Source: Cepaea nemoralis
Taxonomy: Eukaryota > Mollusca > Gastropoda > Stylommatophora > Helicidae
Assembly: GCA_014155875.1 (NCBI GenBank)
Contig: JACEFZ010012596.1
Location: forward strand, 62,001 to 126,000
Reading direction: 5' to 3'
Length of the DNA: 64,000 nucleotides
The notes under the pieces are model-generated. The model saw nothing but the letters and a program-made list of their open reading frames with translations. It was not told where the DNA came from and ran no database searches. A program made the translations under genes and the position numbers. How positions within the stretch are numbered: the first letter of the stretch is position 1; every line of letters starts with the position of its first letter. Below, piece by piece: positions 1 through 64,000 of this stretch.

Positions 1-136
1 TGTTCGACCCTTCTGCTTCATCTTGGAATTTCTTTTCTATGACTTTCGAATCTCTTTTCAACTCTTCTGTCTGTTTCTCATAATCGATTGATTTCTGTGG
101 ATTATTCATCAAATTTCCAGACATTGAATGACTTGA
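1..136 (-). CDS. Exon copy 1 of the repeated coiled-coil exon (cut by the window edge)
   Basis: Minus-strand exon running off the left edge. The splice acceptor AATTCCAG ends at 137 and the frame is open for 45 codons to the edge. It is the most downstream visible member of a family of 171-bp exons. Residues include NNPQKS, DYEKQTEELK and KKFQDEAEGS, a charged helix typical of a coiled coil. It is very close to the copy at 955-1125. The gene itself is not recognised. Confidence 0.6.
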
Positions 137-184
137 CTGGAATTTTAAATCTTAATATTTTTTTTTTAATGATTGTCATAAGTT

Positions 185-880
185 GTTTAACGTAAAGAGA
201 TGTTTCACAAGTATACAGAGATGTCATTTTTTTCATGTATATAGAGATGTCTGTGTTTCACATGAATACAGAGATGTCTATGTTTCACATGTATACAGAC
301 GTGCCTATGTTTCACATGTATACAGAGACATCTATGTTTCACTTGTTATCGGAGATGTCTGTGTTTCACATGTATACAGAGATGTATATGTTTCACATAA
401 AGAGATGTCTGTGTTTCACATGCATATAGAGATGTCCACATTTCCCATGTAAACAGGGATATTATTGTCTCGCATGTATACAGAGAGGTCTATGTTTCAC
501 GTGTATACAGAGATGTCTATGTTTCACGTGTATACAGAGACATCTATGCCTCGCATCTATACATAGATATTAATGTCTAGTATGTATAAAGAGATGTTCA
601 TGGCTCACATGTATGCAGATATATTTACGTTTCACATACGTACATAGATGTCTATGTTTCACATGTATAAAAAGATGTATAATGAAGATGACCGTCTTTC
701 ACATTTATACAAATATATCTATGTTTCACCTGTATACAGAGATGTCCATGTTTCACATGTATACAGAGATGTCCATTTTTCACATGTACACAGATATGTC
801 AATGTTTCACATGTTGACAGAAAAGTATATGTCCGGAGTGTATAAAGAGATGACTACATTTCACATGTATACATATTTGA
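185..880. repeat. 27-bp minisatellite array in an intron
   Basis: Imperfect tandem repeats of a 27-bp unit containing TTTCACATGTATACAGAGA followed by TGTCTATG. The period is a multiple of three, so all three plus frames and at least one minus frame stay open and give 9-residue peptide repeats such as MFHMYTEMS. These are not believed to be genes. Variant units (with CTTGTTATCGG, with CACATAAAGAGATG) occur in the same order as in the array at 1180-1606, so the arrays were duplicated together with the exons. Confidence 0.85.
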
Positions 881-954
881 TCAATGCTTGCAATAGACTG
901 TTTTCTGCGGGATAATATTCATTGTAAACAACTGAATAATTGCTTTATTCTCAC

Positions 955-1125
955 CTCTTCGGAATTTGCCTTCAGTTCCATGATTTTTGTGTTCGACCCT
1001 TCTGCTTCATCTTGGAATTTCTTTTCTATGACTTTCGAATCTTTTTTCAACTCTTCTGTCTGTTTCTCATAATCGGTTGATTTCTGTGGATTATTCATCA
1101 AATTTGTAGACTTTAAATGACTGGA
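955..1125 (-). CDS. Exon copy 2, 171-bp symmetric coiled-coil exon
   Basis: Acceptor TTTAAAATTCCAG at 1126-1138 and donor GAAGAG|GTGAGAAT at 949-954. The exon is exactly 171 bp (57 codons), open throughout, phase 0 at both ends, so it can be included or skipped without a frameshift. The peptide is rich in E, K, Q, D and N (DYEKQTEELK, KKFQDEAEGS, TKIMELKANSEE), consistent with a coiled coil. About 100 bp of intron after the donor is conserved in all copies and in the longer exon at 32628-33045. Confidence 0.7.
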
Positions 1126-1179
1126 CTGGAATTTTAAATCTTAATATTTTGTTAATGATTGTGATAAGTTGTTTAACGT

Positions 1180-1606
1180 AAAGAGATGTTTCACAGGTAT
1201 GCAGAGATGTCAATTTTTCCCATATATATAGAGATGTCTGTGTTTCACATGTATACATACATGCCTATGTTTCACATGTATAGAGAGACATCTATGTTTC
1301 ACTTGTTATCGGAGATGTCTATGTTTCACATGTATACAGAGATGTATGTGTTTCACATAAAGAGATGTCTGTGTTTCACATGCATATAGAGATGTCCACG
1401 TTTCACATGTAAACAGAGATATTATTGTCTCGCATGTATACAGAGATGTCTATGTTTCACGTGTATACAGAGATGTCTATGTTTCACATGCATACAGAGA
1501 CATCTATGCTTCGCATCTATACATAGATATCAATGTCTAGTATGTATAAAGAGATGTTCATGGCTCACCTATATACAGATATGATTAAGTTTCACATATA
1601 TACATA
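1180..1606. repeat. 27-bp minisatellite array, second block
   Basis: Same unit and same order of variant units as 185-480. It is interrupted at about 1606 by a 5'-truncated LINE and resumes at about 3656. Confidence 0.85.
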
Positions 1607-3655
1607 GATATGTATCTAATTCCCCTGCCGAAGCCTGGCAAAGACCACACAAAAATTCAAGGATATCGAGTAATCACCATGCAGAATACATTAGGCAAGC
1701 TGCTGGAGAAGTTAATTGCCAGAATAATATCAAGCCAGCTAGAGAAGCAAGGCGTTTTCCCCACCTACCATAGGAGGGTACCGTCCCAAAAGAGAAACTT
1801 GGACCAATGCAGCAGTTTTTGACCATGAAGTTTATGAAGGTTTTCACTCAGGCATTGAAACCTTTGCTGCACCGATTGATCTTGAGGACGCGTACAACAG
1901 AGTCCCATTGGATTTTCTAATGCTTCAGCTTCTTGAACTCAAGATAAGTCCGTTCCTACTTAGTTGAATCGCTGAAGCCCTCTTCCAACGGAAAGTAGCT
2001 TTTAGGTGTGGCAGTTGGACTTCGGAACCAACAACAATATATCCTGACCTACCACAGCGATCACCATTATCTCCTGTGCTGTTCAACGCCTACACAGTGA
2101 GAATCACCAACGAGCACATCACTGGACCGGGGAGGATATTGTCATATGCCGACGATGTTTTAGTGTATCGCCAGGGTAAGGATAGAGATCAGGTTGCTGT
2201 GGAACTACAAACCGAACTCAATCGCATAAGTACTTGGTGTGCTGAAGCTGGGGCAATGGTCAACCCAACAAAGGCAACAGTGACATGGTTCTCGTTGAAT
2301 AATCATATTGTCAACACTCCAACACCAACTGTAATTCTGTGTTCAGAGACGGTGGAAAGAACGCAGGCAATGAATTACCTGGGGATACGTTTTGATCGAA
2401 GCCTTTCTTATAACGAGCACATAGACCAGGTGGGGTTTGTGCGGATGATGGCGGCAGCAAACTGTGAGCAGCGCCATCTATGCCTCCTATATGAGGGGCT
2501 GGTCATGTCTGTTTTTGAGTATGCGATGGCGATCCTTACTCTCAGCCGTAAGCAGATAGAAAGTATGGAAAGGATATAAAACGAAGCTATACGCATTATC
2601 CTTGGATGTACAAGAGATACAGCATGCAGGGCGATGGGCTACCTTCTTGATTTTCCAACCTTTGAAGGCAGACTACAAATTTGTAGAGCACGTGCCTACC
2701 TCAGAGTTAACGCAAACACACAACATCCACTGCATAGTGAAATTAGGAAGGTGAATGGCAGCAGGTTAAAAAGAGGAAGGTCGTGGATGGTTCAAGCCGA
2801 AGACATTCTTCAACAGGTGTGTTCACTAGAGGACTTAGAACCTTGCGGGGAGTGGGTACAAGTGCCAACCGATTTCTGTACGTCCTTGTCAGTTTGCATC
2901 CAACTGAACAGAAAATGCAGACACGAAAATCCGGCTGCTGTGGAGGCGGAAGTACAAGTGTTGATTTTCGAGAATTCGTTAGACGGTGATGCTGTCATCT
3001 ACACAGATGGGTCGGTGGTCCGACATGTGATAAGCTCATGGGCCTTCAAGGCGCGGGCGGAGGTAGAATTGTGAAGGAGGACTCTTGTGCTTTTGTTGAG
3101 ACCACAAGTAGCCTGACTATGGAAGTCATGGCAGTAAGTAAAGCAATAACATGGATCGAGACACAGACATTCCTTAGCCACTCCATGAGCATGCTCAAGA
3201 GGATAGAGATAGAGTGGATCCGAAGAGAGTTGTTGCTGTCTCTGGAGCGGTCTCGGCTGACAAAGATTAGTTTCATCTTCCTGCCAGGGCATGCTGGAGT
3301 ACAAGGAAATGAGCGGGATGACAAGCTCCCAAGTAAGGCTAAGGTGGAGGGCGGACGCGCCATGGACCAGGCTAACATTCTGAATGCTCTACGAGACGTA
3401 GGACTTGTGCGAGAACCAAGTGATGAATGCGAATCTACAACAATGGTCAGAATGCGAGATCAGCAAATCAAAAGAGGGGTGGCCAAACAAGAACACTACG
3501 CAGGAAGCCAAAGAAAATTAATAAACCAACACAGAACTGGTATCGTTAGCCGCTACATGCTGCGGGATTTGCTGAGGAGGGGATCCGAACACCTTATGGA
3601 CTGAATGGTTCGATGTGCAATGAGAATGATCTGTCGATTAACTAACTAACTAACT
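1606..3655 (+). mobile_element. 5'-truncated I/Jockey-like non-LTR retrotransposon (copy A)
   Basis: This LINE fragment is inserted in the minisatellite. It starts inside the reverse transcriptase domain (IPLPKPGKDHTK) and continues through the YADD box and an RNase H domain to a 3' tail of TAAC repeats (about 3635-3654). Copies B, C and D elsewhere in the window match it closely but sit on the minus strand. It is broken by several stops and frameshifts, so it is dead. An RNase H domain after RT is characteristic of the I group of non-LTR elements; the exact clade is not resolved. Confidence 0.85.
1610..3604 (+). pseudogene. Reverse transcriptase-RNase H of LINE copy A, broken
   Basis: Open pieces are 1610-1822, 2076-2579, 2634-3074 and 3038-3604. 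The first carries RT motifs around LIPLPKPGKD and the LGKLLEKLIAR helix. The second holds the catalytic box in LSYADDVLVYRQGKD and the thumb region MNYLGIRFDRSLSYNEHID. The third ends with the first RNase H motif VIYTDGSVV. The fourth holds the conserved Glu (SLTMEVMAVSKA) and the late motif PGHAGVQGNER. At least three frame breaks separate them. The product would copy the element's RNA into DNA at a nick. No endonuclease is left in this copy. Confidence 0.8.
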
Positions 3656-3727
3656 GTTCATGGTTCATATGTATACAGAGATGTCTATGTTTCACATGTA
3701 TACAGAGATGTCTATGTTTCATGTGTG
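3656..3727. repeat. 27-bp minisatellite, short remnant
   Basis: Two to three units of the same minisatellite between LINE copy A and the SINE at 3741. It shows that both elements landed inside one array. Confidence 0.75.
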
Positions 3728-3740
3728 TACAGAGAGCCAA

Positions 3741-3959
3741 GAAGCAGCTGGCCGAGTGGCTAGAACGCCGGACTCACCTTCGGGAGACCCGGGTTCGATG
3801 CCTCGGTAAGGTGTGCGATTTTTTTCTGTCGGGGGCAAAAAGAAAATCCTAACCTGCACAGTTCGCAGTGACTGCACTAGCCAGGCGGCCTTAATTCCTC
3901 AGGCTCAAAGACCCCTCTGCCATACACCGCAAGGTACTGTATTGGCAGTAAATGACAGT
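3741..3959 (+). mobile_element. tRNA-derived SINE with 13-bp target-site duplication
   Basis: The tRNA-like head has an A box around GAGTGGCTAGAACGCC and a B box GGGTTCGATGCC. The pattern GGCCGAGTGGCT is leucine/serine-tRNA-like. A tRNA-unrelated body of about 140 bp follows. It is flanked by the direct repeat TACAGAGAGCCAA at 3728-3740 and 3960-3972, which marks a target-primed insertion into the minisatellite. The 3' end has no long poly-A. Confidence 0.85.
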
Positions 3960-3972
3960 TACAGAGAGCCAA

Positions 3973-4290
3973 TATTTCACTTGCATACTGAGATGTTCAT
4001 GTCTTTGTATGTATAAAGATATATTCATGTTTCATATGTATGGAGGGACGTCTGTGCTTCAAATGTATACAATGATGTCAATGCTTCATGTGTATAAGGA
4101 GATGTCTAAGAGAGATGACCATTTTTCACCTGTATACAAATATGTACAAGTTTATCATGTATATAGAGATGTCCATGTTTCATGAGTATACAGAGATGTC
4201 CATGATTTAGATTTGGACAGAAATGTCTATGTCTAGAGTGTACAAAGAGATGTCTACATTTCATATGTATACATAGATGAACAATGTTTG
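3973..4290. repeat. 27-bp minisatellite continuing after the SINE
   Basis: Degenerate 27-bp units (for example TTTCATATGTATGGAGG) followed by the conserved intron flank at about 4290-4354 that precedes every donor site. Confidence 0.7.
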
Positions 4291-4354
4291 CAATGGCCTG
4301 ATCTCTGTGGACTAACATACACTGTACATATCTGAATAATTGCCTTATACTCAC

Positions 4355-4524
4355 CTCTTGGGGATTTGCCTTCATTTCCCTGATTTTTGTGTTCGACCCT
4401 TCTGCCTCATCTTGGTATTTATTTTCTGTGACCTTCGAGTCTCTGTTCAACTCTTCTATCTGTTTTTCATAATCGGTTGATTTCTGTGGACAATTCATAA
4501 AATTTTCAGACTTTGAGTGTCTTA
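4355..4524 (-). pseudogene. Exon copy 3, splice acceptor destroyed
   Basis: Good donor CAAGAG|GTGAGTATA at 4346-4354 and an open frame with MNCPQKSTDYEKQIEEL and KYQDEAEGSNTKIREM. The acceptor reads TTCCAATAAG where the other copies have TTCCAGTCAAG, so the AG is lost and one base is missing. The nearest alternative AG would give a 166-bp exon and a frameshift. This copy is probably skipped or dead. Confidence 0.6.
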
Positions 4525-4579
4525 TTGGAATATTAAATCTTTGTGTCTTCTTTTTGATTATAATAAGTTGTTTAACATA

Positions 4580-4960
4580 ACGAGATGTTTCACATGTATA
4601 CGTAGATGTCTATGTTTCACATTTATACGGAGATGGCTATGTTTCACATCTATACAGAGATATTCAATTCCTGTATGTATAAAGAGATATTCATGGTCCA
4701 CATGTGTACAGATATGTTTATGCTTCACATGCATACAGAGATACCTGTGTTTCACATGAATACAGAGATGTCTATGTTTCACGTGTATAAAAAGATGTCT
4801 AATAGAGATGACTATTTGTCACATCAACAAAGATTTGTCTGTTTCACTATGTATACATAGATTTCAATGTTTTATATGTGGACAGAAATGTCTAAGTCCA
4901 GAGTGTATAATGAGATATCTACATTTCACATGTATACATGTATAACCAATGTTTGCAATA
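4580..4960. repeat. 27-bp minisatellite array
   Basis: Same unit as above, in the intron between exon copies 3 and 4. It is followed at about 4960-5012 by the conserved intron flank belonging to exon copy 4, which is now separated from that exon by an RTE insertion. Confidence 0.8.
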
Positions 4961-5302
4961 GTCTGATCTCAGTGGACAAACATTCACTGTAAACATCTGA
5001 ATAATTGCAATATACTCACCCAGTAATATGCTGAAATCCGTATTTATAGCTATACAAAAAAGACTAGGAACAATTTAATGTGACGATTTTCGTACAATTA
5101 ACCTCATAAACCATATCATTAAGCTTCTACTCAAAATCATAATGAAAAGAACCAGAAAGAAAATAAAAATGGAAATTTTTGAAGAACAGTCTGGATTTGT
5201 GGAGGAAAAGGGCACAAACAATGCAATATATACGTTACGGACACTAATAGAAAGGTCAATAGAGAAACAGAAAGACATATTTGTGCTTCATAGATTATAT
5301 TA

Positions 5303-5549
5303 GCCGGCTTCGTGGCTTAGAGGTTATGACCTTTCTCCGTAATCTCGTATACTCTCGTCGATGACGTGATGACGGTGAGAATCAGCAGTGGTTCGAATCG
5401 CATCGGTAACTTACGGGGTATGTGAGCCGGCCGCTCAGAAAGCAATAGCAAACTACTGAGCGTAATCTTGCCAAGAAATCAACATACAACTGAAAGATGC
5501 TGGTGTTGAGAGCGATGTCCTGTAAAGGATATGCAAAAAAAAAAAAAAA
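5303..5549 (+). mobile_element. tRNA-derived SINE with RTE-like tail and poly-A, inside an RTE copy
   Basis: The head has A-box-like CGTGGCTTAGAGGTTATGACC and B-box GGTTCGAATCGC. The 3' body contains AGCAATAGCAAACTACTG, ATCTTGCCAAGAAATC and GTCCTGTAAAGGATATGC, followed by about 16 A. The flanking direct repeat is AGATTATATTA (5292-5302 and 5550-5560). The 3' body is shared with copies at 58995-59230, 37530-37770 and 29165-29600, and resembles the conserved 3' end of RTE/BovB LINEs, which would explain its mobilisation. Confidence 0.85.
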
Positions 5550-5928
5550 AGATTATATTAAGGCATTTGATAAAGTAAAACATGATGAACTGATTAAAAT
5601 GTTGGAAGATGTCAACATTGATGGGAAAGATTTGAGAATAATAAATAATATTTACTGTAACCAAGTAGTCGCAATACTGGGAAATAAAGAGGGTTGTTAC
5701 GAACAGATAAAGTTAGGAGTACGACAGGGGTGTGTCTTGTCACCAGATCTCTTCTCCCCATATAGCGTAGTGATAATGATAGAGATGAAAGAGACGCCAA
5801 GAATACTAGTTGGAGGTTATAATATAAATAATATACGCTATGCAGATAACACAGTATTGGTGGCAGATAATTCAACAGACCTACAACAATTGCTGGACAT
5901 TGTAGTAACAGAGAGTGCAAGAAAATGA
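5497..5928 (+). pseudogene. RTE reverse transcriptase fragment
   Basis: Starting after the SINE tail (about 5551), the frame reads DYIKAFDKVKHDEL, then GVRQGCVLSPDLFSPYSV and NNIRYADNTVLVADNSTD. These are RT motifs of RTE-type LINEs. The first codons of the open frame come from the SINE tail, not from the LINE. The catalytic YADD is YADN here, and downstream sequence is out of frame, so it is inactive. Confidence 0.75.
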
Positions 5929-6205
5929 CTCTCCTTGAATATCAAGAAAACAGTAACAATGGTGATATCAAAGAAAATGGTGACAACAAAATGTGAAATA
6001 GAAGGGGAAATTCTTAACCATGTGGATAATTATATACCTACGGGCATTTATAATATCAGATGGAAGATGTACAACAGAGATTAAGAGCAGAATAGGGCAA
6101 GTAAAAGCCGCATTTCAGAATTCAGAACACCAAACGCTGAGTTCTGTGGAGTGCCATGAACGCCTACACTAGCTGGCAGGGCACTTGATGATGATGATTA
6201 CTCAC

Positions 6206-6376
6206 TTCTTGGGGATTTGCCTTCAGTTCCCTGATTTTTGTGTTCGACCCTTCTGCCTCATCTTGGAATTTCTTTTCTGTGACATTCGAGTCTCTGTTCA
6301 ACTCTTCTATCTGTTTCTCAGAATCTGTTGATTTCTGTTGATTATTCAAGGAATTTGCAGATTTTGAATGTCTTGA
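6206..6376 (-). CDS. Exon copy 4, 171-bp symmetric coiled-coil exon
   Basis: Acceptor AAATTTCCAG at 6377-6386 and donor CAAGAA|GTGAGTA at 6199-6205. Exactly 57 open codons, phase 0-0, with QQKSTDSEKQIEELNRDS and EKKFQDEAEGSNTKIREL. The donor abuts the 3' end of the RTE insertion, and the donor hexamer survives only because it lies in the target-site duplication. The intron now begins with the RTE tail. Confidence 0.65.
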
Positions 6377-6419
6377 CTGGAAATTTAAATCTTAATTTCT
6401 GTTTTCTGATTATAATAGG

Positions 6420-6490
6420 TTGTTTAACATACAGACATGTTTCAAATGTATACAGAGATGTATACGCGTCACATGTAAACAGAGATGTCT
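6420..6490. repeat. 27-bp minisatellite (start of array)
   Basis: Two or three units preceding the CA/TA microsatellite. Confidence 0.6.
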
Positions 6491-6496
6491 ATGCTT

Positions 6497-6538
6497 CACA
6501 CACACACACAAACACACACACACACCACACACACACAT

Positions 6539-6569
<31 letters not shown>

Positions 6570-6575
6570 TATATA

Positions 6576-6611
<36 letters not shown>
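6497..6611. repeat. Compound (CA)n-(TA)n microsatellite
   Basis: About 70 bp of CA repeats with interruptions, then about 44 bp of TA repeats, embedded in the minisatellite. The 63-residue HTHTH...YIYIY open frame here is a simple-repeat artefact. Confidence 0.9.
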
Positions 6612-7870
6612 CTGTCTAAGCTTCACTTGTTATCGGGGATGTCTATGTTTCACGTGTATACAGAGATGTCTATGTTTCACATAAAGAGATGTTTGTGTTT
6701 CACATGTATACAGAGATATTCACGACTCGCATGTAAAATGAGAAGTTAATGTTTAAGGTGTATACAGAGATATTAGTGTCTCGCATGTGTAAATAGATGT
6801 TCATAGTGTTCACATGCATTCAGAGATGCCAATATTTCACATGCATACAGAGATATCTATGATTTACCTGTATACATAGATGTCCATGTTCCAAATGTAT
6901 ACAGATATACATGTTTCTTCTCATGTATAAGTGAATGCCCATATTTCCTATGTTTATAGAGATACCAATGTATTACATGCATACAGAGATGTGAACGCTT
7001 GTAATAAATTTTTTTCCATGTTTCACATAAGATATCCACGCCTAATTCGCATATAGAGATTTACTATGTGTCGAAAGTAAATACAGATGTTGATTTTTGT
7101 CGTGTAGAGAGATATACGCATGTTTTGAGTGTGTAAAGAGGTGTCTATTTTTCATGTGCGTACAGAGATGTCTATGCTTCACGTGCATATAGAGGAGTCT
7201 TTGCTTCACTTGTTATCGGAGGTGTCTATGTTTCACATGTATACAGAGATGTCTGTTTCACATAAAGTGATGTCTATGATTCACATGTATACTGAAATAT
7301 CCATGCTTCACAGGCATTCAGAGATATTCACGACTCTCATGTATACAGATATTAATAGATCACACACATACAGAGATATCAGTGTACTCGCACGTATAGA
7401 GAGATATTCGTGATTCATATACATATATGTCTATGTTTAACATGCATACAGATATATCTATGATTCACATGTATTCAGAGATGTTTATGTTTCAAACGAT
7501 ACAGAGATGGCCATGGTTCACATGTATAAGTAAATGCCCATGTTTCCCATGTTTACAGAGATGCCTATCTTCACATTCGTACAGACATATCCATGCTTTA
7601 CATAAAAATGTTTTACATATAATATCCAAGCCTCATTAGTATAAATAGATTTAAATGTGTCTCAAGTAAATAGAGATGTTGATGTTTGTCACGTAGTCAG
7701 ATATGTCCATGTCTTGAATGGGTAAAGAGATGTTTATTTTTCATGTGCATACACAGATGTCTATGCTTCGCATGTTATCAGAGATGTCCATGTTTCACTT
7801 TTATGCAGAGACATTCATGTCTAGCATGTATAAAGCGATGTTCATGTTTCACATGTACACAAAGATGTCT
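6612..7870. repeat. Long 27-bp minisatellite array
   Basis: Roughly 1.25 kb of degenerate 27-bp units with more divergence than the arrays at 0-1.6 kb. Open frames within it (for example MSMFNMHTDIS) follow the 9-codon period and are not gene evidence. The array is cut at 7873 by the 3' tail of a LINE and seems to resume at about 17706. Confidence 0.75.
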
Positions 7871-8167
7871 ATGTTGAGTTGAGTTGAGTTGAGTTAAGAA
7901 CCGACATCACTGCACTCAGGACATTCCCATACCTGCTCCGTCCCCTCGTTCAACAGCAAGCGAAAAAGTTATGCTACTAATCGTTCCCACCGCTATCTGA
8001 TTAAAAGATCTCCTGATGTTCCCTCTCAGTTTTTGAAATTCTTCCAGAACCCCTGCCGATCCCCCGCAATCTCATTCTTTCCACATATGGGTTCTCAATC
8101 TGTTCCTCCGCCTTCTTCACCTGGTCCCACATGCGCACGACCCCCCCCCCCCCTGTACATAGGCAAT

Positions 8168-8789
8168 CTACCTACCATCAAGAGATGCATTTCCTGCTAG
8201 CCTATCAGCCTGTTCATTCCCCCGCACCCCTGCATGGCCAGGGCAAAATATCCATACAATTTTCACAATCTGTGACCTCTGACGCGACGATAGCCATTCC
8301 AGGAAACATTCCTTTCTCCACCTTACTAAGCATACTCTTTGAATCCGTAATGAACACATTGTGTGTTGCAGTAGTCTCTTTCAGCCAACCGAATGCCGCT
8401 GTTACTGCTTCCGTCTCCATTCTCATGCTGGAGGTCTTAGTCTCATATGCCAGACTCTCCGTGTTCAAGACTCGTCCATTAGCCTTTGCAATGATAACCC
8501 AACCACTACGTCTGTTTCTCACCACTGACCCATCGGTGTATATGAATATGTCACCTTGATGTGTGTTGCTCTGGATCAGCTGTTGCACTTCAAACTCAGT
8601 GCGGCCCGCTGCCCATTCCCTGCACTCAAGATCCAGTGTTATTATTACATTGTGCCAGTCCGTCATGTCTTCCGGAACTTCAACCCACTCTCTTTCACGA
8701 TTGATGGTCTCTAGATCACACAACTGACGTATAGAAAGTTCCACCTGTGCCTTATAGACCCTAACTGTGCCATCCAGGACCTGCCTCAT
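8168..8789 (-). pseudogene. RNase H domain of LINE copy E
   Basis: The 191-codon frame 8214-8789 holds the RNase H motifs IFIYTDGSVVRNRRSGW (first Asp), SSMRMETEAVTAAF (Glu) and VFITDSKSML (second Asp). It is continued in another frame (8168-8359) by IFCPGHAGVRGNEQADRLA, the last conserved block. One frameshift near 8220-8300 separates the pieces. RNase H would remove RNA from the RNA-DNA hybrid during second-strand synthesis. Confidence 0.8.
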
Positions 8790-9031
8790 CTTAGTCTATG
8801 ACTTTTGACTATATCCATGGCTGCATGCAGCGGGTGATCCCTATCTGCTGCAACTCGCATGTACCATTTGGCCTGAATGACCCTATGCCTATCCATTGTT
8901 GGTAGCGCAAGGATATGCCTCATGCATATAACTGGTGTGAACTTTGTGCACCCCAGGATTACCCGCATATCAACATTTTGTATGCTCTCCAAACTTTCAA
9001 GCTGGCTCTTTGATACTGTCAGCAGCTCCAA
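8786..9031 (-). pseudogene. RT C-terminal region of LINE copy E
   Basis: The frame contains LTVSKSQLESLESIQNVDMR and ILGCTKFTPVICMRHILALP, matching by position the LTLSRKQIE...ILGCTKDTACRAMRYLLDFP stretch of copies A and D. It lies just before RNase H. The middle of RT is interrupted by the SINE at 9223-9634. Confidence 0.7.
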
Positions 9032-9222
9032 ACCATTCTCAATGACAGAAATTATTAACTGCTGAAAGATCCTATAGTCTGTACAGCATCCTCTGATCTA
9101 CACCGGTTGCTGCCATAGCCCTCACTGCATTAAGTCCCCTACCAGCTTCCACATGATCCTTAAAAGACAAACACCTGTCAAAGGTTTTCCCAAGTACTTC
9201 AATTTACTCTCTCGACTAAGAG

Positions 9223-9634
9223 TTTAGAGTTTAGTCGTTGGATCAACATCACGGCACAATGTTTAACCCATAAGTGCTCCGTTTTCCTCCTAACTCAAAC
9301 CTGAGTCTGGAGAAACTCAGCTCAATGCACGAACTCCGTTGCATCGGTGAGGATCCTGAAATACTTTGTGTAGATTTTTAACTCGAAATTTTGCCCGAGA
9401 AGCGCCGTTAGGCTACTCTTTTTCGATTTCCAACTGCCAAGGGATTTTTTACGTGCGCAACAATACACACGGGCGTCCGATCTCACTACCCAGAGACCAG
9501 GGGAAATTTTATTACTGGAAGTCCAGGTGGATGTTTTAAATAAATCCTGGTCCTCACGGTGGCCTGAACCCGGGACCTCCAGCACTCGAGGCGGACACCA
9601 TACCTCGAGATCACTCATCCTCCCCCTCCCTTCA
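9223..9634 (-). mobile_element. tRNA-derived SINE with 10-bp target-site duplication inside LINE E
   Basis: Flanked by CGACTAAGAG at 9213-9222 and 9635-9644. The minus-strand head has box B GTCCCGGGTTCAGGCC (about 9560-9580) after GGTATGGTGTCCGCC. The body includes ACTGCCAAGGG / GATTTCCAACTG (about 9425-9445) and GCAACGGAGTTCGTGC (about 9333-9348). The tail is CTAAACTCTAAA. Part of the body recurs at 38811-39010, and the GGAGTTCGTGC core recurs in other elements (see findings). Confidence 0.8.
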
Positions 9635-9705
9635 CGACTAAGAGAACATCCATTCAACATAATACCTAGGACATCTGCCTTGACGATCCGGTTATCCAGG
9701 AAGTA

Positions 9706-9927
9706 CTACACACAAGATGCCTTGTCTGGATTTATAACGGCTCCTGCATCCCTGCACCACTCTGCCACCCTATTTACTGCCACCTGTAAGTCTTTCGCCA
9801 AACTGGCCCTGTATCTGTCCTGTCTGTACACGAGCACATCACCTGCAAATGTCAAGATTCTTCCCACACCTGGTGTCTCAATAGCTGCGATTTTGCTGGT
9901 GTAGACATTAAAGAGCATTGGGGACAA
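9706..9927 (-). pseudogene. RT catalytic region fragment of LINE copy E
   Basis: MSPMLFNVYTSKIAAIETPG precedes GRILTFAGDVLVYRQDRYRA. The position of YADD is read FAGD, so the first catalytic aspartate pair is damaged. NRVAEWCRDAGAVINPDKAS follows, as in other I-type elements. Confidence 0.75.
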
Positions 9928-10462
9928 GGCAGATCCCTATGGCAACCCAGGTATAATAGTACAAGGGTCAAAAGTCTAGGAACCCATGCGCAGTGCAACT
10001 TTACGCTCATAAAGGACCGCCGTAGCCCATCTAACAAGGCAAGGGCAGACCTCCATGTCCAACAGTGTGTGTATCAACTAATCATACCTGAACCTGTCAT
10101 ATGCATCTTCTAGGTCAAGAGATACCGCCACTGTCTCTTGTTTATCCTGGAAGCCCTCGAAGACATCAAATGCAAAATTTGCAGCATTAGCCCAGGTGTC
10201 CTTCCAAGTCCGGTAACTTCCGAACCCTTTGGGAAGCAGATTACGACTTTCCAAATGTCGCTGGAGCCTTCGCGCTACTATTTTTCGAGGACTTTGCCAT
10301 ACGTGTTTTGCAGGGTTATTATTCGGTAATTCTGGAGTTATCCTTACCTGGCTTTGGGAGTGGGACCAGGCTGCTATACAGCCAATCGTGGGGTATTTAC
10401 GCCGTATTGATGCTTAGGTTGAAACAAAGAGCCATCTCCTCCAAGTCCTCATCATATAATTT

Positions 10463-11016
10463 TCATTTGGGAGTCACCCCTTCCGGATCTGGTGCTGTGT
10501 CTTTAGCCCGCTTTAGTAGCCGTCTAATATACTCCACCTTAATCTCACTGTCCTCATTCCTAGTGACCCGTGACAAGGCATCTCTGACGTTATCTCTTAT
10601 AGCTCTATCTTGCTGACCCGTCTGTTTTAAAAATCGTGCAAGAAAAGCCTCCCCTTTGTCCTTGTCCTTTGTCATAGGTCGGTTGTTATCATCATAAACG
10701 GTACCATGTGTACCAGCCATCGCCTGTCTCTGCATCTGTCGGTGCAGCCTCCTTAATTTTCCCAATATCACATCCCCACCGACTTCATTGATAAAGTATT
10801 CCCACTTAATCATTTTTGCTTCTGCTGCCAGGAATTTACAAATCCTGCACTTTTACATGTGTATATCTTTCAGCCTCCTCCAATTCTGTGTCAACTGAAA
10901 TGGTTGCTCTCCGCACCCTCTGCCAATTCCTTATGGCCGCCCTCTTTTCCCTCCATGAATTCTCCACCTCTGGTGTCCACCATGGTGGTTGGGTAAAAAT
11001 TTTCTTATTGGTTTAG
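10463..11016 (-). pseudogene. Endonuclease-RT linker region of LINE copy E
   Basis: The frame 10463-10813 (KWEYFINEVGGDVILGKLRR...RRLLKRAKDTAPDPEGVT) contains the APDPEGV motif that begins the RT domain in I/Jockey elements. Upstream (to about 11016) another frame gives PPWWTPEVENSWREKRAA, a conserved stretch before RT also seen in copy D (PPWWNFKVENAWVDKLSAVR). Confidence 0.75.
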
Positions 11017-11019
11017 ATC

Positions 11020-11700
11020 TCCCGTGTGATCTAAGGCGCCCCAAGAGCGAAGAGTGGTCGCAATCATGACTGAATGCCCTGCGAGCCCTTATAGACCCTG
11101 ACTGTGCTGGGCGTAGGTGTTATGAACTCACTCTCTTTATAGCTCGTAACTGACAGTCCAAGACAGAGATAGGTGATTGCACTCGCACAATGATCACTCG
11201 CACAAGTCAATTTAAGATAATGCAATTTAATATGCTGAATAACGATTTCGATTCCACAGTCACTGCTTGAATCGTTAACACATAATCATTCTTACTATCA
11301 TATTATTATGTACACAATGAATTAGATAAACACAAGCGTGCACTCGTGCCTCAGACTCGCCATCGCATTGGCAATCATATATACAGGCTCATTCAGTCGT
11401 GCTATCAACACTACATATTCGGGATTCACAACCACAACTCTACGTCCGTCCTTGTCGCTAGTCTTAACCCGTCTGACTAATTGGCTTCGCTCTTCCGTAT
11501 CACGGGCTGTCATGCCCCCGTAACATCTGGTGTCGCCTCGCATAGCCCGCTGGACACGGGTCTAGTCCCAGTTACAGGCTCACCTGCAATTGGCGTACAC
11601 AGTGGTGACCTTTCTCGGTACACATGTTTATCTGTCGTTAATATGCTACAGTCTCTGTAGCTATCCCGTCTCCCTGTCCTGTCAATAATGTCCTAAGCTG
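11020..11700. other. Unexplained 0.7-kb segment inside LINE E
   Basis: Between the endonuclease and the RT-linker of LINE E, about 680 bp show no match to LINE D or C at the same place. A piece beginning TGTTATGAACTC (11118) and ending CCCGTAACA (11525) has LTR-like TG/CA ends with TGTTA/TAACA inverted termini, but no target duplication. It could be an old LTR insertion; nothing else is recognised. Confidence 0.3.
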
Positions 11701-11702
11701 TA

Positions 11703-12499
11703 TCAGCACAGAACAGGGAGGGGGGGGGGGGGGGTGTCACTTCCATGGTCTCCAAGGACACTCCATTTTATGTCTGATGCCGCCTCTTGGGATACAAGTG
11801 CCAGGTCGGTGGTTGTGTCAGGGTCCCCTGGTCTCATTGCTAACCTAGTGGGTGTCCCGTCATTTAGACAGACATCATCCGTCTGAAGCAAGACCTCAGC
11901 AAGAGCAGTACCCTGTCTGTTCTCTCCCGACCTGTCCCATTCCTTGGAGTGGGCATCGAAATCACCACATATCAGATACCTCGCACCAGGGGTATCCACT
12001 GAACCTTTCAAACAGTCCCAACTTTCTCTGCTTATGCAAGATTCCCCACTTACATATATATTTATAAGATTCCAGCTGTATCGGCCGATTTTTATCCGCA
12101 TTCCCTGCACCTCTTTACTCTCCTGACCCCACCCATTCATATCCAGTATCGAATGCTGTAACCCATCCTTGACCGCCAGAGCCTGCCCATGTCATCCCTG
12201 CCCGGTTGGGTTAATGTAACATGTATAGCCAGGGCACTTAAAAAAAAGTTTGTATTCAGTTCTTGTAACATCAGGACATCAGAATCGTAGACCAGTTTCT
12301 CCAGTGTTGGTCCTCGTTGCTTTGCACTACGGCAATTCCAATACCCAATCCGTACATTTTTGAGTCCCAGACGATCTGTTTTCCTTCTACCTCTTCTGGC
12401 TCCAGTCCTCCTCTTCCTTTTCCGTTCCCCCTCTTCCCTACCTCTTTTCCTCCGCTTCATTCTGTCCCCGCTGTCTGTTGTCATAGGTATCGAGCACAA
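11703..12499 (-). pseudogene. Endonuclease (APE-type) domain of LINE copy E
   Basis: Two overlapping frames. 12137-12499 starts with a very basic leader (MKRRKRGREEGERKRKRR) then VRIGYWNCRSAKQRGPTLEK and LMLQELNTN, the first endonuclease block with the catalytic Asn and Glu. 11703-12140 carries WNLINIYVSG, YLICGDFDAHSKEWD (Asp-Asn type motif with D-A-H) and LGDHGSDTP (the terminal His/Asp motif). One frameshift near 12140. The enzyme nicks target DNA for target-primed reverse transcription. Confidence 0.8.
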
Positions 12500-12588
12500 G
12501 GTACGTACTCCGTTGCTTCGGCGATAATTCTTTGTATTATTTATAGTGGGCTAGATATGACGGCAGGATATAATCGGTCAGCCTAGTA

Positions 12589-12978
12589 CAGTGGTTCTCA
12601 ACCGGTGGGGAATTCCCCCCCCCCCCCCCCGGGGGGAATTTTAGGGTTTCCAAAAGGGGGGGGGGGGCGGGAATGAAGATTATTTCAAGATCGCGTTAAT
12701 GCAAGAACCGATTACTTGATCATCTTTTCCCCTATATTATACTTTACGGTTCTGTCCGTCTCTCCCTTCTAAAATTGATTTTATAAAGTAAGTAGACCCA
12801 CAAATTACGTTTTATGCGGACGTCTAGACTTGTTTTAGTATGTGCTTCCATTATTACGTATACTGTGTAGGGGCGGGAGGGGAAATGTTTAGGTAGGAAA
12901 TACGAAAGGGATGGGGGGAATGACGTTCTGAAAATATGGTGAAGGAGGGCACGGGCCAAAAAAGGTTGAGAACCACTG
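12589..12978. mobile_element. hAT-type MITE (390 bp) with inverted termini
   Basis: Left end CAGTGGTTCTCAACC, right end GGTTGAGAACCACTG: perfect 15-bp terminal inverted repeats of hAT style. The 8-bp flanks GCCTAGTA (12581-12588) and CCCTAGTA (12979-12986) differ by one base. No transposase is encoded. Runs of C and G (about 12617-12668) lie near the left end. A related copy in reverse orientation is at 39289-39705. Confidence 0.85.
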
Positions 12979-12986
12979 CCCTAGTA

Positions 12987-13270
12987 GAACCTGCCTGAGG
13001 TTCTAGCGCCTCATTTCTGGCGAACACAGTAGATACATGTATACGGGGAACAAAACCAATGTCACACAATATCTATTCAAATATTACATAACACATAGTT
13101 AAAGTCACTAAATGGCACTGTGATAGTGCGTGAATAAAGCCCAGATGGCAACGTTAGTGTCGCTTTTCTCTTCCAATGGCCGTCATAAACTGTTCCCAAA
13201 CTACATATCTACCTCCAACGACATACATGGAACACACTTCAGCTGCCAGAGCTTATGTTGAACAACTGTC
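12987..13270. other. No gene seen
   Basis: Mixed-composition sequence between the hAT MITE and a tandem repeat. I see no coding frame or repeat family in it. Confidence 0.4.
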
Positions 13271-13612
13271 CGGTCTTTCTCCTATCAACCTAAAGTTGGC
13301 AGGAGACTAATTGGCAAACAATACAGCTTACAACTTCCAACCTAAAGTTGGTAGCTGACTGATATGACAGCTTACAACTATCAACCTAAAGTTGGCAGGA
13401 GACTAATTGGCAAACAATACAGCTTACAACTTCCAACCTAAAGTTGGTAGCTGACTGATATGACAGCTTACAACTATCAACCTAAAGTTGGCAGGAGACT
13501 AACATGACAGCTTACAACTATCAAACTAAAGTTGATGGAAGACTGAGATGACAAATACCAATCTTAAGCTAGTACTAGACTAACATGACAATTTACAACT
13601 GTTAAACATATC
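13270..13612. repeat. Tandem repeat with near-palindromic CAACCTAAAGTTG
   Basis: About six units of roughly 50-55 bp, in an alternating two-unit order (…GGCAGGAGACTAATTGGC… and …GGTAGCTGACTGATATGAC…), giving a higher-order period near 108 bp. Every unit contains CAACCTAAAGTTG, which is almost its own reverse complement. The last units are more divergent. Confidence 0.8.
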
Positions 13613-13904
13613 AATCAAACACGTTACATTAATTTGTTTGCCGGTGGTAGGTTCATGAACTTATCACTCCACCATAAATCTAGCTTTGTGACTTATTCAT
13701 GAAAAATAACGTGGTTATTTCTCTCTACCTTCTGCACGGCTTTAAACTAGCAACTTCAGATTTGGTGTAATAACAGGACAATTTATGGTGGTTAACTCGT
13801 AAGGGATTAATGGCTATAACCTATGTTTGGTCCAGGATTGTTGTCTCCCTTTGAGTTTTTACTGTTCAAGTCTAAAGCTCAGATGCTACCAAGGAGCTTT
13901 TTCC

Positions 13905-14211
13905 AAAATTATCACCATCATCATCAAGTGCTATCTTCTCACTGATGGTCAGCTGTAGTAAGTCTCTAACAGCCTCTGTCCAGTGACATCCCGATGCGCT
14001 CATTCTGTCTTATTCCAGTCCATATCTTGTGTTGCCCACCGTCATGTAACACTGTTCTCCTCTTACATGCTTCCACTCTAGCGTTCCTTCCAGCATATAT
14101 TTTATCAAGGACAGCTCTCTGTCTTTATGTGGCCAAAGTAGCTTAGTTATTTTATCATCATCACATTCTTCTGTGTTTGCTTTAACCACGGTTTTCAAGT
14201 GTCTTGATATG

Positions 14212-14215
<4 letters not shown>
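13905..14215 (-). mobile_element. 3' end of a LINE with (ATG)n-type tail
   Basis: Minus strand: a peptide with KITKLLWPHKDREL, MLEGTLEWKHVRGEQCYMTVGNTRYGLE, typical of the C-terminal end of RTE-type ORFs, followed after a stop by GATGATGATGG (plus strand ATCACCATCATCATC at 13908-13923). 5'-truncated; the open frame upstream runs into a GA microsatellite. Confidence 0.6.
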
Positions 14216-14274
<59 letters not shown>

Positions 14275-14312
14275 GTGGGTAGATATCTCTCTCTGTGGGT
14301 GGGTGGGCAAAC

Positions 14313-14346
<34 letters not shown>

Positions 14347-14402
14347 ATGTAGGTGGGTGGGTTGATGTGTGTGTGTGTGTGTCTCTCTCTCTCTGGGTGG
14401 GT

Positions 14403-14474
<72 letters not shown>

Positions 14475-14484
14475 CTCTCTCTTT
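14214..14484. repeat. (TC)n/(GA)n microsatellite with GGGTGGGT interruptions
   Basis: Two long CT runs (about 14214-14272 and 14408-14470) separated by shorter CT runs, GTGGGTGGGTGGG and a (GT)9 stretch. The RERERER open frames here are simple-sequence artefacts. Confidence 0.9.
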
Positions 14485-14584
14485 CTGGGACAAAGATCAT
14501 GACTTATTCAGTGAACATGAAACAAAGTAAGGCTTGATATTCTATACGGATACAAATACTGTACAAAGAGCAATGAAATGTGAT

Positions 14585-14705
14585 CAATATCAAGCAAGCT
14601 GTCTTTACTACCCGGCTGCCTTGGTCGGTACTTGAACACAAGGCCAGCAGGAAAGAATGCTAGCCACTAACCCAGCATGATTTCCAATACATCTCAAGTT
14701 GCGTA
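14585..14705 (-). mobile_element. Possible tRNA-derived SINE head
   Basis: On the minus strand GCTGGGTTAGTGGCTAGCAT resembles an A box and GTGTTCAAGTACC a B box about 35 bases on, in the right order and distance for a tRNA promoter. No target duplication was found, so this is tentative. The rest of 14485-14890 shows nothing recognisable. Confidence 0.35.
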
Positions 14706-14889
14706 ATAGAATCCGTGACTTGTAAGTGACTTACTTGCTGACTTAGTTGTCCATATTTATCTCTAGTATCAACGTTCAGTGACCACTGGTCAATCCCTGT
14801 ACTGTCTAGAACAGAGACAGGAGGGACCATTTCTGCCAGGGACTGAACATCCAAGACACTGTGATGGTAAGCAAGCACGCAGACCAATA

Positions 14890-15400
14890 TGTCACAATGA
14901 CAACAATAATAACATTTCTGGGAAAATAACCACTAGGCCACCATTAAATCAAAGACAATAACCACATTTCTGGGAGAATTAACCACTATACCACCATGGA
15001 AACAACGACAATAATATTTCTGGGAAAATTAACCACTATACCACCATGAAAACAATGACAATAACATTTCTGGGAAAATTATCCACTATACCACCATGAA
15101 AACAATGACAATAACCACATTTCTGGAAAAATCCACTTGACCACCAATAACACAATAACAGTAGCCATATTTCTTTAAAAAATAGCCACTATTCCACCAA
15201 TAAAATGACAATGACCACATTTATTGGAAAATAACCATATTTATGAGAAACTAACCACGCGATCATCATCAAAACAATGATAATAACCACATTTCACTAT
15301 TTAATCACTATGTCATCAAGAAAAAAATATGCATTAACCACATTTCTGGGAAAATAACAATGAGGTTATCATCAAAACAGTGACAACACCTTATTTCTAG
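14890..15400. repeat. Tandem repeat, about 50-60-bp unit
   Basis: Around nine degenerate units built on ACAATAACCACATTTCTGGG, AAAATTAACCACTATACCACC and ATGAAAACAATG. Divergence rises toward the right end. Confidence 0.75.
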
Positions 15401-15589
15401 GAGAACAGGGCTCTAATTAGGTCCTCTGTTTACTAACATTTAGCGAGAAATTGATAATGTAACAAACTGATTTCTGAATATCATTTAGAATTCTGAATAT
15501 CGTTCAGAAGTCTGATTTATCAAGCTGAGCACAACACCTCCTGCTTGTATGATAAGAAAAAAGCTCCTCTACTTTAAAGCTAGGAAGTA

Positions 15590-15790
15590 AATATCATCAT
15601 CACCATGTGGCCTGTCAACCGGCTTAGGCATGCATGTCTCTCCACAGATCTTGGTCCTTGGTATTCTGAATCAACTCTGCTGATGATATTTCTCCATGCC
15701 ACAGTTTCATTACATCCAAAAATAACTTCTCTTGGCCCGCGTCTTCTACCACTAATCTTTCTAATTGTCACAAATGATTTTTAAATTCTT
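15590..15790 (-). mobile_element. 3' end of an RTE-type LINE
   Basis: The minus-strand frame contains GCNETVAWRNIISRVDSEYQGPRS, which matches the WTETAEWRNIINRGDPDHQGPR peptide at 47594-47720. It is followed by a short ATG-rich tail (ATCATCATCACC, 15593-15604). It lies just downstream of the FBXO21 retrocopy. Confidence 0.65.
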
Positions 15791-15849
15791 CTCTTCTCAT
15801 TATATGACAAAGCAAGTAAATATACATACATATATTATCACAGCAATTA

Positions 15850-17705
15850 CTGATGACCTTCAAAGAAACTGGTAACCAAATTATGTGTCACTGTTAAGTC
15901 ATCAGGGCAGTCGGCGGTCACCTGTGGTCCTGCGATGTAGTACCGGCCAGTGAATGTACAAAATAACCGACCAACCTCTGGATGTTTAATCATCACAGTT
16001 TCGGTCGTGAAGACCATATTCTCCTCTGCAGCATAAGGTCACTGCCATCCATGACCCAGACATTATAAAATGGCTGCATGCGTTCTCGCCCACACTTGTC
16101 CACATTCATTTGCTTGATCCACTGCTCGCTGGCCGGGCATGTCTCGTCCCAGCCCCGAATAACACACAGATAGTTGTACTTCTTGTGTTTCATTAAAATG
16201 CCCACCGAAAACTTCACCTGTACATTTTCTCGTCTTTGTGTGGGCAGCCCGTGGGTCACCTCTTTGTCTTTCATCCGCAGCAGATGAAGCAGTAGGCGTT
16301 CACATTGTACCTGTATATCAATGAGTACGGTGTGATGAGGCATTGTATTATCCAGCTGCCCCCTGAATTTTGCACAATGCCTTGGGAATATTGGTCTTCA
16401 TGTGTAAGGAAACCTGTGCCGACAGTATTGTCAGCTCAATATCATGAGGTATGAACCAGTTCGAAAGTTCTCACGCTGTAATGCAGCAGATCTAGCCCAT
16501 TATTTGTGCGCTGGTGTCCTCCGAGGTTAAGCAGGTTTCTCAGCATGCGGTGCAAGATTTCTTGGTGCGTGCATCGGTTACAGTGAGCTTCGACAATAGG
16601 AGCAGTTTGCATAGAGAAACTATCAATAAGGTCCTGAAAAGTCAAAGAGTATCTACCACCAAAGACATCAATGAATGTGTACTGCTCAATGCCAAATTTC
16701 GAAGGGAATTCTGTCCATCGGAGTATAAAATGGTGGGGAAAGTTGACAGGCTCCAAAAGAAGTCCCAGTCGTTTTGCTATGCACATTACCGTTAAACATA
16801 AAGTAATTGGGATGCCCTCTTTCTTACTGAGAACAATGTTTATATAAGAGTTGGCTGGTGTGTAATAGGAATCAAACCCCTTATTGAAAGACGGTTTAAT
16901 CACCATTTCAATTGCTTGTACAATCTGCCTGCATTTTTCGGGGTTCCACAGCGACTTGCCTTCCATTGTGATCACAGATTTATCTACAAGAGCCGGGTGG
17001 TCTGGGTTAACTGTCTTTAGAGCTTCTTTTGCCAATCTGGCAAGTGAGTCAAACTCCTGTTTGATGTCCTCCAAGGTGAAGACTGCTCTAGGATGGAACC
17101 ACTGAGCAATAATCGTCACACCCAATTCTATATCCTGTTCATTCAAACTGGTAGCCACAAATTTCTCCACCTTCGGCAACAGAATTTGATGGTGAAAAAA
17201 ACTTCTTGGCGTAGTACTTTCCTGTCAAATTTTCTCGTTCGCCATCTCTAGTCAGGACCTCCTGAAGCTCATTTACTACAAAAACAATCTGCAGTTCTGA
17301 GTCAACTGCTAATGGCATCAATTCACATAAATTGTATAACTGTCTCTCATCTATAGCCTTCTGATATTTTATACACCTCTTGTGGGTATCACAGGTCATG
17401 TCATCTAATCGTCTAAGAACTGATTGTTTCACAATCATCCTCTGACGAGTTATAGATTTCCAACACAAGTTTGTTGGACTTTCATTTGTGGACTTTCTTC
17501 TTTCAACATCGTGGTACAGCTTGGGTCATCTTTCTGGAAACTTTATTCGCCAAAGAAAGTTGTTATCAATGACTTCCCTAAAAACCCGATCATGTCTAAC
17601 GCAAACTGCACACATCCTGTATGCTCAGCACGGAATATGCGAAGATGTGCTCCAGAACCTCTGGGGGTATGTTCAGCAAGCCTGGCTGCTTGTCTGCAGC
17701 ATTCT
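15850..17705 (-). pseudogene. FBXO21: FBXO21-like F-box/YccV-domain gene, intronless broken retrocopy
   Basis: The gene encodes a substrate receptor of an SCF ubiquitin ligase. In order on the minus strand: an F-box (NIPPEVLEHIFAYSVLSIQDV, about 17690-17610), a linker with VLRRLDDMTCDTH and KYYAKKFF (17468-17180), a SirB1/transglutaminase-like region (17179-16442, 245 codons, with GIPITLCLTVMCIAKRLG and EPVNFPHHFILRW), and a C-terminal YccV/HspQ-like domain (16343-15910, with VGILMKHKKYNYLCVIRGWD and QPFYNVWVMDGS), ending at a TAA near 15850. Domains follow each other without introns, although vertebrate FBXO21 is multi-exon, so this looks like a processed copy. Breaks include a frameshift and a Trp-to-stop after the F-box, an extra T in a T7 run near 17200, a frame break near 16440-16340 and another near 15995. 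Outer edges abut minisatellite and a LINE tail. Confidence 0.85.
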
Positions 17706-17850
17706 GTCTATGTTTCAAATGTATACTTAGATGTCCATGTTTCAAATTTATACATAAATGTCCATGCTTTACATGTGGACAGGCATGTCTATGTCCAGTG
17801 TGAATAAAGAGATGTCTACATTTCACATGTATACATGTCTGCACTGGCCT
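17706..17850. repeat. 27-bp minisatellite resumed
   Basis: A few units of the same 27-bp repeat directly beside the N-terminal end of the FBXO21 copy, followed by the conserved donor-side intron flank (about 17850-17938). Confidence 0.7.
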
Positions 17851-17940
17851 GATCTCTGTGGAGTAATTGTCTGCAATGGCCTGATCTCGTGGGAGTAACA
17901 ACATTCATTGTTAACAACTGCTAAATTGTCTCACAATCAC

Positions 17941-18111
17941 CTCTTGGAGTTGTTTCTTCAGTTGTCTGATTTTTGTGTTCGACCTTTCTGCCCCATATTG
18001 GGATTTCTTTCCTGTGGCCTTCGGGTCTCTGTTTAACTCTTCTATCTTTTTCTCATAATCGGTTGATTTGTGTAGATTATTCATAGAATTAGCAGACTTC
18101 GAATGTCTTGA
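17941..18111 (-). CDS. Exon copy 5, 171-bp symmetric coiled-coil exon
   Basis: Acceptor CATTCCAG at 18112-18119, donor CAAGAG|GTGATTGT at 17933-17940 (weaker than GTGAGT). 57 open codons, phase 0-0: SANSMNNLHKSTDYEKKIEE and TKIRQLKKQLQE. Compared with copies 1-4 it has the ending KKQLQE, which is closer to LQLQE in the long exon at 32628. The frame is intact, although KKSQYGAERS departs from the conserved KKFQDEAEGS. Confidence 0.65.
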
Positions 18112-18149
18112 CTGGAATGTGCAATCTTAATTTATTTTCTCTGTATCTT

Positions 18150-18930
18150 TAACATAAAGATATATTTTATATGTATACAGAGATGTCTATGTTTCACACA
18201 AGGAGATGTCTTGTTTCGCATATATACAGAGATATCCATGTTTAACATGTATATACACATATTCACGACTCGCATGGATAAAGAGATGTTAATGTTTAAA
18301 ATATATACAGAGATATTAGTGTTTTGCATGTATAAATAGATGTTCATGTTTCACATGCATAAAGAGATGTCGTAGTTTCCCATTCTTACAGAGATATCTA
18401 TGTTTCACCTGTTTACAGAGATGCTCATGTTTCAAATGTATACAGAGATCCCCATGTTTCTCATGTATAAGTAAATGACCCTCTTTGCCATGTTTACAGA
18501 GATACCCTTGTTTCATATTGCATACAGAGATGTCCATAGTTTTTAAAAAATGTCCATGTTTCATATAAAATATTCATGCCTCATTCGCAAGTAAATAGAG
18601 ATGTTGATGTGTGTCATATAGACAGATATGCCCATGTCTTGAGTGTTTAAAGAGATGTCTATTTGTCATGTGCATACAAAGATGTCAATGCTTCACATGT
18701 TATCAGAGATGTCCATGTTTCACATTTATGCAGAGATATTCATGTCTCGCATGTATAAAGCGATGTTTTGCATTTATATAATAATGTCAATGTTTCACGG
18801 ATACAAAGATATCAATGTTTCACATGTGTGCAGAAATATCAATGTTTGACATGTGGATAGACATATCTATGTCCAGTGTGAATAAAGAGATGTCTACGTT
18901 TCACATGTATGCGTATATGAACATTGTTTG
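18150..18930. repeat. 27-bp minisatellite array
   Basis: Intron between exon copies 5 and 6; same unit, moderately divergent, ending in the conserved donor-side flank at about 18930-18994. Confidence 0.8.
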
Positions 18931-18994
18931 TAATTGCCTGATCTCTGTGGATCAACCTTCACTGTAAACAACTGCAAAATTGTCTCATAATCAC

Positions 18995-19165
18995 TTCTTG
19001 TAGTTGTTTCTTCAGTTGCCTGACTTTTGTGTTCGACAGTTCTGCCCTATGTTGGAATTTCTTTTCTGTGGCTTTCGAGTCTCTATTCGACTCTTCTATT
19101 TGTTTCTCATAATCGGTTGATTTATGTAGATTATTCATAGAATTAGCAGACTTCGAATGTCTTGA
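18995..19165 (-). CDS. Exon copy 6, 171-bp symmetric coiled-coil exon
   Basis: Acceptor AAATTCCAG from 19166, donor CAAGAA|GTGATTAT at 18987-18994. 57 open codons with NNLHKSTDYEKQIEESNRDS and TKVRQLKKQLQE. It is the nearest relative of copy 5; the two acceptors are about 1054 bp apart, the size of one exon-intron block. Confidence 0.65.
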
Positions 19166-19199
19166 CTGGAATTTGAAATCTTAATTTATTTTCTCTGAC

Positions 19200-19640
19200 T
19201 ATATTAAATTGTTTCACATAAAGAAATGTTTCATATGTATACAGAGATGTCTATATTTCACATGTATATAGAGATGTCTATGTTTCATATGTATACAGAG
19301 ATATCTATATTTCACATGTATATAGAGATGTCTATGTTTCATATGCATACAGAGATGTCTATGTTTCACATGTTTAAAGGGATATCACGTGTAAACAGAG
19401 ATATTAATATCTCTCTTGTATAAAGAGGTGTCCATATTTCACATGCATACATATATGCCCATGCTTCAAATAAAAAGATGTCCATGTTTCACATAATATG
19501 TCCATGCGTCGCTCGCATATAGTGATGTAAATATTTCGCAAGTAAATAGAGATCTTGATGTTTTTTTCATGTAGACACATATACCCATGTATTGAGTGTA
19601 TACAGAGATGTCTATGCTTCACATGTATACATGTATACAC
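19200..19640. repeat. 27-bp minisatellite array
   Basis: Same unit; a well-preserved stretch at 19226-19375 alternates two versions (…TATACAGAGATGTC… / …TATATAGAGATGTC…), a young local 54-bp duplication. Confidence 0.8.
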
Positions 19641-19651
19641 ATGTATATGTT

Positions 19652-19729
19652 CAACCCTTGTATCTGTTTCTCATAATCGGTTGATTGATTTTGTTTATTC
19701 ATAGAATTAGCAGCATTCGAATGTCTTGA
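19652..19729 (-). pseudogene. Exon copy 7, truncated
   Basis: The acceptor side (CAAATTCCAG, from 19730) and the first ~26 codons are present (SANSMNKQNQSTDYEKQIQG), but the second half and the donor are missing, replaced by minisatellite at 19651. It cannot be spliced as an internal exon. Confidence 0.6.
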
Positions 19730-19789
19730 CTGGAATTTGAAATGTTTATTTCTTTTCTCTGATTGTATTAAATTGTTTCACACAAACAG

Positions 19790-19971
19790 GTGTTTCACAT
19801 GCATACAGAGATGTCAATGTTTCACATGAAGAGATGTCTGTAATTAACATGTATACAGTGATGTCCATGTTTCACATGTATACATATATGTTTACATTTC
19901 ACATGCAAACAGAGATGTCTATGTTTCACATGTATACGGACATGAATAATTTTCACATATATAAAGAGATG
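19790..19971. repeat. 27-bp minisatellite, target of the LTR element
   Basis: The same array ends at 19971 with GATG, the 4-bp target duplication of the LTR retrotransposon, and continues for about 40 bp after 26660. Confidence 0.75.
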
Positions 19972-20577
19972 TGTCAGCAACTTGCTTGCGACAGGTCTTT
20001 CAGGACTCCCCTACTTTTGCACCGCACGAAATAACAACTCGTGTCATTTGCAAAAGGAATGCAATTTATTTAGAGCTGGCAATTTATAAGCTCTGCGAGC
20101 GGCATGCTTCATTGACATTAAACAACATGGATGTAATGAAGCTGTGAGAATGATACTAGTAATCACAATCTGAATCTAAAGCCTAATATTAACTATTGTC
20201 TAGAAACTTATAGCATTTGTCAAGAACACGTCTACTCTCTAATCGTCTCCAGTCTGGTCTGTCCTCACGCTACACATTGCGTGGTCAAGCACGGACGCTG
20301 TATCCTCCGTGCATTAGCGAGTCTTGCGTGCATAGCATCCCAGCACGCTGGCTCGTGAACTTGAGTAACCGGGTACTCCACGGTTACTCGTAAGGCCAAG
20401 CTTCCCAATGGCTTGGGGAAGCCCTCGCTCAACTGTCCTTATTGCTCCCTTGGTTGACACACATGTGTCCCCTGGTGAAGCTATTTATAGCGCTGGTGTC
20501 TCTCTTGTCTGGTGTCTCCCTACTAGACTTGTCTTAACTCTTATTAACTCTCTACACCCTTATTGGAGATCTTGACA
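19972..20577 (-). repeat. 3' LTR (606 bp)
   Basis: Begins TGTCAGCAACTTGC and ends GATCTTGACA on the plus strand. Matches 26054-26659 at the same length. As the element is on the minus strand, this is its 3' LTR. Confidence 0.9.
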
Positions 20578-20595
20578 GGCTCCCCTCCCTTCTGT
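20578..20595 (-). promoter_or_regulatory. Polypurine tract of the LTR retrotransposon
   Basis: Immediately inside the 3' LTR, the minus strand reads GAAGGGAGGGGAGCC, a purine run in the place expected for the primer of plus-strand DNA synthesis. Confidence 0.75.
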
Positions 20596-22527
20596 GCAGT
20601 GTTACAACCCTTTAACTCATGTTTGTAACACGTATGGTCACAAAGAAAAATTGGCTGTCCAATTTTGTCAAAGATCCAATAAGTTGTAAATCTCTCGTTT
20701 GGGGATAGAACAACTCTCTTCTTCCCTTACTCACACTGTTCTATTTCTTCACTCGGCTAATTGAGTAGCCCTTCGTATCAGTATAGTTGGTTCTATAGAT
20801 ATCTTTGGGAATGGTTTTGAACCGGATCCGTTGTCTTATGACTTATGTCCTGACTTCCGTCTTATGACCCTTTGTCTTCTGACTTCCGTCTACTGACTTA
20901 TTTCTTTTGACCTGTCCTCATATTACCCGAAATGACAACCCAAATACAAGTTGACTCTGTTATGAGTGCAACACATGAGCATAAAATGTTCATGTTCCCA
21001 TTAATATCACCTCCAACTCGTATACATATAGTTCTACTCTTCACCTTCTCGCTTCCGCTCGTGAAAAGATATTTTCAATGTTACATTAAGGATTTTTAAG
21101 AAGTTATTGTGTCCCCTGAATTTAAGTTGCTGTTCTTTGAAACAAATGGTGTGTGCAACTTTTACGTGTTTGTTTTCCTGTTTGTTTGCGTGTTTTCTAA
21201 TAAACTACAGTATACTTAATTTACTAACATGTGTATGTGTTACTATATTACTTGTGTGTATTCCTTCGAGCGCCGTAAATCGGTTTATTGTGGTTACAAA
21301 TGTTTGTTATTCTTATTTATGACCACAACTCCGCTTCAAGATGCTCAAAGTATATTCCCTATCTAATCTACTAAAGTATGGCAACAACACACATAAAAAC
21401 TTGACAACACATTGGTTACACAGATTGACACAGACAAGTCGTAACAAGACGTTTCCAGCGGTGAACAAAAAAAATGTGCCGCTACCTTTCTCTCTCTCTC
21501 TCTTTCTTTCAATGTTTACTAATTTCCATATTCTCTCCTTCTCATTTATACATCTTTCATCACCTTTCATACTCTTGCTTTGCTAAAACATTCACTCGTC
21601 ATTAAAATATGGTTCATAGCATTAAATAAATGAACATTACATATTTACAATAAATGATTGGCTGAATTATAACAGTATTCACGCCAAATGACTGTGCAGT
21701 TTGTTTGCACGTGTCATGCCTATACAAAATATACAAGGTTGTGAGGATGGTTTGTCACCGATCCTGTAATACTAACTAACATTATTTGGTGTGCTGTTTT
21801 AAATTATCCTAAGGGAAATAATCTAACTAATTAATTACATTTAAGAGAATTGAGTTAACTACCTTAAAGTGTTATTGGTAAATGAAATGATGTTAATTCC
21901 TAAATGGTTTGGTTAGTTTAGAAATGATATTTCAGATAAATGAATTTATAAATGATTATGATTATGCGGTGATAACCTAATGTAATATCTAACAATTGTA
22001 TTCTATTATTGGTGTTACATTAAATGGGTTATTAAATGAATGATGGTGATTTCTAACTACCACATTACATAAATAAAGTTATATATGCATTTGAACATTT
22101 TGCAATTCAATTATTCATAGAAAAATGAAGTTATGTGTACTGTTAATAAAACAATAATATATATATATCACAGTTACATTTCTATATCTAATTACACTAA
22201 CTGATGTCCTCCTTTCAGGTGTGAAGATGGAGCAATGTTCTTTGTAGACTATACTTATAACATAGTTCATTTCGCCAAAGTCTTGTATGCTCTCCTTCAT
22301 GGATAGTGTATAAATATAGTTCCCTACTAACTTATGTAGGTTCATAGCTAACACTTCAACTGTTAATATAGCTTATGTGTGTGTCAGCGCTGCAGACATA
22401 TTATTTATGCGTCTGTTCGTTTCACTCTTAATGGCACTGTTACTTTTACACAGTTTACATGTTTGGCGATGATAACGCACTTACAGTGTAACTTATTCAC
22501 CACATACGGCACTGATTTACTTAACAT
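20596..22527. other. Non-coding AT-rich region between pol and 3' LTR
   Basis: Almost 2 kb inside the LTR element with no recognisable domain on either strand. The longest frames (about 85 codons) show no family match, so I see no envelope gene. A short TC run lies at 21488-21509. Confidence 0.5.
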
Positions 22528-23274
22528 TTACAGTGTCACTGTTTCTGGTGATCTCTGGTCGATCTCTTCCTGAATATCAGGTATTTCAATGGTTGACGGT
22601 CGACTCAAAGTGTCTGCCAAAGAGTTCAATCTCCCCTTTAAATGCTGGATGGTAAATGCATAGTTCTGCAGAATCAAAGCCCATCTGTAGACCCTGTTGT
22701 TCTGGGGAGTGCCAGACTGCATCACAGACAACGGAGAATTGTCGGTTTCGATCACAAACTGTGCTCCTGCCAAAAATCTATGAAATTTCTTAACACAATA
22801 GATTAAGCTGAGGCCCTCCAATTCTGATGCTGAGTATCTGGATTCAGCAGGGCTAATTTTCCGACTTACGTACATTACTGGGTGGAACTTCCCTTCGTAG
22901 AACTGTCCTAGTACCCCAGATATGGAGATAGCACTCGCATCTGTACGTAAAAAATAGGTAAGGTTTTGATTAGGCAAACGGAGGATAGGTGGAACGCTAA
23001 ATAGGTGTTTCAGTTTTGATAACGCGCTAATTAATCCTGCATCTTGTACAGATAATTTAGCCGAAGCTTTTAAGATGTTAGAAAAAACACTGGTGATTTC
23101 CGCCAGATTTGGAATAAATTTACTATAGTAATTTACAAGACCCAGTAAACTTCGGACCTGTTTCTTGGTCGTTGGCATAGTCAAATTTAGAATCTTGGTC
23201 ACGATTCTGTCATCTGTTCTTAATTGGCCCCTGCAGATGGTATGACCTAGGAAGTCAATCTGTTCCATGCCCAA
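22528..23274 (-). CDS. RNase H part of Gypsy-type polymerase
   Basis: 248 codons. It begins with the end of RT (QIDFLGHTICRGQLRTDD, then QVRSLLGLVNYYSKFIPNLA) and continues into RNase H with YFLRTDASAISISGVLG (first Asp), AESRYSASELEGLSLIYCVK (Glu) and FVIETDNSPLSVMQ (Asp). It ends with GRLNSLADTLSRP, the usual close of a Gypsy RNase H. Here the polyprotein stops shortly afterwards instead of running into an integrase. It is offset by one base from the RT frame. Confidence 0.85.
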   Translation of the reverse strand: MGMEQIDFLGHTICRGQLRTDDRIVTKILNLTMPTTKKQVRSLLGLVNYYSKFIPNLAEITSVFSNILKASAKLSVQDAGLISALSKLKHLFSVPPILRLPNQNLTYFLRTDASAISISGVLGQFYEGKFHPVMYVSRKISPAESRYSASELEGLSLIYCVKKFHRFLAGAQFVIETDNSPLSVMQSGTPQNNRVYRWALILQNYAFTIQHLKGRLNSLADTLSRPSTIEIPDIQEEIDQRSPETVTL

Positions 23275-23938
23275 CTTCTACTTTAGTAGGCTTGACTGTA
23301 AGCCCAAATACTCGCAACCTGTCGAAGACTTGTCGTAGTTTCTGTAGATGTGATGTCCAGTCGTCCGTATGAATACATATGTCATCTATATATGTAGAAA
23401 TATTGGTCATCCCATGGAGAAGATCCCTAGTTAGACGGACGAAAGTTGCTGGAGCGTTACGAAGGCCAAAAGGAAGAAAGCGCCACTCATACAGACCTAA
23501 ATGAGTGGAGAAAGCTGTTAAAGGAATATAATTTAATTGCATTGGGACTTGCCAATAACCTTTCGTGAGGTCAAGCTTGCTAAATATGCGAGATGTAGAC
23601 ATATCCAAGATCAAATCCTCGCATGCTGGGATTGGTTCAGCATCAATTTTGGTTATTTTGTTTAAACGGCGATAATCGACGCAGAGTCGAATAGTGGAGT
23701 CTTTTTTGGCAACAAGGACGATAGGGAAAGAATACTCTGACTGAGATTTCTGAATAATTCCGCTCGACTCAAGAGATAGTAGTTCTTTGTCGAGATTAGA
23801 CCTATAGTTTAGAGGGATTGAAATCGGTCGACACTTGATTGGGATGTTGTCAGTCAGAATAATAGAATGTTCTATTCTGTCTGTCTTTCCTGGGATGTCG
23901 GAGAAAATGTCTCTGTATTCCGTCACTAACTCTATCAT
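23255..23938 (-). CDS. Reverse transcriptase of Gypsy-type element
   Basis: 227 codons with all RT blocks: RLCVDYRRLNKIT (about 84-96), FSKLDLTKGYWQ (first Asp, about 119-130), FLPFGLRNAPATF (about 154-166) and the catalytic YIDD (183-186) in STYIDDICIHT. It is separated from the upstream integrase frame by one frameshift near 23990 and from RNase H by one base near 23270. Whether these are decay or programmed shifts cannot be told from one copy. Confidence 0.85.
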   Translation of the reverse strand: MIELVTEYRDIFSDIPGKTDRIEHSIILTDNIPIKCRPISIPLNYRSNLDKELLSLESSGIIQKSQSEYSFPIVLVAKKDSTIRLCVDYRRLNKITKIDAEPIPACEDLILDMSTSRIFSKLDLTKGYWQVPMQLNYIPLTAFSTHLGLYEWRFLPFGLRNAPATFVRLTRDLLHGMTNISTYIDDICIHTDDWTSHLQKLRQVFDRLRVFGLTVKPTKVEVGHGTD

Positions 23939-24128
23939 CTGTCGTCGTTGGTCGTCTGTAAGTTTGGTTTCTATCTTATGCTGTCAATGGTCCCAGTCGT
24001 GTTTACAGTAGGGACTGGTAATTCCATTTCGTCGTCATCTGTCTCGTTCAGTACTGTTGTGGTACGAGCTGCGTGTGCTGTTACCTGGCTAAGTGTGTTT
24101 GCGATGTCGCTGTCGTGTGTCGCCCTAC

Positions 24129-25709
24129 CTAGTGTAGTTGTGTGTGTACGTCTGTCGTCCGATTACTTGGTGTTGGTGCATCTTGTTCGTCTGTCTGTGG
24201 TTCTTGTCGTGAGAAGTATGGTTTCAGCATGTTGATATGAAATATCTTTAATTTTCCTTTTATCGATATTTCATAATCGACATCTGATATTTTACTTTCA
24301 ACGTTGAATGGCCCTTGCCAAGATGTTAGTAACAAATTACGTTTATCAGGTAGTAGGAGCAAAATCTTCTGATTTGGTTCAAGGTGTATAGTTTTAGCCC
24401 CCTTATTTGCATAGTCGTGGTTTCCTTTGCTCGACACCTGATTTAGTGGTCCAGCAATATCGACCGCTACACTCTCATATGGTCTAGATGTTAATAAAAA
24501 CCGTTGACCTTCGGCCGTCACATGCTTTCCCTTTCGTACAAGATGTTGACAAATAGTACATGAACGACAGAAATTTTTTATATCAGTACATAATTTAGGC
24601 CAGTAGAAGTGTGACAAAACTCTGGCTCTCGTTTTATCATAGGCCAAATGTCCAGAAAACGGTGACTCATGTGCGATCTTTAGCACATTTTGTCGGTATG
24701 TTACAGGTAACACCGTCTCCTGAATTGCATGGTTATTATTTGTGTAATAACGCATGAGAATTCCGTTATGTTTTATAAAATACCAAGATGCATTTTTAGT
24801 CACTTTCGCTCGCTCACCTAACAATTTAAAATAAGGTGCGATAGTTTGGTCTGTGCTTTGTGCCTCGATAAATTTCTGTCGAGTAGTGTTGGTATCGGCA
24901 CCGCTGGGTGTTAATAGCTGTAGCATTTCATTTTGTAAGTCAGTATAGTGTGTTTGTGTATCTGACCTTGTTACAGCATTAGCCATGTTTGTATGTTTCC
25001 AGGCTCTTATGTGGTCGTCTGTACATTGTTTCAATGAATCTAGGCCTAAAATGAGATCCGTGCATGGATCTTGCAGGATTGCGCAAGTAAATGTGCCGGT
25101 AAGGAACGGGGTATTGATATGCGCCTTTGCCAGTGGGTATTTCTCAATGGTTCCAGAGAAAGTACGGCATTTGACAAATTCACCCGTGTAATCTTCTGGT
25201 CTATTGATTTCTTTCCTTAAACCAAGTAGAGTGCTCCCGCTATCAATTAAACATTGGCATGGTTGATCATTGACCAGTGCATCGTAGAACTTAAGTTTAC
25301 CTCTGGAGGCACTAGCTGCTTTAGCATCTTCATTTGAACATGGTATTACGTGCCCACATTTCAATTTACCATCCGCATGAAATTGGTGACATATGTCACA
25401 TTTCTTAAAGTCTAATATGTCTGTTACCACTGCCACACTCTCACATTCACTCGCTGGTAACACATTTACAAGTTCCGAATCAATGTCACTCTCATCGTCT
25501 GATGACATATCGATGAGTGCAGCATTATTTGCCTTCATTCGTTGCCTACCAAGACATTTATTACTATAATGGCCATAGCTGGAACAAAAGTAACATTTAA
25601 CAGCACGTTTAAATGATGTTCTTCTGCTTTCTTGCTTCTTTAATACTGCTTCTAAGTGTGAGGGATATGCTGGACTTTTATCACACATAGTGTAGCTAGG
25701 ATGAAACAA
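24129..25709 (-). CDS. Zinc knuckle-protease-integrase (core deleted) polyprotein
   Basis: 526 codons. A CX2CX4HX4C zinc knuckle (C39, C42, H47, C52), an aspartic protease motif LIDSGST (D156), a protease flap/ILGLDSL region (about 218-226), an H2C2 integrase finger (H347, H354, C381/C384/C387) and the start of the integrase core with VAVDIAG (D417). After residue ~433 the frame jumps to the integrase C-terminal module (LTSWQGPFNVESK, IFHINMLKPYFS), so the second Asp and the Glu of the DDE triad are missing although the frame stays open. The capsid that should precede the zinc knuckle is also missing. It cannot encode an active integrase. Confidence 0.8.
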   Translation of the reverse strand: MFHPSYTMCDKSPAYPSHLEAVLKKQESRRTSFKRAVKCYFCSSYGHYSNKCLGRQRMKANNAALIDMSSDDESDIDSELVNVLPASECESVAVVTDILDFKKCDICHQFHADGKLKCGHVIPCSNEDAKAASASRGKLKFYDALVNDQPCQCLIDSGSTLLGLRKEINRPEDYTGEFVKCRTFSGTIEKYPLAKAHINTPFLTGTFTCAILQDPCTDLILGLDSLKQCTDDHIRAWKHTNMANAVTRSDTQTHYTDLQNEMLQLLTPSGADTNTTRQKFIEAQSTDQTIAPYFKLLGERAKVTKNASWYFIKHNGILMRYYTNNNHAIQETVLPVTYRQNVLKIAHESPFSGHLAYDKTRARVLSHFYWPKLCTDIKNFCRSCTICQHLVRKGKHVTAEGQRFLLTSRPYESVAVDIAGPLNQVSSKGNHDYANKGAKTIHLEPNQKILLLLPDKRNLLLTSWQGPFNVESKISDVDYEISIKGKLKIFHINMLKPYFSRQEPQTDEQDAPTPSNRTTDVHTQLH

Positions 25710-26053
25710 ACTACAAAAGCCACATCAAGGTGGCTTGACAATATAAACTGATGATTGTATACATTTTCATTACTTTCCGTAGAATAACACACTTCTTCAA
25801 TTTTCGTAGAATCTCACAATTTGTAACTTACTTCCTTCCATTGTGGTTCAAGCTCCACAAATTGTATGATCGTAATAATTCACAAAAGGATATTATCTCT
25901 GCCATTGTATGCAAAAAAATTTACATTACTTTCAAATATTTTAACACAGAAATGATGTCGAATGGTGCTTGTCGAAGATGCTTCAGAACTTTCTGATACC
26001 AATAGCCTGTTGACGTTGGTTCAGGGACTTCTGACACCAATTGGGGCCCTGCC
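25710..26053 (-). other. Leader between 5' LTR and first ORF
   Basis: About 340 bp. On the minus strand, just inside the 5' LTR, sequence reads CCAATTGGTGTCAGAAGTCC at 26046-26027. A TGGTGTCAGAAG element is the likely primer-binding area, but I do not assign the tRNA. No capsid-like peptide is found, so gag is truncated here. Confidence 0.5.
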
Positions 26054-26659
26054 TGTCAGCAACTTGCTTGCGACAGGTCTTTCAGGACTCCCCTACTTTT
26101 GCACCGCACGAAATAACAACTCGTGTCATTTGCAAAAGGAATGCAATTTATTTAGAGCTGGCAATTTATAAGCTCTGCGAGCGGCATGCTTCATTGACAT
26201 TAAACAACATGGATGTAATGAAGCGGTGAGAATGATACTAGTAATCACAATCTGAATCTAAAGCCTAATATTAACTATTGTCTAGAAACTTATAGCATTT
26301 GTCAAGAACACGTCTACTCTCTAATCGTCTCCAGTCTGGTCTGTCCTCACGCTACACATTGCGTGGTCAAGCACGGACGCTGTATCCTCTGTGCATTAGC
26401 GAGTCTTGCGTGCATAGCATCCCAACACGCTGGCTCGTGAACTTGAGTAACCGGGTACTCCATGGTTACTCGTAAGGCCAAGCTTCCCAATGGCTTGGGG
26501 AAGCCCTCACTCAACTGTCCTTAGTGCTCCCTTGGTTGACACAAATGTGTCCCCTGGTGAAGCTATTTATAGCGCTGGTGTCTCTCCTGTCTGGTGTCTC
26601 CCTACTAGACTTGTCTTAACTCTTATTAACTCTCTACACACTTATTGGAGATTCTGACA
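26054..26659 (-). repeat. 5' LTR (606 bp)
   Basis: TGTCAGCAACTT...GATTCTGACA; same length as the 3' LTR with about 11 substitutions and no length change seen by eye. Contains TATTTATAGCG in plus-strand reading; the promoter position was not determined. Confidence 0.9.
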
Positions 26660-26692
26660 GATGCCTATGTTTCAGATTTATAAAGAAATGTC

Positions 26693-27630
26693 TATAGCTT
26701 GTTAGTTATGTAGTTAGTCGACAGATTATCCTGAATGCACATCGAACCATTCAGTTCATAAGTGCTCGGATCTTCTCCTAAGTAAATCCCGCAGCGTGTA
26801 GCGGCTAACAAAACCAGTTCAGTGTAGGTTTATTAATCATCTTTGGCTTCCTGTATAGTGTTCTTGTGTGGCAACCCTTCTTTTAATTTGCTGTTCTCAC
26901 AGTCTGACCATGGTTGTAGATTCACAATAGTCGAGTCGCTTGGTTCTCGCAAACGACTTACTTCTCTTTGAGCATTCAGTATATCAGCCTGGTCCATGGT
27001 TCACTCGTCCACCCTCCACAGTAACCTTACCTACAAGTCTGTCAACCTGCTCATGTCCTTGTACACCCGCATGCCCTGTAACAAATATGAAACTAATTTT
27101 TGCCAGCCGTGACCGCTTCAGAGATAAAACCAATGTCTTCAGACTCACTCCATCTCTATCTTCTTGAACATACTCATTGAGTATCTACAGAAACATGCCC
27201 GAGTGAAGGTCTGTGTTTCTAGCCATGTTATTGCATTACTTACTACTATGACGTCCACAGTCAGACTACTTGTGTTCAATTCAAAAGCACCAGACTCTTC
27301 CTTTACAATTCTTCCCCCAGCCTGAGCCATAAAGGCACAAGAACTTCTCACGCGTCGAACGACAGACTCATCTGTGTAAATGACAGCATCACCTTCTAAA
27401 GAATTCTGGAAGCTAAAAGCATGTACTTCCGCCTCCACAGCAGCCGGAATTTCTTGTGTACATTTTCTGTCTAGTTGGATGCAAACTGAAAAGGACGTAC
27501 AAAACTCTGTTGGCACTTGAACCCACTCTTCGACAGGTTCTAAGACATCAAGTGACCACACCCGTTGAAGAATGTCTTCGGCTTGACCCATCCACGACTT
27601 TCCTCTTTTTAACCTTGCTGCCCTTTCCTC
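26693..27630 (-). mobile_element. I-like LINE copy B, 5'-truncated
   Basis: Same family as copy A, opposite strand. The 3' tail TTAGTTATGTAGTTAG lies at 26702-26717. The best open frame (27145-27591) carries the start of RNase H with VIYTDESVVRRVRSS (Gly of TDGS replaced by Glu) and SSLTVDVIVVSNAITW, where the conserved Glu is Asp. RNase H is therefore damaged. It is truncated within the RT-RNase H linker at about 27630. Confidence 0.8.
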
Positions 27631-27635
27631 CAGTG

Positions 27636-27912
27636 CCTTGCCGGCTGGCGTGGGCGATCATGCCTCTCCACAAATTACGATCTCCGACGTCATGGATCAA
27701 TTCATGTGTTCACTTCCTCCCGTGTCATAACACAAGACTGTCAAGAATCTCACGCTGTCTTCCTTTCTCTCTTTCCACAAATCTTTCCTGTTGTCACAAC
27801 ATGTTCCAGTTTTGTATTCTCATAACGTGGCCAAAAAACGATGACTGCCTCTACCTGATGTTTGTGATAAGTAGTCTTTACGACTCAGCTTCCCTTGAAA
27901 CGTCTTGATTGC
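27636..27912 (-). mobile_element. RTE-type LINE 3' fragment
   Basis: Begins GCCGGCTGGCGTGGGCGATC on the plus strand, the 3' end signature of a LINE also found at 58893-59340 (GCCGACTGGCGTGGGCGATC), and shares CACAAGACTGTCAA and TTTCCACAAATCT with it. No long frame. Confidence 0.6.
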
Positions 27913-27937
27913 TCAATTTTGCTGTCAATTAATTTTC

Positions 27938-29140
27938 AACCATCCATCCATCATGTACCACGCCGATAAGTGTTGGCAGTTACGTTTAGCCATCTCACTA
28001 GATCAGCAAAGTCGTGGATCAGCTCCGTGTTTCTTTCTTGATCATGACATATGGCCAAGCCATCCAGGTATTTACTTCTCGGTCTTCCCTTGGTCTCTTC
28101 CCTTGGATCTTGCCAGTTGTCACCAAGTTCTCCAATTCATTTCTTCTCATAACATACCCACAAAATTATGACTGTCTGCGTCTGTCTCTAATCAGTTTAC
28201 GATCTTCATTTGTTCTTTGAAGGACTTGTTCATTTGTTTTTCTGTCTGTCCGTGGTACTCTTTACATTTTCCTCAGAAACCACATTTCCGCAGCATCAGA
28301 ATTTTTTTCAGCTTGTCTGCTCATTATTCACCCTTCATATCCATACAAAAGTGCATGTTCTATGTACTTCTTCAACACTCTTTTTCTCGTTTCAATTGAT
28401 ATCCTTTTATTGGTCAGTATGTTTTTCATCTTGCAACAGGCTACCTTCGCAATGGCAATTCTTGTTTTAATCTCTTAAATGTTATGACTGTTCAGAGATA
28501 ACTGTACCGATTCACTTGTTTAAGATTATGCCCATATTACTTGAATATTACATGTGGTATTTCCTTCCTCCCAGTGAGGACCATAATCTAGTGTCTTCTT
28601 ACAATTCAATTATAACCCTAGTTTTTCACTGTATGCAACAATCGCATCTACTAAATGTTGCAGGTCCTGTTCATTGTCTGCAATCAAGACCCTATCATCT
28701 GCATATCTAACGTTATTAATGTATCGTCACCCAATGATGATTTCTTCCATACCTTCTATATTTCTGAAAATACTTTCACTGTACAGGGCAAAAAGATCTG
28801 GAGACATTACACATCCCTGCCCCACACCTCTTTTAATAGGCTGATATTGACCTACTTCGTTATCAATTATTATGGTAATTTGTTGTTTCCAATATATGTT
28901 TTTATTTTAGACGTCTAAGGTCTTTTCCATCAATTTGTAGATCTTCAAGCACCCTTATCATGTCCACATGTCTCACTTTACCGAAAGCCTCTGTGTAGTC
29001 AATAAAGCAAAGGTGTAGATCATTGTTTATGTCTATAGAACGTTCAATTATTGTACTCAGTATATGCACAGCTTTTGCTGTACCCTTGCCTTCTACAAAC
29101 CCACATTGTTATTTTCTATTTCAGGTTGTATTCTAACATT
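27938..29140 (-). mobile_element. RTE-type LINE fragment, RT to 3' end
   Basis: Minus-strand copy of the family best preserved at 52030-53690. The tail is CCATCCATCCATC on the plus strand. Matching segments include the 3' ORF end (28010-28090), the VLIADN-type block around 28670-28700 and the LHLCFIDYTEAF-type block near 28990-29020. Multiple frame breaks; truncated at about 29140 in KIQPEIE. Confidence 0.75.
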
Positions 29141-29164
29141 CCAAGTTCTTACTTTCAATGATAG

Positions 29165-29600
29165 TAATCGTTTGCACTCAGTAGCCTGCTGACGGTCTGG
29201 AGTCACCAGGTACACATGACTATCCCTTCGGGGCGAGGCTGCTCCTATGGAGCACCCATTTACGCCGTTAAGCTGATTTTCGATGAGACCGTGAAACATA
29301 ATTTTCTGGGCATCTGTAAAGAAGGTAGTTTGCCATTGATTTCCTTTTTACCAGTGACTATTGTGGCCAATGATCGTAGTCATTGCCGCCACAAAAAAGA
29401 GATCCACTGCCTACCGTCGTGAAGCTGGAGACAACTTACAAGTGTCTGTCGGCTGCTCTTCAACTTCATCCACCACCTACACCCATGGCTTCACGTAAAC
29501 CTGATCGGAAGGCTAAACGGGTACTCCGCCTTGCCCAAGGGTGTCCCGTAGGCTAGCGGAGGGAAGGAGGCACCTTACTTCTCCATTGATATAGGATACC
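29165..29600 (-). mobile_element. SINE with RTE-like tail (degraded)
   Basis: The minus strand contains AAATCAATGGCAAACTACC and CAGATGCCCAGAAAATTATG, the same 3' body as the SINEs at 5303-5549 and 58995-59230. It lies between two RTE fragments of different families. The head is not clear; limits are approximate. Confidence 0.5.
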
Positions 29601-29624
29601 CCTACCCCGCCACCCAGTTTCAAC

Positions 29625-30110
29625 ATTCTTCTATAAAACCACATCTCCAAGGCTTCTATGGAATTTCTCGCCTGTTTATTAATTGTCCAGGATTCGAAGC
29701 CGTATGTTAAAACTGGTTCTATGTAACATGCAACAACTCTTTTCTAACTTTTAATGACGGTGACTTATTAGACAAAACGTTCTTCATTTGATAGAATGCA
29801 GTTTTTGCTTGTCCTATTCGGTTCTTTATCTCAGTGATGCATCTTCCATCTGATGTTATCCACAGATATCTGAATTTCTGCACTTGACCCAAAATAACAT
29901 CCCGTACTTTAATTGCACATTTAGGCACAATATGGTTTTTATTTTTAAATATATCACCATAACTTCTGTCTTTCTATTATTCAAACTAAGGCCCATTTTT
30001 TCACTTCCCACAACCACTGTATCTATCATTTCCTGTAGATCCTTCTGACTTGTTGCTATCAAGACGATCTAATCAGCATAACTAAGTTATTTATATTATA
30101 TCCACCAACC
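29625..30110 (-). mobile_element. RTE-type LINE fragment, second subfamily
   Basis: The frames 29719-29928 (VQKFRYLWITSDGRCITEIKNR) and 29856-30062 (DLQEMIDTVVVGSEKMGLSLNN) match the thumb region of RTE reverse transcriptase. The same peptide (LQEMMDTVVVESEIMGLNLNN) is at the right edge of the window, so both belong to one subfamily. Confidence 0.7.
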
Positions 30111-30112
30111 AG

Positions 30113-32293
30113 ACTCCATGCCCTTTACCTTCTTAATTTCACTATGCAGTAGACGTTGTGTGTTTGCGTTGACTTAGAGGTAGGCACGTGCTCGGAAAAT
30201 GCGTATTCTGTCCCCCATATATGGAAAATCAATAAGATAGCGCATCGCTCTGCATGCTGTATCTTTGGTACATCCAAGATAATACGCATGGCTTCGTTCT
30301 GTATTCATTAAATCCTTTCCATCTGCTTATGGCTGAGGGTTAGGATAGCCATCGCATGCTTAAAAACAGAAAGGACCAGACCCTCGTATAGAAAGCATAG
30401 ATGACACTGCTCATAGTTTGTCGCCGCCATCAACACCCCCCCCCCCCCTCCCACTGTAGCCAAACCTCTCTTGGCCTTTATTATCTCCTGGTCTACGTGC
30501 TCAGTATAAGCAAGACTTCGATCAGATCGTATCCCCATGTATTTCCTTGCTTGAATTATTTTCACAGTCTCTGAGCACAGATTTACAGTTGGTGTTTAAG
30601 TGTTGACAATATGGTTATTCAAAGAGAACCATGTCACTGCTGCCTTCGTTAAGCTGACCATTGCACCAGCTTCAACATACCGCATGCTTATGCGATTTAG
30701 TTACGTTTATTGTTTCACAGCAACCAAATCTCTATCCTTACCCTGACGATACACTAACACATACAACAATGTCCTCCCCGGTCCTGTGATCTGCTCACCG
30801 GTGATTCTCACAGTGTAGGCATTGAACAGCACCGGAGATAATGATGATCCCTATGGCAGGCAAAGATATATTGTTGTTGGTTGAGAAGTCCAACTGCCAC
30901 ATCAATAATCTACTTTCCGTTGGAAGAGGGCTGCAGCGATCCAATTAATGAGGAATGGGCTTATCTTGAGTTCAATAAGCTATGTTGTACGCATCCCCAA
31001 GATCAATTGCAGCAGTACATGTTTCAATGCCTGAGTGGAAACCTCCATACACATCATGGGCAAAAACTTCTGCGTTGATCCAGGTTGCACGGTACCCTCC
31101 AAGGGTAGGTGAAAAAGCATTGCCTCTCTATCTGGCTTGATATTTTTCTGGAAATTAACTTCTCCAGCAGCTTGCTTATTGTATTCTGCATGGTGATTAC
31201 CCAATATCCCTAACATTTTGTGCGGTCTTTACCAGGCTTCGGCAATGGAATCAGATAGCTGTGTAACCACACCTCCTTGATGCTAGCACTCCCACTGTTG
31301 TTGTACACATCTGCTAGTTCCTCTAACGCGTTGTCGGTTCACATACTAATGTTATTTGTTTGTCGTAGCACAGACTTGATCTATTTCACTGTCACTATGT
31401 CCTCTTATGAAATGTTCTGGGACTTACACCTATCTGAGGTAACCGTAGTGGCACAATTTTGTCCTCTCGTGTCTGCCTGGTTGCTCTGCTCTAGATAGTG
31501 TTCTAAAAGGGCTTTTCTCTTATTCTCGTCAGTTCTTTATCAAATGAGACCAGCACCCTGGAAGTCAGGAATACTCTTATTCTTGACTACACCGTCACCA
31601 GAACAATTTCAGTGACTTGTCCTTGCTTATTCTTTGACACAACTCTGTCTATTTTTAACTTTTTAACACTCTAACCAGTTTGTTAAAACAGCTACATTTT
31701 GTTTCCATGTCTCTTTCCAAGTGCGAGATATGACTAGGATGGGTAACTCTGCTCGTTTTGCCATTTCCTTAGAGCACCACGCTTATCCACAGAGGCCTTT
31801 TCCACCTCGCAATTCCACTAAGGGGGTAGCTCCCAGCTTGTTTTTTTTTTTTTTGCAATGGTGATTTATGTGCTTGTTGCACCTTATTTCACCCACCACA
31901 TCTTTCCCTTTACTGTCATTCTTGAATGTCTTGACCTTTGACTTGTGTTGTCTGGTTCTGCCTTTCTCCGCCAATATGCTGCAAGGGTGGTGGTCGCTGC
32001 CATGGTACCCTAGGACACCATATCTACATACTATATTGAGTAAAGGAGAAACCAGCACCATGTCAATAACACTGCCCTCATCACCTTTTGGCTTGCTGTC
32101 CTGGTGATATAGCCACTGTTGTTATAAACAAGGTCGATGGTTTCAAGTGCGGCCTCGAGCACCGCTCCTGTGTGTTGAAAGAAAAGTTTCCCTATGACCT
32201 GCCTTTAGCGTTGAAATCGCCACAGAAAATGACATTCCTCTAGTGACATAATATGTCGCTCAAGCACTGCCACCTCTGAAAATCCACACTCGC
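30113..32293 (-). mobile_element. I-like LINE copy C, both ends missing
   Basis: Same family as A, B and D on the minus strand. It runs from endonuclease (about 32290-31780, with GVLGYHGSDHHPCSI) through the RT linker to RT (30308-30565, with YMGIRSDRSLAYTEHVDQ). It stops before RNase H at 30113 and is cut in the endonuclease at 32293, where minisatellite resumes. The plus strand at 30437-30448 has a C run. Numerous stops. Confidence 0.8.
31783..32061 (-). pseudogene. Endonuclease end region of LINE copy C
   Basis: Frame with YGVLGYHGSDHHPCSILAEKG, the terminal conserved block of the endonuclease (matching GVLGHHSRDHHSCSI in copy D). Upstream and downstream continue in other frames. Confidence 0.65.
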
Positions 32294-32560
32294 GTCTATG
32301 TTTCACATAAATAGGTGTCTTTATTTCACATCTATACAGAGATGTCCATGTTTCACATGCATACAGAGATGACCATGTTTCATTTCTATACAATGTTTCA
32401 CGTGTATACTGAGATGTCTAAGATGTATGTGTATACAGAGAGTTCATGATTCAAATGTTTACGGAAATGTCCATGTTTTACATGTGAACAGAAATGTCTA
32501 TGTCCAGCGTGTATAAAGAGATGTCTGTGTTTCATGTGTGTATATATACGTGACCAATGC
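32294..32560. repeat. 27-bp minisatellite beside the long exon
   Basis: Same unit as at 0-20 kb, followed by the conserved donor-side intron flank (about 32545-32627). This ties the long exon to the repeated exon blocks. Confidence 0.75.
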
Positions 32561-32627
32561 TTGCAATGGTCTGTTCTCTGTGGATTAATATTCGCTTTAA
32601 ACAACTGTAAAGTTGTCCTATACTCAC

Positions 32628-33045
32628 CTCTTGGAGTTGTAAATCCTTTCCCCTGATTATTGTGTTCAGCCGTTTGACCACATCTTCTAGCATTTTCTTT
32701 TCTTTAGCCTTCAATTCTTTTATTTGATTGTGACGGTTATCGCTGACTTGCTTTTGATGATTACTAGCAATTAACTGGGATTTTAAATCCTCATAATTGT
32801 CTTCGTTTTGTCTTAAATCGTCTCTGAGAGAGTTAATTGCCTGTGTTAAGTTACAATTTTCCTGCAGCAGGAGTAACATTTCTGCATACCTGATCCTTAG
32901 TAGGTCCTGTAATCGATGTAATTGTTGTGCGAGCATTTTGTAGTTAATGATATGTAAAATTTCATCAAATGTCCGTGTCTGGCTGGGATCTTTCTCAAAA
33001 TCTTCAGATACATCTGGAGGCAACGGGACCACTGTTATGTGGAAC
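32628..33045 (-). CDS. Long coiled-coil exon (418 bp), parent of the repeated exon
   Basis: Acceptor TTTATCCCCACAG ends at 33046; donor CAAGAG|GTGAGTATAG at 32618-32627. The frame is open for 139 codons: an opening VPLPPDVSEDFEKDPSQTR, then helical RTFDEILHIINYKM, LHRLQDLLRIRYAEMLLLLQ, TQAINSLRDDLRQNEDNY and KELKAKEKKMLEDVVKR, with heptad-like leucines throughout. Its last 57 codons align by position with the 171-bp exons (…NQIKELK…NTIIRGK…LQE against …KQIEELN…NTKIREL…PQE), and the ~100 bp of intron after the donor is homologous too. It enters with 1 base completing a codon and leaves in phase 0. I do not recognise the protein. Confidence 0.75.
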
Positions 33046-33094
33046 CTGTGGGGATAAATGTAGTGTAATTAGCATATTACAAAAGACACACAAA

Positions 33095-33560
33095 CATTGC
33101 CAACATGTGGACTAAATCATGGACATATTATTAGCTGATTCTCTGTCAAAGTGTGGATTACATCATTGACATAATATTAGCTGATTCTCTGTCAAAGTGT
33201 GGGCTAAATCATGGACACATTAGCTGATTCTGTGCTAAAGTGTGGACTAAATCATGGACACATTGGCTGATTCTATGCCTAAGTATGGACCAAATCATGG
33301 ACATATTATTAGCTTATTCTGTGCTAAAGTGTGGACTAAATCATGGACATATTAGCTGATTCTCTGCCAAAATGGGGATTAAATCATGGACATATTATTA
33401 GCTGATTCTGTATCAAAGTGTGGACTAAATAATGGACATATTATGAGCTGATTCTGTGCCTAAGTGTGGACTATATCATGGACATATTATCAGCTGATTC
33501 TGTGCCTAAGTGTGGACTATATTATGAACATATTATTAGCGGATTATGTGCCAAAGGATA
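33095..33560. repeat. Tandem repeat, about 46-bp unit
   Basis: Nine to ten units of the form GTGGACTAAATCATGGACA, TATTATTAGCTGATTCTG and TGCCAAA, in the intron 5' to the long exon. It is unrelated to the 27-bp minisatellite. Confidence 0.85.
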
Positions 33561-33904
33561 ATATATCGCCACACGTGACCTCCCATTTGGAGAGATGAAT
33601 ATGATATAATTGGAGGAAGCTGTGAAAATGTGAACAATTTAAAATAACACAAAGTTATGATGAAGGCTAGTCGCCGCAACGTCCTTGTATTGTTTCGTAA
33701 TTCTGTTCTGTAAAGCTTCTTTACTTTGTGTTATGTTATATTGTTTACATTTGGACAGATGGACGATATATAGCCATACTAGGGGTTTCGTGTTATTTGT
33801 TTTGTTTCGGGTCATCTTCCGCAACCTTAATGCTCAATGAATGAACAGTGTACATTATAATACTTGTTCATGTGATTGTGAACCATGTTTGGGCCAAACC
33901 TGCA
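33561..33904. other. No gene seen
   Basis: AT-rich sequence without a recognisable frame, ending in a T run near 33907. Confidence 0.4.
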
Positions 33905-34215
33905 TTTTTTTTTTTTTTGGGTGGCTTGCTCGCTTTGAATTCAAGCGTAATCCAAACACACTTCTTCTAGTAGTGATGGACTGAATATTGCGCGTGGATT
34001 AGCTTTCCCTATTAACAGTGTCCCTCGCCATCAGGCGAACCCACTCCGACTTCTGAGGTACTTGCAATTTACGTCCCCAAGTCAAGGACGAGAAGTCAAC
34101 ATTTTAGTCCAACTGTCTAGTGTAGGGGTTTAACCCCTTACCTCTGCATCAGCACACCGAATGTTTAAAAACACGCGTTCTTATCCATTCAGCCATGCTG
34201 ACCTCCACCTACTTA
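33905..34215 (-). mobile_element. tRNA-derived SINE, second family, copy 1
   Basis: The minus-strand head has GTCAGCATGGCTGAATGGAT (A-box region) and GGGGTTAAACCCC (degenerate B box). The body includes TTGACTTCTCGTCCTTGACT and TGATGGCGAGGGACAC, then GGGAAAGCTAATCCACGCG. A second copy in the same direction is at 37135-37345 and a truncated plus copy at 39726-39870. Confidence 0.7.
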
Positions 34216-34359
34216 GTGTTTGCCACTGAATCAGTTTAATACACACAATTGCTGCCGTTGTAATTAAAATTCCGGAGTTCAAACCTACGCTGAAGGTAGG
34301 GTGAATTTTTCTGAGCACAGCGACTGCTGGATCGACCTAGTCTAGTGAAATAGTTCTTG

Positions 34360-34385
34360 TGTGTGTGGGTGGGTGGGTGGGTGGA

Positions 34386-34447
<62 letters not shown>
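34360..34447. repeat. (GT)n microsatellite with GGGT units
   Basis: GGGTGGGTGGGTGGGT followed by about 27 GT units. Followed by TTTGAATTCAAGCATAGTCC, which resembles the end of the SINE at 33905 (TTTGAATTCAAGCGTAATCC). Confidence 0.9.
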
Positions 34448-34448
<1 letters not shown>

Positions 34449-34519
34449 TTTGAATTCAAGCATAGTCCAAGCATATATTAGATAGGCAAACATCAAATTC
34501 TGTCAAAGGATATCGGGCT

Positions 34520-34756
34520 GTGTCAGACAGAGTTCTATTAGTAAAATTAAACGGAAGACCTTTTAAAATAAATGCCATTCAAGTATATGCCCCAACAAGT
34601 GAATGCAGTGAAGAAAGTATAGAGGAATTTTATAACGACATGGAGTCTGCTTTGAAGAACTGCAAAAAATCAGAAATAAATATCATAATGGGTGATTTCA
34701 ACGCAAAAATAGGAAAGCAAGGCGATCGATGCAGTGTAGGAAACCATCGTTTGTGA
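34520..34756 (+). pseudogene. RTE endonuclease fragment
   Basis: KINAIQVYAPTSECSEESIEEFYND and EINIIMGDFNAKIGKQGD are typical of the apurinic-type endonuclease of RTE LINEs (GDFNAK motif). The frame ends at a stop and the downstream endonuclease is only found in shifted frames. Confidence 0.8.
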
Positions 34757-34996
34757 GAGAGAAATGAAAGAGGATAACAGACTTGTAGAATGGGCATAAG
34801 AACAAGAAATGGTTGTAGGAAACACCTGGTTTAAACAGCATCCTAGAAGATTATGGACATGGAGGAGTCCAGACAGCAGGATTAAAAACCAGATAGATTA
34901 CATCCAGATTAACAGAAGGTTTCGAAATGCTTTAACAGTCGTAAAAACAGTTCAAATGCAGACTGTTACCGTGATCACAGATTAATTACAGGCACA

Positions 34997-36175
34997 TTGA
35001 GGGTAAAGTTAAAGAAAGTCAAGTATACAGCAGGAAACCCTAAATATGACTTGTGCAAATTGAAAACTGACAAAGAAATACAAGATAATTTTAACATAGA
35101 AGTAAAGAACAAATTTGATTTATTGTCTGATCTAAAGATCCTATTTCAAGATGTAGATGATCAATGGGAAATGCTGAAGAATTCAATCAGTTGTGCAGCA
35201 GGAAAAACTATTCCAAAAGTAAAGAAAGTGGGCCGTAAGACATGGATGACTGAAGAAATTTTACAACTAATGGAAAGAAGAAGACAAAACACAAATAATC
35301 CTGCCAAATATGAAGAAATTCACAGAAAAATCAGAACCTTATATAGGGAGGCAAAAGAAACATGGCTTGAGAAAAACTGCGGAGAAATTGAAAAACAACA
35401 CAACAGTAAACATGCGAAACTAATGCACAAAAGAATCCAGGAGCTTATCAAAGAACACGTACATCAGCAGGCTGTCTAAAGACAAAAGATGGAAGAGTCA
35501 TAATAGAAAAAGATCAGATCTTACATGTATGGTCAGATTACGTGAAAAACCTTTATGACGACAACAGAGACGAACACTACGATGTTCAAAATAATAATGA
35601 AGGACCAGCAATTTTGAAGATGGAGGTTCAGAATGCTCTTAACTTACCATATGAAATCTGGCAAGACCCCCGGTTCAGACAGCGTCACAACAGAAATGAT
35701 TAATGCTTTAGAAGAATATGGAATAGATAAAGTTACCAGTCTGCTTAATACAATATATGATACTGGAAATATACCTCATGAATTATGTAATTCTGTATTT
35801 ATTGCAATCCCAAAGAAATCAGGAGCCTTGGAATGTGATCAACATCGAACAATTAGTATAATGAGTCACATCACGAAGATTTTGCTAAGAATTATCATGC
35901 AAAGAATTAGGAGGAAAATACAACCTGAAATAGGAGAAGAACAATGTGGGTTTGTAGAAGGAAAGGGTACAGTAAATGCTGTGTATTTACTGAGAACCGT
36001 AATTGAACGATCTATAGAAGTAAACAAAGATCTACACCTTTGCTTTATTGACTACACAAAGGCTTTCGATAAAGTGAGACATGTCGACATGATAAGGATG
36101 CTTGAAGATCTACAAATTGATGGAAAAGACCTTAGACTTGTAAAAACATATATTGGAAACAACAAGCTGCCATAA
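34997..36175 (+). pseudogene. RTE linker and N-terminal RT, frameshifted
   Basis: 34997-35479: WMTEEILQLMERRRQNTNN and HRKIRTLYREAKETWLEKN, the RTE linker. 35633-36175: KTPGSDSVTTEMINALEEYG, SVFIAIPKKSGALECDQHRT (RT block 1-2), EEQCGFVEGKGTVNAVYLLR and LCFIDYTKAFDKVRHVDM (catalytic Asp block). Adjacent pieces are out of frame. Confidence 0.8.
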
Positions 36176-36396
36176 GAGTTGATAATGAAGTAGGCCAATA
36201 TCAGCCTATTAAGAGAGGTGTGAGACAGGGATGTGTAATGTCTCCAGATCTGTTTTCCCTGTACAGTGAAAGTATTTTCAGAAATATTGAAGATATGGAA
36301 GGAATCAACATTGGGGGACGATGCATCAATAAATTAGATATGCAGACGATACAGTCTTGATTGCAGACAATGAACAGGACCTGCAACATTTAGTAG

Positions 36397-37094
36397 ATGC
36401 AGGTTGTTACACACAGTGAACAACGAGGGTTAGAATTAAATTGTAAAAAGACACAGATTATGGTCGTCACTAGGAAGAACGAAATACCACAATGTAATAT
36501 ACAAGTAAATGGGAATATTCTTCAACAAGTGAAAAGGTACAATTATCTCGGAACAGTAATAACATCTGATGGGAGATGCCTTGAAGAGATTAGAACAAAG
36601 TAGCCTTTAGCAAGATGAAAAACATACTGACCAATAAAAAGATGTCAATTGAAACGAGAAAAAGAGTGTTGAGGTGCTACATAGAACCTGTACTTTTATA
36701 TGGATGTGAAGCTTGGACAATGAGCAGTCAAGCTGAAAAACATCTGATGGCTGTAGAAATGTGGTTTCTGAGGAAAATGCAAAGAATACAATGGACAGAC
36801 AGAAAAACAAATGAACAGGTCCTTCAAGAAACAAACGAAGATCGTAAACTGATTAGAGACATTACACGCAGACAGCCAATTTTTTTTTTTTTAATGAGAA
36901 GAAATGAATTGGATAACTTGGTGACAACTGGTAAGATCGAGGGGAACAGACTAAGAGGAAGACCTATAAGCAAGTACCTGGATGGCTTGGCCTCATGGCA
37001 TGGTCGAGTCAGAAACACGGAGCTGATCCACGACTCTGATGATCGAGTGAGATGGCAGAACATGACCGCCCACGCTTATCGACATGGCACATGA
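36397..37094 (+). pseudogene. RTE thumb and C-terminal region, frameshifted
   Basis: 36397-36603 contains ELNCKKTQIMVVTRKNE and YNYLGTVITSDGRCLEEIRT. 36615-37094 contains VLRCYIEPVLLYGCEAWTMS, AEKHLMAVEMWFLRKMQRIQ and KIEGNRLRGRPISKYLDGLA. The motif RGQGCVMSPDLFS and the catalytic YADD lie between in another frame at about 36220-36355 (NKLDMQTIQS out of frame). Confidence 0.75.
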
Positions 37095-37134
37095 TGGGTG
37101 GATAGTCCATACACGTGCTACTCCTTCTGGTGCA

Positions 37135-37345
37135 CTAGACTGATTTTTGCGTGTGGATTAGCTTTCCATATTACCATGTCCCTCGCCATCAGGCGAACCC
37201 ACTCCAACTTCTGATGTACTTGTAATTTACGTGCCAAAGTCAAGGACGAGAAGTCAACATTTTAGCCCAACTGACCGATGTAGCATCAGCACACCGGATG
37301 TTTAAGTCCCAGCACTTTTATCATTTCGGCCGTGCTGTCCTCCAT
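37135..37345 (-). mobile_element. tRNA-derived SINE, second family, copy 2
   Basis: Matches 33905-34215 (shared TTGACTTCTCGTCCTTGACT, ACCATGTCCCTCGCCATCAGG on the opposite strand). The head CAGCACGGCCGAAATGATAA is near 37320-37340. Two copies of this SINE, in the same orientation, flank the RTE copy at 34500-37100. Confidence 0.7.
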
Positions 37346-37409
37346 ATAAACACCTACATTGAAACTAAAGATGTCCTGAAGGGTTTCGGAACTGTTATTA
37401 ACCACTCAC

Positions 37410-37485
37410 CCGTTATGTATGCAACATAAGCGCCCTCCTGCTTGTTGGGCCATGTTATTGCCTTCGTCAGCGTCCCAGTGAAGAC
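37410..37485 (-). CDS. Putative internal exon (76 bp) upstream of the long coiled-coil exon
   Basis: Acceptor CATATTCCAG|GTCTTC and donor AACGG|GTGAGTGG are both strong. Read with a leading 2-base remainder it gives LHWDADEGNNMAQQAGGR and then CCIHN and ends with 2 bases (GG) that combine with the first G of the exon at 33045, so phases match. The other frame (VFTGTLTKAITWPNKQEG…) ends in the wrong phase, producing a stop in the next exon. Exons between the two are possible but not needed. Confidence 0.45.
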
Positions 37486-37529
37486 CTGGAATATGGAAAC
37501 AACTGATACATGTTTAATGTAACCTACAA

Positions 37530-37770
37530 TGTGGCTTAGGGACAAGCTAGATGCGCAGTGTCATAATTCCCAGTTATACTGTCGCGGCTTCGACATCAGC
37601 TGCTGGAGATTTGGAAGCAAGCCGCTTTATCTTGAATTTGATGACATGAAGTGTCAGCTGTTCAGAAAGAAATGGCAAACTACTGATCTAATATTACCTA
37701 GTACATCACAATCAGCCAATACATTATGGGGTGATTGCCACGTCAAGTAAAGGACAAGCAACTTGCTTAA
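37530..37770 (+). mobile_element. SINE with RTE-like tail, degraded copy
   Basis: Shares CAGAAAGAAATGGCAAACTACTG and ACGTCAAGTAAAGGACAAGC with the 3' body of 5303-5549. Head region GGGACAAGCTAGATGCGCAG is uncertain. No clear target duplication. Confidence 0.55.
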
Positions 37771-38050
37771 CTGATTAATTGACATTGGATTATTAATCGT
37801 CTTAAGCGACTTCCCTTATCTGCCATGGATTTATATACATTAGTTATTCTTATGCAACCCCCTTTAATTTGATGTATAATAGAATATGTATGCTACCATA
37901 TTAACAACTTTTACATCATAACTGTGTCACACTCCTAGTTCCCATTCTCAGCCATACCTCTTTGTTAAATCCAAACTACTTCATTGGCACTGAAGCTGTT
38001 ACATATTTTTTTATTGTGTCATGGCATACAGATGAGATTTTCTTCTGCTG
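37771..38050. other. No gene seen
   Basis: AT-rich sequence without recognisable elements. Confidence 0.4.
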
Positions 38051-38052
38051 GC

Positions 38053-38150
38053 CAGTTGTTGAGTTGAATCGAGAACCGATATCACAGGACTATAAACATT
38101 CGCATGCGTGTTCTGTCCTCATCTTCAACAGCCAGCGAAGAGCCCCGATA
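38053..38150 (-). mobile_element. 3' end of a LINE E-type element
   Basis: GTTGAGTTGAATCGAGAACCGATATCAC on the plus strand matches the tail and adjacent 3' sequence of LINE E (GTTGAGTTAAGAACCGACATCAC at about 7890-7910). The following 650 bp (to 38800) is GC-rich and may be further 3' UTR, but I cannot match it. Confidence 0.45.
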
Positions 38151-38810
38151 CTATTGGTATCCAGTTGCAGTCTGATTATGTGTTCCTCTGGTCTGTCCTC
38201 AGGCACATTTATTGACTGGTTGTGTCAGTGGTCACTATAACTGGACACCGATACCTCCAGTCTCCCTCCATAGACCACACACGGAGTGGTAAACGCTCTG
38301 TCGAGGAAGCAAGCACAACAGATCATCAGAAGCAGTCCTTTCTCTCCGAATGTTTCGGCCCCTTTACCTTCCTTACACTCTCAGAGTGAGGGCCCGTCCA
38401 GGTAATGACTCCCGGGCGTCTTTCTCCTGTCGTGCGTATCCACTATCGAGTAGTTCGTTTATCGTACTTATCCCACATCGACAACGTTAAGTGTGCCTGC
38501 CCAGAACCCATCTCACCCTTAGGAGGGTGAGCCGGCACCCAGTGCAACTACCTGCGTTATCACTGCACCGTAACTGACCGCATGAAAACCTGCTTCTCCC
38601 ACCGGCAGTTTGTCTCAGTCTTCACCTCGCCTAGGTGGCTAGCCATGACTCAGTAGACATCGCCGCCATGTTGCCTTCTTCGTATCCTGTTCACACTTTA
38701 CCCCCTGCACGCTCCCAGCGGAAGCCGTCTCTTCCTCTGACCTAATTCTACCCTTCCTGCCTTCGCCACAGCTGTGGGGCGGCCAATGCAAGACGTCCTA
38801 TCCCGCCACG

Positions 38811-39010
38811 ACTGGTCGCTGCCGACGGAGAATCTCAGCAAGATGTGGGAACTCCGTAGCACCGGTTGTAATGACATTTGTGTATACCAGAATTTCAGAC
38901 GCTATCAATGTTGTTGGTTGTTCTAATTTGGAAATTTTGCCCAGGCAGCGACTTATTCGGCTGCTCTTTTCGATTTCCAACTGCCAAGGGATGTTTAACA
39001 GCTTCTGTGC
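38811..39010 (-). mobile_element. Fragment of the SINE family inserted at 9223-9634
   Basis: Shares AAATTTTGCCC, TTTCGATTTCCAACTGCCAAGGG and the core GTGCTACGGAGTTCCCAC with the SINE in LINE E, in the same orientation. Head not seen. Confidence 0.65.
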
Positions 39011-39288
39011 CAAACAAAAAAGTAAGTTTGGACCAAACAAAATTGGATGGCGGAAAATGGAAAGTAGGTGTGTTTCACAGTTATGACTAAAAATGTTGTT
39101 AATATGATTGCAGACATGTTGTATTATAACACAATGACAACATTTCAGCGATATTTAAGCCATTGGCAGATACGGGAAGTCACTTAAGACGATTAGTCAT
39201 CCCAAGTCACTTAATCAGCTAATGTCCAAACTGTGCACACGGAACCTCCTCGTTATCTGCCCTTGTTCAAGAAGGCTATCTACTAAAT

Positions 39289-39633
39289 AAGTGGTTCTCA
39301 ATATTTTTTGGCCCGTGCATCCCTTCACCATATGTTCAGAATGTCACCCCTCCCCATGCCCCCTGTCGTATTTCCTCCCTACAAATTCTCCATCCCCTAG
39401 CCTCTACACAATATTTGTAAAAATTGAAGCTAATTTAATAACACATACTAGAACAAGTCTAGACTTCTACATAAAACGTGATTTGCGGGTCTATTTACGT
39501 TACGAAAACGAATTTCAGAAGGGCGAGAAGTATATAATTGTAAAGTATGGAGAGAAAAACAATAATCAAGTAGTCAGTTCTTGTATTAACGCGATCTTGA
39601 AATAATCCCCGAAACCCTAAAATTCTCCCTGGT

Positions 39634-39674
<41 letters not shown>

Positions 39675-39705
39675 GAGAGAAATTTCCCACCGGTGAGAAC
39701 CACTG
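39289..39705. mobile_element. hAT-type MITE, inverted copy of the 12589-12978 family
   Basis: Left end AAGTGGTTCTCAA (first C mutated), right end GGTGAGAACCACTG. Shared interior includes GAACAAGTCTAGACTTCTACATAAAACG, matching the reverse complement of about 12800-12835. Flanks TACTAAAT and TAGTAGAT (6 of 8 identical) are a decayed target duplication. Contains a G run at about 39636-39673. Confidence 0.8.
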
Positions 39706-39725
39706 TAGTAGATCATCAGCATCAG

Positions 39726-39870
39726 CAACTGAGTTACCTTAGAAGTCGGAGTGGGTTCACCTGATGGCGAGGGACACTAGTATTAGGGAAAGCTAATCTA
39801 CGCGCAAAAATCAATCCAGTTCTGTAATATCATGTGTATGCAATACGCTTGAGTTCAAAGCGAGCAAACA
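39726..39870 (+). mobile_element. tRNA-derived SINE, second family, truncated plus-strand copy
   Basis: Carries AGAAGTCGGAGTGGGTTCACC, TGATGGCGAGGGACAC and GGGAAAGCTAATCTACGCG, i.e. the body of the SINE at 33905-34215, without its tRNA head. Confidence 0.65.
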
Positions 39871-40261
39871 AACAACAAAAATTTTTAAAAAGTTGCACTT
39901 TTCAAGGGGCTGTAACTCTGTATATTCGACTTCAACACAGTTTTTTTCTGTTTGCTTTCCCCTTGTCTCTGACTGTTTGGCCACCCCTCTTTTAATTTGC
40001 TGTTCTCGCAGTCTCGCCATGGTTGTAGATTCACAGTAATCACTTGGTTCTCGCAATAGTCTTACTTCACGTAGAGATTTCAGAATGTCAGCCTAGTCGA
40101 TGGAGTGTCCGCCCTCCACAGTAGCCTTACCTGCGAGCTTGTTAGCCCGCTCATTTCCTTGTACTCCCGCATGCCCTGGCACGAAGATGAAACTAATCTA
40201 TGCCAGCCGAGACCGCTCCAGAGACAGCAACTATTCTCTCCGGATCCACCCCATCTCTATC

Positions 40262-40330
40262 CTCTTGAGCAGGGGTGGGCAAACTTTTCGTGCGGAGGGC
40301 CGCATTGACAAATGTAAAGCTATTGGCGGG

Positions 40331-40424
<94 letters not shown>

Positions 40425-42640
40425 TTTTGTTTACAGCAACCTATCACAATAAGTAATTATTAATTATTTGTAGGTTATTAAGCAGTATAAATAACTAATT
40501 ATTGCAATTTTATTTTACTTATACACTTATACATTATATTTGACAATATGGACAACAACTTTTACTAATTTGTTAACACGATTTTACAACTTATTATTAT
40601 AACAAATATTCTTTATTATCTATCAAAGGCTTTAATTTAGACACACAGCGACTACATTGTCACTACAGTTGTTGATTTCTAATGAGATGTATGTAACTGC
40701 TTGCAATATTTGACAATATTCTTGAAATCTGGAGCAAGTTTACTTATTGAAAATTTGCATAATAGCATGCAAGTTTCAGTCCGACAATAAAGACAAATTC
40801 TTAGATTTGTTGATCTTCAAGCAAGATAATGCTTATTCGCAAATGTATGTTGATCCAAATAATGATCAAAGTTTAGCTGCAAAGTTTTTCACGTTGGGAA
40901 ATGATTCTTGTGATAAAGATCCATAGAAATCCAGCAAACCATCTGTCTTGAATTTCTATTTCAGGTCATGATCTGCTTGCAAGTCAAGCAGCTCCAACTG
41001 TATGTCCTCTTTGGCTGTATCAGCTTCTGCACTAAAAGGTGAACTGAGAATATTGAATTATGGCTCTAATTTATTTAAATCTTGGAATCTCCATCCAAAT
41101 TCTTCAATCAATGCATCTAATTGGGCTTTGTATTTTTCAGTCATTTCACCAGAAATGGTTTCTTGTTTCAGCAAAGGGAAGTGACAAAATCTGTTTTCAC
41201 TTGCTTGTCTGGAGAACAGTGAGTGTTTTGCCTGAAAAGATTTTACATATACATACAATTCATGTCAAACACACAATTGCCCTGAAGTTAGACATTCAGT
41301 TCATTTAACTTTTCCATAATTTCAATGGCAAACATAAAGTCTAACTGCCACTCTTTATTGACAATGTTAGTATTAACGTCACATGCAATGACGTTCATCT
41401 CTAGGAACATCACTATTTCTTCTCTGAGTTCCCACACTCGCCTCAACACCTTGCCGAGACTCAGCTGTCGAACACTGGTGTGGTACAGGACATCGGAATG
41501 TTCAGTTTCCAAATCGTCAAGTAATGCCTTGAACTGTCTGTGATTAAGTCCTCTTGATCTGATGAGGTTGATGAAACTGACAACTGGGTCAATAACATGC
41601 TTGATATTCAAAACAGTTGTACACAGACTTTCTTGATGAATCACACAGTGAAGTGGTAATAATGTGAGGTCAGGATATTCTGCTTTAATCTGATCACTTA
41701 TCAACTTTACCAGACCTTCATTTTTTCCAGTCAAAGCACGAGCTCCGTCAGTTATAACATTTGCCACCTTGTTCAAAACCAACCCAGTTCTTTCAATACA
41801 GTTAGTAACAGCATTGAATATATCATGGCCTGTGGTTGTGTCTTTGAGTGACTCAACACTCAGCAACTCTTCAGTGAGTTTGAAAGAAGTGTTTTTTCCA
41901 CGTATAAATATCAATAATTGGGCAGTATCATGTACATCGGTACTCTCATCCAATGCAAGAGAGTACCACAAAAATTGTTTACTTGCATCTTGAAGTTTAT
42001 GCATCAAATTGTCACTGATCTTGTCAACACGTCTGACCACAGTTCTCCTTGATAAAGTAATGTTGTCAAATCTGTTTTTTTTTTTGGTTCTAGACACATA
42101 ATATTTGCGGCATCTAGCAAACATGAACTCGCCATCAGAAAATGGCTTGTTCTGTTTTACAATTCTGTGTGACAGCACAAGACTAGCTTCAGTTGCAGCA
42201 TCTTGAATTGATGTCTGTTTAGAGAAAATAGTTTGCTGTTTCTCCAAATTTTTCACCAACTCAAGGCATTTCCTTTCCTTCTCTGCGGTCGCTAAATTGT
42301 ATCCGAAATCGGAATGTTTTGTTTGATAATGTATTTTTAAATTGTACTCCTTGAAGACAGCCACTGACTCACGACACAACAAGCAAACTGATTTGCTACC
42401 AACTTTTATAAAACAGTACTTAGTTGTCCATTCATCATTAAAAACACGGCATTCATCTTCAATCTTACGTTTGTTATTGACACTTATCATAACGGTACAT
42501 GAAATTCTGTAAAATTCAACAAAATAACTTAAAAACGAATTAAAATTTGTTATTTCTAAATGCCCTCGCGGACCACATAAAATCACTTGGCGGGCCGCAT
42601 GCGGCCCGCGGGCCGTAATTTGCCCACCCCTGCTCTTGAG
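40262..42640 (-). mobile_element. hAT DNA transposon (2363 bp) with TIRs and 8-bp target duplication
   Basis: Element 40270-42632. Ends CAGGGGTGGGCAAAC and TTTGCCCACCCCTG form a 14-bp perfect inverted repeat. CTCTTGAG is duplicated exactly at 40262-40269 and 42633-42640. Subterminal GGGCCGCA/GCGGCCCGC motifs lie near both ends. Contains one transposase gene on the minus strand and a ~94-bp (TA)n tract at 40332-40425. Confidence 0.93.
40665..42490 (-). pseudogene. hAT transposase (ZBED5/FAM200-like), disrupted
   Basis: Start MISVNNKRKIEDE at 42490. N-terminal BED-like zinc finger (CLLC … HYQTKH) around residues 35-60, followed by the conserved SLALDESTDVHDTAQLLIFI (catalytic Asp region), NVITDGARALTGKNEGLV and LLPLHCVIHQESLC blocks. 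The open frame ends at 41288 in MEKLNELNV; the hAT dimerisation region continues beyond in other frames (SFQAKHSLFSRQASENRFCHF and ALIEEFGWRFQDL at 41200-41060). A stop and at least two frameshifts make it inactive. Family relatives include domesticated vertebrate ZBED/FAM200 genes; this one is still within its transposon. Confidence 0.85.
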
Positions 42641-42749
42641 CATGCTCATTGAGTCGCTAAGGAAACATGCCCTAGTGAATGTCTGTGTCTCGAGCCATGT
42701 TATTGCTTTACTTACTGCCATGACTTCCATAGTCAGACTACTTGTGGTC

Positions 42750-43034
42750 TCAGCAAAAGCACAATTCTCCTCCGGCCTGAACCGTAAAGGCCCATAAGCT
42801 TCTCACATGTCGGAAGACCGACCCACCTGTGTAAATGACAGTATCACCGTCTAGCGAGTTCTCGAAATCCAACGCTTGTACTTCAGCCTCCACATCAGCC
42901 GGATTTTCTTGTCTGCATTTTCTGTCTAGTTGGATGCAAACCAAAAAGGATGTGCAGAAATCTGTTGGCACTTGTACCCACTCCTCGCCATGTTCTAAGT
43001 CCTCAAGTGAACACACCTGGCTTGACACATCCAC
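42750..43034 (-). pseudogene. RNase H start of LINE copy D
   Basis: Contains VQVPTDFCTSFLVCIQLDRK and GDTVIYTGGSVFRHVRS. The catalytic Asp of TDGS is Gly here, so RNase H would be inactive even before the transposon split it. Confidence 0.75.
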
Positions 43035-44153
43035 GACCGTCCTCTTTTTAACCTGCTGCCCTTCACCTTCATAATTTCACTATGCAGTGGATGTTGTGTG
43101 TTTGCGTTAACTTTTAGGTAGGTGCGTGCTCTGCAAACTTGTATTATGTCTTCAATGGTTGGAAAATCAAGAAGGTAGCGCATCGCCCTGCATGCTGTAT
43201 CTTTTGTACATCCAAGAATAATGCGCATAGCTTCATTCTGTATCCTTTCCATCCTTTCTATCTGCTTACGGCTGAGAGTCAGGATTGCCATCGCATACTC
43301 AAAAACAGACATGACCAGCCCCTTGTATAGAAGACATAGATTACGCTGCTCACAGTTTGCTGCCGCCATCACCCGCATCGCAGCCAAACCCCGCTTGGCC
43401 TTTGTTATCACCTGGTCTATGTGCTCATTGTAAGCAAGGCTTTGATCAAACCGTATCCCCAGGTAATTCATTGCCTGCGTTCTTTCCACTGTCTCTGAAC
43501 ACAGCATTACAGTTGGTGTTGGAGTGTTGACACTATGATTATTCAAAGAGAACCAAGTCATTGTTGCCTTTGTTGGGTTGACCATTGCACCAGCTTCAAC
43601 ACACCAAGTACTTATGCGATTGAGTTCGGTTTGTAGTTCCACAGCAACCTGATCTCTATCCTTACCCTGCAGATACACTAAAACATCGTCGGCATATGAC
43701 AATGTCCTACCAGGTCCAGTGATCTGCTCACTGGTAATTCTCACAGTGAACAGTACCGGAGATAATGGTGATCCCTGTGGTAGGCCAGGATTATATTGTT
43801 GTTGGCTCCGAAGTCCAACTGCCACATCTAAAAACTACTTTCCGTTGGAAGAGGGCTGCTGTGATCCAATTAAGGAGGAATGGACTTATTTTGAGTTCAA
43901 GAAGCTGAAGCATTAAAACATCCAATGTTACTCTGTTGTACGCGTCCTCAAGATCAATCGCTGCAGCAACGGTTTCAATACCTGAGTGGAACCCTTCATA
44001 GACATCATAGGCAAAAACTGCTGCATTGGTCCAGGTTTCTCTTTTTGGACGGTACCCACCCATTGTAGATGGGAAAACACCTTGCCTCTCTAGCTGGCTT
44101 GATATTTTCCTGGCAATTAACTTCTCCAGCAGCTTGCCTATTGTCTTCTGCAT
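42995..44153 (-). pseudogene. Reverse transcriptase of LINE copy D
   Basis: 43791-44153: LLEKLIARKISSQLERQGVF and ETVAAAIDLEDAYNRVTLD (first catalytic Asp block). 42995-43825: QGSPLSPVLFTVRITSEQ, TLSYADDVLVYLQGKDRD (catalytic YADD intact), MVNPTKATMTWFSLNN and MNYLGIRFDQSLAYNEHID. One frame change near 43800. Better preserved than copy A. Confidence 0.85.
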
Positions 44154-44834
44154 GGTTATAACTCCATATCCCTTAATTTTTATGTGGTCTTTGCCAGGCT
44201 TCAGGCAAGGGAATAAGATAGCTTAGCAACCATTCCTCCTTGATGCTAGCACTCCCTATACTGTTGTTGTACATGTCTGCTAGTTTCTCTAGCTCGTTGT
44301 CGGTACACCTATTGGTGTCGTCGTATCTTATGCCATCTGGCCCTGGAGTGCTGTTTTTTGATCGTCGAAGCACAGCCTTGAATTTCTTTCACTGTCACTG
44401 TGTCTTCATCCTAATTGTTCTGGTCATGCACCTGTCTGAAGGTGACCTCCTTGGCAAAATGTCGGCCTCCCATGTCTGTCTGATTTCTCTGCTCTAGATA
44501 GCGTTCAAAGAGAGCTTTGCCCTTGTCCTCGTCAGTCCTCTGCCAGATGAGGTCAGCACCTTGTAAGTCTGAGAATGCTCTTATTCTTGACTATCCCACT
44601 CATGCTTTTATGTAGACGCCAGAACAATTTCAGTGACTTGTCTGTGCTTACTCTTTGACACACCTCTGCCCATTTTTCACTTGTAACCACCTTGACCAGT
44701 TTTTTTTTTAAATTAGCTTACTTTTGTGTGCATCTCTCTTTCTAATGTGCACGCAGGGACTAGGATGGCTAGCTTTGTTCTTCTTGACATATTGCCATCT
44801 CCTTACAGCACTAAGTTTATCAACCCAAGCATTC

Positions 44835-45183
44835 TCAACCTTGAAATTCCACCAGGGTGGCTGCTCCCAGCTTTTTTTTCCTGCCCTGAAGCTTTCTGTG
44901 CTTGTCACGTCTTATTTTACTCACCACATCTTGCCATGTACTGTCATACTGGAAAGTCTTGACCGTTAACTTGTGCTGCTTGGTTCTGTCTTTCTCCATC
45001 AATATGCTGCAAGAGTGGTGGTCTCTGCTGTGGTGTCCTAGGACACCCCATCTACACACTGTATTGAGTGAAGAAGAAACCAGCGCCAGATCAATAGCAC
45101 TGTCTTCATCACCTGGACGGCTTGCTGTCCTGATGACACAGCCACTGCTGATACAAACCAGGTCAATGGTTTCAAGTGCAGTC
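44835..45183 (-). pseudogene. C-terminal endonuclease of LINE copy D
   Basis: ALETIDLVCISSGCVIRTAS, DSAIDLALVSSSLNTVCRWG and GHHSRDHHSCSILMEKD. The final HH-RDHH block replaces the usual HGSDHHP. It joins the N-terminal endonuclease at 45831 once the solo LTR and one AGTC are set aside. Confidence 0.75.
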
Positions 45184-45830
45184 TGCCATGTAGCAGATGC
45201 GACATAATGACGTATATAGGCGAGGTCCAAGAATCCCAGAACCACAACTCTATGAAAAGCGAAGGAGATGACGTGATTACACAGAATCGTCACACGGCAA
45301 TGTCAATAACAACAAATAGACGAACCTAGGAGTTTGATCAAGGCGGCAGCTCATGTTAATTCTGCAACCATAGGTCGGCAAGATATTGGCTTGATGACGC
45401 TTCAGTGGCTGAATGAATACTTAGAAATGGAAGAGACAATCTATAGAAGCAACGCTTATCGTAGCCTCGAATAAACGCGGAAAACTCGATGTCTGCGAAA
45501 CGGCACGAAGGACACTTGGCGGATTGACAGAAGGATTCTGCGAGGACGAACAAGGACATTGTTGATCTTCGAACAGGGATGGCTTGTAGCAACCAGTAAT
45601 CTTAATTATATTATTCTCACTGCCCAACCTGGACAGAACAGGTACTCTTAGAATGAAGTTATTGTTTATTGTCAAGCCTGTACGCGATATTAAACGGCGT
45701 CATAATTGTTGAAAGGTAACTGTCTGGACTTCTTCATTTTGGTTCGTTTGGCTTCTAACCTGCTATTGCTTTCGAGCCGAGTTTATTTATACAGTTATTG
45801 TTGGAATTGTTTCTACACCCCGAGATGACA
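45184..45830. mobile_element. Solo LTR (647 bp) with 4-bp target duplication
   Basis: Begins TGCCATGTAGCAG, ends CCGAGATGACA; flanked by AGTC at 45180-45183 and 45831-45834. The flanking LINE sequence is continuous across it when compared with copy C near 32150. Its internal 102-codon-or-less frames are not gene-like. Orientation not determined. Confidence 0.75.
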
Positions 45831-46418
45831 AGTCTCGAGCATCTCCCCCTGTGTGTTGGAGGAAATGTTTCCCCATGATCTGCCTTTAGCGTTGAAGTCG
45901 CCACAGAAAATAAAATTTTTCAGATGACCTAATATGTCAGTTAAGCACTGCCACTTCTGGGAGTCCATACTCGCGTTGCGAGCATAAACATTAACCAACA
46001 CGAATGGTAGACTGTAATGAACTCTCACCGCCTGTATTTGTATGTCGTCACTGTCCCACCTGGACATATCTAGCTCTGACACCACCATGCTTTCGCGAAT
46101 GAGAATCGCCATTCCTAGATGTCTGTTGTAGAAACATTTGAAGCCGGCAATTCGGAGTAGCTGATCACCCATTCTCGAATCCTGGAGCGCTACAACGTCA
46201 TTGCTGTAAACCAAGTTTTCTAGAATAGGGTCCCGTTCTTTTACACGGGCGCAGTTCCAATACAGAATACGGATATTTCTGAGGCCCAGACGGTCACACT
46301 TGAGCCTAAAACGTCTTAAACCACCACGCTAACCTTGTCGCTTGCGGCCTGCCCGGTGCCCACGTTGTCTTGTTAGGTTGACAGCCCTGCGCTCGGAGAA
46401 CACACGTTGTTCCGCCAT
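45831..46418 (-). pseudogene. N-terminal endonuclease of LINE copy D
   Basis: NIRILYWNCARVKERDPILE and VVALQDSRMGDQLLRIAGFK (Glu replaced by Asp in the LQE block), FVLVNVYARNAS, FIFCGDFNAKGRSWGN. Broken by one stop near 46330 and cut by the LTR at 45831. Confidence 0.8.
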
Positions 46419-46499
46419 GTTGAAAAACAGAACACCACACCACACACGCTGCGAAAAATTCACTCCAGGATTGCTTAGCTCAATGCACGAAACTCCGTA

Positions 46500-47280
46500 G
46501 CATCGGCGCAGCAGAAGCTATAATTATCAACCTACGTAAGCCGGCCTTGTGCAAACAGAAAGACATGTTAGTCAGTTTAAAATTACCGTGGTAGACAATC
46601 AAAATTACTGTGCGAACATGTGTATATTTCAGCTTGAAGGAGTTATCTAGTTATTTCACTTTATGTTGTGTGACTTCTGCAGTATGTACCTGACGAGATG
46701 CAGTGAAATATGCCAGGCAATAAATCGTGCAATCTATTATTTGTGTCTTCGTTATTCAAAGCACTGTTTATATATTCACTTAATGTGAAACATAACTCTG
46801 CACCTGGCGAGATGCAGCGAAATATGCCAGGCAATATATCGTGTAACATATTGCTTGTAACTTCTGTGTTTGGGTTCTTTAGCTATTTCATTAAAGAGAT
46901 ATCTTATATTGCATTGATTATCGTGTAATAAACGATATTATCAGACAGAGATTGTATTAACACCATATGCCACATACATTGAAAAGTAGAAGATCAAATG
47001 ATTTGTCAATCTAGTTAGAACAACTTCAGTTGCCTGTGCTGGCGCTACACCACAGAAGATCTTATACCAGAGCAAGAGGATACATGAGAAGAGCATAGAC
47101 TGGCGACATTAAAGAAATTGTAGTCACACTAAATGACATTATCCAGTACCACGCTGGAGCATTAAGTATTCCTCCCCACTAGGCTTGATGACACATGTGG
47201 AAAATGGTGAACATTTATTGATCTCTATCTCCAAGCTTCTCCGAATTAAAATTGATTGGTCAAATATAGAGAGACATTAT
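46500..47280. repeat. Two-copy imperfect tandem repeat, about 120 bp apart
   Basis: GAGATGCAGTGAAATATGCC and GAGATGCAGCGAAATATGCC start near 46696 and 46810, each followed by AGGCAAT(A)AATCGTG. The remainder of the interval shows nothing recognisable. Confidence 0.6.
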
Positions 47281-47397
47281 CAATTAAGCTGTTCCAGCCA
47301 GTTTTGTGCATAAGAATGTGTTCGCTTTAAATTTGAAATGTATGTATCCAACAAAAGGAAAGGCAAGTTGTTGAGATGATAAATAGATCCGTCTGAG

Positions 47398-47593
<196 letters not shown>

Positions 47594-47760
47594 GTCTTCT
47601 GCTAACTGACATAGGCGTATATATCTCTCCCCCAAATCTCGGTCCTTGGTGATCTGGATCACCTCTGTTGATGATATTCCTCCATTCTGCCGTCTCAGTC
47701 CAACCAGCATCACTTCTCACGTTCTGTCTCTGCTTCTTTCCTAACTGACCTTTTCATTAC
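47594..47760 (-). mobile_element. RTE-type LINE 3' end
   Basis: The frame reads WTETAEWRNIINRGDPDHQGPRFG and ends just before the ATG repeat. Same subfamily as 15590-15790. Confidence 0.7.
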
Positions 47761-48779
47761 ACTTTTCAATGACTCTTTTCTCAGTACATGACCAAAGACT
47801 TCTGTTTGTCTCTTTCTTATAGTTGCTTATAATGTATTAATTTCACTAGCCTCTTCCAGGCAGTCGTTGTTAGCTACTCTGGCAGTCCAAGGTTTTTGCA
47901 ACATTTGTTTCAGGAAGGCCATCTCTGCTTGGTTCTGGGTAAAGATGGCAGTAAATCGGCAATTAACAATAAATTAACAGAAAAATGGACATTACTGTGC
48001 AATTAACACATTGACAGGATAACATACATATGTATTGCTTAAAACAACAAGAACATGCCTGGTGACAAACGAGTATAAAATCTCTGACAATGAAAAAGCA
48101 CTTATCTTACAGCTTAGAATATGACAGCTTATTTTAATATAACAACAACAGTACTGAATGGCAGAGAAATAGTAACATAGAACATTATTTACTAGAGTGA
48201 AAAGAAATATGAACTCGAAAGCATATGGCTAATTGAATATAAGACCTACTGCAATACGCTTACGTACTGAAGAGAACTGCAAAGAAAACTGCAAATTAAA
48301 CTATTAGTAACTAAAATCACTTATTCAAAAGACCATCAGGCTATCGGTGTGTACAGCAAAGGTGTGAGACAAAGTGTGTTAAAAATCCTTTACACCCAAC
48401 TTTCATTGTGGAGATGGCACCTAAAATATTTTAAGCAATGTTTTTTTTCATTTAGTTGTGTCGGTGTGTGTTTGTTGTCTGTGTGCTGACGAAGGCTTTA
48501 GCCTCAACGTCTATTTTATTAATTGTGATTGTGTTCTACTAAAGCTTGCCGTCTACTTCTCGTTGTTTGGTGGTTTATTTACTATAAAATAATAATAGAC
48601 ATAACAGGTACTGTGCAGTTGGTCGCTCTTCTGCTTATGCTTTTGTTCGTTTGAAAAGTATTGTCTTTAGCGGCAATGTTGTCTCTTATATAAACATCAT
48701 TGTCTTTTCTTAGTGCACACGGTCGTCCATAAAGTTTATACATATTCGTATATTTATAAAGTTTATATTATAGTTTCCT
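47761..48779. other. No gene seen
   Basis: AT-rich. GCTGACGAAGGCTTTAGCCTC at about 48487 is a short stem-capable motif but no element can be delimited. Confidence 0.4.
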
Positions 48780-49000
48780 TAGGTCAGAATATGTGCCTAG
48801 ATATGTCATATTTTGTGGCAGTATTGGAGTAGTCTGTGATCTGCTGTCTGCGGCACCAATCCACATGCGCAAATAGCTGATCTGTCTATATTGAATTTTG
48901 TATACATATGGTTGTGTAATCTATTGTTGTAACGTTCTGAGGTGCAGAATATTGACTTTTTCTGGTCTGCATATAAAATGGTATTCATCCTGTACATTAT
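48780..49000 (-). mobile_element. C-terminal fragment of a LINE ORF2
   Basis: The minus frame contains RYNNRLHNHMYTKFNIDRSA followed by CACGLVPQTADHRLLQYC, a Cys-x-Cys...His...Cys ending typical of the zinc-binding C-terminus of non-LTR ORF2 proteins. Family not assigned. Confidence 0.55.
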
Positions 49001-49149
49001 TACATTATTATGTTCGCTTTCTGAAAAATCGATAGCACCAAGAGCCGCTTCAAAGTGTATCCATCTCTTACCATGTCTGTCGCCTCATGCACGCTCATGC
49101 TCACCCTTCTTGCATCTTCGTGTTAATCGACCTATTCCTCTTTTTTCCA

Positions 49150-49941
49150 TGCAGATAAACAAAGGTTTACCAAAATCCTTGAGAAATTCAAGGTCATATT
49201 CTCTGACACACCTGGAAGAACATCAGTCATCACCCATCATATATTATTAATATTTGACATACGGTCAAAATAAAATTATATCAAATTCCTGTTCATTTTC
49301 AAGAAAGAGCTACATAAGAAATATCTGAACTAGAACAATGTGACATAATGATAAGAAGATCAACTTCAAACTATTGTTCCCCATTGGTAATTGTAAAAAG
49401 AAAGATAACAGTTTAAGAATATGCATAGATTACATAAAAGTCAACGCATTTATACTTTTGAATGCTGAACCAATGCCATATGCTAATGATCTTATCGCAA
49501 TCATGACAAATAAAAAAAAAAAAATTCCAAATTAAATCTTACGAAGGGATATTGGCAAAACTCGATGTCAGAATCATCAATACATTTTACTGCTTTCGCT
49601 ACTCTTTTAGGGCTCTATGAATGGGCCTTTATGCCCTTTGGAGTACTAAATTCTTCAAGCACATTCATGAGAATTATGCGGTTACTATTGCGAGGAATTA
49701 AGAATACAGAAACCTATATAGATGATATTTGCACCCATACGGAAAATATAAACCAACACACCGCCCTTTAGAACAGGTATTACGTATAAGATTATTCGGT
49801 CTGAAAGCAATACCAAGTGAGATCGAAATAGTATTTTGTGAAGTTCGATTTCTGGGACACAGAATATCTAATGGATTTTTAGAGACAGATCCGAAATTAG
49901 TAAAACAAAATTCTTGAAATTAAACCCTCAACTACCCCCCC

Positions 49942-49972
<31 letters not shown>

Positions 49973-50240
49973 AGTGTGTTAGGACTGATTAATAACTCTC
50001 AAATTTCATTCCAAATTTTGCTGACATGACAGCCCAATTGTCAGAACTGTTAAAGAATAGACAGCCAAGTAAAATTATATGGACAGATAAACATGCCAAA
50101 ATATTGCAGCAGATCAAGACTATCTTCAGCAACAGCAAACCACAAATTCTAAAACTCCCGGATATTACAAAAGACTTAAAAGTACAGACAGACGCAAACT
50201 CCCACGCGCTGTGTTCAATTCTATTACAGTAAAATGACGG
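49150..50240 (+). mobile_element. Degraded Ty3/Gypsy RT-RNase H fragment
   Basis: Plus-strand pieces: KFKVIFSDTPGRTS at about 49185, RICIDYIKVNAF at about 49420, FTAFATLLGLYEWAFMPFGV and TETYIDDICTHT (catalytic YIDD) at 49590-49745, VRFLGHRISNGFLETD at about 49845, and KIIWTDKHAKILQQIK, LKVQTDANSHALCSIL at 50070-50225. Similar to the complete element at 19972-26659 but clearly divergent, with many breaks. A C run and A run (49936-49972) interrupt it. Confidence 0.8.
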
Positions 50241-50339
50241 CAAATTACACCGGATTCTTTACTCCAGCAGGAAACTAACAGATACCCATTCCTATGGTAA
50301 ACAGTGCTGACAACTGGAAATCAGTACGGGTACACCCAA

Positions 50340-50630
50340 AGCTATTCCGGACGATCCTCCACGTTTTCCATGATTTTACCGTGTCTAGGGGTGTATCGGG
50401 TAGCAGTATAGTATTGTGACGTGTCTAGTCACTTGGCTCGTTCACACAGTCTTCCGAAGGACGAACACACACCGACAGCCTGACATGAACTTTAATTCAA
50501 GACAGTGTAAACACACAGTCGAACCTCTGCAGTCAGCAGTGTCACTCTCGCACTCATGGTCTGGCGCTCATATACTGTATACTGCAGACAGTACTCTTGG
50601 TGGTCATATCTCTCTCTCTCACTCACTCAC

Positions 50631-50696
<66 letters not shown>

Positions 50697-51305
50697 AGTT
50701 ACTGGACTCCGTGTGATGTTGTCCACTTCACAATCTCCCCCCTAACTGTCACAAACCTATTCTATGCTACTTGTAAGTCACTATTATCCTTGCAAACAGT
50801 CTAAGTAGAGACGCAATGTACCTCGATGAAAGTCTGTGGTGAAACTGGTTGTTGCGTGAAATCTACTTCAAATTTTGATGTTGACAACTCTTGGTTGTAA
50901 AAGGTGACTGATTTGTGTAATTTTATCCACCGAAGTCTGTATGTGTGTGGTCGCTAAGCTGCCCCGTGCCATTTGCCCATTCCATCTAGTTTCCCCTTCA
51001 AGTAGTACTTGAGTATCACTAACTGTCTCTTTGGTCTAGTGTTTTCCCAAAGTTAACCCTTGCTGTTCCAGTCTCTACGGTTGTCTTCTTCTTCTGCGTT
51101 CATCCGGAGTTTTTTTTTCGGACGTGATTGCGTTGTGCCTGTTTACAGCAGAGCTGCGTTCTCGCGCCGTTAGGCCGTCACACCCGACTTCTGCGAGCAT
51201 TTGTTGACCGGGTTAACCTTCCCGGTTACGGTTGTATATTATGATTAACTCCTTCTGTTTATGACACATACCTTCCACCACTGATCTTTCCTAGCCACCG
51301 TGACA
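50340..51305. other. No gene seen; contains a (TC)n microsatellite
   Basis: TC repeats at about 50617-50693. The segment 50415-51305 begins TGTGACG and ends CGTGACA, LTR-like, but has no target duplication. Nothing else recognised. Confidence 0.4.
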
Positions 51306-51319
51306 ATTAAATGGTCAAA

Positions 51320-51588
<269 letters not shown>

Positions 51589-51589
51589 G

Positions 51590-52025
51590 TGTAATGTCGG
51601 TAAGCGTGGGCGATCATGCCTCGCAATCTCCTTCGTTCACCAGAATCGTGGATCAGCTCAGTGTTCTTGTCACGACCATGCCACGTGGTCAAGCCATCCA
51701 GGTATTTACTTCTCTGCCTTCATCGTGTTCTTTTCCCCTCAATCTTACCAGTTGTCGCCAAGGTCTCCAATTTATTTCTTCTCATACGTGACCAAAAAAA
51801 TGTTGACTTATTGTCTTATTTCTCTAATCAGTTTACGATTTTCATTTGTTTCTTGTAGGTCTTAGTAATTGGTTTTTCTGTCTGTCCATGGTATTCTTTG
51901 CATTTTCTTCAGAAACCACATTTCCACAGCCATCAGATGTTTTTCAGCCTTTTTGCTCATTGTCCACGCCTCACATCCATACGAAAACACAGGTTATATA
52001 TAGCACCTCAACTCTCTTTTTCTCG
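51590..52025 (-). mobile_element. RTE-type LINE, 3' fragment
   Basis: The minus sense includes the end of the RTE ORF; plus-strand GTCGGTAAGCGTGGGCGATCATGCC marks the 3' end and matches GCCGGAAAGCATGGGCGGTCATGAC in the next copy. Truncated at 52025, abutting the tail of the next copy. Confidence 0.75.
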
Positions 52026-52029
52026 TTTT

Positions 52030-53690
52030 AAATCAATCAATCAATCATGTGCCATGCCGGAAAGCATGGGCGGTCATGACTCGCCATTTCACTCGATCAC
52101 CAGTGTCGTGGATCAGCTCAGTGTTCCTGTCTCGTCCATGCCATGTGGCCAAGCCATCCAGGTATTTTCCTCTCGGTCTTCCTCTTGGTCTGTTCCCCTC
52201 GATCTTGCCAGTTGTCACTAAGTTCTCCAACCCATTTCTTCTCATAACATGTCCAAAAAATTTTGACTGTCTACGTCTAATTTCTCTAATCAGTCTACGA
52301 TGTTCATTTGTCTCCTGTAGTACTTGGTCATTGGTTTTTCTGTCTGTCCATGGTATTCTTTGCATTTTCCTCAGAAACCACATTTCTGCAGCCATCAGAT
52401 GCTTTTCAGCTTGACTGCTCATTGTCCAAGTTTCACATCCATACAAAAGAACAGGCTCTATGTATCCCCTCAACACTCTTTTTCTCATTTCAATTGCCAT
52501 CTTTTTATTGGTCAGAATGTTTTTCATCTTGCTAAAGGCTACTTTCGCCATGGCGATTCTTGTTCTAATCTCTTCAAGGCATCTCCCATCAGATGTTATA
52601 ACTGTTCCAAGATAATTGTACCGATTCACTTGTTGAAGAATATTTCCATTTACTCGTATATTACATTGTGGCACTTCTTCCTTCCTACTGACGACCATAA
52701 CCTGAGTCTTTTTACAATTTAATTCTAACCCCAGTTGCTCACTGTGTACAACAACCGCATCTACTAATTGTTGCAGGTCCTGCGCATTGTCTGCAATTAA
52801 TACTGTATCATCTGCATATCTAATGTTATTGATGTTTCGTCCTCCAATGCTGATTCCATTTATATCCTCTACATTTCTGAAAATATTTTCACTGTACAGG
52901 GAAAAAAGATCTGGAGACATCACACATCCCTGCCTAACACCTCTCTTAATTGGCTGATACTGTCCCACTTCATTATCAATCCTTATTGCAGCTTGTTGTT
53001 TCCAATATATGTTTTTTATAAGTCTAATGTCTTTCCCATCAATTTGTAGATCTGCAAGCATATCCACCATGCTGACATGTCTAACGCTATCAAAAGCCTT
53101 TGTATAGTCAATAAAGCAAAGATGTATATCCTTGTTTACTTCTATAGCACGTTCAATAACTGTTCGCAGCATATACACAGCATTTACTGTACCCTTTCCT
53201 TCTACAAACCCGCATTGTTCTTCCCCTATTTCAGGTTGTATCTTCTTCCTCATTCTTTGCATGATAATTCTTAGCAAAATCTTTGTGATGTGACTCATTA
53301 TACTAATTGTTCTATGTTGATCACATTCCAAGGTTCCTGATTTCTTTGGGATTGCAATAAATATAGAGTTACATAATTCAGGAGGTATATCTCCAGTATC
53401 ATATAATGTGTTCAGCAGTCTGGTGACTTGATCTATTCCAAATTCTTCTAAAGCTTTAATCATTTCTGTTGTGATGTTATCTGCACCGGGGGCCTTGCCA
53501 GCTTTCATATGCTTAAGAACATTTCGAACCTCCATCTCCAAAATTGGCGGTCCTTCATAATTAAATCTAATATCATACTGTTCGTCTCTGTTATCATCAT
53601 AAAGGTGTTTCACATAATCTGTCCATACCTGTAGAATCTGGTCTTTTTCTATTATGATTTTGCCATCTTCAGTTTTTAGACACCGTTTTA
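52030..53690 (-). mobile_element. RTE-type LINE, best-preserved copy
   Basis: 5'-truncated in the endonuclease-RT linker (about 53690). The 3' tail is (TTGA)n: plus-strand AATCAATCAATCAATCATG at 52031-52049. It carries a 522-codon open frame and so is the youngest RTE here. Two other RTE fragments abut it on both sides in the same orientation. Confidence 0.9.
52045..53613 (-). CDS. RTE reverse transcriptase, 522-codon open frame
   Basis: RT motifs in order: KAGKAPGADNITTEM (about 37-51), SIFIAIPKKSGTLECDQHRT, EEQCGFVEGKGTVNAVYMLR, LCFIDYTKAFDSVRH (first catalytic Asp), IKRGVRQGCVMSPDLFS, NNIRYADDTVLIADN (catalytic YADD intact), LELNCKKTQVMVVSRKEE, YNYLGTVITSDGRCLEEIRT and the RTE C-terminus KIEGNRPRGRPRGKYLDGLA. 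The N-terminal endonuclease is lost by truncation; the frame really continues upstream to about 53690 without a start. It would reverse transcribe the LINE RNA, but the copy cannot nick DNA. Confidence 0.9.
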   Translation of the reverse strand: MKHLYDDNRDEQYDIRFNYEGPPILEMEVRNVLKHMKAGKAPGADNITTEMIKALEEFGIDQVTRLLNTLYDTGDIPPELCNSIFIAIPKKSGTLECDQHRTISIMSHITKILLRIIMQRMRKKIQPEIGEEQCGFVEGKGTVNAVYMLRTVIERAIEVNKDIHLCFIDYTKAFDSVRHVSMVDMLADLQIDGKDIRLIKNIYWKQQAAIRIDNEVGQYQPIKRGVRQGCVMSPDLFSLYSENIFRNVEDINGISIGGRNINNIRYADDTVLIADNAQDLQQLVDAVVVHSEQLGLELNCKKTQVMVVSRKEEVPQCNIRVNGNILQQVNRYNYLGTVITSDGRCLEEIRTRIAMAKVAFSKMKNILTNKKMAIEMRKRVLRGYIEPVLLYGCETWTMSSQAEKHLMAAEMWFLRKMQRIPWTDRKTNDQVLQETNEHRRLIREIRRRQSKFFGHVMRRNGLENLVTTGKIEGNRPRGRPRGKYLDGLATWHGRDRNTELIHDTGDRVKWRVMTAHAFRHGT

Positions 53691-54195
53691 AATGACATCT
53701 TTTTATTGGTCAGTGTGTTTTCCATCTTACAAATGGCTACCTTCGCCATGGCGATTCGTATTCTAATCTCTTCGAGATATTTCCCATCAGATGTTATGAC
53801 TGTTCCGAGATAATTGTACCGATTCACGCGCTTGAGAAAATTAACATTTACTTGTACAATACATTCCGGTATTTCCTTCTTCCTAGTGACAATCGTATTA
53901 TGTGTATTCTTACAATTCAATTGTAACATTAGTTGTTCACTGTCTGCAACGACCGCACCTACTAAATGTTGCAGATCCTGTTAATTGTCTGTAATCAATA
54001 CTGTTTCATCCTCATATCTCATTTACTGATGTTTCTTCCTCCGATGATGATTCCTTTCATATATTCTACATTTCTGAAAATATTTTCACTGGACACGGAA
54101 AAAGATCTGAAGACATTACACATCCCTGTCTCACACCTCTCTTATTAGGTTGATATTGTCCTACTTCACTGTCATGAAATGCAGCCTTTACTTCC
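53690..54195 (-). mobile_element. RTE-type LINE fragment, RT thumb region
   Basis: The frame 53669-53929 has LQLNCKNTHNTIVTRKKE and NRYNYLGTVITSDGKYLEEI. Upstream to 54195 the palm region is present with frame breaks. The junction at 53690 with the next copy lies inside both elements, so neither has its own end there. Confidence 0.75.
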
Positions 54196-55887
54196 CAGAA
54201 CAATTTTCGGTTCACCATGTAGAGAAGTTACAGAAGAACAAATGCAATTCTCTATAATAAAGGAGGAGAAATGGAAGACAGAACAATCAGGCCTGCACAC
54301 ATAGAGGCATAAAATGTTGTAGCAAAAGGAACCCATTCAACTGTGAAGTGTCAGAACAGATGGCTGCTGGCCACTAAAACAGGACAGTGGGAATGGCAAT
54401 AAACCCAGAATGAAATCACACAGACAGTCCAGTGTAAAGGTGTTACATGTCAAACTGATAATTACACCCCACTGGAGGGCAGACTGAAACTGAGCTGGGC
54501 CTGGCAACTCAAAATCGCCCAGGTGTGAACAACATTGACACAGGGAGAGATAATAGCCCCAGGGCTGTAAACAAGCCCCGTCCACTCTGACTGGCAGACT
54601 CAGGAATGTGTGAAAACAGATCTGATAAGGCAAGTAACACTGGGCCTGTGGACTTTGTACCAGACAGAGAGGAGCAAGGTGTGATGGCCAGTTTGCAGTG
54701 ATAATTGCAATTAACGTCAGGGGGAGATAAGAAGAATTTATGACTGGAATTCCTGGGAGATAAGTGTCTACTGCTAGGCTAGGTATAAAAACCCATGCTA
54801 GACCTGTTCCCTTTAGATTAAGTCTGACTTCAGAACAGGTAGGCCCCCAGCTCGTTTTGTAGTCATATGTATGATTCTTATGTTGCTAGATTTCACTAGG
54901 AGAATTAATTCTTAGTAACTAGTCAAGTTTTAGATGTATGTACTGATTTTCAGTCTATATCTGATCTAGGTTATTTCAAGAACTATCTTTGGCGTAGGTT
55001 ACTTGAGTGTTCTTTCTAAGTTCTGTGTTCAATATCATTGTGCTTCATGTATTACTCTTCTGAGAAGTAGAAACTTGTGAAAGGCAGATCTTGTCTAGAT
55101 ATACTTGAGGTGTCGTAGCAGATGCTTGCCATTTCTTTCTAAACTAGACTAGTCTCTTTTTGGTGTGTGCATTTGGTTGTACCGAATATAGTCAACTGAC
55201 TATTTCTTTAATTCTTACCACAGCAGTAACTAAGTGGTGACTAAACCGGACAGGATCAGCAATATGGCTGGTCTGTGTGGTCACTTCAATTAGACTTGTT
55301 GTATATCTCATTTTGTAGGTATACAATATTATTACTCATTAATAATGCCTTATGCTATTATGTTGAGTATCATTATATGTCTATCTTGAAGTAATATAAT
55401 TTATGTATATCGGAGGTTGATATAGTTGAATTGTCATATGCATAATTTGGGTATATGTTCTGTAACATATATGGAAACTATGTTTCCCAGTTTGTTGTAG
55501 ACAAGGATATTACTTCCCTTTTGCATTCATATTTCGTATGTAAGTATAATCTTATATGCCATTTTTTATTCACATACCTTAGGTTTATTTGATGTGATTT
55601 GTCATATGGTAACTCACTAAGAATAAATTGGTGTTGTGCTATTGTGGTCGCATGGACACACTGGCCATCGATTATGTTGGAAACGGAGGTGTAATGGTAC
55701 ATACATTACCCACAGTTGGTATGGGGTATATGGTGCTAAACCTTTTTCATCATATGGTGGAGGGTAATTCACGGAAGTCTGGCGCAGATACTGGGCACGG
55801 CTTGTAAGCCCGGATGATCAGTCATTATTATAATACCATTACCGACCCTGTGAGCTGCTAAACTAACTATGGACGGAGCGGCTGTAC
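54196..55887. other. No gene seen
   Basis: Contains GGTATAAAAACCC at about 54782, a TATA-like box, and otherwise unassigned sequence. Open frames are short and not gene-like. Confidence 0.4.
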
Positions 55888-56118
55888 TGTAACAGTAGTG
55901 GAGTACTGGGGTATTATTAGGATCTAGTGGGAAACAGCTACAGCACGATTGAGCATTGGGACTGAAAGCGAGGAGAGATGCTCAATCGTGACGTAGTGGG
56001 TTGTCTGGGGGCAGTCAACATCCCGCCTGAGAACTGGGAAGAAGCCATGTTGTCATCGTGAAGAAAATAAACAGTCTTTGTATTAAAACCAAGTGTTGTT
56101 AGTCTGTACTCTGTTACA
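55888..56118 (+). mobile_element. Solo LTR (231 bp) with 4-bp target duplication
   Basis: Ends TGTAACAG and CTGTTACA are perfect 8-bp inverted termini; GTAC is duplicated at 55884-55887 and 56119-56122. A polyadenylation signal AATAAA is at about 56068, 50 bp before the right end, which suggests plus orientation. The small LTR size fits compact Gypsy-type elements. No internal region remains. Confidence 0.8.
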
Positions 56119-56122
56119 GTAC

Positions 56123-57050
56123 GACAGAATTTCTGTATTAGCGACATGGACATGGGCGGCAGAAATGTAATAATTACAGGCGTGTGAGACAATGGAAAAG
56201 CCCGCCCCAGACTTAGACCGTAGGACAGAGATATGGAGGAGAAGGAGGATGGTGAACGCAGTAGAGCTGGAAGATACACTTTGCCAGATTGGTCATTGTA
56301 TATGTTTGTGTTATGATATGTTTACTTAGGATTGCGCTGATGTAGAACTAGATATAACACATTCTTGACTTTCTTTCAAGCTCTCACAAGGAGCACCTAT
56401 GTTATAGATCTCAAGAACGAGTGACTGACTAGGTAGTGTCAGGACTGACAGGAATAGTCAGAATACCGGCAAGCTGTTTTTAGTCTACTGGAGAGTGGGG
56501 ATCTGGACCACAGATCCAGATAGTTCAAGTAAAAGTTATGTAATGTTTGTCATCAATATCAATATGTATATGATTTCATCATCCTCATATTGACAACCAT
56601 CATATGTCTATTGTTATGATTAGTAAATAAATGTTGTAGTATTGTAACTCATAGTTCTGTCATTATATTTTTTCCAATTGTGCATACGTGTTGTGTGTGT
56701 ACATTGGTGGGGGTTCACTTAGACACCAAGGAAGGGAGCAGTCAGGGAGAAAAACCTGCACTTGAATTATTGTCTTTACACTTTAATTCAGACTTAAAAA
56801 TCTATCCTAGCTAACCTTCTCTTTCCCATTCCTTGGCGAATATTCAGCACAGTTCATTTCAATTTTGTAACGAGCCACTTGGAGCTGTACGTTGGACATT
56901 CATGGGCTTAATCTGTAGTTCAGCCATATAGATTTTGTCCTTAGTCAGTTTCTGACTATTTGGGGTTGCTCGCCAGTAACTAATACTTTTATCTAGCCGG
57001 TGGGGCACCCCGACTTATGACATTCACTACCAATTATATGGCAGCTTGTT
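56123..57050. other. No gene seen
   Basis: Unassigned sequence with AATAAATG at about 56625 and GGTGGGGGTTCAC at about 56707. I considered an LTR plus primer site here but could not support it. Confidence 0.4.
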
Positions 57051-58285
57051 AATTCCAATATATGTTTATTTTACAAGTCTAAGGTCTTTCCTATCAATTT
57101 GTAGATCTGCAAGCATTTCTGTCATGTTGACATGTCTTACCTTATCGAAAGCCTTTGTGTAGTCAATAAAGCAAAGGTTTAGGTATTTGTTTACTTCTAC
57201 AGAACGTTCAATCAATGTTCGCAAGATATATACAGCATTTTCTGTAACCTTGCCTTCTACAAAGCCATATTGTTCTTCTCCTATTTCAGGTTGTATTTTC
57301 TTCCTAACTCTTTGCATGATAAATATTAGCAAAATCTTCGTGATGTGGCTCATTATTACTAATTGTTCGATGTTGATAACATTCTAAGGCTCCTGATTTC
57401 TTCGGGATTGCAATAAAGTAGAATAACATAATTCAGGAGGTATATCTCCAGCATAATATATTGCGTTCAGAAGTCTGGTGACCTGGTCTATTTCATATTC
57501 TTCTAAGGCATTGATCATTTCTGTTGTGATATTATCTGGACCCAGGTCTTGCCAGTTTGTATATGGTTAAGAGCATTCTGAACTTCCATCTTCAAAATTG
57601 ATGGTCCTTCATTAATATTCTGAAGATCATACTGTTCTTCTCTTGTATTATCATACAGGTTTGTCACATAATCTGACACGCTTGTAAAATCTGATCTTTT
57701 TCTATTCTGATTTTGCCATATTTGGCAATCCGTTGATGTGTATGATCTTTTGTTATTGATATCATTAATTCTTGTGTGCATCAGTTTGGTTTTCCGTGTG
57801 TTGTGTTGGTTTTTAATTTCCTTGCAGTTTTCGTCAAGCCATGTTTCTTTTTGCCTCTGCATAGTTTCCTAATTCTTCTGTGAATCTCTTCATATTTTTC
57901 ATGATTATTTTTGTTATTTCTTCTTATTTCGATTACTTTTAAGATGCTTTCCGTCATCCATTTCTTCCGTCCCATTATCTTTGCTTTTGGGACGGTTGTT
58001 TCTGCAACTTGGTTGACTGATTTCTTTTATATGTCACATTGGTCGCTGACATCTTGAAATAATATTTCCATATCGGACAATGCATCAAATGTGTTCTTTA
58101 CCTCTACGTTGAATTTATCTTGTATCTGCTCACTCTTCAGCACACATAGATCAAAGTGCGTGTTTCTTATTGTATATTTGCCTGTCTTTAATGTTATATG
58201 TATATTGCTTATGATTAATCTATGGTCGCTGTAGCAGTCTGCGCTTGGTATAGTTTTTGCGACTTTAACTGTAGTGATTACGAAA
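57050..58285 (-). mobile_element. RTE-type LINE fragment, endonuclease end to RT start
   Basis: The minus strand carries the endonuclease end (IPSADCYSDHRLIISN near 58245-58200), the linker (57781-57975, GRKKWMTESILKVIEIRR) and RT (57066-57353, EEQYGFVEGKVTENAVYILR and FIDYTKAFDKVRHVNM). Both ends truncated; several breaks. Confidence 0.8.
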
Positions 58286-58519
58286 TGCTCAATGACTCAT
58301 ATCCACATGTCGTCACATGTATAACGCACGTTCTCAAAACATTTACTTCATCTTGTTTGCTGGTGTCAGTGCCATATGTTCTTAATACTAATAGACACTA
58401 TTACACAATATTTCAAAGTTATAACCCAGAATAGTTGAACAGGGTACGTATCGTTGTTATTCATTGTGTTATTACGTCATTGCGGAGACGGCACCTGATT
58501 GATTGATTGATTGAATTGT

Positions 58520-58770
58520 CGGGGAGTCTTGTGGCGAAGTGGTCAAGCCGTCTAACTCGGGCTCCGAAGGTTGTGGGTTCGATTCCTGGCCGCGTCCTTC
58601 GGTTCAAGAATGCATTTTTTTCCTGAGACTCCTGGGGTCATCGCTGGAGCTACGGAGTTCGTGCTTTGTGCGACGCTTTCGGCAGTTCGCTGCTGGAAAG
58701 AGACTGAGCCACACATGGGATAAAAAACCGGTGCAATGAAGTCGACCTTTTAAGCGACTTTTTCATTGTT
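58520..58770 (+). mobile_element. tRNA-derived SINE, third family
   Basis: The head TCTTGTGGCGAAGTGGTCAA contains an A box, and GTGGGTTCGATTCCTGG a B box, about 35 bp later. The body contains GAGCTACGGAGTTCGTGC at 58650-58667, the short core also found in the SINE at 9223 and in LINE leaders. No clear target duplication. Confidence 0.75.
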
Positions 58771-58892
58771 TGTTCGTACTTCTGGGATGAGACACAACCA
58801 GTGAAATATATTTCTCATTTTACATGTTCATTTAAAGAGAAACGTATGTATCGGATTAGGTTTGCAGTGTATTTATACAAATCCCAATCAAG

Positions 58893-59340
58893 TGCTTGCC
58901 GACTGGCGTGGGCGATCATCCATCTCCACATTTTGCTATCATCCATAGTATGTATACATTTGTTTGATAAATCTCTTCCGTGCCATAACACAAGTTAGTT
59001 AGCTGCATATCCTTTACAGGACGTCGCAGTCAACCCAGCATTTTGTTTGCTTGTGTTTTCTTGGCAACTTTACGTTCAGTAGTTTTCCATTGTTTTCTAA
59101 ACGACAGGCACTCATACTATTTTATGAACTAAAACTACAAGGCAGTCTGCTGCCAAATGTCAGCAACTGTGTTTCGAACGCGGTATGCGGGATTACGAAA
59201 TATGTCCGTAATCTGTTCGATACAAAGTCGACACAAGACTGTCAATAACTTTTCCTCGCTGTCGTTCTCTGTCTCTCTTTCCACAAATCTGTTTAGTTGT
59301 CACAACATGCTCTAGTTTTTGTCTTCTCAAATGTGACCAA
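58893..59340 (-). mobile_element. RTE-type LINE 3' fragment split by a SINE
   Basis: GCCGACTGGCGTGGGCGATC and CACAAGACTGTCAA, CTTTCCACAAATCTG match 27636-27912. The two halves are separated by the SINE at 58995-59230. Confidence 0.6.
58995..59230 (-). mobile_element. SINE with RTE-like tail, nested in a LINE end
   Basis: Target duplication ACACAAG at 58988-58994 and 59231-59237. The minus strand has B-box-like GCGTTCGAAACAC, then AACAATGGAAAACTACTG, AAAGTTGCCAAGAAAAC and GTCCTGTAAAGGATATGC, ending with CAGCTAACTAA. It is the same family as 5303-5549 but with a CTAA tail instead of poly-A. Confidence 0.8.
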
Positions 59341-59705
59341 AATATCAATGCCAATAAATCTCATATGACCAAAATATCAATGCCAATAAATCTCATAATA
59401 TGACCAAAATAGCAATACCAATGAATCTCGTAATGTGACCAAAATATCAATGCCAATAAATCTCATAATATGACAAAATAGCAATACCAATGAATCTCGC
59501 AATGTGACAAAAATATCAATGCCAATGAATCTCGTAATGTGACCAAAATATCAATGCCAATAAATCTCATAATATGACCAAAATAGCAATACCAATGAAC
59601 CTCACAATGTGACCAAAATATCAATGCCAATGAACCTCATAATGTGACCAAAATATCAATGCCAATGAATCTCATTATGTGGCCAAACTATCAATACCAA
59701 TGAAT
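59325..59705. repeat. Tandem repeat, about 33-bp unit
   Basis: About eleven units of TGACCAAAATATCAATGCC plus AATGAATCTCATAATG, with an alternating variant (TAGCAATACC). The higher-order alternation suggests growth by two-unit steps. Confidence 0.85.
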
Positions 59706-60122
59706 AGCAGCGATACCTTGTTCAACTATGCTGGGTTAAAACCGGGAAATATTGTGTAATTGTATCTATTAGTAGTAAGAACGGATTGCGAAATAGAAAT
59801 GATGCAGGTGACAAATTTATTGAATTTTGCACAGACAATGAGTTAACGATAGCCAACACACTTTTTAAACAACACCCAAGACGACTCTTCACATGGAAGT
59901 CCCCGAACAGTACTATCAACAACTAGACAGATTATATTTATTGTAATACAAAGAAGATGAGATCAAACATAACATCGGCAAAAACCCTACGAAGTGCAGA
60001 CTGTGATACAGATCACCAGTTATTAGAAGCAGATTTGAAAGTAAACCTCAGCAAGCTTACCCGAGGAACCAAGACCACTTTGTTTTGATCTTACAAAAAT
60101 ACCAGATGCATACAACGTAAAA

Positions 60123-60280
60123 GTGAAGCGTTGTTTTGGGGTCTTGATGTCTATACAGGAGGAAATGACACCTGACGAACTGATAGAACAAGCTAGAGAT
60201 ATCTTGATAACAGCAGCCAAAGATTTAATTCCGACCAAGACTAAGCAACATAAACCATGGATTACACCAGACATGTTAGA
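60123..60280 (+). pseudogene. RTE linker fragment before a (CA)n tract
   Basis: LMSIQEEMTPDELIEQARDI and KDLIPTKTKQHKPWITPDML, a typical endonuclease-RT linker of RTE elements, runs into the CA microsatellite. Confidence 0.65.
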
Positions 60281-60281
60281 A

Positions 60282-60344
<63 letters not shown>

Positions 60345-60367
60345 CACACACACACACACACACACAA
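60282..60367. repeat. (CA)n microsatellite
   Basis: About 43 CA units with one CG/CT interruption, inside the LINE coding region, so it expanded after the copy was dead. Confidence 0.95.
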
Positions 60368-60548
60368 ACCAGCGAAGGGAACTGAAAGAGAAAGGAGGAG
60401 AAACCGATAACAGTAGAATGAAGAATAAATCTTTGACACGAGAAATAAGAAAGAACACAAGATTGGACAAGAATCTATATATAAAAGATTGTTGTATTAA
60501 ACTATAGCAATATCATAAGAATGGAAGAGATTACGAAATGTTCAAAAA

Positions 60549-60959
60549 ATGAAGTTATTGACAAGAAATGTTCAACCTCTATTAAATGTTATCTGTGACC
60601 AGTTGGGAAATATCTTAACAGAATCTAGACAAATTCTAGAAAGATGGCAGGAATACTGCATTGGAATGCATGATATGAATGATTGTGAGGATGTGAATGG
60701 GATACATGAACGAATGACAGCTGAGACAGAACATGAACTCTCATTAGATGAAATTTCATGGGCAATAAAGAAACTGAAGAATGGTAAATCGCCTGGATGT
60801 GATGAACTAATTAAAGCGGGAGAACAAGAAAGCATACAAATCTATCACGCATTATGTAAAAAGATATGGAAATATGGTATATGGCCAAAAGATTGGAAGA
60901 GAACTATCTTGATTCCAATACCAAAACAAGTGCAACCTGAAAGTATGCACCAACTATAG
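60549..60959 (+). pseudogene. RTE RT N-terminal fragment
   Basis: 136 codons with LSLDEISWAIKKLKNGKSPG and WKRTILIPIPKQVQPES, the first RT blocks. Ends in a stop at 60959; the next block continues as LMSHASKILLKIIMRRLREK in another frame. Confidence 0.75.
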
Positions 60960-61262
60960 AACTGTTGCCCTGATGAGTCATGCAAGTAAAATTCTATTAA
61001 AAATCATAATGCGAAGACTTCGTGAGAAAATGGAAGAAGAGATTAACGTGGTTCAATCTGGATTTCGACGATAAAGAGGATCAAGAGGTCAAATACTCAC
61101 ATGCGTTTAATAATATAGAAGTGCAGAGAATTAATGTAAACCTATTCTAGTGTTTTGTGGATTATTCAAAGGCATTTGACTGTGTACAACATCAGAAACT
61201 TTCGGAAATAATGAGGAATATGGGCTTTTCATCGCACGTAGTATAACTCATAAAAATACTCT

Positions 61263-62059
61263 ATCTAGACCAGTGTTTCCCAACGTGGGGCCCACGCCCC
61301 ATAGGGGGGCAATTCGATTGTTAAGGGGGGCATTTCGAAAATGAAAGAAATCGGCTGGATATAACAAAACGGGGAGACTTGAGACTGAAGTTAACTAAAT
61401 TTGAACCTGACATACCTCTTTGCAGCAAGCATCAAACACAAGGATCTCACTAAATTTCAATAATTACTAATAATTAAAATAATTTAGAAACATCTTTCAT
61501 TAAAATTATTTTGTACTTGAATTTCAGTTCTCATTATATGTTTTGAAAATTTACTTTCTGTGTTTGGTCAGTAATTTCCTAGTGATTTCTTCCTAGAACC
61601 TATCGGTCTTTTGGCTAGGATCGGGTGCATTTGCTGATCTCCCCCCAGTAGTGCGCTGGTCGGGGGCCGGGATGATCAAATAAAAACCCATCACATATCT
61701 TCACCTTAGATGTGGACCACTGTGGGCAATGGCTCACAGTGAGACTAAGGGTCCACACAAAAAAGGGGGAGGCGGGGGAACCAGCTTGTCTGGGGTAACC
61801 GCCAAACAAAAAACAAAAAAAATGCACCCAACACAACCGACACACAGGGACGCGGGACCTGGGGGGGGGGGATCTCTGGCCCCTCTGAGAACCGTGAGCC
61901 CTTTTAAAAAAATAATTCAAGTTTCTTTAGTAAACATTTCAATTTTTGAATATTAAAAATGATGCATATGTTGGGGGTGGGGGGGGGGGGGGGATAAGAA
62001 TTTTAGAAAGGCTTAGGTGGGGCATAGCACAAAAAAGGTTGGGAAACACTGATCTAGAC
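61263..62059. mobile_element. hAT-type element (781 bp) with perfect 8-bp target duplication
   Basis: Element 61271-62051 with ends CAGTGTTTCCCAACGTGGGG and AAGGTTGGGAAACACTG. ATCTAGAC is duplicated at 61263-61270 and 62052-62059. No transposase. Contains G runs near both ends and an internal stretch at 61603-61780 that may be another insertion (see findings). Confidence 0.9.
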
Positions 62060-62526
62060 CAACTAGCAGCGGTTAGAATAGATTGCGTGACATCAGATTG
62101 GTTTGACATAAAGTAATAAGTCCGTCAGGGATGTGTGCTGTCCCCCTATTTGTTTATCCTGTACGCGAAAAGAATAATGAGAAATGTCAGAGATGATATG
62201 ATGCCCTAAATATCGGTGATCATGAAATATCAGAGATTCAATATGCTGATGATACAGTATTACTATCCACATCGCAGAATGGTATATAAAACCTAATGAC
62301 CTCAACCCAAAAGAATAGTGAAAATAACAACTTATATCTTAACATAGCAAAAACAAAGATAATGCATACAAACAAAACTACTTTCGAGAAAGAAATATAT
62401 GTTGATGAGGACAAATTGGTGGTTTTGGACAATTTTGAATATCTTGGGATCATTGATTACCAACAATGGTGATACAATGAAAGGAATTAAAGACGAATAT
62501 ATATTGCTCTTCAAAGACTAAAACAA

Positions 62527-63067
62527 TTGAATAAATTATGGAGTGGGACAGACAGCACTACAGAAATTAGATTTTCAAGAGCATGCATCTTTCCCATTGC
62601 AACATACGCCTGTGAGACCTGGACACTTACTAAACAAGCTGAACAGCGCATATATGCCTTTGAATACAAATGTTATAGACGGGTTCTAAAAATATCTTGG
62701 ATACAGAAAAGAACAAATGCATCCATACTTCAAGTGCTGAATATTGAAGCAGGTTAGCTATTGAAGACGATAAAACAAAGAAAAAGTGAAATATTTTGGT
62801 TACTTGAAACGTTATGAAAATTTGGAAGGAACAGTCATGGAGGTGTATATGCCTGGGAAGAGAGGAAGAAGAAGGCCAAAGAGAAGATGGGTGCAGGATG
62901 TGGCGGATGATCTCCAGATGGGTGTATCGGACGCGGACATCTTGCTTATGATCGTTTTCCGGAAGGTTGTTATGGGAGCGAGGTTCTGCAAAGGACATGC
63001 TACTGAAAGAGTGAGTGAATGCATATTAAGAACAGTTGGCACGACGCCAGCAAACAAGCTGAAGTAA
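62527..63067 (+). pseudogene. RTE thumb and C-terminal fragment
   Basis: 62527-62757: IATYACETWTLTKQAEQRIY and FEYKCYRRVLKISWIQKRTN. 62786-63067: GTVMEVYMPGKRGRRRPKRR, WVQDVADDLQMGVSDADI and GHATERVSE, a typical RTE C-terminus. One frame change near 62760. Confidence 0.8.
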
Positions 63068-63104
63068 TGTTTTGAGACATGTGGATATGAGTCATTGAAG
63101 CATT

Positions 63105-63265
63105 TCGTTATCACTGCAGAAGTTAAATTAAGGCTTTTAAGCTTAACTGTTGCATACAATTTCTTAGAATATCGGGGACCAATAAAAAGGAAAATATTGA
63201 ATGTCTATAAGATCTTAACACTGAAGAAACCTGGTTCTTTTACAAAAAGTAAAGGGCTTCTTTTC
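63105..63265 (+). repeat. Dispersed segment shared with 51320-51480
   Basis: Same sequence as the segment at 51320-51480 in opposite orientation; conserved peptide LRLLSLTVA and RKILNVYKI. Immediately downstream of an RTE end, as in the other copy. Confidence 0.6.
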
Positions 63266-63344
63266 ACACCATGTTGTTGTTAACAATGTAAGAGATACAA
63301 TCAACATTACTGAAAGGGTGTTTACAGGCTAAGATTCAGCTGCT

Positions 63345-64000
63345 AAATAAGGAATTCTGGTTGGCGGACATAATATAAATATAACTTACGTTATGCTGAC
63401 GGCACCGTCATGATAGCAACTGACTGGCACCTTGCCATCTCGACAGACGATAGTTTGTAAACTCGAGTTATACCTCTCCATAGCAAAATGTCTGGGCTAA
63501 ATTAAGAGACCATGTATTGCCCATGCAGCATGATCCCTCTCTCGGCTTGCCTAGTTTACTCCAGAGGAAAGGTAACACCAATATATCTGGAACAAGACAA
63601 GCTGCAGAAGCTGCCGGATCAGCAAAGCAATACTCTAACTGTCCGCCTGTCGGAGCTTCCATCCTAGATCTGTTGCAGAGCAACGCTTAGGGCCTATTCT
63701 GCCTTGCCATGACATTTAGTCTTTAGGTTGCATTTCCTCGCACTAGGGTAAGGCTTGTACCCTCCCAATTGCACTCCTCCGCCCGAAGCAGTTAGTACAA
63801 TGCGGGGTGTCGGGTTTTATGAGCGCCGCCCAACATTCGGCGCCAACAGAAATCAGGTAGTACCATCGACTGTCATATGGTAGCTCAGTCATATCTGACT
63901 AAGACCTGACATGATAGCAACACGTCAGAAGAAACTACAGGAAATGATGGATACAGTGGTTGTAGAAAGTGAAATAATGGGCCTTAATTTGAATAATAGA
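63345..64000 (+). mobile_element. RTE-type LINE copy running off the right edge
   Basis: GGHNINI with a frame break, TDGTVMIAT-type block at 63380-63420, then after a 489-bp insertion MIATRQKKLQEMMDTVVVES and GLNLNN to the edge. Same subfamily as 29625-30110. Confidence 0.7.
63421..63909. mobile_element. Unclassified 489-bp insertion with 12-bp target duplication
   Basis: CATGATAGCAAC occurs at 63409-63420 and 63910-63921, and the LINE frame resumes across it. The insert has no TG/CA or hAT ends, no RT and no clear tRNA boxes. A 12-bp duplication fits a target-primed (LINE/SINE-type) insertion. Confidence 0.65.

Follow-up and report, generated by a model that had tools for sequence, protein, structure and literature searches.

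Exons duplicated in tandem, whose copies are included cumulatively or alternatively, are known from OBSCN, NEB, NBPF20 and Drosophila hydra, and in the last of these an initial exon has been duplicated recurrently, with seven of nine copies flanked by the transposon DINE-1 (PMC9013439). Like these cases, the Cepaea nemoralis locus described here has a tandem series of homologous exons within a single gene. It differs from them in that the duplication took in just a portion of the parent exon, the putative acceptor came from coding sequence, the introns are minisatellites and whole arrays occur at several loci. The flagelliform silk genes of spiders carry iterated exons and homogenised introns, the exons coding for structural repeats whose copies are also homogenised. 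There too the repeat unit is an exon plus an intron, whereas the complete Cepaea copies in the window differ by 10-21% (5% for the pair e1/e2) and some are dead. Schistosome micro-exon genes likewise contain many symmetric exons in one gene, but their micro-exons are far shorter than the Cepaea copies and are not evident tandem copies of one exon. Finally, a model reportedly put forward by Rogers in 1989 and Hellsten in 2011 derives a splice signal of a new intron from duplicated coding sequence, the proposed origin of the acceptor here. In that model an exonic AGGT is duplicated and the peptide is unchanged, whereas in Cepaea the donor is the parent exon's own, the acceptor (CAG|TT) stems from coding sequence, and each unit would add 57 codons to the product. 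Among the publications listed in the literature searches, no case showed the combination of features found here, although tandem exon duplication as such is known.

The window analysed was a stretch of 64,000 nt (assembly GCA_014155875.1, contig JACEFZ010012596.1, positions 62,001-126,000, forward strand). It holds seven minus-strand copies of one exon (e1-e7), which lie downstream of their parent, a 418-bp exon designated H. Five of the copies are open, another has a dead acceptor and the last is truncated. Judged from the DNA, H is most likely a live, fast-evolving helical exon, and the copies weak cassette exons that have partly decayed.

An exon array derived from the 3' part of H

The copies lie head to tail on one strand at one locus, and their coordinates are collected in Table 1. 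The initial annotation, which had described seven minus-strand copies, four complete open ones of exactly 171 bp, acceptor spacings of 989 and 1054 bp, and introns built of a 27-bp minisatellite, was borne out on each of these counts: BLAST and profile matches (profile E 9e-100 to 1e-29, far beyond chance) recovered all seven, the edge-cut e1 also proved to be 171 bp and open in the contig, and the repeats were found by TRF. A single genome search gave 41 matches on nine contigs, and the array of copies is present at several loci. A LINE-like insert adjoins the donor of e4, which is kept intact, and the donor flank resumes at 5020. Given its acceptor and deletion, e3 is dead as a symmetric exon.

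Table 1. Features of the array and its parent exon (positions are those of the window unless stated)
Feature	Position	Strand	Description
e1	1-136	-	Cut by window edge; 171 bp and open in contig (C11659:61966-62136); BLAST
e2	955-1125	-	171 bp, open in window; stop at codon 14 in two other locus copies
e3	4355-4525	-	Acceptor AA for AG, 1-bp deletion; otherwise open in old frame
e4	6206-6376	-	171 bp, open, donor GTGAGT; profile pieces 6431-6199 and 5020-4921
e5	17941-18111	-	171 bp, open, AG, donor GTGATT
e6	18995-19165	-	171 bp, open, AG, donor GTGATT
e7	~19650-19729	-	Truncated, first ~80 bp only; BLAST 19650-19729; profile match 19646-19782, E 3.8e-30
H	32628-33045	-	418 bp; acceptor TTTATCCCCACAG, donor GAG/GTGAGT, junction after GAG
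H coding stretch turned acceptor-side intron flank of copies	32775-32824	-	~50 bp, ending with in-frame Gln codon CAG
27-bp minisatellite intron between e2 and e1	200-886		TRF
27-bp minisatellite intron upstream of e2	1186-1609		TRF
LINE-like insert after the minisatellite upstream of e2	about 1613-3640		Its ORFs resemble, by eye, LINE reverse transcriptase
27-bp minisatellite intron upstream of e4	6638-7875		Several TRF rows in span
27-bp minisatellite intron between e6 and e5	18171-18910		TRF
27-bp minisatellite around e7	19229-19972		TRF rows 19229-19451 and 19791-19972
27-bp minisatellite in intron just downstream of H	32324-32502		TRF rows 32324-32392 and 32445-32502

Sequence comparison showed that the repeat unit consists of the 3' part of H and the start of H's intron. 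The exon part and donor flank of the copies are homologous to H in the same frame (E down to 2e-35), and their donor is H's native donor. What had been taken for an acceptor-side intron flank once coded for protein in H, and the copies use as "acceptor" an old in-frame Gln codon of H, where the junction reads CAG|TT. In an ungapped test anchored at this codon, e1, e2 and e4-e7 share 22-30 of 47 positions with H; among 1183 control CAG sites, none reached the score of five of these copies and five reached that of e5. The remaining copy, e3, scored 17/47, a value reached by 164 control sites, because of its 1-bp deletion. The acceptor flank of the copies' consensus likewise matched H coding sequence. 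A stop is present in some window copy at 3 of the 16 codon positions upstream of the CAG and at none of the 57 downstream (p 0.009).

Copies e1 (in the contig), e2, e4, e5 and e6, though not e3, are 171 bp long and of phase 0-0. Since the CAG codon is in frame in H, the copies are symmetric, with 57 codons, and this symmetry, being inherited, is not separate evidence. The proposed growth of the array out of the 3' end region of H and its intron proved right, given the homology of exon part and intron. The accompanying statement that H ends with a homologous 57-codon segment and the same intron flank holds for the homology and the donor-side intron but not for the length, as 49 codons follow the CAG in H.

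Splice sites, reading frames and the fate of the copies

We consider the chances about even that a single account covers the whole locus: a partial duplication of H, followed by array growth, with copies that keep AG and GT spliced in and the others decaying. H would belong, as a coding exon, to a helical protein that evolves fast. The first step would have been a tandem duplication bounded by a breakpoint within H and another in the next intron's minisatellite, by which H's 3' part, donor and intron start were copied. In the copy, about 50 bp of formerly coding DNA would have become the 3' end of an intron, and the in-frame CAG a weak 3' splice site. The unit may then have multiplied by unequal exchange within the minisatellite introns, and whole arrays would later have been duplicated to several loci. 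Copies with AG and GT would be included, probably weakly or alternatively, lengthening the helical segment; inclusion would select against stops and hardly on amino acids, and copies losing a splice letter would decay. The locus is a traceable case of how partial exon duplication can, in a single step, turn coding DNA into an acceptor and yield a symmetric exon, and the dozens of differently aged copies in this genome allow a test of how weak acceptors live or die.

Somewhat doubtful, though it accounts for several observations, is the explanation that a minisatellite intron, as it amplified, took along exon relics that were never spliced or no longer are. Their open frame would then come from H and from copies still young at the time of amplification. 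The splice sites fit this explanation in part. The acceptors, initially described as consensus, have no pyrimidine tract (7-8 of 16 positions are pyrimidines, a value that 28-41% of the minus-strand AGs equal or exceed), and e3 has no AG. On the copy tree, the two AG columns underwent 1 and 5 changes where the background is 3.1 changes in a column, so that the AG is without extra conservation, while the GT columns had one change each against a background of 2.8 (this tree, like that for the gap counts below, leaves out three indel-rich copies, all with stops). The description of the donors as consensus was largely correct, except that those of e5 and e6 depart from GTRAGT.

Relics would also be expected to evolve as the copies do at the protein level, where change appears to be near neutral. 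Relative rates were 0.94 at second and 0.95 at third codon positions, and 1.07 in the donor flank; omega was 0.91-1.03 (0.91 for AG+GT copies), and the value of 0.75 for the window's six copies did not differ from 1 (p 0.36). NG86 estimates for single window pairs were too noisy, with 14 of 15 intervals including 1; only e5/e6 fell below, and its ML omega was not different from 1 (p 0.21). The units of e1 and e2, the youngest pair, are about equally diverged in exon (5.1%) and minisatellite (6.1%), e2 carries an in-frame stop in two other locus copies, and none of the six copies at locus C22713 is intact. The initial annotation held that dN/dS near 1 with stops in other individuals would mark a decayed array, and the e2 stop found in two near-identical locus copies is one of these refuting signs.

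A depletion of stops in the AG+GT copies argues against relics. With a neutral expectation for terminal branches, 2 AG+GT copies carried a stop against 5.9 expected (P 0.034), compared with 5 against 4.7 among the other copies (P 0.67) and 7 against 10.7 for all terminal branches (P 0.11). For the whole copy tree, 7 stop copies were observed against 25.5 expected (P 0.0005), in a test that includes the three indel-rich copies, all carrying stops. Splice letters and frame are also linked. Genome-wide, 42 of 51 copies are unique; 26 of these have AG and GT, and 4 of the 26 were broken, whereas 12 of the 16 others were (p 2e-4; p 0.003 with a shared-deletion clade counted once), although the age of a copy could itself link the loss of splice letters with the loss of frame. 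By openness alone, with junction indels uncounted, copies with AG (27/34 open) did not differ from those without (11/17; p 0.31). Gap openings per 100 bp numbered 0.47 in the exon against 1.39 and 0.92 in the flanks (28 nearest pairs, 39-copy set), again unlike the pattern expected of relics. When just the six copies of the window were simulated under neutrality, P was 0.017-0.029, a result that is post hoc because the array had been picked for being open. The e5 copy on C14612 has five inserted bases at four places and otherwise 1 mismatch in 171; the insertions look like assembly errors, which calls for caution on other frameshifts.

It is unlikely that the array is a set of mutually exclusive or alternative cassette exons, used one per transcript so that the protein varies in sequence and not in length. 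A regulated choice would fit the weak acceptors; the symmetric phase permits, and does not require, a single choice.

The parent exon and its predicted product

The codons of H begin at its second base, 139 codons are open, and it ends in phase 0. Its splice sites are good, the acceptor having 12 of 16 pyrimidines, matched or beaten by 1.8% of minus-strand AGs. Neither an exon upstream of H nor one after the array was found. Structure prediction (AF2) gave a helix at residues 26-138 with a mean pLDDT of 87, and a single copy was also predicted to be helical, in agreement with the initial reading of open, symmetric, helical exons. The continuous coiled coil then envisaged, of eight heptads plus one residue per exon (57 = 8x7+1), was not supported: a 3.5-residue periodicity is present to some degree in single exons (p 0.002-0.16) and is no better than chance once the four are joined (p 0.87), the heptad register not being continuous across junctions. 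Hydrophobic residues occupy 5-7 of 16 a/d positions.

No Pfam family exceeded its curated cut-off with H (the best, Retrotrans_gag, scored 18.4 bits where the cut-off is 24.1, E 0.0026), no PDB sequence matched better than E 0.23, and an Rfam scan of the window at gathering cut-offs gave no matches. No relatives of H were found among predicted proteins in three length ranges, by a search that needs shared 5-residue words and can therefore miss remote relatives. The third query carried a LINE piece as a control, and its named matches (mollusc, shrimp, sea-spider and moth) show that animals are present in that database. Longer alignments reaching into the H part are due to chance, as H alone was not significant on those proteins (best BLASTP E 2.8).

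H diverges by 13.9% between two near-identical copies of the locus (alleles or duplicates), against 2.2% overall and 6.7% in introns of the same block. Both copies are open, with N 52, S 6 and an omega of 2.41 (bootstrap 1.16-7.95). The nonsynonymous sites (52/331) differ more often than intron sites of the same block (171/2550; p 1.6e-7) and than the nearest 150+150 bp (23/299; p 0.002), and only 1 of 396 segments of 418 bp along the locus copies diverges more than H, and this one overlaps H. The N:S ratio taken alone is weak (two-sided p 0.052), and the side of H with the 46-bp minisatellite, at 12.2% (33/271), is not significantly below H's nonsynonymous sites (p 0.24). Divergence with both copies open is a sign of diversifying selection. 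If such selection is at work, the protein encoded here would be engaged in an arms race; no relative of it was found in the databases searched. A wider proposal, which we think unlikely, is a multi-locus hypervariable helical family, in which H would be a diversifying recognition or reproductive exon with divergent haplotypes and the expandable cassette array, its 3' splice sites drawn from coding sequence, would give rise to length variants.

Paralogs of H occur at C22365 and C14612:24050, both with a stop and one also with a frameshift. Farther downstream, C11659:59534-59674 holds an element similar to the end of H plus the donor flank; it was rejected, its upstream part being unrelated by eye and its matching frame having a stop in two other locus copies.

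Organization and origin of the exon array

The window (C11659:62001-126000, in a source assembly of 3.47 Gb and 26,579 contigs) is eukaryotic DNA with a G+C content of 40%. As the initial annotation had it, seven copies of a 171-bp exon lie in a row on the minus strand, here downstream of the 418-bp exon H, and 27-bp minisatellites lie between them. A profile of the repeated unit (the 3' part of H and the start of its intron) matched H, all these copies and the donor flank that has been split off from e4, each with E <1e-18, and the remaining four matches in the window had E >0.4. The array extends past the window edge: e1 is complete and open in the contig, the next copy after it is open and of 174 bp, and a partial match lies at C11659:59534-59674. 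The tandem exon array is real and unusual, and its origin can be traced.

Features of the window
Feature	Position	Strand	Remarks
H	32628-33045	-	parent exon
e1	1-136	-	cut by window edge
e2	955-1125	-	
e3	4355-4525	-	AA for AG, 1-bp deletion
LINE-like insert	5025-6200		at e4 donor; read from sequence and flank match
e4	6206-6376	-	
FBXO21-like gene copy	15996-17224, perhaps to 17904	-	disrupted, with no apparent introns; YccV-like and Transglut_core2 domains
e5	17941-18111	-	
e6	18995-19165	-	
e7	~19650-19729	-	truncated
LTR retrotransposon	19972-26660		direct repeats 19972-20578 and 26054-26660, 98% identical; reverse-transcriptase ORF
46-bp minisatellite	33098-33556		directly upstream of H acceptor

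In the copies, both the exon part and the donor-side intron match the end of H and the intron that follows it, with the reading frame kept (e3 against H, 74% identity over 221 columns, E 2e-35), which bears out the proposed growth of the array from the 3' part of H. Their acceptor-side flank aligns to H coding sequence ending in an in-frame CAG at H position 271. After this CAG there are 147 nt in H versus 171 in the copies, which have eight extra codons, so that the end of H is homologous, as proposed, but does not comprise 57 codons. Copying from an in-frame point in H entails both the 171 bp and the phase 0-0, and neither is separate evidence of selection.

Likeness upstream of the CAG was compared with that at 1183 control CAG sites of the minus strand (1190 in all, minus those of H and six copies). 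Over 47 bases, the CAG itself excluded, six of the seven copies had 22-30 identities; no control site reached the values of e1, e2, e4, e6 and e7, and five matched or exceeded that of e5, while e3, on account of its 1-bp deletion, failed (17/47, reached by 164 sites). With 27 bases compared, the values were reached by no site for e1, e2, e4, e5 and e6, by two for e7 and by 230 for e3. These tests are not independent, the copies being relatives; a consensus of six copies gave the same likeness. With shuffled 30-base sequences as the control for a local gapped score, the flanks of e5 and e7 were not significantly similar to H. Codon positions with a stop in any of the seven window copies numbered 3/16 upstream of the CAG versus 0/57 downstream (p 0.009, indicative only, since the copies share ancestry and e1, e3 and e7 lack some of their downstream part, in the window or at the junction).

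Tandem exon duplication is a mechanism of a known kind (PMC9013439); the titles and abstract openings listed in literature searches showed no case of an in-frame coding CAG serving as the acceptor for a repeat unit whose introns are minisatellites.

Other elements lie within the locus. The intron between e5 and e4 contains the FBXO21-like gene copy, which is probably a processed retrocopy. The LTR retrotransposon adjoins e7, and the locus copy on contig C14612 is colinear across it. At e4, a short duplicated target of the LINE-like insert left one GTGAGT donor at the exon and a second beyond the insert.

Copies across the genome and their coding state

A genome search, with 40 of 195 candidates scored, gave at least 41 matches on at least nine contigs. 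Near copies of the window locus were present on C14612 (168-218 kb) and C19312, with mean identities over all megablast pieces of 95.2 and 94.8% in the two stretches of C14612 and 91.7% in C19312, and long pieces reaching 98.7%; alleles and recent duplicates are indistinguishable here. Another pair of this sort is C2325 with C6868 (95.6% identity). Several copy types (e3-like, e4-like) cluster by type rather than by contig, so whole arrays were probably duplicated between loci; local clusters also occur on C485 and C22365. Codon 14 of the e2 counterpart is a stop in both C14612 and C19312, a copy of another type occupies the expected e1 place in C19312, and of the six full copies read on C22713 none is intact. 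The e5 copy at C14612:188667 onward (L031) has five inserted bases at four places, likely assembly errors, and is otherwise 99% identical.

Evidence for the copies being exons comes from a reading of 51 copies (those family matches in the retrieved stretches that passed a coverage and score cut, minus one H-type row), 42 of them unique. Among the latter, a stop or frameshift was found in 4/26 copies with both splice letters (AG and GT) versus 12/16 without (p 2e-4; p 0.003 when five copies sharing the e3 deletion are counted once). Against neutral simulations along the terminal branches, new stops were observed in 2 copies with AG and GT versus 5.9 expected (P 0.034), in 5 versus 4.7 of the others (P 0.67) and in 7 versus 10.7 of all together (P 0.11). 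The deficit over the whole tree (7 versus 25.5, P 0.0005) would also arise if only open copies amplified. Openness with junction indels ignored did not differ by AG (27/34 with, 11/17 without, p 0.31).

Other evidence points away from exons. The copies had been credited with consensus acceptors, but by crude scoring tables these are weak: they have 7-8 pyrimidines in 16, and 28-41% of all minus-strand AGs in the window are equal or better, versus 12 in 16 and 1.8% for H. In a tree of 39 copies, the AG columns changed 1 and 5 times versus a flank mean of 3.1 per column, and the GT columns once each versus 2.8. Rates over 42 copies were 0.67, 0.94 and 0.95 at codon positions 1, 2 and 3, and 1.39 and 1.07 in the acceptor and donor flanks. 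Variable columns in e2, e3, e4 and e6 made up 28.5% of the exon (47/165) versus 37.4% of the flanks (58/155; p 0.096). The dN/dS between copies, which the initial annotation had named as a check, came out near 1: omega was 0.75 for the six window copies (p 0.36 against 1) and, genome-wide, 0.91 where both splice letters are kept and 1.03 in the remaining copies. Judged from sequence, the copies at some loci are probably weak cassette exons, and those at other loci relics.

The predicted product of the array was a coiled coil of eight heptads plus one residue per exon. AF2 modelled H, with no alignment, as one long helix (26-138; pLDDT >=90 at 98/139 residues) and one copy as a single helix (5-56; mean pLDDT 81), and single exons show some 3.5-residue periodicity. 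The heptad register shifts by one residue per copy and joined exons lack that periodicity, which makes a continuous coiled coil unlikely; a helical spacer fits better.

Divergence of the parent exon

H is probably a live exon that is diversifying. It differs from its counterpart at C14612:173785-174202 at 58/418 sites, versus 893/39,700 (2.2%) for the whole 40-kb stretch, and only 1/396 windows of 418 bp, one overlapping H, is more divergent. Both versions are open for 139 codons, with 52 nonsynonymous (N) and 6 synonymous (S) differences (dN 0.176, dS 0.073, omega 2.41, bootstrap 1.16-7.95); the N:S ratio by itself is weaker evidence (p 0.052 two-sided, 0.031 one-sided). Polarisation with two paralogs places 25 N and 4 S on the branch of C14612 and 19 N with 2 S on that of the window, leaving 8 N unassigned.

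Divergence is also raised, relative to the rest of the stretch, in the block around H. Introns at 29201-32627 differ at 171/2550 sites (6.7%, similar to dS) without the nearly identical 30601-31400, and at 177/3350 (5.3%) with it. The N sites of H (52/331, 15.7%) exceed both figures (p 1.6e-7 and 7e-11) and also the nearest 150+150 bp (23/299, p 0.002); they do not exceed the 5' side taken by itself (33/271, 12.2%, p 0.24), which is mostly 46-bp minisatellite. An unseen paralog may have contributed this divergence by gene conversion, but that should have raised dS too. The two H paralogs, at C22365 and C14612:24050, are each interrupted by a stop and one of them by a frameshift too; comparisons with them gave omega values of 0.64-1.3, none different from 1.

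Between the locus copies, the 46-bp minisatellite upstream of H is more divergent (12.2% over 33046-33400) than its surroundings. A second divergence peak between the window and C14612 (27600-28300, 11-12.5%) falls in sequence that carries a LINE-like ORF.
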